NCBI RefSeq assembly: GCF_033568475.1 | Contig: NC_133121.1 | Coordinates: 195,124,664 to 195,188,663 of the forward strand | From: Henckelia pumila | Taxonomy: Eukaryota > Streptophyta > Magnoliopsida > Lamiales > Gesneriaceae | Reading direction: 5' to 3' | Length of the DNA stretch: 64,000 bases | Part shown: positions 1-64,000 of the stretch, piece by piece | Position numbering within the stretch: position 1 is the first letter of the stretch | How the letters are laid out: every line of letters starts with the position of its first letter | Made by a program: the position numbers and the translations under genes | The notes under the pieces: model-generated | Told to the model about the DNA's origin: nothing | Seen by the model: only the letters and a program-made list of their open reading frames with translations | Database searches by the model: none

Positions 1-38
1 GAAGTACGAGTAAGAAAAAAAAGAAATAAATGAAAAAA

Positions 39-156
39 GGGTGCAACACGAGGACTTCCCAGGGGGTCAACCATCCTAGTACAGTTCTCGCCCAAGCACG
101 CTTAACTTCGGAGTTTTGATGGGATCCGGTGCATTAGTGCTAGCATAATCGCACCC
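39..156 (-). rRNA. 5S ribosomal RNA gene, copy 1 (diverged)
   Basis: The minus strand reads as a plant 5S rRNA of about 118 nt, starting GGGTGCGAT and ending GTGTTGCACCC, with the conserved GCACCGGATCCCATCA and AAGCGTGCTTGGGCGAGA blocks. 5S rRNA is transcribed by RNA polymerase III and joins the large ribosomal subunit. Several positions differ from the usual plant sequence, including the internal control region (CCGAAG for CCGCAG) and GGTTGACC for GGGTGACC. Many changes are C-to-T or G-to-A, as expected from deamination of methylated DNA, so this may be a silenced copy. No clear TATA motif is seen at the usual -28 position, only an AT-rich stretch. T-rich DNA follows the gene on its own strand. 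Confidence 0.93.
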
Positions 157-550
157 AACAGTGAATGAATTATTTATTGTTTTGTCTATCGAATTGGAGA
201 AACAGGCGCTACACTTTCAAACGGACATAACTTTTTATTGGCTGAGAGTTACGGGAGCTTCAACCTGCTCACGCGAAGCTCGTCTCGATACCTACAACGT
301 TCATCTCGGTCTAAGAGACGAAGACGCTCAAATTCCAACCCGGAGATGGACTTTCGGGGCGTTTTTTCCATAGGGCACGTTGGTACCTACCAAAGCGGCC
401 CGCGTCACCCATATCGCACGTTCACGCCGTGTCATCCAGTTTATTGCATCTTTTCTATCCGCAGATTGAACTGAAAGAGTCGGGAATAAGACAGCGGGAA
501 ATCGGAAGAACAAGAAGTACGAGTAAGAAAAAAAAGAAATTAATGAAAAA

Positions 551-669
551 GGGGTGCAACACGAGAACTTTCCAGGGGGTCACCCATCTTAGTACTGCTC
601 TCACCCAAGCAAGTTTAACTTCGGAGTTCTGATGAGATCCGGTGCATTAGTACTGGTATGATCGCACCC
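551..669 (-). rRNA. 5S ribosomal RNA gene, copy 2 (diverged)
   Basis: This is the second 5S gene in the array, 119 nt on the minus strand and offset from copy 1 by 513 bp. It keeps GGGTGCGATCATACCAG at its 5' end and GTGTTGCACCCC at its 3' end. It carries its own substitutions (GGATCTCATC, AAACTTGCTTGGGTGAG, TGGAAAGTTC), again mostly C-to-T or G-to-A. The two copies differ from each other at many sites, unlike the homogenised genes of an active array. Confidence 0.93.
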
Positions 670-919
670 AACAATCAATGAATTCTTTAATGTTTTGTCT
701 CTCGAATTGCGGATCGGAGGAACAGGCGCTGCACTTTCAAATGGACATAACTTTCGATCGGCTGAGAGTTATTGAAGCTTTAGTCTGCTCACGCGAAGTT
801 CGTCTCGATACCTACAGCTCGCATCTCGGTCTAAGAGACGGAGACGCTCAAATTCCAACCCGGAGCTGGAATTTCGGGGCGTTTTTCCAGTAGGGTTATT
901 GCTTTGATTTCACTTAATA

Positions 920-3016
920 TGAGGACCTTGATTCTAATCATCTAATCGAACATAATCGTTCAATCAATAAATAAATGTTTGGGCGAGAACAAGTCAAGAA
1001 AAAAAAATTTAAAAAGCATGCACGGACCCCGTGCACCATCCGTGCCCGGATCCGTGCATTAACTTGTAGCCACAAGTAACAAGGCCACAAAAATACACGG
1101 ACCTTGTGCACCCTCCGTGCATGGGTCTGTGCGTATCATGCACGCAGAAATTCAAAATTGGAACACACAGACCCTTACCCGAAGGTAGCACGGGGTCCGT
1201 GCATATCAAACACAAAACATAGATCGGAGGCAGAGTACACCCGGACCCTTGCATGGGGTTCGTGCCCTGCTAAACCAACAAAAATAAAAAGCTGGACAGA
1301 TCAAATTTCCAAGCTATAACAACCTCAAAAAAATTTCTAAAACATACATCACAACCTCAATTCCACAAATACAATACATGATAGTTTTAGAGTTGTACAT
1401 TTATTCAAACTGATATAACATGCTTCGGTTCTAGGTTTCCAATACAAAATATATAACGAGTTCGAATTACAAATTCGATTTCTAAAACACCAAGTCCTCA
1501 CTATATCATCACATCTCATCTAGCCATGCGATCTCTGACTCAGTCCTGCCCCACCTGTCGCGAAGCACACATACAAAGACAAGACAACAGCCGGATAATC
1601 CGATGAGAATAATATTCCCAGTAAAAGAGACAGAACATGAAATATCAAACATATATCAAATCATGATATATATATATATAAAGATCATATAATTCAAGAA
1701 GAACTATAAATAATATGCATGCCTTTTTAAATTCGAGATTATCAAATCGGATAATCAAAAGGTTATTTGGTTCTTTGATTCAATGGTTGGGATCCCGATG
1801 ACAAAATACTACAACGATCGCACCGACTCTCCCATTCGAGGTGGACGATGTATATTTCAATCCTAGACTCAGGAGCAACTATAGAGAGTTGATCAAGCCA
1901 TTTGAGTAAAAATCGACAACCAATGCCACTCAATTATAATCCCCAAAACGTCTAATTCAAAATAAAGACGAATCATTTGGCTCAATATGAATGCATATGA
2001 AAAGTAATCGCATATTCAAGTAAGTTCAAGTAATTCAAATAACATGCAAGTATATTATTTCACTGGGAAACTCGAATCAACTCGGATTCAAGTAATCGTC
2101 CCATTCAAGTCGATGTCGTCTTATAACTTTCTCTTTGCTTTGAAATGCTCCAATCTGAATAAACACACGATAACCTCATATCAAAACTCGTTCAAACCAA
2201 ATCAGTCGTCAAAAGAGGAAATCAATACTATACCGGCAACGATCTCTAAAACAATTCGAATTCTGCAACTTCGAGCTCAACGGACTTCAAACCAATCTGA
2301 AAAGAAGTTATATAGGATCGAAGTAAATAAACAACTCAATCGAAGACACGGCTCAAACAAACAATCCAAACGAAATCCAAAACTCGAACCGACGACATAA
2401 CGGCTATATTTCGATCAACGAAAACTAACAAACCCAACATATCAACCAATACAAATCATAACAACTACAATCTCAACCAAATCAACTCAAAACGATCAAA
2501 TCTCAAAACCCAAAATTTCAATTTATGCTTCAAAAATTCATAATAAATCCGAACGACGTTCTATTTCTGATCTGACTAAGAGTAAACGATATAAGCTAGC
2601 TCATACACGACATATCCGAAATTCATGTGATTCCAATGACATACAAAAAATGAAGAACAACTGATCGAAGAAAAACTTGCGATAGAACGAAGCCTTCGAT
2701 GTTGTGATCGCGAATATGCCTTCAGATTTGATTTCTATCGGACGGATTGAGCGGAAACCGGGACTCAAAAGCTTGAAAGAGGCGTGAAGATGCTTCCATG
2801 GAGGGGAATCGGTTTTGGAGAAGGAATAAGGAAAGGAGAAAGACTTATTCAACAAAGAAAGTTGAAGATAATATATAAAATCCCCATTTTCACTTTAGTC
2901 CCTGAATTTTCAAAAATTGCAAAACAAACTCTGATCAAATATCAATTCGACCCTCAAAATCTATAATCTCCAAATACCACTAATAAACTCAATTAAGATA
3001 TATTCAGGGCGTTACA
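920..3016 (-). mobile_element. Solo LTR, Tekay-like chromovirus family
   Basis: Read on the minus strand it begins TGTAACGCCC at 3016 and ends near 920 with a block matching the 3' end of element E's LTR (TTAGAT...GAACC...). Inside, the stretch around 1530-1640 matches E's LTR near 36310-36400 (CCCCACCTGT, ACAACAGCCGGATAA, ATTCCCAGT). No primer site, polypurine tract or coding region adjoins it. The flanks (TAATA and CACAT) are not a target duplication, so one end may have been reshuffled. The 118-codon ORF at 2044 lies inside the LTR and resembles no family I recognise. Confidence 0.72.
1016..1265. repeat. CG-rich dyad array, GCACGGA/TCCGTGC class
   Basis: About four units, starting near 1016, 1095, 1163 and 1236, each carry inverted half-sites such as GCACGGACC and GGATCCGTGC, with a further CCGTGC between them. 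They stand out from AT-rich DNA. They occupy the same place in this LTR (about 100-340 bp from its 3' end) as the CGATCG dyads do in element E's LTR, but with an unrelated motif. Confidence 0.75.
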
Positions 3017-3355
3017 CACATTGTTCAAAAAAATTTCTTCAAAAATTTTGGTGCGCCCAAGATCATAAGTGCAATGTCAGAAAATCATTGAAACTCAAAG
3101 GACAGAATCAAGATCAACAATTACCTATTTCCGTGCAATTGTCAAACAGATAGAAACTTCATCAAATATTTCGCTACAATTCCATGTCTATTATGAGTGC
3201 TTAAAAATATATTAACGGTTCAATATACAGTTTCTCATGTCAAGTCAAGAGCAAAAATTTTCACAAAATTCATAACTTCATATCATCATCAGCTCTCATT
3301 CATCATCCTACTCAACACACATGCAGACAATTACTAAAACGAACAGAACGCAATC

Positions 3356-3383
3356 AAACACGACACGACACGACACGACACGA
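3356..3383. repeat. (CACGA)n microsatellite
   Basis: About five near-perfect copies of the pentamer CACGA lie within the 3' UTR of remnant X. Confidence 0.85.
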
Positions 3384-3472
3384 ACTATATGCAAACAAAC
3401 CAAAACATTACGAATTCAACACAAACATGACAAACACTGAAATAAACTAGTCTAACCCCTCATACTTATCCA

Positions 3473-3492
3473 AAGCATTGCCCTCAATGCTT
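3473..3492 (-). other. Conserved 3' UTR hairpin (remnant X)
   Basis: AAGCATTG-CCCT-CAATGCTT is a perfect 8-bp stem with a 4-nt loop. The same hairpin occurs at 5991-6009 (element C) and 52820-52839 (element D), in each case just after the end of the ORF3 region and before the long 3' UTR. Conservation in three separate elements suggests selection for an RNA structure. Confidence 0.65.
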
Positions 3493-3613
3493 TAGAAAAA
3501 ATGAATAAAATGCAGAAACAAACAAACAAATGAAAGACGACATAAACACAGGACAAATAAAAATAACACTCCCTTGGTCTATGATTCTTACTTTTCCTCT
3601 AGCTGTAGAACTC

Positions 3614-4913
3614 TGAACGCCTAAATCGGTGTGATAAAAATCTATTGGCAAGTGTACCAGATCAAGTAATCGATAGTGGACAAAGGTACAGATGTCGAAC
3701 CCACAGGGACTGTTATTTTGTAACTACCAAAATATGATTACTTCTAATTAATCTAGACTAGCCAATAAAAGTGATGAAATTTCAGATTTTAAACAAAGAA
3801 ATAACTTTGAAAATAAAATTAAATTAAATAAAACGCAGAAGAAAATTTGGATGAACTTCAAATATGAAAAAGCTCGATCAAGGACACACGTAGGTACCGA
3901 ACAAATCATGTAACAAGATTCAGGACTCAGATTTAATCTTAAATTACGGTGAATTCTCCTAACTTGTTTAAAAGTTTATTTCTAAAAAAATTAAACCTAT
4001 TCAAATATTGACGGATTAATTTTTCATAATTCTAATCAAATTCAAACGCATGAAGAACTGTGAGAATTCAGTTCGCACCTAAAACCGCACGATGAAATCA
4101 AATACTATTTCTAGTCAATTTTATCTCATGTTAATTATTAGAATGATCAAAATCTGTCGACTTAGAACCAATTAACATGCAAGCAAATAGTTGATCAGGC
4201 TATTCAAAAGATAAATATAAATATAACAATCAATAAAATAAAACAAAATCTGAAAAATCCCAAATAAACATTCATGTTTTCTACATGAATTTGTTCGGCC
4301 CAATCACGTGGCCTTGATCGAAAAAAAAGAACTAATAACATAATTCACAATAATAGTTTTCAATCCAAAACATCAACTAAAAATCAAAAATAAAAGAAAA
4401 GAAGAAGAACAGAATGGTAGATGATGAACTAGTTGCCTCTTGCCTCTTCAATCTCCTTGTAACCCTCAATCTGATAGAAAAAACGATACTTAAGTGCCCA
4501 CAAATCTCTAAAAGATAATGTCCATCACGAGCAATAGTTTCCAAAATAAAAAATTCTGCACGTCATTCTCGCTCGAGTGGAGAAAAGTCTCACTCGAGCG
4601 AGCACAACTCTGGAGCTTTCCGCATTTTCTACCTCGCTCGAGCGGACATATCACGCGCTCGAGCGAGAACAACTCTAGACTTTTCTCTTCAACATACCTC
4701 TCTCGAGCGAGCAAAACATGCGCTCGAGCGAGAACAAAGCTGTCCAAATCTTTGATTTTCTTGACATTCCCTATAAAATAAACCAGGAGACATTATGCAG
4801 ACAAATGCATGAAATATACTTAAACTGACTAAAAAAAACAACAATAACACATGAATTCATGCAAAAACTTTAATGAAACACCACAAAAATATGTATATAA
4901 AAAACATTTATCA
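3614..4913 (-). repeat. 3' LTR of element C
   Basis: On the minus strand it runs from TGATAAATG at 4913 to GGCGTTCA at 3614, 1300 bp with TG...CA ends. It matches the LTR at 31688-32986 along its length, including the GAATTTGTTCGGCCCAATCA block and the U5 motif with CCTGTGGG and TTGATC...GTACACTTGCC. It carries three complete CTCGAG dyads where the 5' LTR has two plus a collapsed one. Confidence 0.9.
4572..4728. promoter_or_regulatory. CTCGAG dyad array in the 3' LTR of element C
   Basis: Three dyads start at 4572, 4637 and 4702, a pitch of 65 bp. In each, two CTCGAG half-sites are separated by exactly 15 bp, so their centres are 21 bp apart. Each half-site usually extends to the 10-bp palindrome CGCTCGAGCG. 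The surrounding DNA is AT-rich. The position in the U3-like half of the LTR suggests a promoter element; that role is inferred. Confidence 0.7.
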
Positions 4914-4927
4914 ATTCCCCCATACTT
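4914..4927 (-). other. Polypurine tract of element C
   Basis: The minus strand reads AAGTATGGGGGAAT immediately before the TGATAAATG start of the 3' LTR. This is the expected site for priming plus-strand synthesis during reverse transcription. Confidence 0.8.
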
Positions 4928-6166
4928 AAGCCTTTTTCGCCCTCGAGCAAGACATGCAACAAAAAATATGCAAACAAAAACAAAATCAAGGATGAATCAT
5001 GAATAATATAGCCTCAGATAAGTTCCAACACCAACAACTAAAAATCACAACTGTTTCTGATTTTTCAAAATACACTGTCAATTTAGCGTGAACGTGTGTG
5101 TGTGTCATGCTATTCCAGTTTCATGCAACTTCAAAAGTGTTTGTCCTACGACTGCTTATTGACCTATGGAAAATCAGTGCAAGTGTCACAATCAAGCGCT
5201 CTTTCATCCTAACAATTCATAAGAAAAACATGAATTTGTTGAGATATATTACGCACCTCTGGATTTTGCATCCAGTTTTCTTAAGCCACAATAATTACCC
5301 GCAAATTTAGCTATAACTAAGATAGGATTCGAATTTCAATCCCCTCGTCTATAGCCCGGATGGAGCGACAATCTCATTTAACCTGCAAACTTAGCCATGG
5401 AAGAATGATTAGAATTTCAATCATTTTCCAAGCCCGAATAGAATTGTTAGATTAAAAATTTCAAATTTTTAACCTCATGGAATCCGCATACTTAGTTAAG
5501 AACAAGGTATTAGGATTTTAATCCCTTGCTCATAACTCGTATGGAGTTAATTTTATTTTCACAAAGATTGTCCTTAAAAAAATTTTAACAGGTGCGCTCA
5601 AGATCATACATGCAATGTTATAAAATCATCGGGACTCAAAAGAAACTATCATGAACAACAAACACCTATTGTCGTGCAATCGTCAAGCAAACACGAACTT
5701 TATTAATTACTTCGCTACATTTCACCAGTCTAACATGCGTGCTAAAAAGTATTCACGGGTCAACTAGCAGCTCCTCATGTCCAATCAAAAGCAACAATTT
5801 CCACAAAAAATATTTTAACAACTCCATCATCATGGACCAACATTCATCATTATACTTATGCACACAACGCAAACACGAAACAAAATGACATGATATGAAT
5901 ACGAACTATATGCACTGAACTAAACCATATGGATGCAAAACATAATGAGCAATGATCACAGAACAAAACTAAACCCCTCATACTTATCTAAAGCATTGCC
6001 CTCAATGCTCTAGAAACACGAACACAAACAACAAATGAAAAATAACAAATGCAAACAAATAAAATGCAAAACAAAACAAAAACTCCCCTGGTTTATGGTT
6101 GGGTGGGCGCATATATCATTATCCTCGTCATGCTCGGGTGGTGGCACTTGAAATTTAAGGGCAGTT
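4928..6166 (-). other. 3' UTR and end of ORF3 of element C
   Basis: No gene lies in this 1.2-kb stretch. From the right, about 6060-6166 encodes on the minus strand the acidic end of ORF3 (PPPEHDEDND), matching the end of ORF3 in element D (PPEAEEEDNADN). A conserved hairpin follows at 5991-6009, then a long 3' UTR alike in C, X and D (GTGCGCTCAAGATCAT at about 5592; several Rgattggaatt-type blocks at 5330-5560). Element A's first LTR starts at 6167, so A was inserted into the ORF3 tail of C. Confidence 0.7.
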
Positions 6167-6512
6167 TGATAAGTGTATTTTATACACTTAATTTATATAT
6201 GATTTTAATTGTTAATTATTGGCTTCGAGCAGATTTATGTTTGGGTTTTGTTGTTTTTGTGGTTGAAGGTAATTATTGAATTGTTGTAGAAAAGAAAAGA
6301 AAATAATAATTATTGATGAAATAAGGGAAAAATAGAGAAGAAAAGAAAGCTGAAGAGAAAAAGAAATAGAAGAGAAGCATGCTTATATCGTTCATGGGCT
6401 TTCTATTGGGCCTTTGTTGAAGAAAGTTAGCGCTTAAGAATAGCTAAAGAAGAAAGTGAGAGGCGTAATTGCGCTGTTGCTTGCAAGATTTGAAGATTGA
6501 AGATCGAGAAGT

Positions 6513-6552
6513 ATGCGCGCCCGCCTAGGATTTCTAGAGCGCCCGTGCATGA
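6513..6552. promoter_or_regulatory. Single CG-rich dyad in LTR1 of element A
   Basis: Two GCGCCCG half-sites lie 22 bp apart, start to start, with an AT-rich spacer. They sit about 70-110 bp upstream of the TATA box at 6622. LTR2 (about 14609-14644) and LTR3 (about 17601-17636) have the same arrangement with point changes. Confidence 0.55.
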
Positions 6553-6621
6553 CAATATTTCAGCGTTTTAATTATCACGTACAAGGAAACTTTGGGCTTT
6601 TGAATGGGCTTTTGGGTTATG

Positions 6622-6629
6622 TATAAAAA
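6622..6629 (+). promoter_or_regulatory. TATA box of element A LTR1
   Basis: TATAAAAA lies mid-LTR, where a Pol II promoter is expected. It is conserved in LTR2 at 14717-14724. Confidence 0.6.
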
Positions 6630-7586
6630 GAAATCAGATCGTGAATGGAAAGGAGAGCCGCCACACACACAAAAGATCAGATAAAAGATTTCTTGGAGAT
6701 TTTGGAACGTGATCGTGTGATCTTCTGAAGGAAATCTGGGCTTAATTTGAAGAAAAAAGCCGGAGATCGAGAGTCCAGACACGACATCGCATCGACGGAT
6801 TTGTTTTCTTTATCTTTTATTTGTTTAATTTTGATTTGATGTTGAATTTTCTGAACATGAATTATTGTTTTCAGAATTTTATTATGAAATAAATTTTTAG
6901 AGTCTAGAGGTCGGATGGAACCTAGTGTAGACGCTTTCATTATTTTTAATTTGATTGAATTTAGTAGATTAATTGAATTTCTAGAATTGATTGTCTTTTC
7001 AATTACTTGATCAATAATTGAATTGTAATATTTATTTGAAATCTGGCACTCGGGAGAGGAGATTTTGAATATGACCATTAGAAAATACACTGTTAATTAT
7101 TTATACAACTCGGGAGAGTGTATAATTTTAACAGAGCTTCTAAAAAGAACATTGTTTTGAATAGATCACTGCAAGTAAATTATTAATAGGATATTGGAAT
7201 TGAATTGTAGTTGATAAAAATTATTTGTTGCTCGGGGGAGGGAAATAATAAACTAAGTGTTCTTGGCTATTAATTGACTAAAATTCATGAAGATTAACTA
7301 ATTAGGATTGATTGTTGTTAAAATCAGGTGAAATCTAGATCTCTATACCATTTTTCCTCTGATTGATTTTTTTATCCGAAAGTTGTGTGCATGCTATCAA
7401 AAACTCATTGAATATTTTATTTTTTGCAAAACCTCTCAGTTATTGATTTTCTAGATAAAATTAGGACTATTTTAATTACAGGAACGGAATATTTTCATTT
7501 TACTCTCTGTGCGAACGATACTTGATTTAACACTATATTAAAACTTGACACTCGTACGCTTGCGAGTATTTTTCACAACAAGTTTT

Positions 7587-7604
7587 TGGCGCCGTTTTCG
7601 GGGA
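7587..7604 (+). other. Primer binding site of element A (tRNA-Asp type)
   Basis: TGGCGCCGTTTTCGGGGA follows the LTR by a few bases. It complements the 3' end of plant tRNA-Asp except for two positions (TT where the tRNA complement is GC). This primer is typical of Athila/Tat elements. Confidence 0.85.
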
Positions 7605-7718
7605 GTAATTTTTGATTTTGTTTAGTCTTGTTACCAATTAGTCTATGTTTTAATTTAGAGCTTTTATTTATTTTATTTTATGTTAGTAATTGATTTCTAT
7701 TATTCTGGACTGCAGTTT

Positions 7719-9083
7719 ATGCGAAGATCTCAAAGTGCAAATTCTTTACTTTTTTATCCGGAGATCGAGGGAACTTCACATGCTTTGAGAAGAGTGAGAA
7801 GAGAAGAAATCAATAACATGGCTGAAGAGAATGCACAAGAAGAGCCCTTGGTGCCAATTAGAGAGCACTTCAGGCCAGTAATCCAGGCCCACTATGCTGG
7901 AATAGCTCGTGGAACTATCAATGCTAAAAATTTTGAGCTAAAGCCTGCATTGATCAACATGGTTCAGCAGAACCAGTTTAATGGGAGTGAAACTGTTGAT
8001 CCTCACCTACACCTGTGCACTTTCCTGGAGATAACTGACACGGTAAAATTTAATGGTGTTTTTGAGGATATTATATTCTTACGGTTATTTCCTTTTTCTG
8101 TCAGAGACCAAGCCAGAAGTTGGCTACAATCACTGCCGTTGGGGAGTATCACTACATGGGAGGAGATGGCAGAAAAATTTCTTGCAAAATATTTTCCACC
8201 TGCCAAATCCACCCAACTGAAGATTGAAATTAGCACATTCAGGCATATGGACTCTTAACAGCTTTACGAGGCATGGGAAAAGTATAAAGAGTTATTAAGA
8301 CGGTGTCCTAACCATAAATTTGAAGATTGGGAGCAAATTGAGCTGTTCTATAATGGGCTGAATGCGCCTACTCGATTGTCGGTGGACTCTGCTGCTTGAG
8401 GCACCATTTTTGCTAATGACCCTGTATAGGCCTATGATATGTTGGAGCAGATGAGGATCAATAGTTTTCAATCGCCATATGAACGTATGGGAGTCAAGAA
8501 GCCAGTTGGAGTGTATGCAGTGGATCCTCTCACATCGATCACCGCCCAATTACCTGCATTGACTACACAAGTGGCCGTGTTGAATAAAGTGAGTATTGCA
8601 GAACCAGCAGGTGTGCAGAGTGATATGGAAGATCTCACCATTCTGAACAAGTGCAGTACATAAATCAGAGAGGTTATGGGGGCTACAGAGGTAATCCTAT
8701 TCCCAATACTTATCACCCTAGTTTGAGAAATCATGAAATTTTTTCTTATGCTAACAATAAAAATGTGTTGAATCCTCCTCCGGGATACAATACAAATAAG
8801 GGGGAGGGTAAGCCATCTTTGGAGGATGTTGTTAGTAATTTTGTGCAGGAATCTGGTAAAAGGATGGCGAGGACTGATACTCGTCTAGATAGCTTGGAGA
8901 CGCATGTGGCCAACATGGGTGCTGTACTTAAATCCATAGAGACTAGCATTGGGCAGCTAGCAAATGCCTTGAAAGATAATAACAGAGGTTAGTTCCCTAG
9001 AAAAACTGAAGTAAATCCCAAGGAGCAGTGTAATGCTATCACATTGAGGAGTGGTAAGCAAGTGGATAATAAAGAAGGCAGAC
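7719..9083 (+). pseudogene. gag of element A, first part (broken)
   Basis: This encodes the structural capsid polyprotein of an Athila-like element. The chosen start is the MRRSQSAN methionine at 7719; one at 7680 is possible. The retrotransposon gag core is seen around codons 110-175: LRLFPFSVRDQARSWLQSLP, then GSITTWEEMAEKFLAKYFPP. In-frame stops occur at 8256, 8396 and 8427. The reading frame then shifts near 8650 into a segment containing PPPGYNTN and a coiled-coil-like stretch (LDSLETHVANMG...IETSIGQL), with another stop at 8990. No zinc knuckle is visible. The gene is cut at 9083 by solo LTR S1 and resumes in frame at 10923. Confidence 0.85.
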
Positions 9084-9796
9084 TGATAACTACATTTTTT
9101 ATGCATATTTTTGTGATGTTTTTTTATTTTTTTTTGTATTTATTCGTATTATTTTATAGCATATTTCGTGTCGTTTCTTGCATATTGTTTCACCACATTC
9201 CCTTGGTCAATTTATAGGAAATAGACGGAAACTCGACATTTTTGGTGACGCCAAGAAACTACTGCTTTGGAGATGGAAGATCGAGCTTTGCGTGGGGTGA
9301 AGAAAATAAATAAAGAGCAGAATTTTATGTGAATTAATAAGCATATGCGCAAGCCAAGAATCAAGTGAGTCCATAGATGGAACACAACACAATGCAATCG
9401 AGCTGCTGCAAGAAGAAAAGGAATCATTACGAATCAGAAAGATGTCGCATCGAAGAATGCCATGGCTGCTGCGCGAGCTCGAGAGATGGGCAGAATTGAA
9501 AGAATAAACATGCGCAGGTGCAAAGCAAGAGAAGAATAGTTTCAAAGCGGAATCGAATCGCATCAATTTGAAGAAGAAAATCGAAAAGAAGAAAAAGAAA
9601 AGAACTTGATTTAAGAAGAGGAGAATCAATCGCGCAAAGGAGAAGATAAATTCAGAAATTGAAACTCGGGCGCAAAGCTTCGGCATCGATTCGGGAAGAG
9701 TTAAGAACAGCTGCTGCAAAGAAGAAGCGATCAAGCAGATGCACAGCTGCGGAATTTTCAAATGCAATCGAGCAAGCTTCTGAAAATATGTGGTGT

Positions 9797-9945
9797 GCGC
9801 GAGCGATGGTGTAGGCTCGCGCGAGCGCGGTTTAGACTTCCAGAAAAATAAAGAAGGAACGCGCGCATGCGAAATCAATTTGGAGGCTTCTGTTGTTTAT
9901 TGCTGCGCGCGGGCGTGGGTATTTCATGCTCGCGCCCGTGTGGCG
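9797..9945. promoter_or_regulatory. GCGCGAGCG dyads in solo LTR S1
   Basis: Two paired CG-rich motifs lie at 9797-9830 (GCGCGAGCG twice, 22 bp apart) and 9905-9943 (GCGCGCGGGCG facing GCTCGCGCCCG), with a lone ACGCGCGCATGCG between. They sit about 70-220 bp upstream of the TATA box at 10012. C and F carry CTCGAG dyads at the corresponding LTR position. Confidence 0.6.
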
Positions 9946-10011
9946 AAGAAGCAAATTTTCCGAGAATTTTTGTTGCGCAAGGATTTTAATTTTTAAGGGT
10001 TCTAAAAATAC

Positions 10012-10020
10012 TATAAATAG
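10012..10020 (+). promoter_or_regulatory. TATA box of solo LTR S1
   Basis: TATAAATAG lies downstream of the CG-rich dyads and upstream of the shared TTGGGCC leader block. Confidence 0.6.
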
Positions 10021-10922
10021 GAGATTTAATTATTTTAGAAAGGTTCCACAAATTTTCTGAGTTGGAGACGGAGGCAGAGACGGCTACACGCTTAGGAGAA
10101 GAATTATTTTCTTTTCTCTTTTCTTTTATTTTCTTTTATCAATTCATGATTAAAATTTGGTTTTGAATTATGAATTGTGAGTAGTTTTTTTTTTCTTCGA
10201 TCAAGGCCACGTGATTGGGCCAGACAATTTATGTAGAAAACTCGTTTGTTTATTTGAGATTTTTAGACTTGATTTGATTTTATTAATTATCGAATTTATA
10301 TTTGTCTCACAAATTTCTTGGCCAGTTATTTGTTTGCTTGTTAATCGATTCCAAGTCGACAGAGGAGGTCTCGATTTTGATCACTTCGATAATTAACATA
10401 TTGTAAAACCGACTAGAAATAGAATTCGGTTTCAGTGTGCGGTTTAGGTGTAAACTGAATTTTCACAAATTTTTAATGCATTCAAATTTGATTAGAATTA
10501 CGAAAGATTAGTTCATCAATATTTGAATAGGTTTGATTGTTCTAGAAATAGATCTTTGAATAAATTAGGAAAATTCCCGTAAATTAAGATTAAGTCTGAT
10601 ATCTTAGATTGATTGCTTGTTGCATGAATTGTCTGGTACCTACGTGTGTCCTTGATCGAACTTTTCCCAAATTTTAAGTAATCCAAAGTTTTCTGCTGCG
10701 TTTTTATTTAATTTTATTTTATTTGCAATTTTATTCATTAGTTTAAAATCTGAAATCATCCTTTTTCATTAGTCTAGATTAAGTAGAAATAAATAGATTT
10801 TGGTAATCATTTTTATACAGTCCCTGTGGGTACGACACTTGGACCTTTGTCCACTATATTATTACTTGACCTGGTACGCTTGCCAGTTGAATTTATTCAC
10901 ACCGATTAACGCAGTCACAGAC

Positions 10923-11493
10923 CTCAGAGCAAGATTTCTGAAAAAGCTGCTGTTGAAGAGAAGGAAGTCGAGGAGAAGCCGAGTGAACCTGAGCTGAAAC
11001 CGATGTACAAGACGCCACTTCCATACCCACAAAGTTCAAGAAGAAGGCGTTGGACGAACAATTTGCCAAGTTTCTTGAGATTTTCAAGAAACTTCACATC
11101 AATATCCCATTCGCCGATGCTTTGCTGCAAATGCCAAATTATGCCAAATTCTTGAAGGAGGTGATGTCTAAGAAGCGAAAGTTGGAAGAGTTCAAGAATG
11201 TCAACCTGACTGAAGAGTGTAGTGCTATCCTGCTCGCTGATAGATCTATCAAATATCCGCTTGGAATCATTGAGGATGTTCTGGTCAAAGTCGATAAGTT
11301 TATTTTTCCAGCGGATTTTGTTGTGTTAGATATGGAGGAGGACGGAAATATGCCTTTGATTTTGGGGAGACCGTTCTTGGCCACAGTGGATGCCAAAATC
11401 GAAGTGAATAAGGGTGAATTGTCGATTGGTGTGGAGTGCGAATGGGTGATTTTTAACTTATTCATGAAGACACCTAATACACCCATTGAATAA
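10923..11493 (+). pseudogene. gag end and protease remnant of element A
   Basis: This continues gag after S1. A 1-nt frameshift near 11030 separates the proline-rich linker (TPLPYPQ) from the next block, ALDEQFAKFLEIFKKLHINI then PFADALLQMPNYAKFLKEV, typical of Athila-like gag-pol. At about 11232 the frame jumps from EECSAIL straight to LADRSIKYP. In elements C and F about 60-70 residues, including the protease catalytic DLGAS motif, lie between these blocks, so A has lost its protease active site. The protease C-terminal part follows ([29 protein letters not shown]). It stops at 11493, and no RT, RNase H or integrase follows. Confidence 0.85.
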
Positions 11494-11903
11494 TTGTGCT
11501 TGAATGAGCCGGTTTTGAAGTTGGAAGGTTGTCCAAGAGCTGATATTGCGGGTGATTTATCAAAGAAAAACACGCCAAATTCAACAAAGAAGGCCACGAA
11601 AAAGAGAGCGCAATTTAAAAGGCGGTTTGTGGAATTTATTTGGTGAGTGAAAGAGAAGGGAAAGACATAATATAGGTGAAAGTCGGGCTGACGACTATAA
11701 ACCAAGCGCTATTTGGGAGGCAACCCAAAATTTTTGTGTTATTTTAATTTATTTTTTTATCTAATTTATTCTTTAAATTTTTTTTCGTTCGTTTTTGTTA
11801 ATTATTTTATTTTATTTGATTACAATGTTGGAAGATTTGGAGGACTAATATAAAAAAAATCTATTTGAATTTTTTCAGGATTTTGGAATTCTGACAGCAG
11901 AAC
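11494..11903 (+). other. Deleted pol junction, conserved hairpin and AT-rich DNA
   Basis: After the protease remnant come 200 bp with stops, ending in a short coding-like tail just before the hairpin at 11712-11729 (TTTGGGAGGCAACCCAAA). In C, D and X the equivalent hairpin follows the end of integrase. So all of RT, RNase H and integrase has been removed between the protease and this point. The remaining 170 bp is T-rich with no feature seen. Confidence 0.6.
11712..11729 (+). other. GGGAGGC hairpin after pol (element A)
   Basis: TTTGGGAGGCAACCCAAA has a 7-bp stem. The same core occurs at 50117-50134 (D, perfect), 33117-33134 (X, perfect) and 20095-20112 (C, degenerate). Confidence 0.65.
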
Positions 11904-12490
11904 ATGCGCACTCGCGCAAGCTTAGAGGCGTTCGCTCAAGGTTGTGATTTCAAATCAGATGTTTATGCGCGCTTGCTCATGATCGATTCCGCACCCTCCC
12001 CTCCTCAATGCATTGATGCCAACCCAACCGAGCAGCTACATGCGCAATCGCGCAGACTTTCCGTGCAATCCAAGCGCAAACAACACTCCTCACCAGCGCA
12101 AACTATGCTTTAACCTGCCTATAACCATGCGCGATTGTGCGTCTCCACCGTGCAACTCTTGCGCAAACGAGATCCCCATCTGCGCAACCTCCATGCGCAA
12201 TCGCGCCTCTCCAGCATCCTCATTAGCGCAGAAACAAGAGCAATCATGCGTCCCATTTGCACAACTCCATGCAGAAACGCACAATCTACAGCCCAAAATC
12301 TGCGCAAACGAGCAACTCAGAAACCTCTCAAGCACTAAACCCATGCTCCAACAGCTCTTCCACCATGCGTAAACGTGGCACTTCCCAAGCTTTCCACCAA
12401 ATGTGATTGCACTCCAAGCAAGCTCCACCAAGTGCAAACGCGCATTCCATTACCTCACCTGCAATACCTCCATGCGCGAACCAGCTGCTA
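11904..12490. repeat. Expanded ATGCGCAATCGCGC-type array (element A)
   Basis: More than a dozen diverged copies of motifs such as ATGCGCAATCGCGC, TGCGCAAACGAG and GTGCAATC are spread over about 590 bp. The array sits directly after the pol-end hairpin, where C, D and F carry their dyad arrays, so it looks like a further expanded version of that module. The long open frames over it on both strands come from its biased composition. Confidence 0.65.
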
Positions 12491-14260
12491 CACAAGTGCA
12501 CAGACTCGTGAGCAATCGACCTTCCTCATTAAGCTCCACCTCATGTTGCAAGCTTCCTATCTGTGCATGATTACACTGGTTGTTCACCGTCATCCCTGAT
12601 GGTTTATTTGATGTTGCTATACATGTTGCAAATTTTTTCTTCTCCGGGAGGATGATGATGACACCCGGTACTGATGCTCGGTTTCGAAGGTACGAGTCCT
12701 TGTTCTTTTCTTGATTAATCATTGGGGACAATGATTATACTAAGGTAAATCAGTGTTTGATTTAGTTGTTTGGTTGATAGTTGATTAGTTGAGTTTTAAG
12801 TGAGTTGAGTTGAATTGAGTCGAGAAATAATTCGAGAAATGGCCAATGAAAAAAAAAATTGTGCTATAACTGAAATCCATGACTGTCCACTTATTTAACA
12901 AAATTCAGTATTTTGAAAATGGAACCAATTAGATGAAAAATTTCCTATATACTCTGTGATTAATGCTTGAATCTGAATTTTGAAATATACAAACATAAAG
13001 ATGATTGAGGCATTGTTTGAAATTTTTGGGCCTAATTTTTGTTGAAATTTATCCTTAGTTGCCAATTTGAGCTTTCACGTTTTATATGAGTACTTGAGGT
13101 ACAATATGAAATTTTTGTTGAAAATCATCGTTTACTGCTGATGATTATTTATTCTGCACTGATTGAAATTCGTATGATTTAATTGTGGATTGAGACTTGT
13201 CTAGAACTTGTTTGGACACTCTTCGAGGCAAAATACGGGCATAACTGTGATTAGAATGATTTAGGCAATTTTCTGAAAAATCGTTTGAGCCTTTCAAGCT
13301 ACCCATTGTTACATGTTATCCCTAGTACCTTGTTTGAGCCTTATTGAAAATCGAATGGCATGCTTGCAAACGTGTGAAAAACCACCATTCGTCATTGTTT
13401 CAAGGTCCTGCATTTACTACCTATGAATAGCCTAAACACTAATTCCTAACTTTAAGTGAGTAATTTGAATGCTAAAATTTTATGTGCTCCTAGTTGATAT
13501 TTGTAAATATGGAATGGTGTGGTGGAAGAATTGAAAAGAAAAAAAATCAAGAAGGTGGTAGTTAAAAAGAGATGAAAAAGTTGTAAAAATGTTTGTGAAA
13601 AAAAGAAAAACAAAAATGATGATGAAAGAAAAGAAAAGATGAAATATCTATGGGGTGAAAAAGAGTTGTGATTTGTGAATGAAAAAAGGAGTGACTATTA
13701 GATATAAATCATAAATTATTCCTTCTTTTGAATTCTTATTCCTTCATTTGTAGCCATGAGCCAGGCCTTACATTATAAGCTGATTAAGCCCTAGTGACCG
13801 AGTCACAGTTGCCTAATATACTAGTGGAGAAGAGTTGCGAGAATTTAGCTTATGGATTGTTGATTGACACTTTTAATGATTATGAATTTTTGATCGAAAC
13901 ACGCACACACTATTATTCTTTGTATTTAGCTGATTGTGAGTGTTTTTTATTAATATCCTTAATTTTGATCACTTGCTATCTTGAAAAATCCTCATGATCT
14001 AAAAATGTTTGAATTGAATTTGGATAAGGGTATTTTGAAATGTGAGTTACGGATATTATAAGTTTATGCAGTTATCTAGTTATGATTAAAATTTTCAAGT
14101 GTTAGTAGGTTGGATGGGATTGGATCTGAATTTTTGAAATTATTTCTTAGGACATTGCTCCATAATATTTCTTGACTGTTTTTTGGTGATTTGAGTTTTT
14201 GGATTTTTGTGTTGATTAAGTTTTGCTCGGGACTAGCAAAAGTCTAAGTTTGGGGGTATT
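12491..14260 (+). other. 3' UTR and polypurine tract of element A
   Basis: No gene is seen. The stretch from about 12744 (GGTAAATCAGTGTTTGATT) to 14260 recurs nearly unchanged at 15690-17254. It ends in the purine tract AAGTTTGGGGGTATT (14246-14260), directly before LTR2. No ORF3 lies between pol and the 3' LTR in this element. The ORF at 13794 (67 codons, repeated at 16788) shows no known domain and is probably chance. Confidence 0.75.
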
Positions 14261-15678
14261 TGATAAGTGTATTTTATACACTTAATTTATATATAATTTT
14301 AATTGTTAATTATTGGTTTCGAGCAGATTTATGTGTGGGTTTTGTTATTTTTGTGGTTGTAGGAAATTATTGAATTGTTGTAGAAAATAAAAGAAAATAA
14401 TAATTATTGATCAAATAAGGGAAAAATAGAGAAGAAAAAAAAGCTGAAGAGAAAAAGAAATAGAAGAGAAGAATGCTTATATCGTTCATGGGCTTTCTAT
14501 TGGGCCTTTGTTGAAGAAAGTTAGAGATTAAGAAGCGCTAAAGAAGAAAGCAAGAGGCGCAATTGCGCTGTTGCTTGCAAGATTTGAAGATTGAAGACCG
14601 AGAAATATGCGCGCCTGCCTAAGATTTTTGGAGCGCCCGCGCATGACAAGATTTCAGCATTTTAATTATCACGGGCAAGGAAACTTTGGGCTTTTTGAAT
14701 GGGCTTTTGGGTGATGTATAAAAAGAAATCAGATCGTGAATGGAGAGAAGAGCCGCCACACACACAAAAGATCAGAGAAAAGATTTCTCGGAGATTTTTG
14801 AACGTGATCGTGTGATTTTCTGAAGGAAATCTGGGCTTAATTTGAAGAAAAAAGCCGGAGATCGAGAGTCCAGACACGACATCGCATCGACGGATTTGTT
14901 TTCTTTATCTTTTATTTGTTTAATTTTGATTTGATGTTGAATTTTCTGAACATGAATTATTGTTTTCAGAATTTTATTATGAAATAAATTTTTAGAGTCT
15001 AGAGGTCGGATGGAACCTAGTGTAGACGCTTTCATGAATTTTTAATTTGATTGAATTTAGTAGATTAATTGAATTTCTAGAATTGATTGTCTTTTCAATT
15101 ACTTGATCAATAATTGAATTGTAATATTTATTTGAAATCTGGCACTCGGGAGAGGAGATTTTGAATAGGACCATTAAAAAATACACTGTTAATTATTTAT
15201 ACAACTCGGGAGAGTGTGTAATTTTAACAAAGCTTTTGAAAATAACATTGTTTTGAATAGATAACTGGAAGTAGATTCTTAATAGGGATTTTGGAATTGA
15301 ATTGTAGTTGATAAAATTTATTTGTTGCTCGGGAGAGGAAAATAATAAACTTAAGTGTTTTTTCCTATTAATTGACTGAAATTCATAAATATTAATTAAT
15401 TAGGATTGATCGTTGTTGAAACCAGGTGAAATCTAAACCTCTAGACCATTTTTCCTCTTATTGATTTTTTTATCTGAAAGTTGTGTGCGTGCTATCAAAA
15501 ACTCATTGATTATTTTATTTTCAGCAAAACCTCTCAGTTATTGATTTTCTAGATAAAATTAGGACTATTTTAATTACAAGAACTGAATATTTTCATTTTA
15601 CTCTCTGTGGGAACGATACTTGATTTATCACTATATTAAAACTTGACACTCGTACGCTTGCGGGCATTTTTCACAACA
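14261..15678 (+). repeat. LTR2 of element A
   Basis: TGATAAGTGT to TTTCACAACA, 1418 bp, closely matching LTR1. The bases that follow (AGTTTTTG) match the start of the leader and primer-site region after LTR1, so LTR2 was once a 5' LTR as well as a 3' LTR. Confidence 0.88.
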
Positions 15679-17254
15679 AGTTTTTGTGGTAAATCAGTGT
15701 TTGATTTAGTTGTTTGGTTGATAGTTGATTAGTTGAGTTTTATTGTGCGTTTTATAGATAAAATTTTTGTTTGAGTTTATTTGTTGTTTAAGTGAGTTGA
15801 GTTGAATTGAGTCGAGAAATAATTGGAGAAACGACCAATGAAAAAAAAAATTTGTGCTATAACTGAAATCTATGACTGTCCACTTATTTAACAAAATTCA
15901 GTATTTTGAAAATGGAACCAATTAGATGAACAATTTCCTATATACTCTGTGATTAATGCTTGAATCTGAATTTTGAAATATACAAACATAGAGATGATTG
16001 AGGCATTGTTTGAAATTTTTGGGCCTAATTTTTGTTGAAATTTATCCTTAGTTTCCCATTTCAGCTTTCACGTTTTATATTAGTACTTGAGGTACAATAT
16101 GAAATTTTTGTTGAAAATCATCGTTTACTGGTGATGATTATTTATTCTGCACTGATTGAAATTCGTATGATTTAATTGTGGATTGAGACTTGTCTAGAAC
16201 TTGTTCGGACACTTTTCGAGGTGAAATACGGGCATAACTGTGATTAGGAATGATCTAGGCAATTTTCTGAAAAATCTTTTGAGCCTTTCAAGCTACCAAT
16301 TGTTACATGTTATCCCTAGTACCTTATTTGAGCCTTATCGAAAATCGAATGGCATGCGTGCAAACGTGTGAAAAGCCACCATTCGTCATTGTTTCAAGAT
16401 CCTGCATTTACTACTTATGAATAGCCTAAACACTAATTCCTACCTTTAAGTGAGTAATTTGAATGCTAAAATTTTATGTGCTCCTAGTTGATATTTGTAA
16501 ATATGGAATGGTGTGGTGGAAAATTTGAAAAGAAAAAAAATCAAGAAGGTGGTAGTTAAAAAGAGATGAAAAAGTTGTAAAAATGTTTGTGAAAAGAAGA
16601 AAAAGAAAAATGATGATGAAATAGAAGAAAAGATAAAATATCTATGGGGTGAAAAAGAGTAGTAATATGTGAATGAAAAAATAAGTGGAAATTAGATATA
16701 GAGCATAAATTATTCCTTCTTTTGAATTCTTATTCCTTCATTTGTAGCCATGAGCCAGACCTTACATTATAAGCTGATTAATTCCTAGTGACCGAGTCAC
16801 AGTTGCCCAATATACTAGTGAAGAAGAGTTGCGAGAATTTAGCATATGGACTGTTTATTGACAATTTTAATGATTATGAATTTTTTATCGAAACACGCAC
16901 ACACTATTATTCTTTGCATTTACCTTATTGTGAGTGTTTTTTATTAATATCCTTAATTTTGATCCCTTGCTACCTTGAAAAGCCCTCATGATCTATGAAT
17001 ATTTGAATTGAATTTGGATAAGGGTGTTTTGAAATGTGAGTTGCGGATATTGTAAGTTTATGCGGTTATCTAGTTATGATTAAAATTTTCAAGTGTTAGT
17101 GGGTTGGATGAGATTTGATCTGAATTTTTGAAATTATTTCTTAGGTCATTGCTCCATAATATTTCTTGACTCTTTTTTGGTGATTTGAGTTTTTGGATTT
17201 TTGTGTTGATTAAGTTTTGCTCGGGACTAGAAAAAGTCAAAGTTTGGGGGTATT
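15679..17254 (+). other. Second 3' UTR copy of element A
   Basis: The first few bases match the lead-in to the primer site after LTR1. At about 15688 the sequence jumps to the 3' UTR block (GGTAAATCAGTGTTTG) and stays homologous to 12744-14260 up to a polypurine tract before 17255. It keeps a 40-60 bp piece near 15740-15790 that the first copy lacks. Gag and pol are absent here. Confidence 0.8.
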
Positions 17255-18196
17255 TGATAAGTGTATTTTATACACTTAATTTATATATAATTTTAATTGT
17301 TAATTATTGGTTTCGAGCAGATTTATGTGTGGGTTTTGTTGTTTTTGTGGTCGTAGGTAATTATTAAATTGTTGTAGAAAAGAAAAGAAAATAATAATTA
17401 TTAATGAAATAAGGGAAAAATAGAGAAGAAAAGAAAGCTGAAGAGAAAAAAAAATAGAAGAGAAACATGCTTATATCGTTCATGGGCTTTCTATTAGGCC
17501 TTTGTTGAAGAAAGTTAGCGCTTAAGAAGCGCTAGAGAAGAAAGTGAGAGGCGCAATTGCGTTGTTGCTTGCAAGATTTGAAGATTGAAGACCGAGAAGT
17601 ATGCGCCCCCGCCTAGGATTTTTGGAGCACCCGCGCATGACAAGATTTCAGCCTTTTAATTATCACGGGCAAGGAAACCTTGGGATTTTTTAACGGGATT
17701 TTGGGTGATGTATAAAAAGAAAACATATCGTGAATGGAGAGGAGAGCCGCACACACACAAAATATCAGAGAAAAGATTTCTGGGAGATTTTGGAACTTGA
17801 TCGTGTGATTTTCTAAAGGAAATCTGGGCTTAATTTGAAGAACAAAGATGGAGATCGAGAGTCTGGACACGACATCGCATCGACAGATTTGTTTTCTTTA
17901 TGTTTTATATATTTAATTCTGATTTGATGTTGAATTTTCTGAACATGAATTATTGTTTTCAGAATTTTATTATAAACTAAATTTTTAGAGTCTAGAGGTC
18001 GGATGGAATCTGGTGTAGACGTTTTCATGAATTTTTAATTTGATTGAATTCTAGTTGATTAATTGTTTTTCTTGAATTGATTGTCTTTTCAATTACTTGA
18101 TCAATAATTGAATTGTAATATTTATTTGAAATCTGGCACTCGGGAGATGAGATTTTGAATAGGACAATTAGAAAATACACTGTTAATTATTTATAC
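17255..18196 (+). repeat. LTR3 of element A (3' truncated)
   Basis: TGATAAGTGT start, 942 bp, homologous to the first two thirds of LTR1. It stops at AATTATTTATAC, where LTR1 and LTR2 continue AACTCGGGAGAG. The next base belongs to ORF3 of element C on the other strand, so about 470 bp of LTR and the right boundary of A are deleted. Confidence 0.85.
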
Positions 18197-19284
18197 CTAG
18201 GTGCAGCATATTGGAACTGAAACGGTGGTGGATATGGAACCGCAGCGGGGTAAGATGATGTGTCTATACCAAGGTGAGTGGTTATCCCTCGGATCAGAGC
18301 ATCCATAGCTTGGGCATTCGCGGTATGGACGGTTATATACTTATTGTGATAATGAACAAAGGTCGTGAGTTCCTGCACCGAATCAGGAAGTGTGCGACGA
18401 TGGGGTGGAGGCGTATGTGATCCAGCAGCAGCACTTGAACTAGCTCGACCGCCCTACGGAAAATCTTTCGCTCTCTTCTCCTTCTTCTTATCTACAAGAG
18501 CTTTATCAATTGGTTTCCGCAGCTGCAACCACTCCTCATCTGCTCAAACTTGAACACCAAATTGAATATAGAGCTCTGAAATAATGGTTGGGAAGAAGAG
18601 GCCCACAGAGGGAGTGTAGATCGATCTCCGGATCTCACTGTGAATAACTCGGCCTACATTGATCGGCCACTCCAAATCCAGGGCATAAAGGAGAAGAGCG
18701 CTCGCCATATGCACGCCACTAGTATGGGAGATGGGCATCAATCTTTTCGAATTAAAATCAAACCAAGTAGATGGTTCCGCCAAGATAAAACGCTCTGGAA
18801 AATGCTGATACGAAAACGGGTCATGCCACGAAGCCTCTTCATAACACAGTTGTTCAATAATCTCATTGTAATCGGGGTTGGTCTTCAAACTCTGATATAG
18901 ACTATCATCAACTTTTGGAGTTTGAATCAAATCATTTATAGTATTTTCATCGAAATAAATAATTTTTCCCCAAACGTATGCTTTCCCATCCTCCCGTTCG
19001 GCTGCATCCGCATAAAATTCACGAACTAACGGAACAATGATAGCCTTTGGTTGCTTACAAAAGTTATCCCAATTTCGATGCCCAATCTCAATTGCAACTC
19101 GACTATCTCTAAAAGTAAACTCAACACCTCGTTCAGGAATAGGAGTTCTATTTAGCTTTGCGTGATCATACCTTTCTTTGGCCGCTTGGTCTACAAATTT
19201 TCCGGCAAGTCCCGATGATGAAGATGATGCCGGAACACACTAAGAAGATGATTCACTAGTGAGACGTGCTCTTTTGGGCGCCAT
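18197..19284 (-). pseudogene. ORF3 of element C, plant transposon-protein family (broken)
   Basis: The start is MAPKRARLTSE at 19284, the same beginning as ORF3 of D and F. A stop follows about 14 codons in. Beyond it the family blocks are readable: KERYDHAKLNRTPIPERG, KAIIVPLVREFYADAAERED, DGKAYVWGKIIYF, then W..F.....P.SH...V....ALLLYAL...INVGRVIHSEI. This resembles the Pfam family called putative plant transposon protein, whose function is unknown; the ORF sits where other Athila elements carry an env-like frame. Another stop follows FGVQV, then a lysine-rich part and a proline/glutamine-rich tail. The last codons lie at about 6060-6166, on the far side of element A. Confidence 0.8.
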
Positions 19285-19750
19285 ATGTAAGTATTAATTT
19301 AATTCCGGCACTATGGATCGGCAAGGCAGCAGACAGCGGTGCAGGTTAGGAGAATTGTGACTGTTCGGCGGATGGATATAGAGCAGGGATGGCACGGTGA
19401 CAGATGGAGGATATTGAGGCGGCAACAGTGAAAGAAATACTGGGCGGAGGCTGTGAAAATCGGTGGTCCAGAGTCTGAGGGGAAACAAGACAGTGAGAAC
19501 AGAGATGGAGTGGTGGTCGGTTGATGGAGAAGATGTAGGGACGGCGCTGCAGATGGAGGAGAAACGGTGGCTGAGATGGAGGATCTGTGGTGAACTTGTG
19601 ACGGTGATGAGTGGCACTTGAATCCTGAAATTTGAGAATGAAATAGAATTGTAAGAAGAAGATGGAGAATTTGGGGATTTATGGTTCACGAGAGAGAGAA
19701 AACAAATGAAGAAGAAAAGGAAAGAAGATCTCTGATATATCATGCAGATA
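19285..19750 (-). promoter_or_regulatory. Pyrimidine-rich leader upstream of ORF3 (element C)
   Basis: Between the dyad array and the ORF3 start the minus strand looks like a plant mRNA leader: CTTTTCTTCTTC-type runs, ATAAATCCCCAAATTCTCC, and a possible 3' splice site TCAAATTTCAG/GATTC near 19625. Element F has the same arrangement (55272-55545), including TCCAATTTGCAG/GTG. This suggests that ORF3 had its own transcript, from an internal promoter or by splicing. No TATA box is evident. The 149-codon frame read across this stretch is regarded as accidental. Confidence 0.45.
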
Positions 19751-19758
19751 TGGGCTTG

Positions 19759-19977
19759 CTCGAGCGCATAATATGCTCGCTCGAGAGAGGACTAAATTAT
19801 TCCAAAATCAGAGAATGTCTCGCTCGAGCGCACGAAAGTGCCGCTCGAGCGAGACTAAATTTTAAAAATTCCCAGAAAGTTTCTCGCTCGAGCGCCTGAT
19901 AAGGCTGCTCAAGCGAGACATTATGTTGTTCAAAACCAGAACTATGCTCGCTCGAGCGCATGAAAGTACCGCTCGAG
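19759..19977. promoter_or_regulatory. CTCGAG dyad array between pol and ORF3 (element C)
   Basis: Four dyads start at 19759, 19823, 19887 and 19951, a pitch of exactly 64 bp. Each has two half-sites (CTCGAG; one is CTCAAG) separated by exactly 15 bp. The intervening 37 bp are AT-rich and related between units, so this is also a diverged 64-bp tandem repeat. It lies about 180 bp after the integrase stop and 475 bp before the ORF3 start. Confidence 0.75.
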
Positions 19978-20094
19978 CGAGACTTTTATTTTTGAAAATT
20001 TTTTGGAAAAATAAAGAAAATTTAACAAAACTAATTTAAAACTCACTAAAACAACCGAAAATAAAATTTAATAAACTAACTGAAGGAAAAGACC

Positions 20095-20112
20095 ACTGGG
20101 TTTCCTCTCAGT
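20095..20112 (-). other. GGGAGGC-type hairpin after pol (element C, degenerate)
   Basis: ACTGGGTTTCCTCTCAGT is a mutated form of the hairpin that is perfect at 33117-33134 and 50117-50134. It sits 43 bp beyond the integrase stop. GCGCTAAATTTATAGTCTATAGCCCGACT beside it is also shared with D, X and A in altered form. Confidence 0.55.
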
Positions 20113-20154
20113 CAGCGCTAAATTTATAGTCTATAGCCCGACTGTACTTCCCTT

Positions 20155-20432
20155 TCAATTTTTCGGGTCCTGCAAGTCGACAATGGTCTGTGTTTGATCC
20201 ATATTACCACATCGATATATTTTTATCCTTTGCCCATTAACTTTAAATGCTCCTGTTTCAGGACTATAAATTTCCACTGTATCATACGGTAGCACTTGCT
20301 TCATAGTAAACAGTCCTGACCATCTCAAACGCAGCTTACCTGTCACGAGCTTCAAACGTGAGTTATATAATAAAACAGTTTGGCCTACCTCGAACTCACA
20401 TGAAACGATGTTTTGATGATGTTTTCTTTTTT
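20155..20432 (-). pseudogene. Integrase C-terminal part of element C
   Basis: Codons read CEFEVGQTVLLYNSRLKLV, then GKLRLRWSGLFTMKQVLPY, TVEIYSPETGAFKVNGQR and a stop after LQDPKN. This is the SH3-like end of an Athila integrase, which helps bind DNA. The gene is split from its catalytic part (26576 onward) by the CACTA transposon. The bases next to the insertion (AAAAGAAAACATCATC) repeat in altered form the bases on the other side. Confidence 0.85.
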
Positions 20433-20744
20433 CACTAGTAGAATTTTCGGTTTTTACTTCGCCATTTTTTACTTTGCAGATTATAAATTGTGAAGTAATA
20501 TATACCAATAGACTTCAATAATAAAAATAACGAAGTAAAAAATAGATTTATACTTCAGATGTTAAAAAACACGGGCTTCACAACTAATTTGTGTCAACTT
20601 TTTACTTCAGCATAACAAATTTGATGAAGTAATAAATTTAAAAAATATATAATTTAGATTGATGCTGAAGTAGAAAAAAGGAAACCAGATCCTCATCACT
20701 TCACTTCATCGTTTTTACGATTCCCATTTTCTCTAAAACCCTAG

Positions 20745-22493
20745 CCGCTGATCGGACAAACTCACTCGATCGAGCGAGCTTGAAAATCAATTTCTTGGGT
20801 CTGCATCAATTTTGGCCTCGCTCGATCGGATGAGTTCCCAAAAGCTCGATTCTCTGTTTTCAAAATTTAAAGGCCTCGCTCGAACGGTGGAGTTCACACG
20901 ATCGAGCGGGCTCCTCTGCTTCAGAATCCTGCAGAATCATTTTTGCTGTCAAACTTTGGAAACTCAATCTCAATCCTGAAAAACCAACTCAAATCATGGT
21001 TTATAAAATTTTAAACATGCAGTTATACATGCAACAAGGCTTTAACATCAATTCATGCATTTCATACATCAAATTAATAGCTCAAAAAGTACAAAACTAC
21101 AAGTTATTCAACATATCATAAACAAACTTCAAATCTCAAGTTTCTTGCTAAGTTTTGATGCTATCTATCTACCATTCTTCAGCTTAAACCCGAGTCCACA
21201 CATGCTACATCTCTCTCCCGAGCTATCAATGTCGTCTTTGATTAGCTCCTGCCCCATCTGTTGACATGCACACATACAAAACAAAGCAACAGCCGGATAA
21301 ACTCCGGTGAGAATATAATTCCCAGTATAATCAACATATAAATGCGTTAAATAAATCATATCAACTCTAATCGTAATCGACTCAACAATAGAGTAAAATA
21401 ACGCATATCTCGATTAAGAATTGATTCATATATCGTCGTTGCCATCAAGATTCGTAACCGATCTTGACATGAATATCTATCTATCGTAGTCGTCTTAGAC
21501 TAAAAAATAATATCGCCTCAGATCTTGGCATAGAATCAATTCAATATAATATCATATCATAATCATATCGACTCAAACTCAAAGATCCACTACCTGAGAT
21601 GGATCGACAACATCAAAATAAAATCGAAAAGATAAACAAGTATGTGATTTTGGCAGGACAACTCAAGAAGCTTCATTCTTGAGTTTCAAATTCCTGACTT
21701 GCGATGTCGTCTTATACCTTCGTATTTTCTCTGTTTTGAATGCTTCAAATCTCAACTTCTTTTCGTCGGTTCGAATTCAAAGTTCTTGATTCATTAGCCT
21801 TCAAAACTAATATCAAATCGAAGTCCTTGTCGCAAGGATTTCAGAACAATTTTCGGAATCAAAATCGGACGAGCGGATCAAAAGTTACAAGGATTTGAAA
21901 ATCAAGGAAATCAAAAGAAATTGAAGATGGTCTCGGCTTACGTTCAGATTTCCAACTTCAATATAACTTGCACACGTATCAATTCTGATTTATCTAATTC
22001 AATCGGATATGTACTGCATAAATTGAAATTTAATCCCTGAGACTTCATAAATTGCAATTCAGTCCTCAGTCCTCTTTTTAATTCAATTTCAATCCTAAAT
22101 AATTTAAGAATATTAGAATTTAAATCGAAACTCTAAATATTTCCAAATTAAATATGCTCGGATTAGAATTAAAAATATACTTTGCACTTAAGCCCTTGAA
22201 ACTTCAATATTTACAAATCAGTCCCTAATCAGGTTGCATCTTTGAATTAAATCCTCTTTAATTCCCAAAACTTGGAATTTACATCTTAAATCCCATAAAT
22301 ATTCAAATCGAATATTTAATCTTTTAATTTAAGAATTCCCGAAATTTAAATCTCAAAATCCGTAAATTCTCAAATTAAATATTTTCGGCTCGGAAATTAA
22401 ATCTATAATTTCCATAAATTCTCAAATACATAAATTACAGAATTTAAATCTCAAATTTCGTAATTTATAACTTAATATTTTCTGGGCCTTACA
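20745..22493 (-). repeat. Chromovirus (Tekay-like) 3' LTR carried by the CACTA element
   Basis: On the minus strand it begins TGTAAGGCCC at 22493, directly after a polypurine tract (AGAGGGGAGGAAT, 22494-22506) and the TTTCGAGGATGAAATC motif that also precedes E's 3' LTR. The middle matches the LTR at 920-3016 and E's LTR (CCCCATCTGTTGACATG..., ACAGCCGGATAA). The far end near 20745 is uncertain. Confidence 0.65.
20757..20915. promoter_or_regulatory. CGATCG dyads near the end of the CACTA-borne chromovirus LTR
   Basis: About three imperfect units lie at about 20752-20780, 20820-20855 and 20880-20910, of the type CTCGAACGGT-8 nt-CACGATCGAG. They are the same class and in the same place, near the LTR 3' end, as in element E. 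Confidence 0.6.
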
Positions 22494-23940
22494 ATTCCTC
22501 CCCTCTAAGGAATGATTTCATCCTCGAAATCGCATTCAATCAAAATATCAATTCTGATAGACTGAATGATTATCTGAAGTAATTCTCACTTCAATCATCC
22601 AACTCTGATCTTCGTATCTCATCTCTTAATCTCTTGTCAGGTTATCTCTTCTATTCTACATCTATTCTATGGTTCTTCTATTATACTTTAATTACCTGAA
22701 AAGAATTCTCTCTGAGTTGTACCTCAACCAAGGATTTGTCGAATATTCGACTTAACTCACAATCTCTTCAATATCTATTTCATCTGATTAAAGTACATAG
22801 GAAAAATCTAACTGACACTTCCTTATTCTAGATACGTAGAACAATCTGATCCATCATATCGAGCTAGAAAGAATAAATCTTTCCATAACATCATCAATTC
22901 TGTCTGACATCTCATTCAGGAAAATTCAGTTTCAGTGACGACTTGTTTCTCTCTATATTATTCCATGCTCTACATAGAATTTATAACAAGTCTACACTGT
23001 CATTCTGTTCATCGCTTCAAGATCTTTATCAAATATTCATATTTTGAATCTGTATATCAAACACTGCTCTTTCTCGTTGAATTGAATTATGTCTCAAGAA
23101 TAACTTTCTCGTTGACCAATCAGTTCCAGCTTCAAAAGTTATATCTATCATTCACTTGCTAACTCTGTTTCTTCGGTACAAATTCATATTTACATTATCT
23201 GTGTGTCTCAAATCACATCTGATTTGATAGCTGATGCTTCAGAAATATTATTTCAACACAAAAAATATCTGATTTATTTCTTATCGTATCATCAAAGCAC
23301 TATCTCAATATCGACTCGATAGCTGTTACAGGAATCATAATAATTAAGTGGCAATACATCAAGTCAATTAATACCGAATCAGGTATTAAAGTTCTGAGTA
23401 TATTCTCAAAATTCTGGAAAATCAATTCAAACAATCCATTGATCAGAGAATGGTATAATGCAATCACATATAACCAAACTCAAAACATCAATCAATTGAT
23501 GCCACAATCTATCGAAGAAATCTAAAGTTCTATTTTGACAATAGATTTCAATAATTCCTGTAACTCCTCATATCATTAGCTTCTTAACAGATATCTATTC
23601 ATATCTGTATCATGTCCGATATAGTTTATTCTCTAAATCCGATTCATCTTCCCTGACTATCCTTCAATTCAAGGATAATATATTGTACTTTCACATCAAA
23701 GAGTACTCAGAGCTTTAGATACTCTGAATCACAATTCAATAGTAAATCTACTGTCTCAATCTAAAACAATAATTCTTGGCTTACTGTGCAATCTTACAAC
23801 AATTCTGATCACAAATCAGTGATCTGATCATAATTCATATCATCTTATTGATTAATTTCAATCGATCTGATCATAACTACCACAATTTACATCATGCATA
23901 CTGCTTCATCTATGTGATACAAACTCAGACACATTTACCT
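22494..23940 (-). other. Heavily decayed chromovirus internal remnant
   Basis: Only the polypurine tract and the GAGGATGAAATC motif at the left edge can be placed. The rest is AT-rich, built of TCA, TCT and ATC triplets, with no readable domain on either strand, as expected after long C-to-T decay. Short ORFs here are not supported as genes. Confidence 0.4.
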
Positions 23941-25608
23941 CATCCGATAAGGGATTTATGCTATTTTTTTTAAAATATATGGTCTAATATGCTATTAATT
24001 TTAAATAAAGTGTTTTTGTTTTTTTATTTTATTTTTCACAAAGGAACATTGATGCAATTAGCCCTCAAGGGCCTTGGCTCAACTAGTTTGAGCTAGTGTC
24101 GTTACCATGATAACTCTGTATTGGAAATTTGTCGAGTATACTTATCAATGTCCAAAATTTTTTTTCCAAATTCGCTAAAATTCCCATAAATACATGTCAG
24201 GCTATGGAAACATGGTGCTTTACTTTGCTTCACTATTTTTTGGTCCAAATGTGAGGTTTTCACAGTGCTTGGCTTCTTTTTTAACATATTATGCCACATC
24301 AATTTTGTGATATTTTCTTTCTTTAGGTTGGATGATTGAGTGTAGGTTATTTTGTTTCGGTGGCATTGTAAAAAAACGAGCAATATTGTAGATGTGGATC
24401 ATTTGAATCCATAATCGAAAAGTTACTTTGTCTGAAGGTGGTCAGGTACTTCTTTTAGGTATATTCCAAATGCTAAATAATTAAATTTCTCAAATCTAGG
24501 ATTCTTATTACCATGATTTTTCACGGGGCCTAAGATTACTAGAGAAGACATCGAGTGGGTCTGAAAATTCTTCACTGTAAAATGATAAATTGTGTAGCTC
24601 TGCTACATCCCGTTGATTTTATTGCCTATTTTGGATAAAAGTGATGATTTGACTTGACTTGAAAGTAGGAACAGCATTTCCGCATAGCATAATTGCAGGA
24701 AAATGACTTTCACATTTTCTTCTTGACAACACCTGACAGAATGTGTGAAGTGGCTCCAAACAATCACTAACTTGCCTATCACTGCTTCTTGATATTATAC
24801 TGGTGCCCCTTGTTGATATCTCATTACAAATATATTTCAGACGCCCTAGCTATACAAGCTGGTTGTATCCAATCACGGAGCTAGACAACTTGATTACGTT
24901 CCTGCAACCATAATAGCCTTGGAATATGTTATATTTACTTATTTTATGCCCTAGTACTTAGTTCGTTCCTCTTGGACAGTGACTTAAAGAGAGGCCAGGG
25001 CAACTAGCAAGGACGGTCGTCTCCATTTCTCTTTAACCTTTGGACTGGAGGTTGTTAAATATCTAAACTGTTGATTGTGTCTAGTAATTCATATAATGAT
25101 TCCCCAACCTTGAGAAAGCGTTTTTCGTTACTTGTTGATCCATTGTCTTTTTAACTCATGCTAGGAAATAAAAAACTTTCTCCAGTCTCCCTTGATGGTC
25201 CAAAAAACGAATCCACTTAGAACAAGAATCCACAACATCTGCAGTGTTTACTTTATGCAAATAATATTAACATTTTGCGGAGACCTCTGGGGTTGGTCCA
25301 GGAGCTAGAATGTCTATTTACTCAGACATGTAATTCGACCCAGGATTTTTCTTCTCCTTTGGTGTTTTTAATCCTTGAGTGGGAATAGGATCACTGAATT
25401 TTTATCAAAGCAGATCATGGTGATTTAATCATTTGTTATGGGTGACTCCTACCTTTCTATATTACATAGCTATTGATAATGCTGATACCTAATGCTTTCC
25501 GATTTGTCAGGTATTTATCCCAGTTTTTTGCATGCAGAAAAGAATAAAATCAATCCTTTTATGGCTTGGCTGTGTTACCAAATAGCTACAGGTTACTAAA
25601 TCAAGGTG
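23941..25608. other. Unidentified T-rich segment within the CACTA element
   Basis: No long reading frame, RNA gene or known repeat is seen. The texture (T-rich stretches, TTTCTTTAG/G and CAG/GTACTT-like junctions around 24330 and 24448) resembles introns with short exons, so a captured host-gene fragment is possible. I could not match a protein. Confidence 0.3.
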
Positions 25609-25609
25609 A

Positions 25610-25664
<55 letters not shown>

Positions 25665-25830
25665 TTCTTTTATGGTGCCCAACACTATATGTCTACTTCA
25701 TGCCCACCATGTACAATAGATGAGTTGATCGGTACAATAGATGAGTTGACTTGTACATGGTGGACATGAAGTGAGCATATAGTGTTGGGCACCATAAAAG
25801 AACTATATATATATATGTATATATATATAG
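25609..25830. repeat. (TA)n microsatellite split by a foldback element
   Basis: About 50 bp of alternating TA lie left of 25662, and about 25 bp right of 25805. Confidence 0.9.
25663..25804. mobile_element. 142-bp foldback MITE inserted in (TA)n
   Basis: Inverted arms of 53 bp (25663-25715 and 25752-25804) match at about 49 positions and begin AGTTCTTTTATGGTGCCC. The 36-bp centre holds most of a tandem repeat of GTACAATAGATGAGTTGA. TA repeats flank both sides, so the target duplication is TA or hidden in the microsatellite. The rice Micron family is known for such (TA)n association. No coding capacity. Confidence 0.85.
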
Positions 25831-26039
25831 TTTTTAAGTGTATCTTTTCTTCATAATTAAATAATATCTAGATGTTTTTTTTCTTTCCTGCGTGTTGGCC
25901 AAAAATTGATAGAATCATTGCCACCTTAGAGATGTGTATATGATTTGAGTTTGTTTTCTCATTTATAAGTACGAAACTATCTTTTGAAAAAAAATATATA
26001 TCTTCTTGCACTTCGACAATTTCATATTAAATGGTGAAG

Positions 26040-26560
26040 TTAAATAAATATTTTACTTCACCATATGTCTTCTATTACTTCGGCAATTTAACTAACCGAC
26101 GAAGCAAACGAATGTCTTTCACTTCGTCAATTAATGAAATTGTCAAAGTACAAGACATTATTTTACTTCGTCAATTAGTGAAATTTCCAAAGTAAAAAAA
26201 TTTCTTCTACTTCATCAATTACTGTCATTGCCAAAGTTTAAACATATATTTTACTTCGGCAATTTCATTAATCGACAAAGTACAAGCATATGTTTTACTT
26301 CGTAAATTTATGAAATTAACAAAGTAAACGACTCTCTTTTAATTCGTTAATTAATGAAATTTCCGAAGTAAAATATATGTTTTTACTTCGGCATCGGCTC
26401 AATCCTGAACCGGTTTTGGCTCCATGAACCGACCAAAGACTTCGGTCATTTCAGGGCTACGACTTAGGTTATAACGCGAAGTAAAACAGTACCTATTACT
26501 TCACGTGACACTACTTCGATAGTTATCTACGACTTCGGTTAATAACCGAAGTCTTTTGTG
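26040..26560. repeat. Subterminal ACTTCG repeats, right end of the CACTA element
   Basis: At least ten copies of TTTACTTCGNCAATT or its complement alternate in both directions. A perfect hairpin GACTTCGGTT-AAT-AACCGAAGTC lies at 26531-26553, 12 bp inside the terminal repeat. In CACTA elements such repeats bind the element's own regulatory protein. Confidence 0.75.
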
Positions 26561-26575
26561 ACTTTTCTACTAGTG

Positions 26576-27520
26576 ATATATATGCCATCTTTTGATTTTT
26601 TCTTTGTAAATCCTGGCATTTTCATATGCATCCAACCTTAGCTCCTCAAGTTCATGCAATTGCAGCAACCGCTCCTCACCTGTGGCAGTAACATCAAAGT
26701 TCAGAAATTTAATATCCCATAATGCTTTATGTTTAAGTTCAACAGGGAGATGACACGCTTTACCATATAACAACCTAAAGGGAGAAGTTCCTATAGATGT
26801 TTTAAAAGCAGTATGATAAGCCCATAACGCGTCATCAAGCTTATTGGACCATTATTTCCGATTGGAGTTTACAGTTTTTTCCAATATAAGTTTTAACTCC
26901 CTGTTTGAAATTTCAACTTGGCCACTAGTTTTGGGGTGATAAGGTGTTGCCACCTTGTGAGTGATCCCATATTTGTTCAAAAGTGTGTCAAATTGATTAT
27001 TACAAAAGTGGGTTCCTCCATCACTAAGTATGGATCTAGGTGTACCATATCTAGCAAAAATAAATTTTTTCAAAAATTTGACAACCACCCTAGAGTCATT
27101 TTTTTCTACATGCGAGTTCTTCAACCCATTTAGACACATAATCAACTGCTACCAAAATGTATTTATTTCCTTCAAAATCAGGAAACGGTCTCATAAAATC
27201 AATGCCCCAAACATCAAAAACTTCGCATACAAGTATATTATTCAAGGGCATCTCATGTTTTCTAGATATATTTCCAATTCTTTGACATGCATCACAAGCA
27301 ATCACATAGGTGTAAGCATCCTTAAACAATGAAGGCCAATAAAATCCTGACTGTAGCACTTTAGCAGCGGTACGACCCACGCCAAAGTGACCTCCAGTCG
27401 AACTTGTGTGACAGTGTGAGAGTATAGAATTTACCTCTTCAGCTGGGATACATCTACGAATTATATCATCTGCACAGATCTTAAAAAAAAAGGATCTTCC
27501 CACAAAAAATATTTCAACTC
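26576..27520 (-). pseudogene. Integrase of element C (zinc-binding and catalytic parts)
   Basis: Integrase joins the cDNA to chromosomal DNA. From the N-terminal side: the zinc-binding HHCC region ([12 protein letters not shown] ... [11 protein letters not shown]), then the catalytic core with its three acidic residues in [25 protein letters not shown] and [10 protein letters not shown], then [17 protein letters not shown] and a charged helix ending KIKRWH. A frameshift near 27120 follows VEELACRK and a stop follows VNSNRK near 26852. The CACTA element interrupts it just after KRWH; the C-terminal part lies at 20155-20432. Confidence 0.9.
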
Positions 27521-28093
27521 AGAGAAAAATTTCTTTTTCTGTTGATAATTCAAATGCGGGGGAAGAAACATTACTTGAAAGATAGTTCACGATGTCTGCA
27601 TACCATGGTAGATTCGTTACCTCGAAGAGCTGCTCGTCTAGGAATTCATCATGAATCACTTGCGTTTCCGTTCTTTGATTCTCCAAACGAGAAAGATGAT
27701 CCGCTACTTGATTCTCCGAGCCTTTCCTGTCAACAATTTCCAAGTCAAATTTTTGTAAAAGTAATACCCAACGAATTAACCTGGGTTTAGCATACTTCTT
27801 GCTCATCAAGTATTTCAGCGCCGAATGATCAGTGTGGACTACAACTTTACTTCCCAGCAAATATGATATGAATTTGTACAATGCAAACACTACGGCAAGA
27901 AGTTCTTTTTTGGTTGTGGCGTAGTTTAGTTGGGCGGCTGACAGGGTGATACTGGCATAATAAATCACATGAAGTACTTTATCCCTTTTCTGTCCAAGCA
28001 CGGCTCCCAACGCGGTGTCACTGGCATCACATATTAACTCAAAAGGAAACTCCAGTCAGGTGCTACTATCATAGGTGCAGTTGTCAATTTCTG
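27521..28093 (-). pseudogene. RNase H region of element C
   Basis: The frame [52 protein letters not shown] and [16 protein letters not shown] is the Ty3/gypsy RNase H, which removes the RNA strand during cDNA synthesis. The upstream end, where the first catalytic Asp is expected, is frameshifted near 28020-28090. A stop after STEKEIFL separates it from integrase. The next stretch toward integrase ([10 protein letters not shown]) is the usual Athila linker. Confidence 0.88.
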
Positions 28094-29056
28094 CTTCTAT
28101 ATCTGAAAAGCCTGTAAACACTCAGCAGAAAAATTAAAAGGAACCTTTTTTATCAACAAATTAGCAAGGGGTTTAACAATTGAAGAAAAATCTTTAATAA
28201 ATCTCCTATAGACACCCGCATGTCCTAGAAAGCTTCTTATCCCTTTCAAGTTCGTGGGAGGTGGAAGTTTTTCAACTACTTCTAATTTTTCCTGATCCAC
28301 CTCCACACCTTTTTCAGACACCTTGTGCCCTAAGACAATACCTTCTCTTACCATGAAGTGGCATTTCTCCCAATTTAATACAAGGTTGCTTTTTTCACAC
28401 CTCTGAAACACTTTTTTCAAATTACAAAGACATGCATCAAAAGAAGAGCCAACCACAGAAAAATCATCCATAAAAACCTCAATAAATTTTTCTACCATGT
28501 CATGGAAAATAGCCATCATGCAACGCTGAAAAGTAGCAGGGGCATTACAAAAACCAAACGGCATCCGTTGATATGCAAAAGTGCCATATGGACAAGTAAA
28601 AAAAGTTTTGTGTTGGTCCTCAGGTAATATGGGAATTTGAATATAACCCATATAACCTTTTAAGAAATAGTAAAAAGCATGCCCTGCAAGTCTCTCAAGC
28701 ATCTGGTCAATAAAGGGAAGGGGAAAATGATCTTTACGAGTGGCATCGTTCAATTTCCTATAATCAATACAAACCCGCCAACCCGTAACAGTTCTAGCAG
28801 GAATTAATTCATTATTTTCATTCCCAATAACAGTAAACCCTCCCTTTTTAGGCACTATTTGAATTCGACTCACTCATTCACTGTCAGAGATAGGATAGAT
28901 AATACCTGCATCGAGTAGCTTGATCACCTCCTTTTTCACTACCTCTTGCATAGCTGGGTTAAGTTGTCTCTGTGGTTTAGTAGATTTCTTGTGCTCCGCC
29001 TCCATCAGTATCTTGTGCATACATATGGTTGGACTGATTCCCTTTATGTCAGCCAA
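28094..29056 (-). pseudogene. Reverse transcriptase of element C
   Basis: Blocks in order: ILMEAEHKKSTKPQRQLNP, YPISDSE then a stop where the family has W, VPKKGGFTVI, CIDYRKLNDATRKDHFPLPF, FTCPYGTFAYQRMPFGFCNA, the catalytic FMDDFSVVG (about 28459-28474), CHFMVREGIVLGHKVS and [16 protein letters not shown]. The first catalytic aspartate region reads FLKGYMGY where F has FLDDYLGY and D has FLDGYSCY, so a key Asp has become Lys. The enzyme copies element RNA into DNA. Decay includes that change, the stop near 28875 and a frame change near 29056. Confidence 0.9.
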
Positions 29057-29815
29057 GCTTCATCCTTTGGCTCTTATATTCTCTCTGATTACCCGCAATA
29101 ATTTTTCCTCCTCGCACCCTGTCAAATAAGACAAACAGATTACTGGCAGTTTATCATTCCTTAATAAATACAAATATTTTAAATGATAAGGGAGTGGTTT
29201 GAGTTCAAGCGTAGGGGGCTCCTCGGTGGATGGATTCAATGGTTTTGGAATATGGCCAAGCTCCCCCATCTTGGTATTGATAGATCTTTCAAAGGGTATA
29301 CTCCCATCCAGATATCTTGCCACTTCATGCACTTCATCACTAACATTCTCCTCATCCATTGTTTCTGTCAAACATAATTCTAATGGATCCACGGACAACT
29401 GTTCCTGCAACGAATACTCAACAAAATCATCAGTAACATCAACTCTGAAACAATCAGAATTGTCTGCAGGATAACGAAGTCCCTGAAAAAATTAAAAATC
29501 ACGCTCTCATCATTCATACGCAAAATTAGTTCTCCCTTATGCACATCAATTAAGGTCTTTCCAGTGGATAAAAATGGTCTACCTAAAATAAGAGGTATCT
29601 CACGATCCTCTTCCATGTCAAGCAGAACAAAATCCACTGGAAATATAAATTTATCAACCTTAACCAAACATCTTCCACAATCCCCCTTGGATATTTTATA
29701 GATCTGTCAGCCAATTGAAGGGAGATAGTGGTTGGCCTAATTTCACCAATACCTAGCTTTTCAAAACAAGAATAAGACATAAGATTGATACTGGCACCTA
29801 AATCACATAAATCCT
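29057..29815 (-). pseudogene. Aspartic protease and linker of element C
   Basis: The active-site motif DLGASINLMSYS lies at about 29769-29803, followed by [33 protein letters not shown] and [20 protein letters not shown]. The enzyme cuts the gag-pol polyprotein. Frameshifts near 29665 and 29410 break the frame. The downstream linker contains FERSINTKMGELGHIPKPL and [17 protein letters not shown], typical of Athila pol just before RT. Confidence 0.85.
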
Positions 29816-31419
29816 TATTTAAGAATGATTTTCCAATAGTGCATGGGATTGAAAGCTATCGGGATCCTTAAGTTTCGGAGGGAGTTTATTTTGTAAGATA
29901 GCATAACATTCCTCCGACAACTTTACAGTTTCAAAATCCACTAATTTTCTCTTGTTAGAAAAAATCTCTTTCAAAAATTTTGCATAACTGGGCATTTGAG
30001 CCAAATAATATGCAAATGGAATATTAATGTGAAGCTTTTTGAAAATCTCTAAAAATTTGCAAATTGATTGTCCAATTGCAGTTGCTTTGCTCTCTGGGGG
30101 AAGGGAAGTTTACTCAAATCTATATTTTCATTATTAGTTGGGTTAGAAGACTTACCTTTCTTACCCATAGGCGCCGAATCTGCATGCTTTGGTACTTCCT
30201 CTATCCCTTTTTCAATGACTGGATCATTTATTTCTTCATCATCAATTTCCTTCTCTGTAGTCTGTGCTTGCGATCTAGTAACTGCCAAGATAGCATTGAC
30301 ATCCCTTGGATTTTTTCAGCATTGCTAGGCCACGAGCCTGCTTGCCTAATTGACAGTTGTGTCGCTATTTGGATCATCTGTGTCTCCAACTTTTGCAACA
30401 TTGCCTCTTGATTCGGTAGACGAGTCTCAGTACCCGCTACATATTTCATCATGATTTCTTCAAAAGAGGGATTTTTCTCTACTGGCTTTGAAGTGTTGGT
30501 TGTGGGATCAGTAGATTTCTATGAGAGATTCGGGTGACTCTTCTAGCCAGGATTATAAGTGTTGTTGTACAGATTGTATGGTTTTCTCCCTTGATTTCCC
30601 ATGAAGTTTGCCGCATCAATTTCAAAGACCTGCTGCTCCTTAGTTTGCTGAACTTGTACCTGATTAGTTGGAGTTGTTTGCATTATCGTCATTTGATATG
30701 TAAGAGCATCAATTTTAGCATTCAGCGCTGTCAGTGTATCGACTTCTAGAACTCCAGCCTTTTTCTCCTTCTTCACGTCTGGCCATCCTATATTTCTTTC
30801 AGCCATGTTTCCAATAATCTCTCACGCTTCTGCTGGTGTCTTTTTTAATAAACTTCCATTAGCAGCAGCATCCAACATGGACCAAACCGACTGATCAACT
30901 CCACTGTAAAATGTCTGAGTCTGTTGGCCCTGAGTGAGATTATGCAGAGGACACATCCTCAACATATTTTAAATCTAGTCCATGTTGCATGAAGAGATTC
31001 TCCCTCCTTTTGCTTAAATGATATTATGTCAGAGAAAAGTTTTGCCATCTTTGTAGGAGGGAAATACTTGTTCAAAAAAATTTGAATAAGTTGGGTCCAA
31101 GTAGGGATAGAACCCGCAGGCAGATCATCCAGCCACTCTACAGCTTTTCCTTGTAAAGAGAATGGGAATAACCGTAGTCACACTGCATCAGGTGTTACCC
31201 CATTAAACTTAAACGTGTCGCAGATCGACATAAAACACTCCAGATGAGCGTCGGGGTCTTCTACAAATGTCCCCCAAACTGAGCTTGTAGTTGAATCATC
31301 TGAATAATAGCAGACTTTAACTCAAAGTTGTTCGCCTCGACAGTCGGGCGAACTATGCTAGATCCATAGCCTTCAGTTGGTAGACGAATTAAATCAAGAA
31401 TAGTTCTATTATCCGCCAT
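29816..31419 (-). pseudogene. gag of element C
   Basis: The start is MADNRTILDL at 31419, about 245 bp after the primer site. A frameshift near 31263 follows IQMIQLQAQFGG. The gag core is then readable: LRLFPFSLQGKAVEWLDDLP, GSIPTWTQLIQIFLNKYFPP, preceded by a stop at the Arg before LRLF (CGA to TGA). Further frame breaks lie near 30950. After them come ERNIGWPDVKKEKKAGVLEV, NNTYNPG followed by a stop, and a lysine-rich part leading to LPFPQRAKQLQLDNQFANFL and ILQNKLPPKLKDP. No zinc knuckle is visible, as in A and F. Confidence 0.85.
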
Positions 31420-31663
31420 GTCCTCTTCTGATTCAGATTCTGTCTCAGTTCAAGATTGATAGATCTCTTAACACTTCTGATTTTGCTGAGCGTGCGTTCG
31501 ATCTCTAGATCAAGCGGTATGAGCTCCCTAGATTGAATGCTATGCATGCACAACAGCTAGTACCTGAAAATCACAAAGAAAAGAAAAGATTTCAGAATTT
31601 ATAAAAACAAATAAAAATAAAGTCTAATATCAAGTGAAATAAAAATTCTGATATCACAAACAG

Positions 31664-31681
31664 CTCTCGGCAACGGCGCCA
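31664..31681 (-). other. Primer binding site of element C (tRNA-Asp type)
   Basis: The minus strand reads TGGCGCCGTTGCCGAGAG. The first 15 bases complement the 3' end of plant tRNA-Asp exactly. It lies 6 bp from the LTR end. Confidence 0.9.
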
Positions 31682-31687
31682 AAAACT

Positions 31688-32986
31688 TGACTGCCTAAAT
31701 CGGTGTGATAAAAATATTTTGGCAAGCATACCAGGTCAAGTAATAGATAGTGGACAAAGGTCCAGATGTCGAAACCACAGGGAGTGTTATTTTGTAACTA
31801 CCAAAATATGATTACTTCTACTTAATCTAGACTAGCTAATAAAAGTGATGAAATTTCAGATTTTAAACTAAGAAATAACTTTGCAAATAAAATAAAATTA
31901 ATAAAACGCAGCAGAAAATTTGGATTAAATTCAAATATGAGAAAATCTCGATCAAGGACACACGTAGGTACCGAAAAAATCATGTAACAAGTAGCCGATT
32001 CAGGACTCAGATTTAATCTTAAATTACGGTGAATTCTCCTAATTTGTTTAAAGGTCTATTTCTAAAACAATTAAACCTATTCAAATATTGACGGATTAAT
32101 TTTTCATAATTCTAATCAAATTCAAACGCATGAAGAACTGTGATAATTCAGTTTGCACCTAAAACCGCACGATAAAATCGAATGCTATTTCCAGTCAATT
32201 TTACTTCGTGTTAATTATTAGAGTGATCAAAATCAATTCCTCCTCTGTCGACTTATAACCGATTAACATGCAAGCAAATAGTTGACCAGTCTATTCACAA
32301 AACAAATATAAATCTAAAAATCAATAAAATAAAACCAAATCTGAAAAATTCCAAATAAACATCCAAGTTTTCTACATGAATTTGTTCGGCCCAATCGCGT
32401 GGCCTTGATCGAAAAGAAAGAACTACTCAAGGTCTAATATAATTCACAATAATAGTTTTCAATCCCAAACATCAACTAAAAATCAAAAAGAAAAGAAAAA
32501 AAGAACATAATGGTAGATGATGAACTAGCCGCCTCTTGCCTCCTCAATCTCCTTGTAACCCTCAATCTAATGGAAAAACGATATTTAAGTACCCACAAAT
32601 CTCTAAAAGATAATGTCCATCACGAGCAAGAGTTTCCAAAATAAAAAATTATGCACATCATTCTCGCTCAAGCGAGAACAACTCTGGAGCTTTCCGCATT
32701 TTCTACCTCGCTCGAGCGGACATATCACACACTCGAGCGATAAAAACTATGAAATTTTCTCTTCAACATACCTCGCTCGAGTGAGCACAACATGCGCTCG
32801 AGCGAGAACAAAGCTGTCCAAATCATCAATTTTCTTGACATTCCCTATAAAATAAACCAGGAGACAGTATTCAAACAAATGCATGAAATATACTTAAACT
32901 GATTAACAAAAACAACAATAACACATGAATGCATGCAAAAACTTTAATGAAACACCACAAAATATGTATGTAAAACACATTTATCA
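31688..32986 (-). repeat. 5' LTR of element C
   Basis: TGATAAATGTG at 32986 to GGCAGTCA at 31688, 1299 bp, with the right target duplication AACTC at 32987. It is near-identical to the 3' LTR. Dyads are at about 32712 and 32776, and a collapsed single half-site (CTCAAG) at about 32668 replaces the first dyad. Confidence 0.9.
32665..32803. promoter_or_regulatory. CTCGAG dyads in the 5' LTR of element C
   Basis: Two full dyads have 15-bp spacers (CTCGAG-15-CTCGAG). The first unit is shortened by exactly 21 bp compared with the 3' LTR, leaving one half-site. Confidence 0.7.
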
Positions 32987-33858
32987 AACTCCAAAGCAAA
33001 TTCACTTATTAGGGTAACCTATTGAAGATGGAAAGACGGGTAAAGCATTGGATTAGGAAAAGATAATAAAAAAATAAATATAAAAAGAACAATAAAAAAT
33101 ATAAAGGAAAGAAAATACTGGGTTGCCTCCCAGTCATCGCTAAGTTTATAGTGTATTGACCGACTTTCCAGTAGCAGCCATCAAAGAGCGGTTGTGCCCA
33201 TAGTAAGAGTCATACGACTCTATGTATGGGTCTTGATTTCATGCGCCCTCAAGCTTGGCGTGATATTGACATGGGAAGCTCGTCGGTCCAGCAATATTCA
33301 GCATGAACTGATTATTTTGGAAAGAGACTCCGAATCTAGGCTGAAGCTCATGGAGGATGAAATATTTTGGAGTTGGCGTCAATGGCAAGAACGGATCTTC
33401 TAATGATGTACATGTAAAAACCACTGACAAGGTCAAATCCTTTTCCTTGTATATTTCTTCCTCCTCCACTGCCACTTTGGCTACTCTTCAATTAAAAATT
33501 CTTCAAATAGTATTTATTCTTGCTCTGGCTCAATTACTTCATTCTCTTGACAGATCTCATAAAATGGTTCTATAAGAAGCGCAATTTGTTCATCCAAAAG
33601 ACTCAAAGAGTTGATGCGGCTTTCCAAGAACTTATTTGTATCTGCCTGCTTTTTCACAAAGTTATCCAACTAGCCACATGATCCTCAAAATTCTATGTAC
33701 ACTCTTCTTGATGCTCAAATTGTGGGTTCGCAAAGTTTGTGGAGTTGAATTCTGGAGGATATTGGTGACTCCAACCCTGCAGTGAAGGATCACAATGCCA
33801 ATGGTAGTCGAAATATTCCATATAATTTAACAAGTTCATAGCACTGTTATAATCTCTG
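32987..33858 (-). pseudogene. Athila-like remnant X, coding tail and hairpin
   Basis: This continues remnant X on the other side of element C. The minus strand reads NLLNYMEYFDYHWHCDPSLQ, GWSHQYPPEFNSTNFANPQF and EHQEECT at 33700-33858, then decayed frames including GVSFQNNQFMLNIAGPTSF and YDSYYGHNRSLMAATGK. A perfect hairpin follows at 33117-33134 and then AT-rich DNA. I do not recognise the protein. The position before the hairpin suggests a non-autonomous Athila-related element with a gag-like or substitute coding region and no pol. Confidence 0.5.
33117..33134 (-). other. GGGAGGC hairpin (remnant X)
   Basis: ACTGGGTTGCCTCCCAGT is a perfect copy, in reverse complement, of the hairpin at 50117-50134 of element D. 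Confidence 0.7.
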
Positions 33859-34858
33859 TGATTACCCCTTAATTCGGTTTAAATAAATTATATTGTAAAG
33901 CGTACCAGGTCAAGTTATAGTAAGTGGATAGAGAGTCCAAGTATAGATCTCACAGAGACTGTAGTAAATTCTAAATATTTAATTATTTTACTTAATCTAA
34001 ACAAAATAACAAAAAGGATGTGATGAGTTAAATAAAAATTTAATTACTAAAACAAATAAGAAATAAAATATCTAAAGGATAAATTTAATTAAAATGAGAC
34101 AACCAAGACACAAGCATGTACCAAACAAATTATGCAAACAAGTGGCAAATCTAGGATCCAGATTTAATGTTAAATCACGGCGAATTCTCTTAATTTATTT
34201 AACAGTATATTTCTAGAACAGTTAAACCTATTCAAATTTTCACAGATTAATTTTCATAATTCTAATCAAATTCAAATGCATTGGAAATTATGAGAATTCA
34301 GTTTTCACCTAAAACCGCATACTGAAACTAAATACTATTTCTAGTCGGTTTAACCATATGTCAATTATTGGAGTGATCGAAATTAATCTCTAATCTGTCG
34401 ACTCAGAATCAATTAACAAGAAAGTAAATAATTTATTAGATTATTCACAAGAACAAAACATAAATCCAACAACCAATAATCTTAATAAAAATCTAAAAAT
34501 CTCAAATCAAAATCCACATGTTCGATATAAAATTGTTCGGCCCAATATCGTCGTTTTGGTTGAAGAAATACTAATCAATAATTGAAAACAATATTCAACA
34601 AAAGTTTTAATCAACAAAAAATTAAGAAATAAAAGAGAAGAAAAGAAAATCTCCAAGCCTCTAGCCTCCTAGCTGCCTTCTCTCTATATTGTGATGTCCG
34701 GAACCCTTCATCTGATGTTAATTCTCCTATTTATACGTCCAAATACAAGAATTATTGGTTTCCTTCTCGCACAAGAATTTTCCCAATTTAGGACTCTGTA
34801 CGCTGTCTTGCTAGAGCAGTAGAAAATTCCCGCTCGAGCAAGAAACACTCTGCCAAAC
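33859..34858 (-). repeat. Truncated Athila-like LTR
   Basis: Its minus-strand end (CCGAATTAAGGGG...CA at 33859) and backbone match S2, S3 and C (GGTACGCTTTACAATATAATT, the TTGTTCGGCCCAATAT block). One decayed CTCGAG dyad lies at about 34812-34845. It joins X coding DNA directly, with no primer site, so it is a solo LTR or a deletion product. Its 5' end is lost at the junction with element D's LTR near 34858. Confidence 0.65.
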
Positions 34859-34904
34859 TTACCTATCTTTTATCAGACTTAGACGTGGAAGAACGCTGAA
34901 GAAC
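34859..34904 (+). repeat. D 5' LTR fragment left of element E
   Basis: TTACCTATCTTTTATCAGAC...GAAGAAC matches D's 3' LTR at about 53798-53843. It ends with AGAAC (34900-34904), the left copy of E's target duplication. Confidence 0.85.
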
Positions 34905-36882
34905 TGTAACGCCCCGAAATTATCTTAATTGAGTTTATTTGAGATAATTGGAGATTAGAGAATTCAAGAGATGATTTGTTTTTTATCAGGGTATATTTTG
35001 CAATTTTTGGAATTTTCAGGGACTAAAACGCAAAATTTGGATTTGTTGTATTATTTGGACTTGGAAAATAATTGAATTAGTCTCATTTGTTTCCTTCATC
35101 CCTTCCAAACGTGATTCCTCCATTGAAGAATCCCCAAAGTCTCTTCAAGATTTGTGATTTCATTTTTCGGTCGATCCGCCCGTTAGAATTTATTTTCGAA
35201 GCCAGATTCGTAATCCCGACAACAAGAGCTTCATTCTATCGTAAGTATTTCTCCGATCAGTTATACTTCAATTTTCGGATGTTGTTAGAATCGAATGAGT
35301 TTCGGTTATGATGTTCTTGAGCTAGTTCTTATCGTTTATTCTTAGTCGGTTTTGAAAAAGAGCGTCGTTCGGAATTGTTAGGATTTTTGGAAGCTTATTT
35401 CAAAAAAGTGGATTTTGAGATTTGTTGGATTGAAATTGTTATTGATGTTTTAGCATTGTATTAAGTTGATTGCGATGCTATACTACTGTTTGTGTTTTCG
35501 GTTTGATCAGAATATAGTCGTTATGCCACCGGTTTGTGTTTTGGGATTTTGATTCGTTTGAATTGTCGAACCATTGGCAGTTGGGTTTGATTGTCGTTGT
35601 TGACCTTCTTTTGCCTTCGTACAGATTCATTTGAAATTGGTTAAGCCCAGAGTTAGCAGTAATAGATCGTCAAAGAGTTGAACGAAGAGAGATAAAGAGT
35701 TTTACCTTGAGCGTTTGTTTTAGTGGTTGTATGATTTTTGATATAACCTCTTATTGTAGCTTATACAGAGTTGGAGCTATCTGAATCGTAAGGTACAAGC
35801 ATACATCGTTTAAGCGGGATAGAACATTCAAGACAGATGGTTCTTGAGTTTTCCTTAAATCACATACTTACATCATCAATACTTGTTCTAGAATGGGGAA
35901 CTTGTATTTTGTTGATTAACTCTTGTTATTAGTTGAATTATGGATTAATTCTTGTGTTTCTATATGCATTCATCTTGAGCCAAATCTTTGATTTCAGCGG
36001 ACTGTACGGCCTTTTTTGTTTAGACGTTTTGTGGGCTATATTGTGAGTGACCTGGGTTGTAGAAGTTTAGCTAGTGCCAGCGTACTCCTTGTAGTCACAC
36101 CAAAGTCTAGAGGATGGAGATACGTGACACCACCTCGATCGGGAGAGTTGGTGGGTTGTTTACGTGATCTCATCCTCGGGATCCCAAAAGAATAACATAA
36201 ATTCCTTCATTATCAGAGTTGATATCCCGGTTTAAAGACATGCATTTCATTCGTATTAGCATTGAATATTTTGTCTTTATTTCATGTGATTGAGATATTA
36301 CTTGTTATTGCATGTTATGTTGGTTTTACTGGGAATATCTTTCTCACCAAAGTTATCCGGCTATTGCTTTGTTTTGTATGTGTACTTGGCAACAGGTGGG
36401 GCATGATCGAGTCAGCGGATACTTGGTTAGCATCAAGATCGAGAGATAGAAGTGGCACTCGGTTTAGAAGTCGAACAACATTTCAATCTAGTTATATGTT
36501 AGAACATGTTTAGAACTCGAACTTGTTGTTCATGTTGTATCGATTATGCGAGTATTGAGGTTTGTATGTTGTTGTTGCATGTATTTTGTACCTCATTATG
36601 TATTGAATGGATTTATGTAGTTGAAGTTGGTAAGTTTATTTCTGGAAATTTGTTCAGAGTTGCCCTCGCTCGATCGGTAGAGTTTGACCGATCGAGCGAG
36701 ATGTCTGTAGCCTCTTTTCTGTTTTTCAAAGCCTTGCCCGCTCGATCGGTTGAGTTTTACCGATCGAGCGAGGCACTGTTCACCTGAAAAATAAAATTTT
36801 TTTTATTTGACTTATCTATTGGTTTATCTTAGCTTATTGTTTTAAGTATCCGAGATTAGATGTTTAGAACCGAGGTCTCACA
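34905..36882 (+). repeat. 5' LTR of element E
   Basis: TGTAACGCCCCGAAATTATC to CCGAGGTCTCACA, 1978 bp. It carries two CGATCG dyads near its 3' end, against three in the 3' LTR. Confidence 0.92.
36669..36768. promoter_or_regulatory. CGATCG dyads in the 5' LTR of element E
   Basis: Two perfect inverted repeats CTCGATCGGT-8 nt-ACCGATCGAG start at 36669 and 36741, 72 bp apart. They are about 115-215 bp from the LTR 3' end. The DNA or the RNA could form a 10-bp hairpin; the first extends to 14 bp with flanking CTCG/CGAG. Confidence 0.7.
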
Positions 36883-36887
36883 TTAAG

Positions 36888-36899
36888 TGGTATCAGAGC
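36888..36899 (+). other. Primer binding site of element E (initiator tRNA-Met)
   Basis: TGGTATCAGAGC lies 6 bp after the 5' LTR and complements the 3' end of plant initiator tRNA-Met, the usual chromovirus primer. Confidence 0.92.
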
Positions 36900-37186
36900 G
36901 ATAAGTTCTTGGTTGAACTAGAAGTGAGCGGGGTAGATCGAGTCCGCTTGAATTGGCTCCTTGCATGTGATTGAGTTATTTATTTGATTATTTAAATTAC
37001 ATGCAAGCATGATTTATTATTTAATAAATAATTGAATTACATGATTATGTGATTTAAATTATAAAGCATGGACTACTTGAGATATAACTGTTTTTGTTTA
37101 TCGACTTGTATCCAAAATTCTGAGAGGTTGAAGGGCACTGAATTGTAGCGATTGAGATATCTTGTGTCCTAACCTTTGATTATCAG

Positions 37187-38173
37187 ATGAGTCCTTGTCG
37201 AGTAATTAACAAAAACTCACCGCCAGTTACTCCTCCGAACGAGCAGGCTAGTACCGAAACTGATCAGATGGATGCCACAGCAACGCCTATGGAAACCTTA
37301 TTGAAGAGGATTCAGTCGTCTAACCCGCCAATCTTGCAGGGTACAGAGAATCCAGTTGACTGTGAGAGCTGGTTGGACGATATAGATCAGCTTTTTGATT
37401 CTCTCGACTATTCTGATAACTGCAGAACCAGGTTGGTTATTCATCAGCTACGGGGTGTTGCTAAGAACTGGTGGATCACGTCGAAGAGAGCCATTGAAAA
37501 TCGAGATACAGCTATTAACTGAAATCTTTTCAAATCTTAGTTTTATAAGCAGTTTTTCCCAGTTTTGTATCGAAAGGATAATGGAGCCGAGTTTGCCACT
37601 CTAAGGCAAGGGAATTTGAATATCGAGCAGTATGTAGCCAAGTTTGATAGTTTGATGAGATTTGCACCGCACATTGCCGACAATGAAGAAGCAAAATCCA
37701 ACCAGTTCGTTAATGGTTTGAACCCCGATATCTTCACGTTGGTAAACACTGCTAGGCCTAATAATTTTGCGGATGCCATAAATAATGCAAAGGGAGCTAA
37801 AACAGGTTTGTTGAGACAAAGAAGAGCTCCATTTGTGCCTCACCAGCCGAGACAGTCTCAGAACAAACCGTCACAGTATCAGAATCAATCATCGCAGTAT
37901 CAGAACCAACCACAGAGGTCTGATGGAGGAATCAGTGGGAGTAATATAAGGGATCATTTCAAAGCAAAAGGGAAACAGTTCAAGAAGCCGGGGAACAGTT
38001 CTTCTAGCTCCAGTGGCTCCAAGCAGTTCGGTTCAGGACAGAGTTCCGGATTTTCATATATGTTATGTAACAAGTGTGGAGGTAGATACTCCCAAAAGCA
38101 GTGTGTAGGAGTTTTTGGGAACTGCAATATCTGTCAACAGCCAGGACACTTTGCTAAGGTGTGTCCTCAGTGA
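37187..38173 (+). pseudogene. gag of element E
   Basis: It opens MSPCRVINKN, then NPPILQGTENPVDCESWLDD and LRGVAKNWWITSKRA (capsid core). Two nonsense changes follow (TGA at 37520, TAG at 37538). The same frame resumes with FYKQFFPVLYRKDNGAEFAT, LRQGNLNIEQYVAKFDSLM, and a Q/S-rich linker. A CCHC zinc knuckle, CNICQQPGHFAKVC, at about 38130-38167 binds RNA. The frame stops at 38171 (TGA for a likely CGA Arg). Length and order fit a chromovirus gag of about 330 codons. Confidence 0.92.
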
Positions 38174-38715
38174 GGTAAAGATCGAGCTCAGAGTAGGAGT
38201 TATTCTAGACCTAGAGCTCAGCCTGAGAGGCAGACTTTTGCAGTTCACTCCTTCCAGCCTCAGCAACAGAATAGACAGGGAGATAACCCGAGTGCAAACC
38301 AGCCTTCGAGACAGCAGACACGAGTCTTTGCTCTGACTGAGGATCAGGCTCAGGCAGCACCTGACGATGTAATAGCAAGTAACTATTCGATTTATTCTGC
38401 TCATGTATTGCTATATACGGGTGCGTCTCACTCTTTTATATCTGAGAATTTTGTATTGATGCATGCCTTGCCTTGTGAGCCTTTACCTGCTGTAGTAGCT
38501 GTTACTTCACCTTTGAATGGGGAATTGTGTCTGTAAGATTGGTTTGGAACTGTGAAATTTGTTTCAAAGGTAACGTGATTATTTTTGATTGTATTATTCT
38601 TGGGTTTTTAGATTTTGACTGTATTATCGGTATAGATTCTTTGACCAAGTACAGGGCTACTGTTGACTGTTTTCAGAAAGTAGTCCGTTTTAGACCAGAG
38701 ATGGCAGAGGAGTGA
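38174..38715 (+). pseudogene. Aspartic protease of element E
   Basis: The active-site loop reads LLYTGASHSFISENF, where this family has D before TGAS, so the catalytic aspartate is now tyrosine. A frame change near 38530 separates it from DFDCIIGIDSLTKYRATVDC. A stop follows MAEE at 38713. Both the point change and the frameshift inactivate it. Confidence 0.88.
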
Positions 38716-38763
38716 AAATTCTTCGGTAGGGGTTCTCGATCCAAAATTACTTTAATATCTGTT

Positions 38764-40200
38764 TTGTCGATGACTCGTTTGTTACAGAAAGGAGCAAAGA
38801 GATTCTTGATCTATGCAGTGGATGTCCTGAAATCAAGCCCAGAATTGGTTGATATACCAGTGGTTAGAGAATTTGCTGACGTCTTTTCGGACGAGATTCC
38901 TGGATTGCCGCCTATTCGAGACATCGAATTCAGCATTGAATTATTGTCAGGTACTCAGCCAATTTTCAAATCTCCTTATCGTATGGCACCAATAGAATTG
39001 AGAAAATTGAAAGAACGGATTGAGGATTTGATTGCCAAGGGATACATCAGACCTAGTGTGTTGCCTTGGGGTGCTCCTATTCTCTTTTTACGAAAGAAGG
39101 ATGGTTCTATGCGGCTCTGTATTGATTACTGTCAACTGAATCAAGCTACGGTAAAGAACAGGTATCCTTTACCTAGAATAGATGACCTTTTTGATCAACT
39201 GCAGGGTTCTTCTGTCTATTCAAAGATTGATCTGAGGTCGAGATATCATCAGCTGAGAGTGCGAGAGGAAGATATTCATAAAACCGTATTCAAAACGAGG
39301 TATGGTCATTTCGAGTTTATAGTCATGTCGTTCGGTTTGACTAACGCTCCAGCAGTTTTCATTGGCTTGATGAACCGTATCTTTCATGGTTATTTGGATG
39401 AGTTTGTTTGTTATTTTCATCGATGATATTCTTATCTATTCGAAGAACGGTACTGACCATGCAGAGCATTTGAGGATCGTCTTGCAGATTTTGCGGGCTG
39501 AACAGTTGTTTGCCAAGTTGTCTAAGTGTGAGTTTTGGTTGGACCGAGTCATCTTCCTCGGTCACATTATTTCAGGAGATCGGATTTCTGATGATCCCAG
39601 CAAGATCAAAGCGGTTATGAATTGGCCTAGACCGACATCAGTTCCTGAGATTCGAAACTTTATGGGTTGAGCTGGTTATTATCGCCGATTCATCGATGGA
39701 TTTTCATCTATTGCAAATCTGATTACCCAGCTGACTCAGAAGAATGCGCCTTTTATCTGGACTGCAGATTGTGAGGCTAGTTTTGTTGATCTGAAGAAGA
39801 GACTGACCAGTGCTCCGATTCTATTTATTCCATCAGGTACTGGAGGTTTTACCATTTATTGTGATGCTTCTAATCGAGTCTTGGATTGTGTTCTTATGCA
39901 GCTTAAGCACGTTATAGCGTATGCATTGAGGCAGCTGAAGCCTCACGAGACTCGTTATTTGGTTCATGATCTTGAACTCGCTGGGATCGTATTTTCTTTA
40001 AAGATTTGGCGTCACTATCTTTATGGTGAGTCTTTCGAGATCTTTTCTGATCATAAGAGCCTTAAGTATTTGATTTCACAGGCAGAACTGAATATGAGAC
40101 AGAGAAGATGGTTAGATTTGTTGAAGGATTTCGACTGTGAAATCAAATACTACCCCGAAAAGTCGAATGCAGTTGCAGATGCCTTGAGCCAAAAGCTTTG
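38764..40200 (+). pseudogene. Reverse transcriptase and RNase H of element E
   Basis: [61 protein letters not shown], then [11 protein letters not shown] (first catalytic Asp) and [11 protein letters not shown] one-base T insertion at about 39412 shifts the frame immediately before the catalytic FIDDILIYS. The second frame continues KCEFWLDRVIFLGHIIS and meets a stop at 39668 (FMG-stop-AGYYRRFI). RNase H: FTIYCDASNR (first Asp), LELAGIVFSLKIWRHYLYGE, FSDHKSLKYLIS and YYPEKSNAVADALSQK. The second stretch is open from 39671 through integrase. Confidence 0.92.
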
Positions 40201-41284
40201 TTCTTTATCTCTTTCTACTATTGGTGTTTCTCAGTTGATCGATGATTGTTGCACTTCTGGTTTGGAGTTTGAAATAGATCGGAGGACTATCAGGGTGTTT
40301 GCTATTCAAGCCAAGCCAGAGTTATTTATTATGATCAACGAAGCACAAAAGTCTGATCCGAGCACTCAGATTTCAGTAGAGAAAGTCAGATATGGGCCTC
40401 AGTCTGAATTACAAGTTAGAGATGATGTTTTTTTTGTGAATAATCGTATTGTTGTGCCCGATGTTTCGGAGTTGAGGCAGCGTATTCATCAAGAGGCACA
40501 TTGTAGTCGGTTCAATATTCATCCTGGAGGTCGGAAGATCTATAACGATCTGAAGAATAAATTCTGGTGGAAGAAGATGAAGAGTTATGTCACGAGAATT
40601 GTATCTCGATGTTTGAACTGTCAACAGGTGGAAGCAGAGAGGAAGCGACCGGGTGGTCTGTTGCACAGTTTAGTTGTTCCTGAATGGAAGTGGGATCACA
40701 TTTCGATGGATTTCGTCACGAAGCTACAGCGATCTGTTCGAGGATGCGATGATATTTTGGTAGTGATCGATAGATTGACGAAGTCTGCTTGCTTTATTCC
40801 GTACAGGATGACGTATCATCACGATCAGATGGCTGAGTTATATGTTAGGAATGTTTTGAGATTGCATGGTGTGCCAAAGTCGATAGTTTCAGACCGAGAC
40901 CCTAGATTCACTTCGCACTTTTGGCACAGTCTTCAAGAGGCACTTGGTACTCGATTGCATCTGAATGCAGCACATCATCCTCAGACCAACAGACAGTCAG
41001 AGCGGACTATCCAGACTCTTGAGGATATGCTACGAGCAGTAGTGCTAGACTTTGGCACTAGTTGGAAGGATTCTTTGCCTCTTTTCGAGTTTTCCTACAA
41101 GAACAGTTATCAAGCGAGTATCGGTATGGCACCTTTTGAGGCTTTGAATGGTAAGAAGTGCCGATCTCCTTTGTTTTGGGACGATGTGTCCGAGTCACCT
41201 GATTTGGGACCGGATATGCTTCGAGACATGGCAGAGCAAGTAAAGATCATTTATGCAAGAATGAAGTCAGCTCAGGATAGATAG
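40201..41284 (+). pseudogene. Integrase of element E
   Basis: The zinc-binding part reads HQEAHCSRFNIHPGGRK ... RIVSRCLNCQQ; the catalytic core has its acidic triad in HISMDFVTKLQ, SIVSDRDPRFTSHFW and QSERTIQTLEDML. FEFSYKNSYQASIGMAPFEA and GKKCRSPLFWDDV follow. The frame is open over the whole domain and ends with a stop after KSAQDR (TAG for probable CAG) at 41284. Confidence 0.92.
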
Positions 41285-41746
41285 ACAAAGTATGCAAATA
41301 TCAGACGTAGACCTCAGAGTTTCGATCAGGGAGACCAAGTATTCTTGAAGATTTCTCCTTTCAGAGGCACTGTCAGATTTGAAAAGAGAAGAAAGTTATC
41401 TCCGAGATTCATCGGACCGTATGAGATTTTTGAGAAGTTAGGCGATCTTGCCTATAGGCTTGCACTTTTTCCATCTTTATCGGGTATTCACGACGTTTTT
41501 CATGTCTCTATGTTGCAGAAATATCATCCAGATCCTTCTCATATTCTTTAGTCTGACGAGGCCGAGCTTGACGAGACTCTGAGCTACTTTGAGCGACCGA
41601 TTCAGATCCTTGACCGAAAGGAGAAGCAGCTCAGAACCAAGTCAATTTCTTTTTTGAAAGTTCAGTGAAGCCGTAACGGAGTCGAGGAAGCGACTTGGGA
41701 GACAGAGTCTGACATGAGACAGTGGTTTCCAGAGTTATTCGGATGA
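41285..41746 (+). pseudogene. Integrase tail and chromodomain-like end of element E
   Basis: The stretch reads GDQVFLKISPFRGTVRFEKR, SPRFIGPYEIFEKLGDLAYR, VFHVSMLQKYHPDPSHIL, a stop, then FERPIQILDRKEKQLRTKSI, FLKVQ-stop and EEATWETESDMRQWFPELFG. The last part matches the chromodomain-like tail of Tekay-type chromoviruses, thought to steer insertion into heterochromatin by binding modified histone H3. Two nonsense codons break it. Confidence 0.85.
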
Positions 41747-41828
41747 CGTGAGTTCTTCTTTCTGTCTTAAGTTCTTAATTCTATCTTGTGACTGATTCTT
41801 ATTGATTTCGAGGACGAAATCTCTTCTT

Positions 41829-41841
41829 AGAGAGGGAGAAT
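41829..41841 (+). other. Polypurine tract of element E
   Basis: AGAGAGGGAGAAT stands directly before the 3' LTR. The upstream TTTCGAGGACGAAATCTC motif is shared with the CACTA-borne chromovirus. Confidence 0.85.
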
Positions 41842-43881
41842 TGTAACACCCCGAAATTATCTTAATTGAGTTTATTTGAGATAATTGGAGATTATAGAAT
41901 TCAAGAGCCGATTTTTTTTTATCAGGGTCTATTTTGCAATTTTTGAAATTTTCAGGGACTAAAATGCAGGATTTTTTATATTATTTGGACTTGGATAATA
42001 ATTGACTTAGTCTCAATTGTTTCCTTCATCCCTTCCAAACATGATTCCTCCATTGAAGATGCCACAAAGTTTCTTTAAGCTCTGTGATTTTATTTTCCGG
42101 TCGATCCATCCGTTAGAATTTATTTTGAAGGCAGATTCGTAATCCCGGCAGCAAAAGCTTTGTTCTATCGTAAGTATTTCTCCGATTAGTTATAATTCAA
42201 TTTTCGGATGTTGTTAGAATCGAATGAGTTTTGGTTATGATGTTCTTGAGCTAGTTCTTATCGTTTATTCTCAGTCGATTTTGAAAAAGAGCGTCGTTCG
42301 AAATTGTTAGGATTTTTGGAAGCTTATTTCGAAAAATTGGATTTTGAGATTTGTTGGATTGAAATTTTTATTGATGTTTTAGCATTGTATTGAGTTGATT
42401 GTGATGTTATACTGATGTCTGTGTTTCCGGTTTGATCAGAATATAGTCGTTATGCCGCCGGTTTGAGTTTTGGGATTTTGATTCGTTTGAATTGTCAAAC
42501 CATTGGCAGTTGGGTTTGATTGTCATTGTTGACCTCCTTTTGTCTTCGTACAGATTTTTTCAAAGTTGTTTGAGCCCAGAGTTAGCAGTAATCGATCGTC
42601 GAAGAGTTGGACGAAGAGCAGTAAAGAGTTTTACCTTGAGCATTTGTTTTAGTGGTTGTATGGTTTTTGACATAACCTATTATTGTAGCTTATCTAGAGT
42701 TGGAGCTATCTGAATCTTAAGATACAAGCAGACATCGTTTAAGCGGGATAGAACACTCAAGACAGATGGTTCTTGACTTTTCCTTAAATCACATACTTGC
42801 ATCAATACTTGTTCTAGAATGGGGAACTTGTATTTTGTTGATTAACTCTTGTTATTAGTTGAATTATGGATTAATTCTTGTGTTTCTATATGCATTAATC
42901 TTGAGCCAAATCTTTGATTTCAGCGGGCTGTACGACCCTTTTTGTTTAGACATTTTGGGGGCTATATTGTGAGTGGACTGGGTTGTAGAAGTTCACCTAG
43001 TGTCAGCATACTCCTTGTAGTCGCACAAAAGTCTAGAGGATGGAGATACGTGACACCACCTCGATCGGGAGAGTCGGTGGGTTGTTTACTTGATCTCATC
43101 CTCAGGATCCCAAAAGAATAGCAAAAATTCCTTCATTATCAGAGTTGATATCCCGGTTTTAAAGACATGTATTTCATTCGTATTAGCATTGAATATGTTG
43201 TCTTTATTTCATGTTATTGAGATATTACTTGTTACTGCATGTTATGTTACTTTTACTCGGAATATCTTTCTCACCGGAGTTATCCGGCTATTGATTTGTT
43301 TTGTATGTGTACTTGGCAACATGTGGGGCAGGATCGAGTTAGCGGAGACTTGGTTAGCATCAAGATCGAGAGATAGAAATGGGACTCGGTTTACAAGTCA
43401 AACAGCATGTCAATCTAGTTATATGTTGGAACATGTTTAGAACTCGAACTTGTTGTTTATGTTGTATTGATTATGCGAGTATTGAGGTTTGTATGTTGTT
43501 GTTGCATGTATTTTGTACGTCATTATGTATTAAATGGATTTATGTAGTTGAAGTTGGTAAGTTTATTTCTGGAAATTTGTTCAGAGTTGCCCTCTCTCGA
43601 TCGGTAGAGTTTGACCAATCGAGCGAGATGTATGTAGCCTCATTTCTGTTTTTCAAAGCCTTTCCCGCTCGATCGGTTGAGTTTTACCAATCGAGCGGAG
43701 CTGGTCCTTGAGGCGGACAGCAGCAGGGCAGAACTTGCCCTCTCTATCGGTTGTGTTTTACCGATCGAGCGAGGCATTGTTAACCAAAAAAATAAAAAAA
43801 ATTATTTGACTTATCAATTGGTTTATCTCAGCTTATTGTTTCAAGTATCCGAGATTAGATGTTTAGAACCGAGGTCTCACA
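41842..43881 (+). repeat. 3' LTR of element E
   Basis: TGTAACACCCCGAAATTATC to GAGGTCTCACA, 2040 bp. It aligns with the 5' LTR but is longer, mainly because of a third dyad unit at about 43697-43770. The C-to-T change in CGCCCC is one of several methylation-type differences. Confidence 0.92.
43596..43769. promoter_or_regulatory. CGATCG dyads in the 3' LTR of element E
   Basis: Three units start at 43596, 43668 and 43742 (pitch 72 and 74 bp). All have an 8-nt loop; several arms carry one C-to-T or G-to-A change (ACCAATCGAG). Confidence 0.7.
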
Positions 43882-44768
43882 AGAATGCTTGGCGGCTAGG
43901 TTTTATTTTTAATTTCTCTTAGACTTCTTCTCTTCTTTTGATTTTATTGCGAATTTTCATGAATATTTGTGGCTAGACTTTAGAACATGGTTGAGAAAGT
44001 CAAGCCCTTGAATTTATTTATTTGTGAGATTCGAATTCTCAGTTTTTGATTATTATTGAGTATCAAAAGTTGTTTTGGATTATTTTATGCTTGTATGTGA
44101 GATTTTCGGATTGATCACCCTAGGATTTCGCTTTACAATATACTGCTAAATTAGGATTCAAATTCGTAATTGTTAGAACAACCTAATTTGTGAAGCAACT
44201 GCAATTAATAGTTTTCCGCTTGTGAATTTATTAATCTGTAGGAACAACGATTGACTAGATTAAATACATCCGCTTGTGTATGTGTTATCAAGATTCATCA
44301 GTTTTACTAGTTTGAATGTTGCCTTGGATTTAAATATAATTGTTTGTATTGGGTTGATTCATTTGTAAGGGTTAATTTACAACGCTTATGTCTAATTAAC
44401 TAATATTAAGGTGAAACAAGAATTAAATTTCCAATGATGAATATTCAATTATGATTAATTATTTTTAGATAATCGATGATCGAATGAATAATTTCAAGGG
44501 TGTAGTCGACCTATACCAAGGCTTGTTTTCAATTGATTTCTCATCATTTTAAATCTTGCATGCTAGTGATAAAATTTGATTTAAATTGCTTTAAATTTTT
44601 AGTAGTTAATTTCAAAACTCAAACCTCCTTTTATTTTATTTAAGTAATTTTTAAGAACACTATAAATTTCACTTTTCTCGTGGGAACGATCCCTACTCTC
44701 ACTGATGCATACTTTATTTATCTGAGTTGAGTCGGGTAATTTGGGCGCGACACGACTAAGCGTTACCA
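43882..44768 (+). repeat. D 5' LTR fragment right of element E
   Basis: It resumes with AGAATGCTTGGCGGCTAGG, matching AGAACGCTTGGCGGCTAGG in D's 3' LTR, and runs to CTAAGCGTTACCA before the primer site. 887 bp, against 884 bp for the matching part of the 3' LTR. Confidence 0.9.
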
Positions 44769-44773
44769 AATTT

Positions 44774-44791
44774 TGGTGCCGTTTTCGGGGA
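44774..44791 (+). other. Primer binding site of element D (tRNA-Asp type)
   Basis: TGGTGCCGTTTTCGGGGA differs from the tRNA-Asp complement at three positions. It lies 5 bp after the LTR. Confidence 0.8.
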
Positions 44792-44943
44792 ACGGTGTTT
44801 AATTTATTGTGTTCTATTTATTTTATTTTATTCTATCTCATTTTATTTTATTTTCTTTTTTTCTAGTACTTCTCCAGTTATTCATTCTTTCAGGTGACTC
44901 TTCTGAAGAAGAATTTCCATAAAACCCGGAGATAGAAAGAACT

Positions 44944-46538
44944 TTGCATAGGCGAAAGAGAGAAGCTCGTAGGAGACAAGAAGAGGACGAAATTCAAACT
45001 GAAATTACTGAGGAAGAGATGGCTGCCAACGCAATTCTGAGCCTGAGACAACTGGGCACTCCTGATTTAAATCAACAGCCTTTATGCATTACTTTTCCGA
45101 CTCTAGAAAATAATGCTACATTTGAATTAAAATCCGGATTAATTCACTTACTGCCTTCTTTTCATGGTCTCGCAGGTGAGGATCCGCACAAGCACTTGCT
45201 GGAATTCCATGTGGTATGCACGAGTATAAAACCCCATGGAGTAACAGAGGAGCACATCCAACTGAGATCTTTTCCTTTCTCTTTGAAGAGTGCTGCAAAG
45301 GATTGGTTGTACTATCTACCCTTTGGATCCATCACAACCTGGACTAAAATGAAGAGGATTTTTTTGAAGAAATATTTCCCAGCTTCTAGAGCAGCGAATA
45401 TCAGGAACGAGATATATGGAATCAAGAAATTTACGGGGGAATCACTTCACGAATACTGGGAGCGGTTAAAAAAGTTGTGTGCTAGTTGTCCGCAACATCA
45501 GATAAGTGAAAACTTGTTAATTCAATATTACTATGAAGGTTTGTTACCAATGATAGGAGTATGCTAGATGCGGCCAGTGGAGAAGTTTTCTTGGACAAAA
45601 CTCCAATACAAGCGAGGAATTTGATCGAGAACATGGCTGTCAATTCTCAACAATTTGGCACCAACAGAAGTGATCATTCTCCTAAGAAGAATAATGAGGT
45701 AAATGTCTCTTCTCTTGAGCAACAATTTATTGAATTGACGTCTCTTGTGCATCAAATGGTTGTAGTGAATGTACAAACTACAAAGGCCTATGGAATTTGC
45801 GCTGCAGTGGAACATGCTACTGGCATGTATCCCACACTTCAAGAAGATTCGATTGAACAGGTGAATGTTACTGGAGGATTTCCTGGACCACGACAGTGGA
45901 AGTATGATCCATATTCCAACACATACAATCCTGGTTGGAAGGATCATCCAAATCTTAGATACGGAAATCCTCAGGCGAATCAACCTGGGCCTCAGGCACA
46001 ACCGCATAATCAAGCTTATAGGCCACATTATCCTCCACAACAGCAGCGTCCTCAGATTCCAGCGCCAGGTGAGTTTCTTGAAAATATAGTTAAGGATCTT
46101 GCAAATAATACTCTGACTTTCCAACAGAAAACCCGAGCAAGTATCCAAAACTTGAATAACCATATGGGATAGCTCACCACTGCAATCAACAAGTTGGAAT
46201 CGAAACATTCCAACGCTTTACTTTCTCAAACAATTTTGAACCCAAGGGAGAACGCAAGTACTATTACTCTAAGGAATGGGAAGAAATTGAAAGTCAAGGA
46301 GAAGGAAGTTGATTCTTCGTCCAAGAAGGAGCAAAATGAAGAGCTTAAGGTAGATGATGGAGAAGCAACTCAGGGAGAAGCACCAAAAAGTAAGTTCCCT
46401 CCTCTCTCTAAATATAAACATGTAGCCCATTTTCCCTTAGCACTTAAGGAATCCAGTAAAGATGAAGGGATTAAGGAACTTTATGAAACTTTTCGTAGAT
46501 GTGAGGTAAACATCCCATTGCTAGATGTAATTAAGTAG
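44944..46538 (+). pseudogene. gag of element D
   Basis: Opening residues RRKREARRRQEEDEIQTE are very basic. MAANAILSLRQLG at 45019 is a likely start; 44944 is possible. The gag core reads LRSFPFSLKSAAKDWLYYLP, GSITTWTKMKRIFLKKYFPA and SLHEYWERLKKLCASCPQHQ. One base is missing at about 45552, shifting the frame before MLDAASGEV. The second frame has NTYNPGWKDHPNLRYGNPQA, a Q/P-rich stretch and a coiled-coil-like part, with one stop at 46170. The third segment (ITLRNGKKLKVKEKEVD) is acidic and lysine-rich and ends at 46538. It is only distantly similar to the gags of C and F. Confidence 0.88.
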
Positions 46539-46559
46539 GTACCTTGATACGCAAATTTT

Positions 46560-47401
46560 TTGAAGGAATTATGCACTGCAAAGAGGAAACAAACATTGAA
46601 GGGATGTCAGAAAGTGGAGATGGGGGAAAATGTATATGCGGTGATCCAAATAAAATTGTCTGCAAAATGCAAGGATCCAGGTATGTTTTCTATCCCATGC
46701 ACTATAGGGAATTTTAGACTAGAAAAGGCCATGCTAGATCTAGGAGCATCAATCAATGTTATGTCATATTCTATTTATGCATCCTTGAAGCTTGGCCCTT
46801 TGAACAAAAATGTAATTGTCATACAATTAGATGATAGGTCTAATGCATACCCTAGGAGAGTAGTAGAAGATGTGTTAGTGCAAGTAAACAATTTGGTCTT
46901 TCTTGATGATATTTATGTACATGACATGGAAAATGGTGATCACAATAGTCCAATTCTGTTAGGCAAACCATTTTGAAAACATCGATAACTAAAATTGATG
47001 TTCAAAGTGGCACACTTACTATGGAATTTGATGGTGAGGTTGTAAAGTTTAATATTTATGATGCCATGAAATTTCCTAACAGCGATGATTGTGCATATTC
47101 TGTTGACATTGTGGATTATTTGGCACAAGAGTGTTTGGAGCATGCAGGAAAACACGAGCTAGAGGTGGCTATTATAGCACCCATTCAGCAGGATGATGAT
47201 GGGATTGGTTGCAATGAAGAAGTGAAAGAAATTGTGAAAATTCTGAATAGTGCACTGGAGCTACCTCAATCAGGTAACCTTGCTTACATCTCTTTACCAA
47301 TTTCTAATACTCGGCGTCTTCCATCTGTTTTGCAGGCACCAGTTATTGAGCTGAAAATATTGCCCAAGCATCTTAAATATGTTTTCTTTGGAGAAGGATA
47401 A
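46560..47401 (+). pseudogene. Aspartic protease and linker of element D
   Basis: FLKELCTAKRKQTLKG precedes IPCTIGNFRLEKAMLDLGAS (catalytic Asp intact) and INVMSYSIYASLKLGPLNK, then ILLGKPF followed by a stop at 46974. An overlapping frame continues with KTSITKIDVQSGTLTMEFDG and the linker APVIELKILPKHLKYVFFGE. The enzyme would cut the polyprotein. Confidence 0.85.
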
Positions 47402-48056
47402 ACATTGCCAGTTATCATCTCTAGAAGTCTGGAAGCTGAACAAGAGGACAACTTGTCAAAGTTTTAAAGGAACACAAGACTGCTATAGGATGGACCATTG
47501 CAGATATCAAGGGAAGCATCCCTTCTACGTGCATGCATAGGATTCTGATGGAGGAAGGAGCAAACCCCTCTCGTCAGCCGCAAAGAAAGTTGAACTCACC
47601 TATGATGGAGGTGGTCAAGGCCGAAATTCTCAAACTCCTTGAAGTTGGAGTGATTTACCCAATATCTGACAGTCAGTGGGTTAGTCCTGTCCAAGTGGTT
47701 CCCAAGAAAACCAGGATTACTGTTGTAAAAAAAAGGATGGTGAATTGGTTCCCACCCGTATTCAAAATGGGTGGAGGGTTTGTATAGATTACAGAAAATT
47801 GAATGCTGGAACCCGAAAGGACCATTTTCCTTTGCCCTTTATTGATCAAATGATTGAAAGATTAGCATGTCATTCTTATTATTATTTTCTTGATGGATAT
47901 TCTTGTTATTTTCAGATTGCGATTGCACCGAAAGATCAGGATAAGACGACATTCACTTGCCCGTTCGGCACCTTCGCGTATCAACGTATGCCCTTTGAAC
48001 TCTGTAATGCACCGGCCACATTCCAATGGTGTATGGTTAGTATTTTTTCTGCTAAG
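47402..48056 (+). pseudogene. Reverse transcriptase of element D, active site deleted
   Basis: Readable blocks: MHRILMEEGANPSRQPQRKL, VGVIYPISDSQWVSPVQVVP, a frameshift near 47730, CIDYRKLNAGTRKDHFPLPF, YYFLDGYSCYFQIAI (first catalytic Asp kept), FTCPFGTFAYQRMPFELCNA and ATFQWCMVSIFS. There the sequence jumps, at about 48045-48056, to the end of RNase H (LLLSEFDVKIKDK). About 800 bp with the catalytic FMDD motif and the RNase H core are missing. Confidence 0.88.
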
Positions 48057-50073
48057 ATGGATACTGCTCTTGAGCGAGTTTGATGTGAAAATCAAGGATA
48101 AAAGAGGAACATAGAATAGAGTGGTTGACCACTTGAGATGTCTGGTTCATATTGATGAGGAGCTGAGCTTGCAAGAAAAATTTCCTGATGAGCAACTATT
48201 TTCAGCGAGCACAGTATTACCCTGGTATGCACATATCGTAAATTATTTAGTTACTAATGGATTTCCCTTTGAATTTTCCAAAGCGCAGTGAGATAAGGTC
48301 TGAAGCGATGCTAAGTACTTTGTGTGGGATGACCCATACTTGTGGAAACACTGCGCTGATCAAGTCATACAAAGATGTGTACCTGCAAGAGAGGTAATTC
48401 CTATCCTCACGTTTTGTCACTCCTATGCTTGTGGTGGGCAATTTGGAGCGAAAAGAACAGCGAGGAAGGTGTTAGACTGTGGATTTTTCTGTCCATCCAT
48501 ATTTCAAAACGTTTACTTTTTCTGTAAGTCGTGCGCTCAATACCAAAATACAGGTAATATATCCCAGCGAAAGGAGATGCCTCAGCAACCCATTCTAGTT
48601 TGTGAAATTTTTTATGCGTGGGGCATCGACTTCATGGGACCTTTCCCTAGTTCATTTGGATTTATTTATATATTACTTGTTGTAGATTATGTCTCGAAAT
48701 GGGTGGAAGATATGGCCACCCGCACTGATGATTCAAAATTGGTTGCAGAGTTCATCAAACATAACATTTTTTCTAGATTTGGAATTCCAAGATCCCTTAT
48801 TAGTGATAGAGGAACTCACTTCTGCAACCAAACTGTGGTCAGTTTGCTGAAAAAATACCATGTGACTCACAAGATCTCAACCGCATATCATCCACAATCC
48901 AATGGCCAAGCTGAAGTTTCAAATAGAGAGATCAAATCTATACTAGATAAAATAGTGAATCCGACAAGGAAAGACTGGAGCTTACGATTGGATGATGCTC
49001 TGTGGGCCTACAGAACTGCGTACAAGACTCCAATTGGAATGTTGTCATGCAGACTGATTTTTGGGAAACCGTTCCATCTGCCAGTGGAGTTGAAGCACAG
49101 AGCCTATTGGGCAATCAAAAACTTCAATATGCAGATACATGAGAGCAGAGAACATAGGAAGCTTCAGTTGCAGGAATTGGAAGAGATACGCAATGAAGCG
49201 TATGCCAGTTCTAAGATCCACAAGGAAAAGACAAAGGCCTTCCATGACAAGATGATATCCAGAAGGGAATTCGAAGTCGGTCAGAAAGTCCTTCTCTACC
49301 ACTCACGACTTCGGTTATTCCCAGGTAGAGCCGTCAATTTGGTTTAGGCCCGTCGGGTTGGCCCGCACCGCCACACATTTTAAGTGGTTTGGGTTGAATT
49401 TTTTTCAACCCAACAAAAGGTGGGTCTAGATGGGCCAACCCACCTAGGCCCGCGACCCGCGCGGGTTGGCCCGCCTCGGGCCTGGTGAATTAATAATTTA
49501 TTTTTATTTTTATTGTGATATATGTATTTTTTAATAAAAGTTGTGAATTTTTTTTGTATTAATTACTTTATATAAAATTTTCACACATGAAATTAATAAT
49601 TAAAATTTTTATTAATATTTTTCTCTTAATATTTATTTATGAAATGATATTTATAATTAATTATAATATTTTTTATTTATTTTTATTTGTCATAAGCCAA
49701 CCCGCGGGCCGGCCCGCCTAACCCGCAACCCACCTTGGGTTGGGTTGGGTTGGGGATTTTCAGCTCGCCAGGATAGTGGGCCGGCCCGCCATCGACCCGC
49801 CAAAAGGTGGGTTTTTGGTGGGCCTGCCCGCCCCGCCATGGGTTGGCCCATTTGACAACTCTATTCCCAGGTAAGCTGCGTTCCAGATGGATTGGCCCTT
49901 TTGTTATTACTAATGTGTTTCCTCATGGTGCAGTTGAGATTCAGAGCTTGGAGACCTTGAAGATATTCAAGGTGAATGGATAGCGCTTGAAACATTATTA
50001 TGAAGGGGTCCAAGCCAACGACGGAGATGACGCGCATGATTTAACACTTGATGCTCCGCCAGAGATTGAATAA
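48057..50073 (+). pseudogene. Integrase of element D, split by a hAT MITE
   Basis: After the RNase H tail and linker (PWYAHIVNYL), one open frame from 48322 to the MITE holds integrase. The zinc-binding part is [10 protein letters not shown] ... [11 protein letters not shown], where the second His of HHCC is Gln. The catalytic triad lies in [24 protein letters not shown] and [27 protein letters not shown] and [20 protein letters not shown] follow. After the MITE the same frame resumes with [37 protein letters not shown], a stop (TAG) and an acidic tail to 50073. This is the best-preserved integrase in the window. Confidence 0.9.
49326..49863. mobile_element. hAT-type MITE in the integrase of element D
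   Basis: A 538-bp insert begins TAGAGCCGTCAATTTGG and ends with the reverse complement of TAGAGTTGTCAAATGGG. It is flanked by perfect 8-bp duplications TTCCCAGG (49318-49325 and 49864-49871). The 8-bp duplication and TAGAG-type ends are hAT hallmarks. The GC-rich outer parts (GGGTTGGCCCGC, GGGCCGGCCCGCC) face each other and can fold back; the centre is AT-rich. No transposase, so it is non-autonomous. Confidence 0.93.
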
Positions 50074-50116
50074 ATCGCAGCATATAGTCGAGCTATAGAC
50101 TGTCACTTTAGCGCTA

Positions 50117-50134
50117 ACTGGGAGGCAACCCAGT
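50117..50134 (+). other. GGGAGGC hairpin after pol (element D)
   Basis: ACTGGGAGGCAACCCAGT, a perfect stem of 7-8 bp, lies 43 bp after the pol stop. It has the same position and sequence as in X, and related forms occur in A and C. Confidence 0.7.
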
Positions 50135-50247
50135 GTTTTTCGTCTTATTTTCCTTATTTTATTTTCATGTTTGTTGTTTATTTTGCTTGTTTTTATTTTG
50201 GTTTTCTTTTTGAAAAATTACAAAAATAAAATTATTTTTTTTATCCG

Positions 50248-50420
50248 CTCGATCGGTCATATTGCACCGATCGAGCAAAATTTTATGTGTCTTGCAGGAA
50301 TCTCTATGTTTTTGTCTCGCTCGATCGGTCATCTTTAACCGATCGAGCGAGAATTTATCTGCCCTCTTACAAGTTTTGAATTTTGTGGCTTGCTCGATCG
50401 GTCATCTTTAACCGATCGAG
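50248..50420. promoter_or_regulatory. CGATCG dyad array between pol and ORF3 (element D)
   Basis: Three perfect inverted repeats CTCGATCGGT-8 nt-ACCGATCGAG start at 50248, 50320 and 50393 (pitch 72 and 73 bp). Arms, loop length and pitch equal those in the LTRs of chromovirus E. The array stands about 450 bp before the ORF3 start, as in C and F. Confidence 0.75.
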
Positions 50421-50434
50421 CGAGACTACTGCTG

Positions 50435-50871
50435 AGCGATTTAAATCGTGATTTTCTCCCTTCCTTTCTATTCTTTCTTCCCTCTTTTCGTTTAAATCCC
50501 TAAATCCCCAAAACCCTTCACCACACTTCTCTCAACCAATTTACCCTATATTCGCAAGAATCACTACTATATCTCCGGTCATCCCCTTCGTCTAGAAGGC
50601 TCTCACGTCGTGTATCTGAGTTCGCCGGCCACCTCCTCTCTCAGACGCCGCACGCCTCCTTCAATCCTGCCCGTTCCGGATGCCGCTTCTCTCCACCTCC
50701 ACCCTGCTCTGAGTTTGCCGGCCGTTTCTTTGCTTTCTGTCATTCATGGGCTTCACACACATACCAGCCGGTTTCCGCCCCTGTCCCCCCTTCCGGCCAC
50801 TACTTGGGTCTTAGTAGACGCCACCTCCATTCACCGCACCGTGTTCTACGTCTCTCTACTTCCGATCAATC
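50435..50871 (+). promoter_or_regulatory. Pyrimidine-rich leader upstream of ORF3 (element D)
   Basis: CTCCCTTCCTTTCTATTCTTTC, then TAAATCCCTAAATCCCCAAAACCC and a C/T-rich stretch, resemble a plant gene leader with a pyrimidine patch. Open frames crossing it (from 50610) have no domain and are probably chance. It supports the idea of a separate ORF3 transcript. Confidence 0.4.
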
Positions 50872-51045
50872 ATGGGACCCAAACGAGCTCGTCTCACCGG
50901 CGAGTATTCTAATCCATGCTCCGCGGCGCCTGTCTCTTCACAAGCCCTTGCCGGCAAATTTGTTAGCCAAGTGGAACATGATCGGTATGATCACGCCAAG
51001 GTACACCGCTCTCCTATTCCCAAATGTGGATTTGAACTCGCCTAT

Positions 51046-52442
51046 TGACCGGCTAAATCGGTTTGATAAAAATCTACTGGCAAGCGCACCAGGTCAAATA
51101 ATAGTAAAGTGGACAGAGAGTCCAAGTATCGATCCCACAGGAACTGCAGTCAATTCTCAAGAATTAATTATTTTACTTAATCTAGACAAAATAATAAAAA
51201 ATATTTTGAATTAAATAAAATAAGAATATAAAATAAAAACTGCTTAAGAAATACGAATAAAAATAACTAAAGATAAAAATAATTAAAATAAAGACAACCA
51301 AGACACACGTAGGTACCGAACAAATCATGTAACATGTAGTCGATTCAGGACTCAGATTTAATCTTAATTAAGGGGAATTCTCCTAATTTGTTCAAAGGTC
51401 TATTTCTAGAACAATCAAACCTATTCAAATATTGATGAACTAATATTTCGTAATTCTAATCAAATTTGAATGCATTAAATATTTGTGAAAATTCAGTTTA
51501 CACCTAAACCGCACACTGAAACCGAATTCTATTTCTAGTCGGTTTTACAATATGTTAATTATCAGAGTGATCAAAATCAAAATCTCCTGTGTCGATTTGG
51601 AATTGATTAACATGCAAGCAAACAGTTGATCAGACTATTCACAAGACAATTATAAATCTGACAATCAATAAAATAAAATCAACTCTAAAAAATCCCAAAC
51701 AAACATCCAAGTTTTCTACATAAATTTGTTCGGCCCAATCACGCCGTCTTGGTTGAAAATAAACTACTCAATAATTAAAAATAATAATTCAAAAATAAAA
51801 ATAAGAAGAAGAAAAGAAAAGAAAAGAGAAATCTTCTCTCCCAAGCCTTGTAGCCGCCTCCTCTTGCGTTCTCTGCGCTCTGGAGCTTCCGAAACCCTCA
51901 AAAATATGTTATATCTTGTATATATATGGTCCGGAACGCCTACCAGTTAATTTCCTCTCAAAATAAGGATTTTTCGGAACACATATGACCCCCGAACACG
52001 CGCGCGCGCACGCGCCATAGGCCTCGCGCGCGCGCAGCACATAAAAACAGAGGCCTGTACGTCGGACTCGCGCGCGCGCGAGCTTGATTCTCGCGCGCGC
52101 GTAGTACAAAAAATCTGCGCCGAGCGACAATTTTCAAAAATTTATATTTCGAGATCTAGCCGTCGGATTGAGCTGAAATTTGGACAGCTGCTTCAAAACA
52201 TCTTTAACTTTAATCTGAACGGTGCAGATTGGATTTCAATATTTCTAAAATTAAATATGATTTTTCGATCAAGACTGCTCCGTAATTCACTCTTCAAAAA
52301 TCCATTTTCCTACAAAATTAACCCAAGGAGTGAAATACACACACATGCACTAAAACACATAAAAATACATAAAAATAATATGAATGCACACAAAATAAAC
52401 ATAAAAATAACATGAAATAATGCATACAAAATGCACTTATCA
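51046..52442 (-). mobile_element. Solo LTR S2 inside ORF3 of element D
   Basis: 1397 bp, from TGATAAGTGCATTTTG at 52442 to CCGGTCA at 51046 on the minus strand, with perfect duplications CCTAT (51041-51045 and 52443-52447). It has the same backbone as C and S3 (TTGTTCGGCCCAATCACG block; U5 block CCTGTGGGATCGATACTTGG). A TATATATA lies at about 51919-51927. Confidence 0.93.
51997..52107. promoter_or_regulatory. CGCG dyads in solo LTR S2
   Basis: Two pairs of CG runs: about 51998-52040 (GCGCGCGCACGCGCC facing CTCGCGCGCGCGC) and about 52069-52103 (CTCGCGCGCGCGCGAG then CTCGCGCGCGCG, 23 bp apart). They are about 70-190 bp upstream of the likely TATA box. Confidence 0.6.
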
Positions 52443-52741
52443 CCTATTCTGATAGCGAGGTTTATCGTTTTATTGCACAATGTGGTTGGGAATTCTTTTG
52501 TAAACCACCGCAAGCCGTTGTCGTTCCTATTTTACGTGAATTTTACGCCAATGCTGCGGAGAGGACAGATGAAAAAGCCTTTGTTCGGGGCAAACTGATT
52601 TCTTTTGAGCCGAATGAGTTGAATTCTCTACTTGATCCGGCTTCTTTTTCGGCTATACCATTCCCGCCTCCTTTCCAATTCCAATACGCCAACCCTGTCC
52701 TTCCACCTGAGGCCGAAGAGGAGGACAACGCCGACAATTAA

Positions 52742-53600
52742 ACCAAGGGAGTTCTATTTTATATTTTCATCGTATTGTCATTTTGTGTTTTGTGTTGTTA
52801 TGTTTGTGTTTTTATTCTGAAGCATTGAAGGCAATGCTTTAGCTAAGTGTGGGGGGTGCATTCATGGTTTTCCATTTGTTTTTGTTGAGTAGTTGTATAT
52901 AGTTCGGTGTATGTGTTGTCGTTGTTTGATGTGTTTATTATGCATAAGTTGAGGATGGAGATTGTTAGCCTATGATGATGAAGTTGGAAAAAATTGAATT
53001 TTTGGGAAAATTTTTACACTTGATTGAATATTAGAAACCATAGGTTTATTGGTGAATATTTTAACCACGCATGTTTAACCAGTGAATTGTAGCGATATAT
53101 TAGATGTTGTTTCTGTTGGACCATTGCACGACAATAGGTGTTTGTGGAACTTGATAGTTTCTTGAATCTCGATGATCTTGTTTATATGACATATACAATC
53201 TTGGGCGCACCTGTTAATTTTTATGAAACTTTTATGCAAATCCAATTAACTCCATCCGGGTTATGAGCAAGAAGATTGGAATCCTAATCATCTTGCTTTT
53301 GACTAAGTATACAGATTAAATTGGGGTTAACTTTTGAAAAAATTTTAAAATAACAATTCCATCCGGGATTGGAATGTGATTGAAATTCTATTCAATATTC
53401 CATAGCTAAGTTTGCAGACCAAATGGGATTGTAGTTCCATCCGGGCTATAAGCGAGGGGATTGAAATTCGAATCCTATCTAGTTATAGATAAGTATGCGG
53501 GCAATTATTGTGTTCATATTTCATATATCGTCTCTTCATAACATACTCCCGGTTTTATTGTGTAGGATGCAACATTTTGGCTGGAAAAGAAAGTTAGAGG
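52742..53600 (+). other. 3' UTR of element D with conserved hairpin
   Basis: No gene is seen. The hairpin AAGCATTG-AAGG-CAATGCTT lies at 52820-52839, followed by a G-run (GTGTGGGGGG). Blocks shared with C and X follow, including CCATTGCACGACAATAGGTG and CTTGGGCGCACCTG near 53210, and repeated TCCATCCGGG motifs at 53260-53450. The start of the 3' LTR could not be fixed; it lies between here and 53798. Confidence 0.6.
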
Positions 53601-53608
53601 TTCACCCG

Positions 53609-53708
53609 CTCGATCTGCTAAACTCAACCGATCGAGCGACCAAAAGAAGAAAAGCAAGAGATGAAACAGAAAAAATCTCGCTCGATCTGCTAAACTTCAC
53701 CGATCGAA
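53609..53708. promoter_or_regulatory. CGATCG dyads upstream of the TATA box in D's 3' LTR
   Basis: Two units CTCGATCTGC-8 nt-ACCGATCGAG start at 53609 and 53681, exactly 72 bp apart. The left arm is a variant (CTGC for CGGT). A TATA-like CTATATTTAA follows at 53771-53780. Confidence 0.65.
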
Positions 53709-53770
53709 CGAGATGCGCAGTTCGGGAAATAATTTCAGAAAAAGGAAATTTTTCTTTTGAGGACTCTAGT

Positions 53771-53780
53771 CTATATTTAA
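53771..53780 (+). promoter_or_regulatory. Likely TATA box of D's 3' LTR
   Basis: CTATATTTAA lies about 60 bp after the dyads. Confidence 0.45.
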
Positions 53781-53797
53781 GACTTTTATTCCGATTT

Positions 53798-54727
53798 TTA
53801 CCTATCTTTTATCAGACTTAGACGTGGGAGAACGCAGAAGAACGCTTGGCGGCTAGGTTTTATTTTTAATTTCTCTTAGACTTCTTATCTTCTTTTGATT
53901 TTTCTTGCGAATTTTCATGAATATTTGTGGCTAGACTTTAGAACTTGGTTGAGGAAGACAAGCCCTTGAATTTTTTTATTTGTGAGATTCGAATTCTCAG
54001 TGTTTGATTATTATTGAGTATCAAAAGTTGTTTTGGATTATTTTATGCTTGTATGTGATATTTTCGGATTGATCACCCTAAGATTTCGCTTTACAATCTA
54101 CTGCTAAATTAGAATTCAAATCTGTAATTGTTTGAATCTCCTAATTTGTGAAGCAACTGCAATTAATAGTTTTCCTCTTGTGAATTTATTAATTTGTAGG
54201 AACAACGATTGACTAGATTAAATACATCCGCTTGGGTATGTGTAATCTAGATTCATCAGTTTTACTAGTTTGAATAATGCCTTGGATTTAAATTTAATCG
54301 CTTGTATTGGGTTGATTCATTGGTAAGGGTTAATTTAAAACGTTTGTGTCTAGTTAACTAAGATTAAGGTGAAACAGGAATTAAATTTTCAATGATGAAT
54401 ATTCAATTAGGATTAATTATTTTTAGATAATCGATGATCAAATGAATAATTTCAAGGGTCTAGTCAACCGATACCAAGGCTTGTTTTCAATTGATTTCTC
54501 ATAATTTTAAATCTTGCACGCTAGTGATAATATTTGATTTTAAATTGCTTTAAATTTTTAGTAGTTAATTTCAAAACTCAAACCCCCTTTTATTTTATTT
54601 TAGTAATTTTTAAGTAAACGATAAATTTCACTTTCCTCGTGGGAACGATCTCTACTCTCACTGCAGCATACTTTATTTATCTGAGTTGAGTCGGGTAATT
54701 TGGGTGCGACACGACTAAGCATTACCA
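53798..54727 (+). repeat. 3' LTR of element D (supported part)
   Basis: TTACCTATCTTTTATCAGAC to CTAAGCATTACCA matches the 5' LTR pieces at 34859-34904 and 43882-44768. The LTR certainly starts further left, because the 5' copy is truncated there. The unbroken AGAACGCTTGG at 53839 shows the original site into which E inserted in the other LTR. Confidence 0.88.
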
Positions 54728-55271
54728 GGGACACCGGTAACATCTGTCTAGCCACAAAGGCATACCACAACGCCGACTCAATCTTTAAAAAGCGCTCAGG
54801 AAAATTCATGAATTTAATTGGATCAAACCACTGAACACTTTCATAACACAACTCATGTATAATCATATGATAATCTAGATTATACTTCAAATTTATATAC
54901 TGACTGTCATCCACAGCCGGGGTTTCCAACAAAGTATTCAATGTATCCGCATCAAATGAAACAAGCTTCCCTCGAACCACGGCTTTACTGTCATCACGAG
55001 CGGCGGCATTGGCATAGAATTCCCGAACCATCGGAACAATGGCGGCTTTGGGTTGAGCACAATATTTTGTCCATTGATGCATTGCAATAGACTCCGCAAG
55101 ATGGGTATGACAATCTAAGGAAATAACACGCTCCGGAATAGGATTTCTATTGAGTTTTGCATGGTCATACCTCACTTGTGCCTTCACCGAAACGAAATGT
55201 TCGGAGTGGGTGGTGGATGAAGATGATGAAGCTCCGGCATGTCCCACGGTACGCGCCTTCTTGGGTGCCAT
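54728..55271 (-). pseudogene. ORF3 of element F (3' truncated)
   Basis: The start is MAPKKARTVGHAGASSSSS at 55271. It is open for about 180 codons: QVRYDHAKLNRNPIPERVIS, AIVPMVREFYANAAARDDSK, VVRGKLVSFDADTLNTLLE, TPAVDDSQYINLKYNLDY, WFDPIKFMNFPERFL and WYAFVARQMLPVS. It is the best-preserved N-terminal half of this family here. It is cut by D's LTR before the LLY...INVG region, which is seen in C. Function unknown; a serine-rich, basic start is shared by all three copies. Confidence 0.85.
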
Positions 55272-55545
55272 GAAAGTATAAGAAGAAAACACGAAGCAAT
55301 TGATTCAAACCCGGCTTGTAGAGGTTGAATCCGCAACAAAAATGCCTAAAATCCGCAACAAAAAGATGGTGGATGAAGAATTCTCCTTGGACACCTGCAA
55401 ATTGGAGTGAATTTGAGATGAAAGTGTGGAAATTTGGTGAAATTAGGGGAAGGGACAAAATTGGGGGTTTATGGATTGAGTGAATTGAGAGAGAAGGGTG
55501 AAAGAAGAAGAAGAAGAAAAGCCTGCATATACGTGACAGAAGAGT
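55272..55545 (-). promoter_or_regulatory. Pyrimidine-rich leader upstream of ORF3 (element F)
   Basis: The minus strand has CTTTTCTTCTTCTTCTTCTTT, ATAAACCCCCAATTTTG and a possible 3' splice site CCAATTTGCAG/GTG near 55400, parallel to element C's leader. The 97-codon frame across it is probably not coding. Confidence 0.45.
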
Positions 55546-55550
55546 TCGCG

Positions 55551-55716
55551 CTTGAGCGGGAGAAATTCCCGCTCGAGCGTGAAAGTTTTCAAAAGAAAAC
55601 CTTTGGGACAGAGGGTTTCGCGCTCGAGCAAGAAAAGGTTCCGCTCAAGCACGCATATTTAAGTCGTATACTAGCCAGAAACTTTCATGCTCAAGCGAGA
55701 GAAAGCTCCGCTCGAG
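55551..55716. promoter_or_regulatory. CTCGAG dyad array between pol and ORF3 (element F)
   Basis: Three dyads start at 55551, 55623 and 55690. Each pair of half-sites (CTCGAG, CTTGAG or CTCAAG) is separated by exactly 15 bp, and the spacer reads like CGNGAGAAANNTCCCG. The array begins where integrase should end. Confidence 0.75.
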
Positions 55717-56820
55717 TGCAAAAAAAAAAAATTTGGGTCCTGCAAATCGATCGTGGTCTGGATTTTATCCATACTTTCTCCACGATAAATTTTCAACCTT
55801 TGACCATTAACCTTAAATTCGCCAGTTGTAGGACTTGTAATATCCACAGTGCCATATGGTAAAACTTGCGTGATTGTGAATAGTCCTGACCACCTCGAGT
55901 GCAATTTACCTGGCATAAGCTTCAAACACGAGTTAAATAATAATAATTGTTGGCCCACTTCGAACTCACGGGAGATTATATTCTGATCATGCCATATTTT
56001 GGTTTTTTCTTTATAATTCCTCGCACTCTCATATGCATCCAATCTGAGCTCATCTAGCTCATTCAGCTGCAACATCCGCTCCACGCCTATAGCATTAACA
56101 TCAAAATTAAGAATTTAGTAGCCCATAAAGCTTTATGTTCAAGTTCAACAGGAAGATGACATATTTTTCTGTATAACAACCTAAAAGAAGATGTGCTTAT
56201 AGGTGTTTTAAATGCAGTGTGATAGGCCCATAAGCATCATCTAATTTATTGGACCACTCTGTTCTATTGGAATTCATGGTCTTTTCCAATATTCTTTTCA
56301 ATTCCCTATTTGACACTTCAACTTGTACACTGGTTTGGGGGTGATAAGCTATTGTCACCTTATCTGTGACCCCGTACTTACTCAATAATATGTCAAATTT
56401 ATGATTACAAAAGTGAGTTCCTCCATCACTAATAATGGCCCTAGGTGTTCCATATCTTGCAAACATAATTTTTTTCAAAAATTTCACAACCACCTTAAAG
56501 TCATTAGTTCTACAAGCAAGTGCCTCTACCCACTTAGACACGTAATCCACCGCTACCAATATATATTTATGCCCCTCAGACACGGGAAATGGTCCCATAA
56601 AATCAATGCCCCACACATCGAAAACTTCACACACAAGAATATTATTCAAAGGCATCTCGTGTATCCTAGAAATATTCCCAACTCGCTGGCACTCATCACA
56701 TGCAAGCACATAGTTATACGCATCTTTAAACAGTGAAGGCCAATAAAACCCCGATTGGAGAACTTTAGCAGCGGTTCTACCCGCTTCAAAATTTCCTCCA
56801 GTCGGTCATGCGTGACAATG
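55671..56820 (-). pseudogene. Integrase of element F
   Basis: The zinc-binding end is degraded (CHA, stop, [27 protein letters not shown]). The core triad lies in [25 protein letters not shown] and [11 protein letters not shown] frameshift near 56230 follows NKLDDA. The C-terminal part reads RLDAYESARNYKEKTKIWHD, REFEVGQQLLLFNSCLKLMP and GEFKVNGQRLKIYRGESMD. The normal stop (element C ends LQDPKN) is lost, so the frame runs on into the dyad array and ends at 55671 with a tail encoded by dyad DNA. Confidence 0.9.
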
Positions 56821-57640
56821 TGTGAGTATATAACTTACCTCTTCCACTGGAATGCATCTACAAATAATACCATCTGCACAAATCTTAAAAATCAAATGAT
56901 CTTCCCAAAAAAAATATTTCAAGTCAGAGAAAAATTTCTTTTTCTGTTGATAATTCATGTGCGGGGGAAGCAACTTACTTGAAAGATAATTGACAATGTC
57001 TGCATACCAGGGTAAATTTGTTACCTCAAACAGTTGATCATCCGGGGAATCGTCATGTATTACCTGCTTCTCAATCCCCTGATTTTCTAGACGGGATAGA
57101 TGATCCGCAACTTGATTTTCAGACCCTTTCCTGTCAACAATTTCCATATCAAATTCTTGTAGCAATATTACCCAACGAATCAACCTTGGCTTCTCATCCT
57201 TCTTGTTCATCAAATACTTCAACGTCGAATGGTCAGTATGGACAATGACTTTGCTTCCCACGAAATACGATCTGAACTTGTCCACCACAAACACAACTGC
57301 AAGTAACTCTTTTTCAGTGGTGACGTAGTTCAACTGGGTGGCTGACAGTGTGATACTGGCATAATAAATCACATGTAACACTTTATCTCTCTTCTGTCCA
57401 AGGAAAGCTCCCAATATCGTGTCATTGACATCACACATCAATTCAAATGGAAAACTCCAATCCGAGGCCACAATTACTAGTGCACTGGTCAGCATCTGCT
57501 TTAGTATTTGAAATGCCTGCAAACACTCATTGGAAAAATTAAAAGGCATCTCCTTCATCAACAAATTAGTTAGTGGCTTAGCAATGGAAGAAAAATCTTT
57601 GATAAAGCGCCTATAAAAACCAGCTTGCCCTAAAAAAAAT
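56821..57640 (-). pseudogene. RNase H of element F
   Basis: One frame, open from 57564 to 56806, reads [40 protein letters not shown] (first catalytic Asp), [32 protein letters not shown] and [16 protein letters not shown], then the linker [13 protein letters not shown]. It is more intact than the RNase H of C. It runs on to the frame break before integrase (HCHA, stop). Confidence 0.9.
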
Positions 57641-58435
57641 TCTTATTCCTTTCAAATTCGTGGGGAGTGGAAGTTTTTCAATCACTTCAATTTTAGTACG
57701 ATCCACATTCACGCCTTTCTCAGACACCTTATGCCCTAAAACAATTCATTCTCTCACCATAAAATGGCATTTTTTTTCCAATTTAGCACAAGATTACATT
57801 CCTCACACCATTTCAAAACTTTTTTCTAAATTACATAAGAAATCATCAAAAGACGATCCAACCACAGAAAAATCATCCATGAATACTTCAATGAACTTTT
57901 CTACCATGTCGTGGAAAATAGCTAACATGCATCGTTGAAAGGTAGCTGGAGCATTACATAAACCAAATGACATTCGTTTATATGCAAAATTACCATATGG
58001 ACATGTAAAAGTGGTTTTATGTTGGTCCTCTGGCACTATGGGAATTTGCATATAACCCAAATAGTCATCTAAAAAACAGTAAAATGAATGCCCAGCCAAC
58101 CTCTCAACCATCTGATCAATAAAGGGGGGGAAAAGTGATCCTTACGGGTGGCATCATTCAGTTTTCTATAGTCAATGCACACACGTCATCCCCGTAACAG
58201 TCCGTGTAGGGATTAATTCATTTTTCTCATTTTATACCACAGTTATTCCTCCGTTTTTAGGTACTACCTGTATTGGATTTACCCACTCACTGTCAGAAAT
58301 AGGAGAGATAATATCTGCAACCAAAAGTTGGATCACCTCTTTTTTCACCACCTCTTGCATAGCAGGATTGAGGTGTCTCTGCGGCTGAGTTGAGGTCTTG
58401 TGCTCCGCTTCCATCAAGATCTTATGCATGCACAT
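57641..58435 (-). pseudogene. Reverse transcriptase of element F
   Basis: MHKILMEAEHKTSTQPQRHL, DIISPISDSEWVNPIQVVPK, a stop after NGGITVV, CIDYRKLNDATRKDHF, a one-base change near 58130, QMVERLAGHSFYCFLDDYLG (first catalytic Asp), FTCPYGNFAYKRMSFGLCNA and the catalytic FMDDFSVVG (about 57866-57880). Further frame breaks lie near 57803 and 57635. The protein would copy element RNA; this copy cannot. Confidence 0.9.
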
Positions 58436-58587
58436 GGATGGGCTGATTCCCTTTATGTCGGAAATGCTCCATCATATTGCTCGAATGTGCTCTCTGATCA
58501 CTCTCAACAATTTTTCTTCCTCACTTCCTGTCAAAGAAGAAGAACAAATTATTGGCAATTTATCATTTTTAAACAAAAATAAATACT

Positions 58588-59260
58588 TCAAATTAGAAGA
58601 AGAGTTTTGAGTTCAAGAGTAGGGGGTTCTTCAATGGATGGTTTCAATGGATTAGGAATATGTCCCAACTCCCCTATTCTGGAATTAATGGATCTGACAA
58701 AAGGTTTAATTCCATCTAAATATCTTGCAAACCCCTCAACTTCTTCACACTCTCTCTCCTCATGCGTTGTTCCTGTCAGACATATTTCAAGTGGGTCTGT
58801 AGACAACTGTTCCTGCAACGTGCACTCAACCAACTCGTCAGTAACATCAATTCCAAAGCAATCAGAATTTTCCACTGGATATTTAATGCTTTGAAATGCA
58901 TTAAAAACCACACTCTCGTCATTCATACGCAAAATAAGTTCACCTTTATGCACATCAATCATAGCTTTTCCAGTTTCTAAAAATGGTCTACCTAAAATAA
59001 GAGGTATCTCACAATCCTCTTCCATATCAAGCACAACAAAATCAACTGGAAAAATAAACTTATCCACCTTCACCAACACATCTTGTACAACTCCCCTAGG
59101 ATACTTGATAATCTATCAGCCAGTTGTAGGGAAATTGTGATTGGTTTAACTTCATCAATCCCAAGCTTTTGAAAAAAAGAATAAGGCATCAGATTAATAC
59201 TAGCACCAAGATCACATAGAGCCTTATTAAAGAAATAATTTCCTTTAGTACAAGGAATTT
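58588..59260 (-). pseudogene. Aspartic protease and linker of element F
   Basis: The active-site region near 59190-59215 reads LGASINLMPYSFFQKLG with the Asp of DLGAS obscured by mutation. A long frame then reads [50 protein letters not shown] and [10 protein letters not shown]. It parallels C at 29057-29815. Confidence 0.85.
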
Positions 59261-60301
59261 AAAAACTACCTGGGTCATTAAGTTTTGGAGGAAATTTATT
59301 TTGTAAAATAGCAGAGCATTCCTCCGACAACTTAACCGTTTCAAAATCAACCACTTTCTATTATTAGACAAAAATTCTTTCAAAAATTTTGCATAACTGG
59401 TAATTTGATCCAAATCATCTGCAAATGAAATATTACTATGAAGATTTTTCAAAATTTCCAAGAATTTTGCAAAATGATTGTCCAATTGCAATTTCTTTGA
59501 TTGTTGGGGAAAATGGAGCTTACTCAAATCAACATTCTTATTAACATTTGAGTTAGAAGACTTACCTCATTTACCTGTAGGCAAAGACTCTGTAGAATTG
59601 GGATTTTCCTCCTTTTTCTTGTCAGTGCTTGGCTGCAATGCCTCCTCACCTTAGACACTCTGTTCCCATCCTTCAAATTGCAACCTTGTACCTACCATGA
59701 TAGCATTCATGTCTCGTGGGTTCTTATCAGTATTACTAGGCAACTCTCCTGTTGGCCTTGTTGACAGTTGGGTTGCTATATGGCTCATCTGCGTCTCCAA
59801 TTTCTGCAACATAGCTTCCTGATTCTGTAGCCGAGTTCAGTACTAGCAACAGAATTATCTGTAGGCTTCCAAGAAAAATTGGGATGATTTTTCCAGCCAG
59901 GATTGTATGTATTGTTGTAGGGTTTGTACGACTGCCTCCCTTGATTTCCTGCAAAATTCACTACATCAACCTCAAGTAACTGTTGCTCCTCTGGCATATT
60001 CACTTGTACTGGATTCACTGGTGCTGCCTGCATGAGTGACATCTGATGTGTAAGAGCATCTATCTTCACATTCAGAGATGTCAATGCATCGACCTCCAGA
60101 ACTCCCGCTTTCTTCTCCTTCTTCAAATCCGACCATCCTACATTACTCTCTGTCATATTGCCAATGATCTCCCATGCATCCGCTGGCGTCTTTGTGAATA
60201 GACTTGCATTAGCTGCAGCAACCAACATAGATCGCACTGATGGATCGGCTCCATTATAGAATGTTTGAGTCTGCTGGCTTTGCGTGAGATTATGTTCTGG
60301 A
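59261..60301 (-). pseudogene. gag of element F, part after solo LTR S3
   Basis: The frame resumes beyond S3 with CPEHNLTQSQQTQTFYNGAD, PSVRSMLVAAANASLFTKTP, ESNVGWSDLKKEKKAGVLEV, NNTYNPGWKNHPNFSWKP. A frameshift lies near 59840; decayed lysine-rich DNA follows, then LHFPQQSKKLQLDNHFAKFL and ITSYAKFLKEFLSNNRK with another break near 59357. No zinc knuckle is seen. Confidence 0.85.
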
Positions 60302-60639
60302 CACATTGATAAGAGCATTTTGTGTGCATTATTTTATGTCTATTTTGCATGCATTTTTATGGTCTCATAATGTTTTATGTGTGTTTTTATGTGATTTATT
60401 GCTTATGTGTGTATTTCACTCTCCGGGTTAATTTTATAGGAAAATGGATTTTTGAAGGATGAATTACGGAGCAGCCATGATACAAAATTTATTTTTTATT
60501 TTACAGAGCTCCAAATCCGATCTCCAATGTTCAAAATTAAGTTTAAGATGTTTTGAAGGTTATGTCCAAATTTCAGTTTGATCCGATTGCTAGAACTCAA
60601 GATATGAGTTTTTCAAAAACGTTGCGCGAGCTGGACACA

Positions 60640-60745
60640 AGCTGAAGCGCCCTAGGGGCTCTTCAGCTCCCGACGTCTTTTTTTTTCGAGAAGCTTTGAA
60701 GTCGAGAAGTGCCCCAGCACCTAAAACGAAGCGCTCCAGCGCTGC
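60640..60745. promoter_or_regulatory. CG-rich paired motifs in solo LTR S3
   Basis: GTGCCCCAGCAC and GCGCTCCAGCGC, two near-palindromes 22 bp apart start to start, lie near 60709-60742. An imperfect dyad CTGAAGCGCC...GGGGCTCTTCAG precedes at 60643-60667. They are 85-180 bp upstream of the TATA box. Confidence 0.5.
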
Positions 60746-60824
60746 CTGTACAAGAAACCAATAGAATTTTTGGGAATTAAAAATCTTAACTTTCCGAGCT
60801 TTATTTTGTGGGCTTTCGAAGACA

Positions 60825-60833
60825 TATAAATAG
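60825..60833 (+). promoter_or_regulatory. TATA box of solo LTR S3
   Basis: TATAAATAG, in the same backbone position as in S1 and F. Confidence 0.6.
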
Positions 60834-61689
60834 GAGAGTTGAGATCAGATTAAGGGGTTCCAATCGCACGACATCAGAGAGAGGCGGCTACAGGCTCCAA
60901 GCTTGGGAGAAAATTTCTACACTTTTTCTTCTTCTATTCTTCTTTATTTTTATTTATTGAATTATAATTTCAACTATTGAGTAGTTTTTCTTCAACCAAG
61001 ACGACGTGATTGGGCCGAACAAATTCATGTAGAAAACGTGGATTTTATTTGGGATTTTTCAGACTTGATTTTATGTTATTGATTGTTAGATTTATTTTTG
61101 TCTTGTGAATAGCCTGATCAACTGTTTGCTTGCATGTTAATCTGTTCTAAGTCAACATAGGAGGGATTGATTTTGATCACTTTAATAATCAACACATGGT
61201 AAAACTGACCAGAAATAGAATTCGGTTTCAGTGTGCGGTTTAGGTGAAAACTGAATTTTCACAAATATTTAATGCATTCAAATTTGATTAGAATTACGAA
61301 AAATTAATCCGTCAATATTTGAGTAGGTTTTATTGTTCTAGAAATAGACCTTTGAACAAGTTAGGAGAATTCCTGTAATCTAAGATTAAATCTGAGTCCT
61401 GAATCGGCTACATGTTACATGATTTGTTCGGTACCTGCGTGTTTCTTGGTTGTCTCAATTTAATTATATTTATCTTTCAGTTATTTTAATTTTTATTATT
61501 TTTAATAATTAAATTTTTATTTAATTCATTGCATCCTTCTTTATTATTTTTGTCTAGATTAAGTAAAATAATTAATTCTTGAGAATTGACTACAGACCCT
61601 GTGGGATCGATAATTGGACTCTCTGTCCACTTTATTATTACTTGACCTAGTGCACTTGCTAGTAGACACCGAATTAAGCGGTCACACAT

Positions 61690-62154
61690 CCTCAACATAT
61701 TCTTAAATCTGGTCCATGCGGCATTCAAAGACTCCCCATCTTTCTAATTGAAAGAAATAATATTAGAGAATAGTTTCGCCATCTTTTTAGGTGGGAAGTA
61801 CTTGTTCAAAAAAAGTTTGAACAAGCTGGGTCCATGTAGTGACAGAACCGGCAGGTAGATCATCCAGCCACTCGGTTGCATCTTCCTGTACAGAAAATAG
61901 GAATAACTGTAGTCTCACTGCATCAGGTGTTATCCCATTAAATTTGAATGTGTCGCATATCAACAAGAATCGCTCCAAATGAGCGTAAGGATCCTCCACA
62001 GAAGTGCCTCCAAACCGTGCTTGAATTTGGATCATCTGAATAATAGCAGGCTTCAGTTCAAAGTTGTTCGCCTCCACAACAGGACGAACGATTTAGATCC
62101 ATAACCTTCAATAGGTGGGTGAATGAGGTCCAGAACTGTGCGATTATCTACCAT
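61690..62154 (-). pseudogene. gag of element F, first part
   Basis: The start is MVDNRTVLDLIHPPIEGYGS at 62154. A frame break lies near 62090, then EANNFELKPAIIQMIQIQAR, VRLQLFLFSVQEDATEWLDD and LPAGSVTTWTQLVQTFFEQV (gag core). A second break at about 61790 and a stop near 61745 precede NAAWTRFKNMLRMC, where S3 is inserted. Its close match to element C's gag confirms one family. Confidence 0.88.
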
Positions 62155-62398
62155 CTATTCCTCTGATTCTGAATCAAGCTCTAGATTGATATTTCTCCTA
62201 GCTCTCCGAATTATGCTGAGTGTGCGCTCGATCTCCAAGTCAAGTGGCACAAGATCTTTGGCAGGTCGAGTGTTGTGCATACACGAGCAGAAAGTACCTA
62301 AAAATCAAAAACAAGAGAAAGGATCAGAATTCAATAACTAAAAGCGTAAAATAAAATTCTAGTCTCAAGTAAAATAAAAATTTTGATATCAATATCAG

Positions 62399-62416
62399 TC
62401 CCTGGCAACGGCGCCA
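62399..62416 (-). other. Primer binding site of element F (tRNA-Asp type)
   Basis: The minus strand reads TGGCGCCGTTGCCAGGGA, 6 bp from the LTR. One mismatch to the tRNA-Asp complement. Confidence 0.9.
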
Positions 62417-63327
62417 AAAACTTGACCAACCGATTCAGTATTAAATAAATTCTAGCAAGTATACTAGGTCAAGTAATAGTAAGTGGACGATGAGTCCAAG
62501 TGTCAAACCCACAGGGACTGATTTTTGTGATTACCAAAATATGATTATTTGTGCTTAATCTAGACCAAGCAAAATAAGATGATTTGATTAATTTAATTAA
62601 AACTGAAATTACAAATAAATTACTAGTAAAATAAATTAAATCCAAATAAGAACGCAGCAAGACTTTGGGTAATAAATTCAATTAAGAAAAACTCAATCAA
62701 GACACATGCAGGTACCGAACAAATCATGCAAACATGTGGTAAATCTAGGATCCACATTAAATCTTAAATTACAACGGATTCTCCTAAATTGTTTAACAGT
62801 ATATTTCTAGAACATGTTAAACATATTCAAATATTGACGGATTAATTATCTCTAAGTAATGTTAATCAATTTCAAATGCATTAGGAACTATGAGAATTCA
62901 GTTTTTACCTAAAACCGCATACTGAAACCGAATACTATTTTTAGTCGGTTTAACCGTATATCAATTATTGGAGTGATCAAAATTAACTCCTAATCTTTTG
63001 ACTAAGAATCAATTAACAAGCAAGTAAATAATTGGCCAGACTATTCACAAGAACAAAATATAAATCCAAAAATCGATAATTTTAATAAAAGTCTGAAAAT
63101 CCCAAACAAACATCCACTGTTTAACAATAACTATTCGGCCCAATCTCGCGGCCTCAATCGAATAAAAACGACTACTCACAAATCAACATAGTTCTCAAAC
63201 AAAGTTTTCAACCATAAAATTAAAAATAAAAAGAAGAAAATAGAATTCTTCACTCCAATCTTCAGATGCAGCCGCCTCTGTTTGTCAAGAACTGGAACTG
63301 GGAACCCTCAAAATATGTTAAAATCTT

Positions 63328-63336
63328 CTATTTATA
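63328..63336 (-). promoter_or_regulatory. TATA box of element F LTR
   Basis: The minus strand reads TATAAATAG; the nearest CTCGAG dyad is about 75 bp upstream. Confidence 0.6.
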
Positions 63337-63410
63337 TGGTCTGAATCCCGAAATAATAGATTTCCTTCCGCATAGAGAATCTTCCAAAATATTGCTTTCA
63401 CGAAATTGCA

Positions 63411-63633
63411 CTCGAGCGATAGAATGTCCCGCTCGAGCGCGATATTTTCTTCAACTTACTGGAATTCCTCTCGCGCTCGAGCGGGAAAAAGTCCCGCTCC
63501 AGCGCAACATTTTTTGCAATATATTGGAAATCGACTCGCGCTCTCGCGAGATAAAGTTCCACTTGAGCGCGCCATTTTATACCATCTTTTGTCTCATTAG
63601 CTCGCGCTCAAGCAAGAGAAAGTCTCGCTCGTG
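63411..63633. promoter_or_regulatory. CTCGAG dyad array in the LTR of element F
   Basis: Four dyads start at 63411, 63476, 63541 and 63607 (pitch 65, 65, 66 bp). All spacers are 15 bp. Half-sites have drifted in places (CTCCAG, CTCTCG, CTTGAG, CTCGTG), yet spacing has not. Confidence 0.75.
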
Positions 63634-63858
63634 TGCGAGTTCTTCTGCTAGATTTTCCCTTGAATAATATATTTTCCTATAAAAATAACTCGGAGAGTGA
63701 AATGAACACGTAAGAAATAAATCATAAATAAAACACATAACAACACAATGAGACAATATGAATGCATGCAAAATAAACATTAAAATAACATAAAATAATG
63801 CACACAAAATGCATTTATTAGTCACCAATTATCTTATATTTCCCTAGATGTAGTACTT

Positions 63859-64000
63859 CCTATTTGCACACCGACAGGTCAGTTATCTTTAGTTAAATGA
63901 CTTGTGGTGGGTTGTACATTGGAATTTTACGGTAATGTTTTGACGACAAATTTGATTATCCTATCCATGGAAGACTTCGATTGCATTTTGGGTATAGATG
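63859..64000 (+). pseudogene. Chromovirus protease fragment at the window edge
   Basis: The + strand reads PICTPTGQLSLVK, a stop, then LVVGCTLEFYGNVLTTNLII and LSMEDFDCILGID, the C-terminal half of a Tekay-type aspartic protease. It continues past the window. The 38 bp between it and F's LTR hold nothing recognisable. F was probably inserted into, or joined to, this element. Confidence 0.75.

What the first reader, a model, noticed from the sequence alone, without database searches (positions are those of the whole stretch)
4572..63633. CTCGAG dyads with an invariant 21-bp half-site spacing
Across the LTRs of C and F and the pol-ORF3 gaps of C and F, 16 full pairs (4572, 4637, 4702; about 32712, 32776; 19759, 19823, 19887, 19951; 55551, 55623, 55690; 63411, 63476, 63541, 63607) all have 15 bp between half-sites. 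Half-site bases and spacer bases have drifted, but spacing has not. A 21-bp period is two DNA turns, so both palindromes face the same side of the helix, as expected for cooperative binding of a dimeric protein. Arrays repeat every 64-72 bp. I know of no named element of this form.
Basis: partly seen in the sequence, partly recalled or inferred. Interest (0 to 1): 0.88.

Follow-up and report, generated by a model that had tools for sequence, protein, structure and literature searches.

The report
Paired promoter palindromes in plant retrotransposons
Short mirror-image DNA sites, nearly always about two turns of the helix apart, sit in rows in front of the promoters of several plant retrotransposon families; they look like docking sites for an unknown paired regulatory protein and occur thousands of times in this plant genome.

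Summary
CTCGAG-N15-CTCGAG occurs 15 times in the window at ≤2 mismatches (0.81 expected); the sixteenth named pair has 3. Each pair is one inverted repeat, with arms of about 12 bp around an 11-nt loop, in tandem arrays. CTCGAG is not the invariant: elements D and E carry arms without it, and that form (CTCGATCG-N12-CGATCGAG) has 15,264 exact places genome-wide, control 16. Genome-wide CTCGAG spacings are N14 798, N15 3,321, N16 3,312, N17 160: held near two helical turns, not invariantly 21. Arrays lie in U3 upstream of TATA in Athila-like Ty3/gypsy LTRs and again 5' of ORF3 (PF20167); within C, E and F the arm version agrees between the two sites. Other Ty3/gypsy lineages carry such arrays too. 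Closest precedent: the palindromic repeated motifs of Sireviruses (Ty1/copia; PMC2829016), in the same two places. Best reading: a DNA-level regulatory module bound by a dimeric factor, host- or element-encoded. Binding and function are untested. New variant of a known kind.

The parts
4568..4732 (-). Element C, 3' LTR (U3): three dyads, CTCGAG type, spacing 21, period 65
32707..32806 (-). Element C, 5' LTR (U3): two dyads; a third, just beside them, has lost 21 bp
19755..19984 (-). Element C, pol-ORF3 gap: four dyads, CTCGAG type, spacing 21, period 64
55545..55722 (-). Element F, pol-ORF3 gap: three dyads, CTCGAG type with CGCG flanks, spacing 21, periods 72 and 67
63405..63643 (-). Element F, 5' LTR (U3): four dyads, CTCGAG type with CGCG flanks, spacing 21, periods 65-66; the third (63541) has 3 mismatches to the CTCGAG pair
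50245..50424 (+). Element E, pol-ORF3 gap: three dyads of the other arm version (CTCGATCGGT-N8-ACCGATCGAG), spacing 22
53607..53714 (+). Element E, 3' LTR (U3): two dyads, arms CGCTCGATC / GATCGAGCG, spacing 22 where scored
36665..36770 (+). Element D (another Ty3/gypsy lineage), 5' LTR: two dyads with the arms of element E, spacing 22
43592..43770 (+). Element D, 3' LTR: the same array, decayed
52000..52101 (-). LTR at 51.0-52.4 kb: two GC-rich inverted repeats of CGCGCG type at the equivalent place upstream of TATA
60640..60668 (+). LTR at 60.3-61.7 kb: one inverted repeat upstream of TATA
34806..34843 (-). LTR at 33.9-34.9 kb: one decayed dyad, 71 bp upstream of TATA
20765..20910 (.). Decayed CTCGATCG/CTCGAACG dyads in the insertion inside element C
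63329..63336 (-). TATA box of the F 5' LTR, 69 bp past the array in element orientation
53774..53780 (+). TATA-like box of the E 3' LTR, 60 bp past the array
51919..51926 (-). TATA box of the LTR at 51 kb, 74 bp past the array
19732..19741 (-). Putative TATA-like site between the C gap array and ORF3, followed by a pyrimidine-rich leader (weak)
55523..55532 (-). Putative TATA-like site between the F gap array and ORF3 (weak)
50440..50446 (+). Putative TATA-like site after the E gap array (weak)
18544..19239 (-). ORF3 of element C, PF20167 (E 1.4e-34)
54600..55304 (-). Frame with ORF3 of element F, PF20167 (E 9.2e-19); its last 43 residues belong to the inserted E-type LTR
50917..52633 (+). ORF3 of element E in two pieces (50917-51045 and 52442-52633), split by the LTR at 51.0-52.4 kb

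Best explanation
The pairs are inverted-repeat half-sites of about 12 bp, 21-22 bp apart centre to centre (two helical turns), strung in tandem arrays. They form a promoter-proximal regulatory module of plant LTR retrotransposons. In Athila-like Ty3/gypsy elements one array lies in U3 upstream of the LTR TATA box and a second, with the same arm version, lies 5' of ORF3, probably at an internal promoter. Proposed mechanism: a dimeric DNA-binding factor recognises the two half-sites of a dyad on one face of the helix, and arrays raise its occupancy and so switch on, or shield from silencing, both transcription units together. Shown: the dyads, their place, the bounded spacing, drift of loops and between-dyad spacers against conserved arms, and matching arms at the two sites in C, E and F. 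Inferred: protein binding, the internal promoter and the regulatory effect. Whether the factor is host- or element-encoded is open; arrays in lineages with no ORF3 seen here favour a host factor or exchange of arrays between elements.
For: Place: a GC- and CpG-rich stretch lies roughly 75-275 bp upstream of TATA in the Athila-like LTRs, and the last scored dyad ends 60-75 bp before TATA in 5 of 8 LTRs with a scored inverted repeat (C3, F5, G51, LTR34, E3). In the three gaps a TATA-like site lies 13-18 bp on. Spacing: N14 798, N15 3,321, N16 3,312, N17 160 genome-wide; 81 of 82 dyads at 21-22 with 12-31 scanned; between-dyad gaps vary from 35 to 47, one overlapping pair set aside. Arms against spacers: mean arm identity 0.915, loops 0.42. 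Between-dyad spacers resemble each other by place (C-LTR with F-LTR mean z 1.3-1.5, C-gap with F-gap mean z 1.2) and not within an element (mean z -0.4 to -0.2), whereas arms agree within an element: LTR-gap identity C 0.83, F 0.75, E 0.81, against 0.61-0.70 between LTRs and 0.68-0.76 between gaps of different elements. Two fetched elements, L156 and L167, also carry an array 5' of ORF3 and one downstream of it, presumably in the 3' LTR; L167 has 22-bp spacing in both. Precedent: Sirevirus repeated motifs in the same two places.
Against: No binding, expression or methylation data. LTR-to-gap agreement rests on three window elements; with three the smallest possible permutation P is 1/6, and the margin in F is thin (0.75 against 0.73 for C-gap with F-gap). 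D agrees with E as well as E agrees with itself (0.81-0.84). In 3 of 8 LTRs the last scored dyad lies 120-190 bp from TATA (C5, G60, A10). TATA sites were picked by eye among pattern matches, and those of C are weak. B LTRs have no array, only one short repeat in one copy, and no excess structure. Shuffles found no excess in A10 or B5. Structure is only weak in the E, G51, G60 and A10 U3 regions (z -1.1 to -3.1). D carries arrays near the 3' end of its LTR with no TATA-like match there. Swapping halves among the 16 CTCGAG dyads gave no significant covariation (flank P 0.085, core 0.34, inner 0.78). Fetched loci were selected by N15 or N16 sites, all on contig C1.
Confidence: 0.5

Rival explanations
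1. RNA hairpins. U3 of the 3' LTR and the pol-ORF3 gap are both in the genomic transcript, so the arrays fold into stem-loops that feed small RNAs or govern splicing, packaging or RNA stability.
For: 220-nt array regions of the C and F LTRs and the three gaps fold far better than 60 dinucleotide shuffles (z -4.2 to -15.6; neighbouring regions -2.5 to +2.3). Symmetry often runs into the 'spacer': shuffling the inner nucleotides weakens the fold (window z -4.5 and -4.05, N14 z -9.6 and -7.9, N16 z -8.8 and -6.7). An excess of small RNAs maps to maize Sirevirus palindromes (passage in PMC10760457).
Against: Both strands fold alike, and wobble against A-C mismatches in the window dyads show no clear sense bias (my tally). 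A hairpin gives no reason for a bounded loop length. The 5' LTR arrays lie upstream of TATA, outside the main transcript. Inner complementarity is weak in the 42 distinct N15 dyads listed from contig C1 (z -2.3 and -2.1) and for the innermost 8 nt of the CGATCG form (8 of 200 shuffles as good).
Confidence: 0.2
2. Neutral tandem amplification and homogenisation: arrays expand by slippage, and the palindromes persist by descent and array turnover with no function.
For: Head-to-tail tandem repeats; one dyad shortened by a 21-bp deletion between the two C LTRs, as direct-repeat recombination would give; single palindromes without a partner in L156 (read).
Against: Loops and between-dyad spacers have drifted much further than arms; 21 and 22 bp mix inside arrays but other spacings hardly occur; arrays recur upstream of TATA in divergent LTRs.
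Confidence: 0.17
3. One reading: two CTCGAG palindromes bound cooperatively at an invariant 21 bp.
For: 16 of 16 named pairs have N15; N15 is tenfold above its control genome-wide.
Against: N16 is equally common. The form with 15,264 places has no CTCGAG, and its half-site is not a palindrome about the same centre. Symmetry extends through the flanks.
Confidence: 0.05
4. A shared cassette spread by recombination or template switching between co-resident retrotransposons, with function secondary.
For: D and E, with different primer sites and protein lineages, have 14-nt arms in common; array loci with pol genes of several Ty3/gypsy lineages; L167 shares loop letters between its two arrays.
Against: Between-dyad spacers are not shared within an element.
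Confidence: 0.08

Closest known systems
Repeated motifs (RMs) of Sirevirus LTR retrotransposons (Bousios et al. 2010, PMC2829016; section 9 read whole, other sections in passages)
   Same: Palindromic motifs in several copies, CpG-rich, in the upper half of the LTR shortly upstream of TATA, with further copies upstream of the envelope-like gene; sequence differs between elements. The CGATCGGT...ACCGATCG form also holds the CGG-CCG signature named there.
   Different: Sireviruses are Ty1/copia; these are Ty3/gypsy. RMs are listed as 10-20 bp palindromes with short centres; these have arms of about 12 bp, a loop of 10-12 nt and a bounded 21-22-bp spacing. The CTCGAG form lacks CGG-CCG. Copies per element are fewer (5-7 counted by the paper's scheme, against at least 8).
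VANC target motifs of VANDAL transposons (PMC5735166 passages; PMC10398659 outline and abstract)
   Same: Short motifs in tandem repeats of non-coding regions, differing between related elements, proposed to evolve with a trans factor.
   Different: Those targets come with a known TE-encoded anti-silencing protein; the words palindrom* and inverted do not occur in the main text of PMC5735166; no factor is known here.
[quoted passage not shown]
   Same: Family-specific tandem repeats between pol and the 3' LTR of Ty3/gypsy elements.
   Different: In the passages read, no symmetry, no known function and no matching array in U3 are named.
[quoted passage not shown] 2016, seen only as cited in PMC10760457)
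   Same: Palindrome clusters in the LTR regulatory region.
   Different: Different superfamily; no small-RNA data here.

Membership tests
Sirevirus RM | Ty1/copia element (INT before RT) | tested here: not met
   RT, RNase H, INT in that order in C, D, E and F (Pfam), the Ty3/gypsy order
Sirevirus RM | Palindromic motif in U3 shortly upstream of TATA | tested here: met
   C, F, E, G51, G60 and LTR34; not A10 or B5 by the shuffle test
Sirevirus RM | At least 8 copies per element | tested here: not met
   3' LTR or the one LTR seen plus gap: C 3+4, F 4+3, E 2+3
Sirevirus RM | Extra copies upstream of the env-like gene | tested here: met
   arrays between pol and ORF3 in C, E and F; also L156 and L167
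Sirevirus RM | CGG-CCG core | tested here: inconclusive
   present in the CGATCGGT...ACCGATCG form, absent from the CTCGAG core
Sirevirus RM | RM clusters define CpG islands | tested here: inconclusive
   CpG count per 25 bp peaks in the arrays; no formal island prediction
Athila lineage (C, E, F) | Ty3/gypsy gene order with an extra ORF between pol and 3' LTR | tested here: met
   RT, RNase H, INT, then ORF3 in C, E (split by an insertion) and F
Athila lineage (C, E, F) | Primer binding site TGGCGCCGTTGCC type (tRNA-Asp) | tested here: inconclusive
   the motif is at the C and F 5' LTR ends and a variant in E; that it marks Athila is recalled
Athila lineage (C, E, F) | RT phylogeny | not tested
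   no plant reference set in these tools
VANC/VANDAL system | TE-encoded protein that binds the motif and removes silencing marks | not testable with these tools
   ORF3 has no convincing PDB relative (best E 0.73) and its model is unusable (pLDDT 41)

The most novel reading that the evidence does not exclude
Several Ty3/gypsy lineages of one plant genome use a common code of inverted half-sites two helical turns apart, read by a dimeric factor.
Probability: 0.2. Interest if true: 0.8.

Novelty: new variant of a known kind. Interest (0 to 1): 0.55.

Why it matters
Palindromic promoter arrays paired with arrays at an envelope-like gene were described for Ty1/copia Sireviruses. The same layout in Ty3/gypsy elements points to convergence or exchange, and the bounded two-turn spacing gives a concrete clue to a dimeric factor that can be tested by binding and reporter assays. 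It also bears on how ORF3 of plant env-like elements is expressed.

Tried and rejected
ORF3 and RNase H found no confirmed relatives there, and ORF3 none at E <= 0.001 among predicted proteins. ORF3 function: no convincing PDB relative and a model too poor to compare by fold. Rfam at gathering scores: two 5S rRNA genes in the window and nothing else. RNA-strand bias: none clear. Half-swap covariation among CTCGAG dyads: not significant. The lineage of D was not named: no chromodomain search was run. Literature on the arm letters: the 10 rows listed of 148 are laboratory and disease papers, probably oligos with the XhoI site; none was read. For a Ty3/gypsy counterpart I looked at the listings and saw none; that does not prove that none is in print. 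A count of 14-bp palindromes (23 in 20 loci) is not used as evidence of loop loss, since many are arms of 22-bp dyads.

Not answered: genome-wide counts of CTCGAGCG-N{13,27}-CGCTCGAG and of CTCGATCG-N11-CGATCGAG, and the ORF3 protein search of the genome. So the spacing of the CGATCG form is known genome-wide at N12 alone.
Full report
What was checked. It is a nest of LTR retrotransposons. LTR ends were set from self-comparison and by eye.

The observation. CTCGAG-N15-CTCGAG is present at the named places: 15 matches at <=2 mismatches against 0.81 expected, and the sixteenth with 3. It is far beyond chance.

What the unit is. The match continues outside and inside CTCGAG in inverted orientation: 14-bp arms around an 11-nt loop at 19817-19855. 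Pairs from position -4 to +7 (0-5 being CTCGAG) are Watson-Crick in 11 to 16 of 16 dyads. Element C has T-A at position -3 in 9 of 9 dyads; F has G-C there in 5 of 7, a two-sided change that keeps the pair. The D LTR and the E gap hold the same kind of array with CTCGCTCGATCGGT arms and an 8-nt loop, with no CTCGAG; the E LTR has shorter arms of that version. So CTCGAG is one version of a half-site, not the rule. Against 200 dinucleotide shuffles each, 12 of 14 tested regions have an excess of inverted repeats (at most 1 shuffle as good); A10 and B5 have none.

Genome-wide spacing. Exact counts with the control of the tool (pattern read backwards): N13 430/119, N14 798/265, N15 3,321/337, N16 3,312/264, N17 160/105. 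Of the 50 rows listed for N13, 1 has the CG...CG arms, the rest mostly one dispersed repeat; for N17, 16 of 50. The other version, CTCGATCG-N12-CGATCGAG, has 15,264 places against 16; its other spacings could not be counted. The tool calls counts of repeats lower bounds, and copies of one family count many times. In 24 loci (20 chosen by N15 sites, 4 by N15 or N16 sites) plus the window, a scan of spacings 12 to 31 found 82 dyads with arms >=10/12 complementary: 47 at 21, 34 at 22, 1 at 13; six arrays mix 21 and 22. Ties were resolved towards 21. In 20 of those loci plus the window, 40 distinct 11-nt loops have 0.42 mean identity against 0.33 shuffled, arms 0.915, and between-dyad gaps range from 35 to 47, one overlapping pair set aside. 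A loop that has lost most of its sequence but not its length is what selection on spacing would give; re-copying inside arrays could mimic part of it.

Is the 'spacer' free? In part. Shuffling the inner nucleotides weakens the fold in window dyads (z -4.5 sense, -4.05 antisense), in 45 distinct N14 dyads (-9.6, -7.9), 40 N16 dyads (-8.8, -6.7) and 39 of the CGATCG form (-11.0, -9.3, but for the innermost 8 nt alone 8 of 200 shuffles do as well), and little in 42 N15 dyads from contig C1 (-2.3, -2.1). These are the distinct ones among the 50-57 rows listed, from the start of contig C1. Dyads are not independent, so the figures are descriptive.

Where it sits. In element orientation the arrays form a GC- and CpG-rich stretch upstream of TATA. 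End of last scored dyad to TATA: C3 75, F5 69, G51 74, LTR34 71, E3 60; C5 120, G60 157, A10 190. The TATA site was picked by eye among pattern matches; in C it is weak. B LTRs have no array. RNAfold z of the 220 bp upstream of TATA is strong in C and F LTRs and all three gaps (-4.2 to -15.6), weak in E, G51, G60 and A10 LTRs (-1.1 to -3.1) and near zero in B. The second site is the gap between pol and ORF3, where a TATA-like site and a pyrimidine-rich leader follow within 13-18 bp; this could also be read as a splice acceptor region. ORF3 matches PF20167 in C and F; in E it is present in two pieces, split by an LTR insertion. In two fetched loci, L156 and L167, an array lies between INT and ORF3 and another downstream of ORF3, presumably in the 3' LTR; in L156 the latter is followed by CATATAAATATC.

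Two sites, one arm. Half-arm majority letters are TCTCGCTCGAGCG in both C arrays, TCGCGCTCGAGCG in both F arrays, and end in CTCGATCGG (gap) and CTCGATCTG (LTR; 3 half-arms only) in E. LTR-gap identity within an element is C 0.83, F 0.75, E 0.81; between elements 0.61-0.70 for LTRs and 0.68-0.76 for gaps. Between-dyad spacers go the other way: C-LTR with F-LTR mean z 1.3-1.5 (best 4.2), C-gap with F-gap mean 1.2 (best 2.8), LTR with gap of the same element -0.4 to -0.2. The sample is small and the F margin thin. D agrees with E at 0.81-0.84 although its pol differs (RT 35-42%, INT 24-25% identical to the Athila-like ones), and array loci on contig C1 include several Ty3/gypsy lineages, so the arrays are not tied to ORF3.

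Mechanism. I read the arrays as DNA-level regulatory modules bound by a dimeric factor, for the place, the bounded spacing and the drift pattern. RNA hairpins are the main rival; nothing here excludes them. Binding, promoter activity and methylation were not tested.

Known work. Bousios et al. 2010 (PMC2829016; section 9 whole, passages elsewhere) describe palindromic repeated motifs in Sirevirus LTRs upstream of TATA with extra copies upstream of the envelope gene, and take this as support for an internal promoter. That is the same plan in another superfamily. VANC targets (PMC5735166 passages, PMC10398659 abstract) are tandem motifs with a TE-encoded binder. A maize study (PMC10760457 passages) cites small RNAs over Sirevirus palindromes. 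The word Athila and its primer site are recalled; no RT tree was made.

Verdict. A real and strongly over-represented feature whose first description was right in fact and half right in reading: new as a Ty3/gypsy variant with bounded two-turn spacing, not a new kind.

Noticed in passing
38-156 and 551-669 (-): Two 5S rRNA genes (Rfam RF00001), 513 bp apart start to start, next to the nested retrotransposons.
   Followed up: no
6165-7588, 14259-15686, 17253-18196: Element B has three LTR-like copies with a shared stretch (12769-15202 like 15766-18196), as in a tandem LTR retrotransposon. Its U3 is GC-rich upstream of TATA but has no inverted-repeat array.
   Followed up: partly
34900-43881: Element D, another Ty3/gypsy lineage, appears to lie inside the 5' LTR of element E and carries dyads with E's arms.
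   Followed up: partly
54603-54729 (-): The last 43 residues of the F ORF3 frame come from an inserted E-type LTR (86% like 44772-44644), so this frame is a fusion with LTR sequence.
   Followed up: no
26112-26393: Tandem array with 44-, 88- and 132-bp periods, and an inverted repeat CCGAAGTAAAA/TTTTACTTCGG at 26363-26391.
   Followed up: no
L156:3600-3720 and 6690-6720: Single palindromes without a partner (CTCGCTCAAGCGAG, CTCGCTCGAGCGAG), as a 21-22-bp deletion inside a dyad would leave; the C 5' LTR shows one such deletion.
   Followed up: partly
G000 contig C1, N13 hits: A dispersed repeat of the form CTCGAGAATCTCAA[AT]CTCGCTCGAG makes up many of the N13 rows listed.
   Followed up: no
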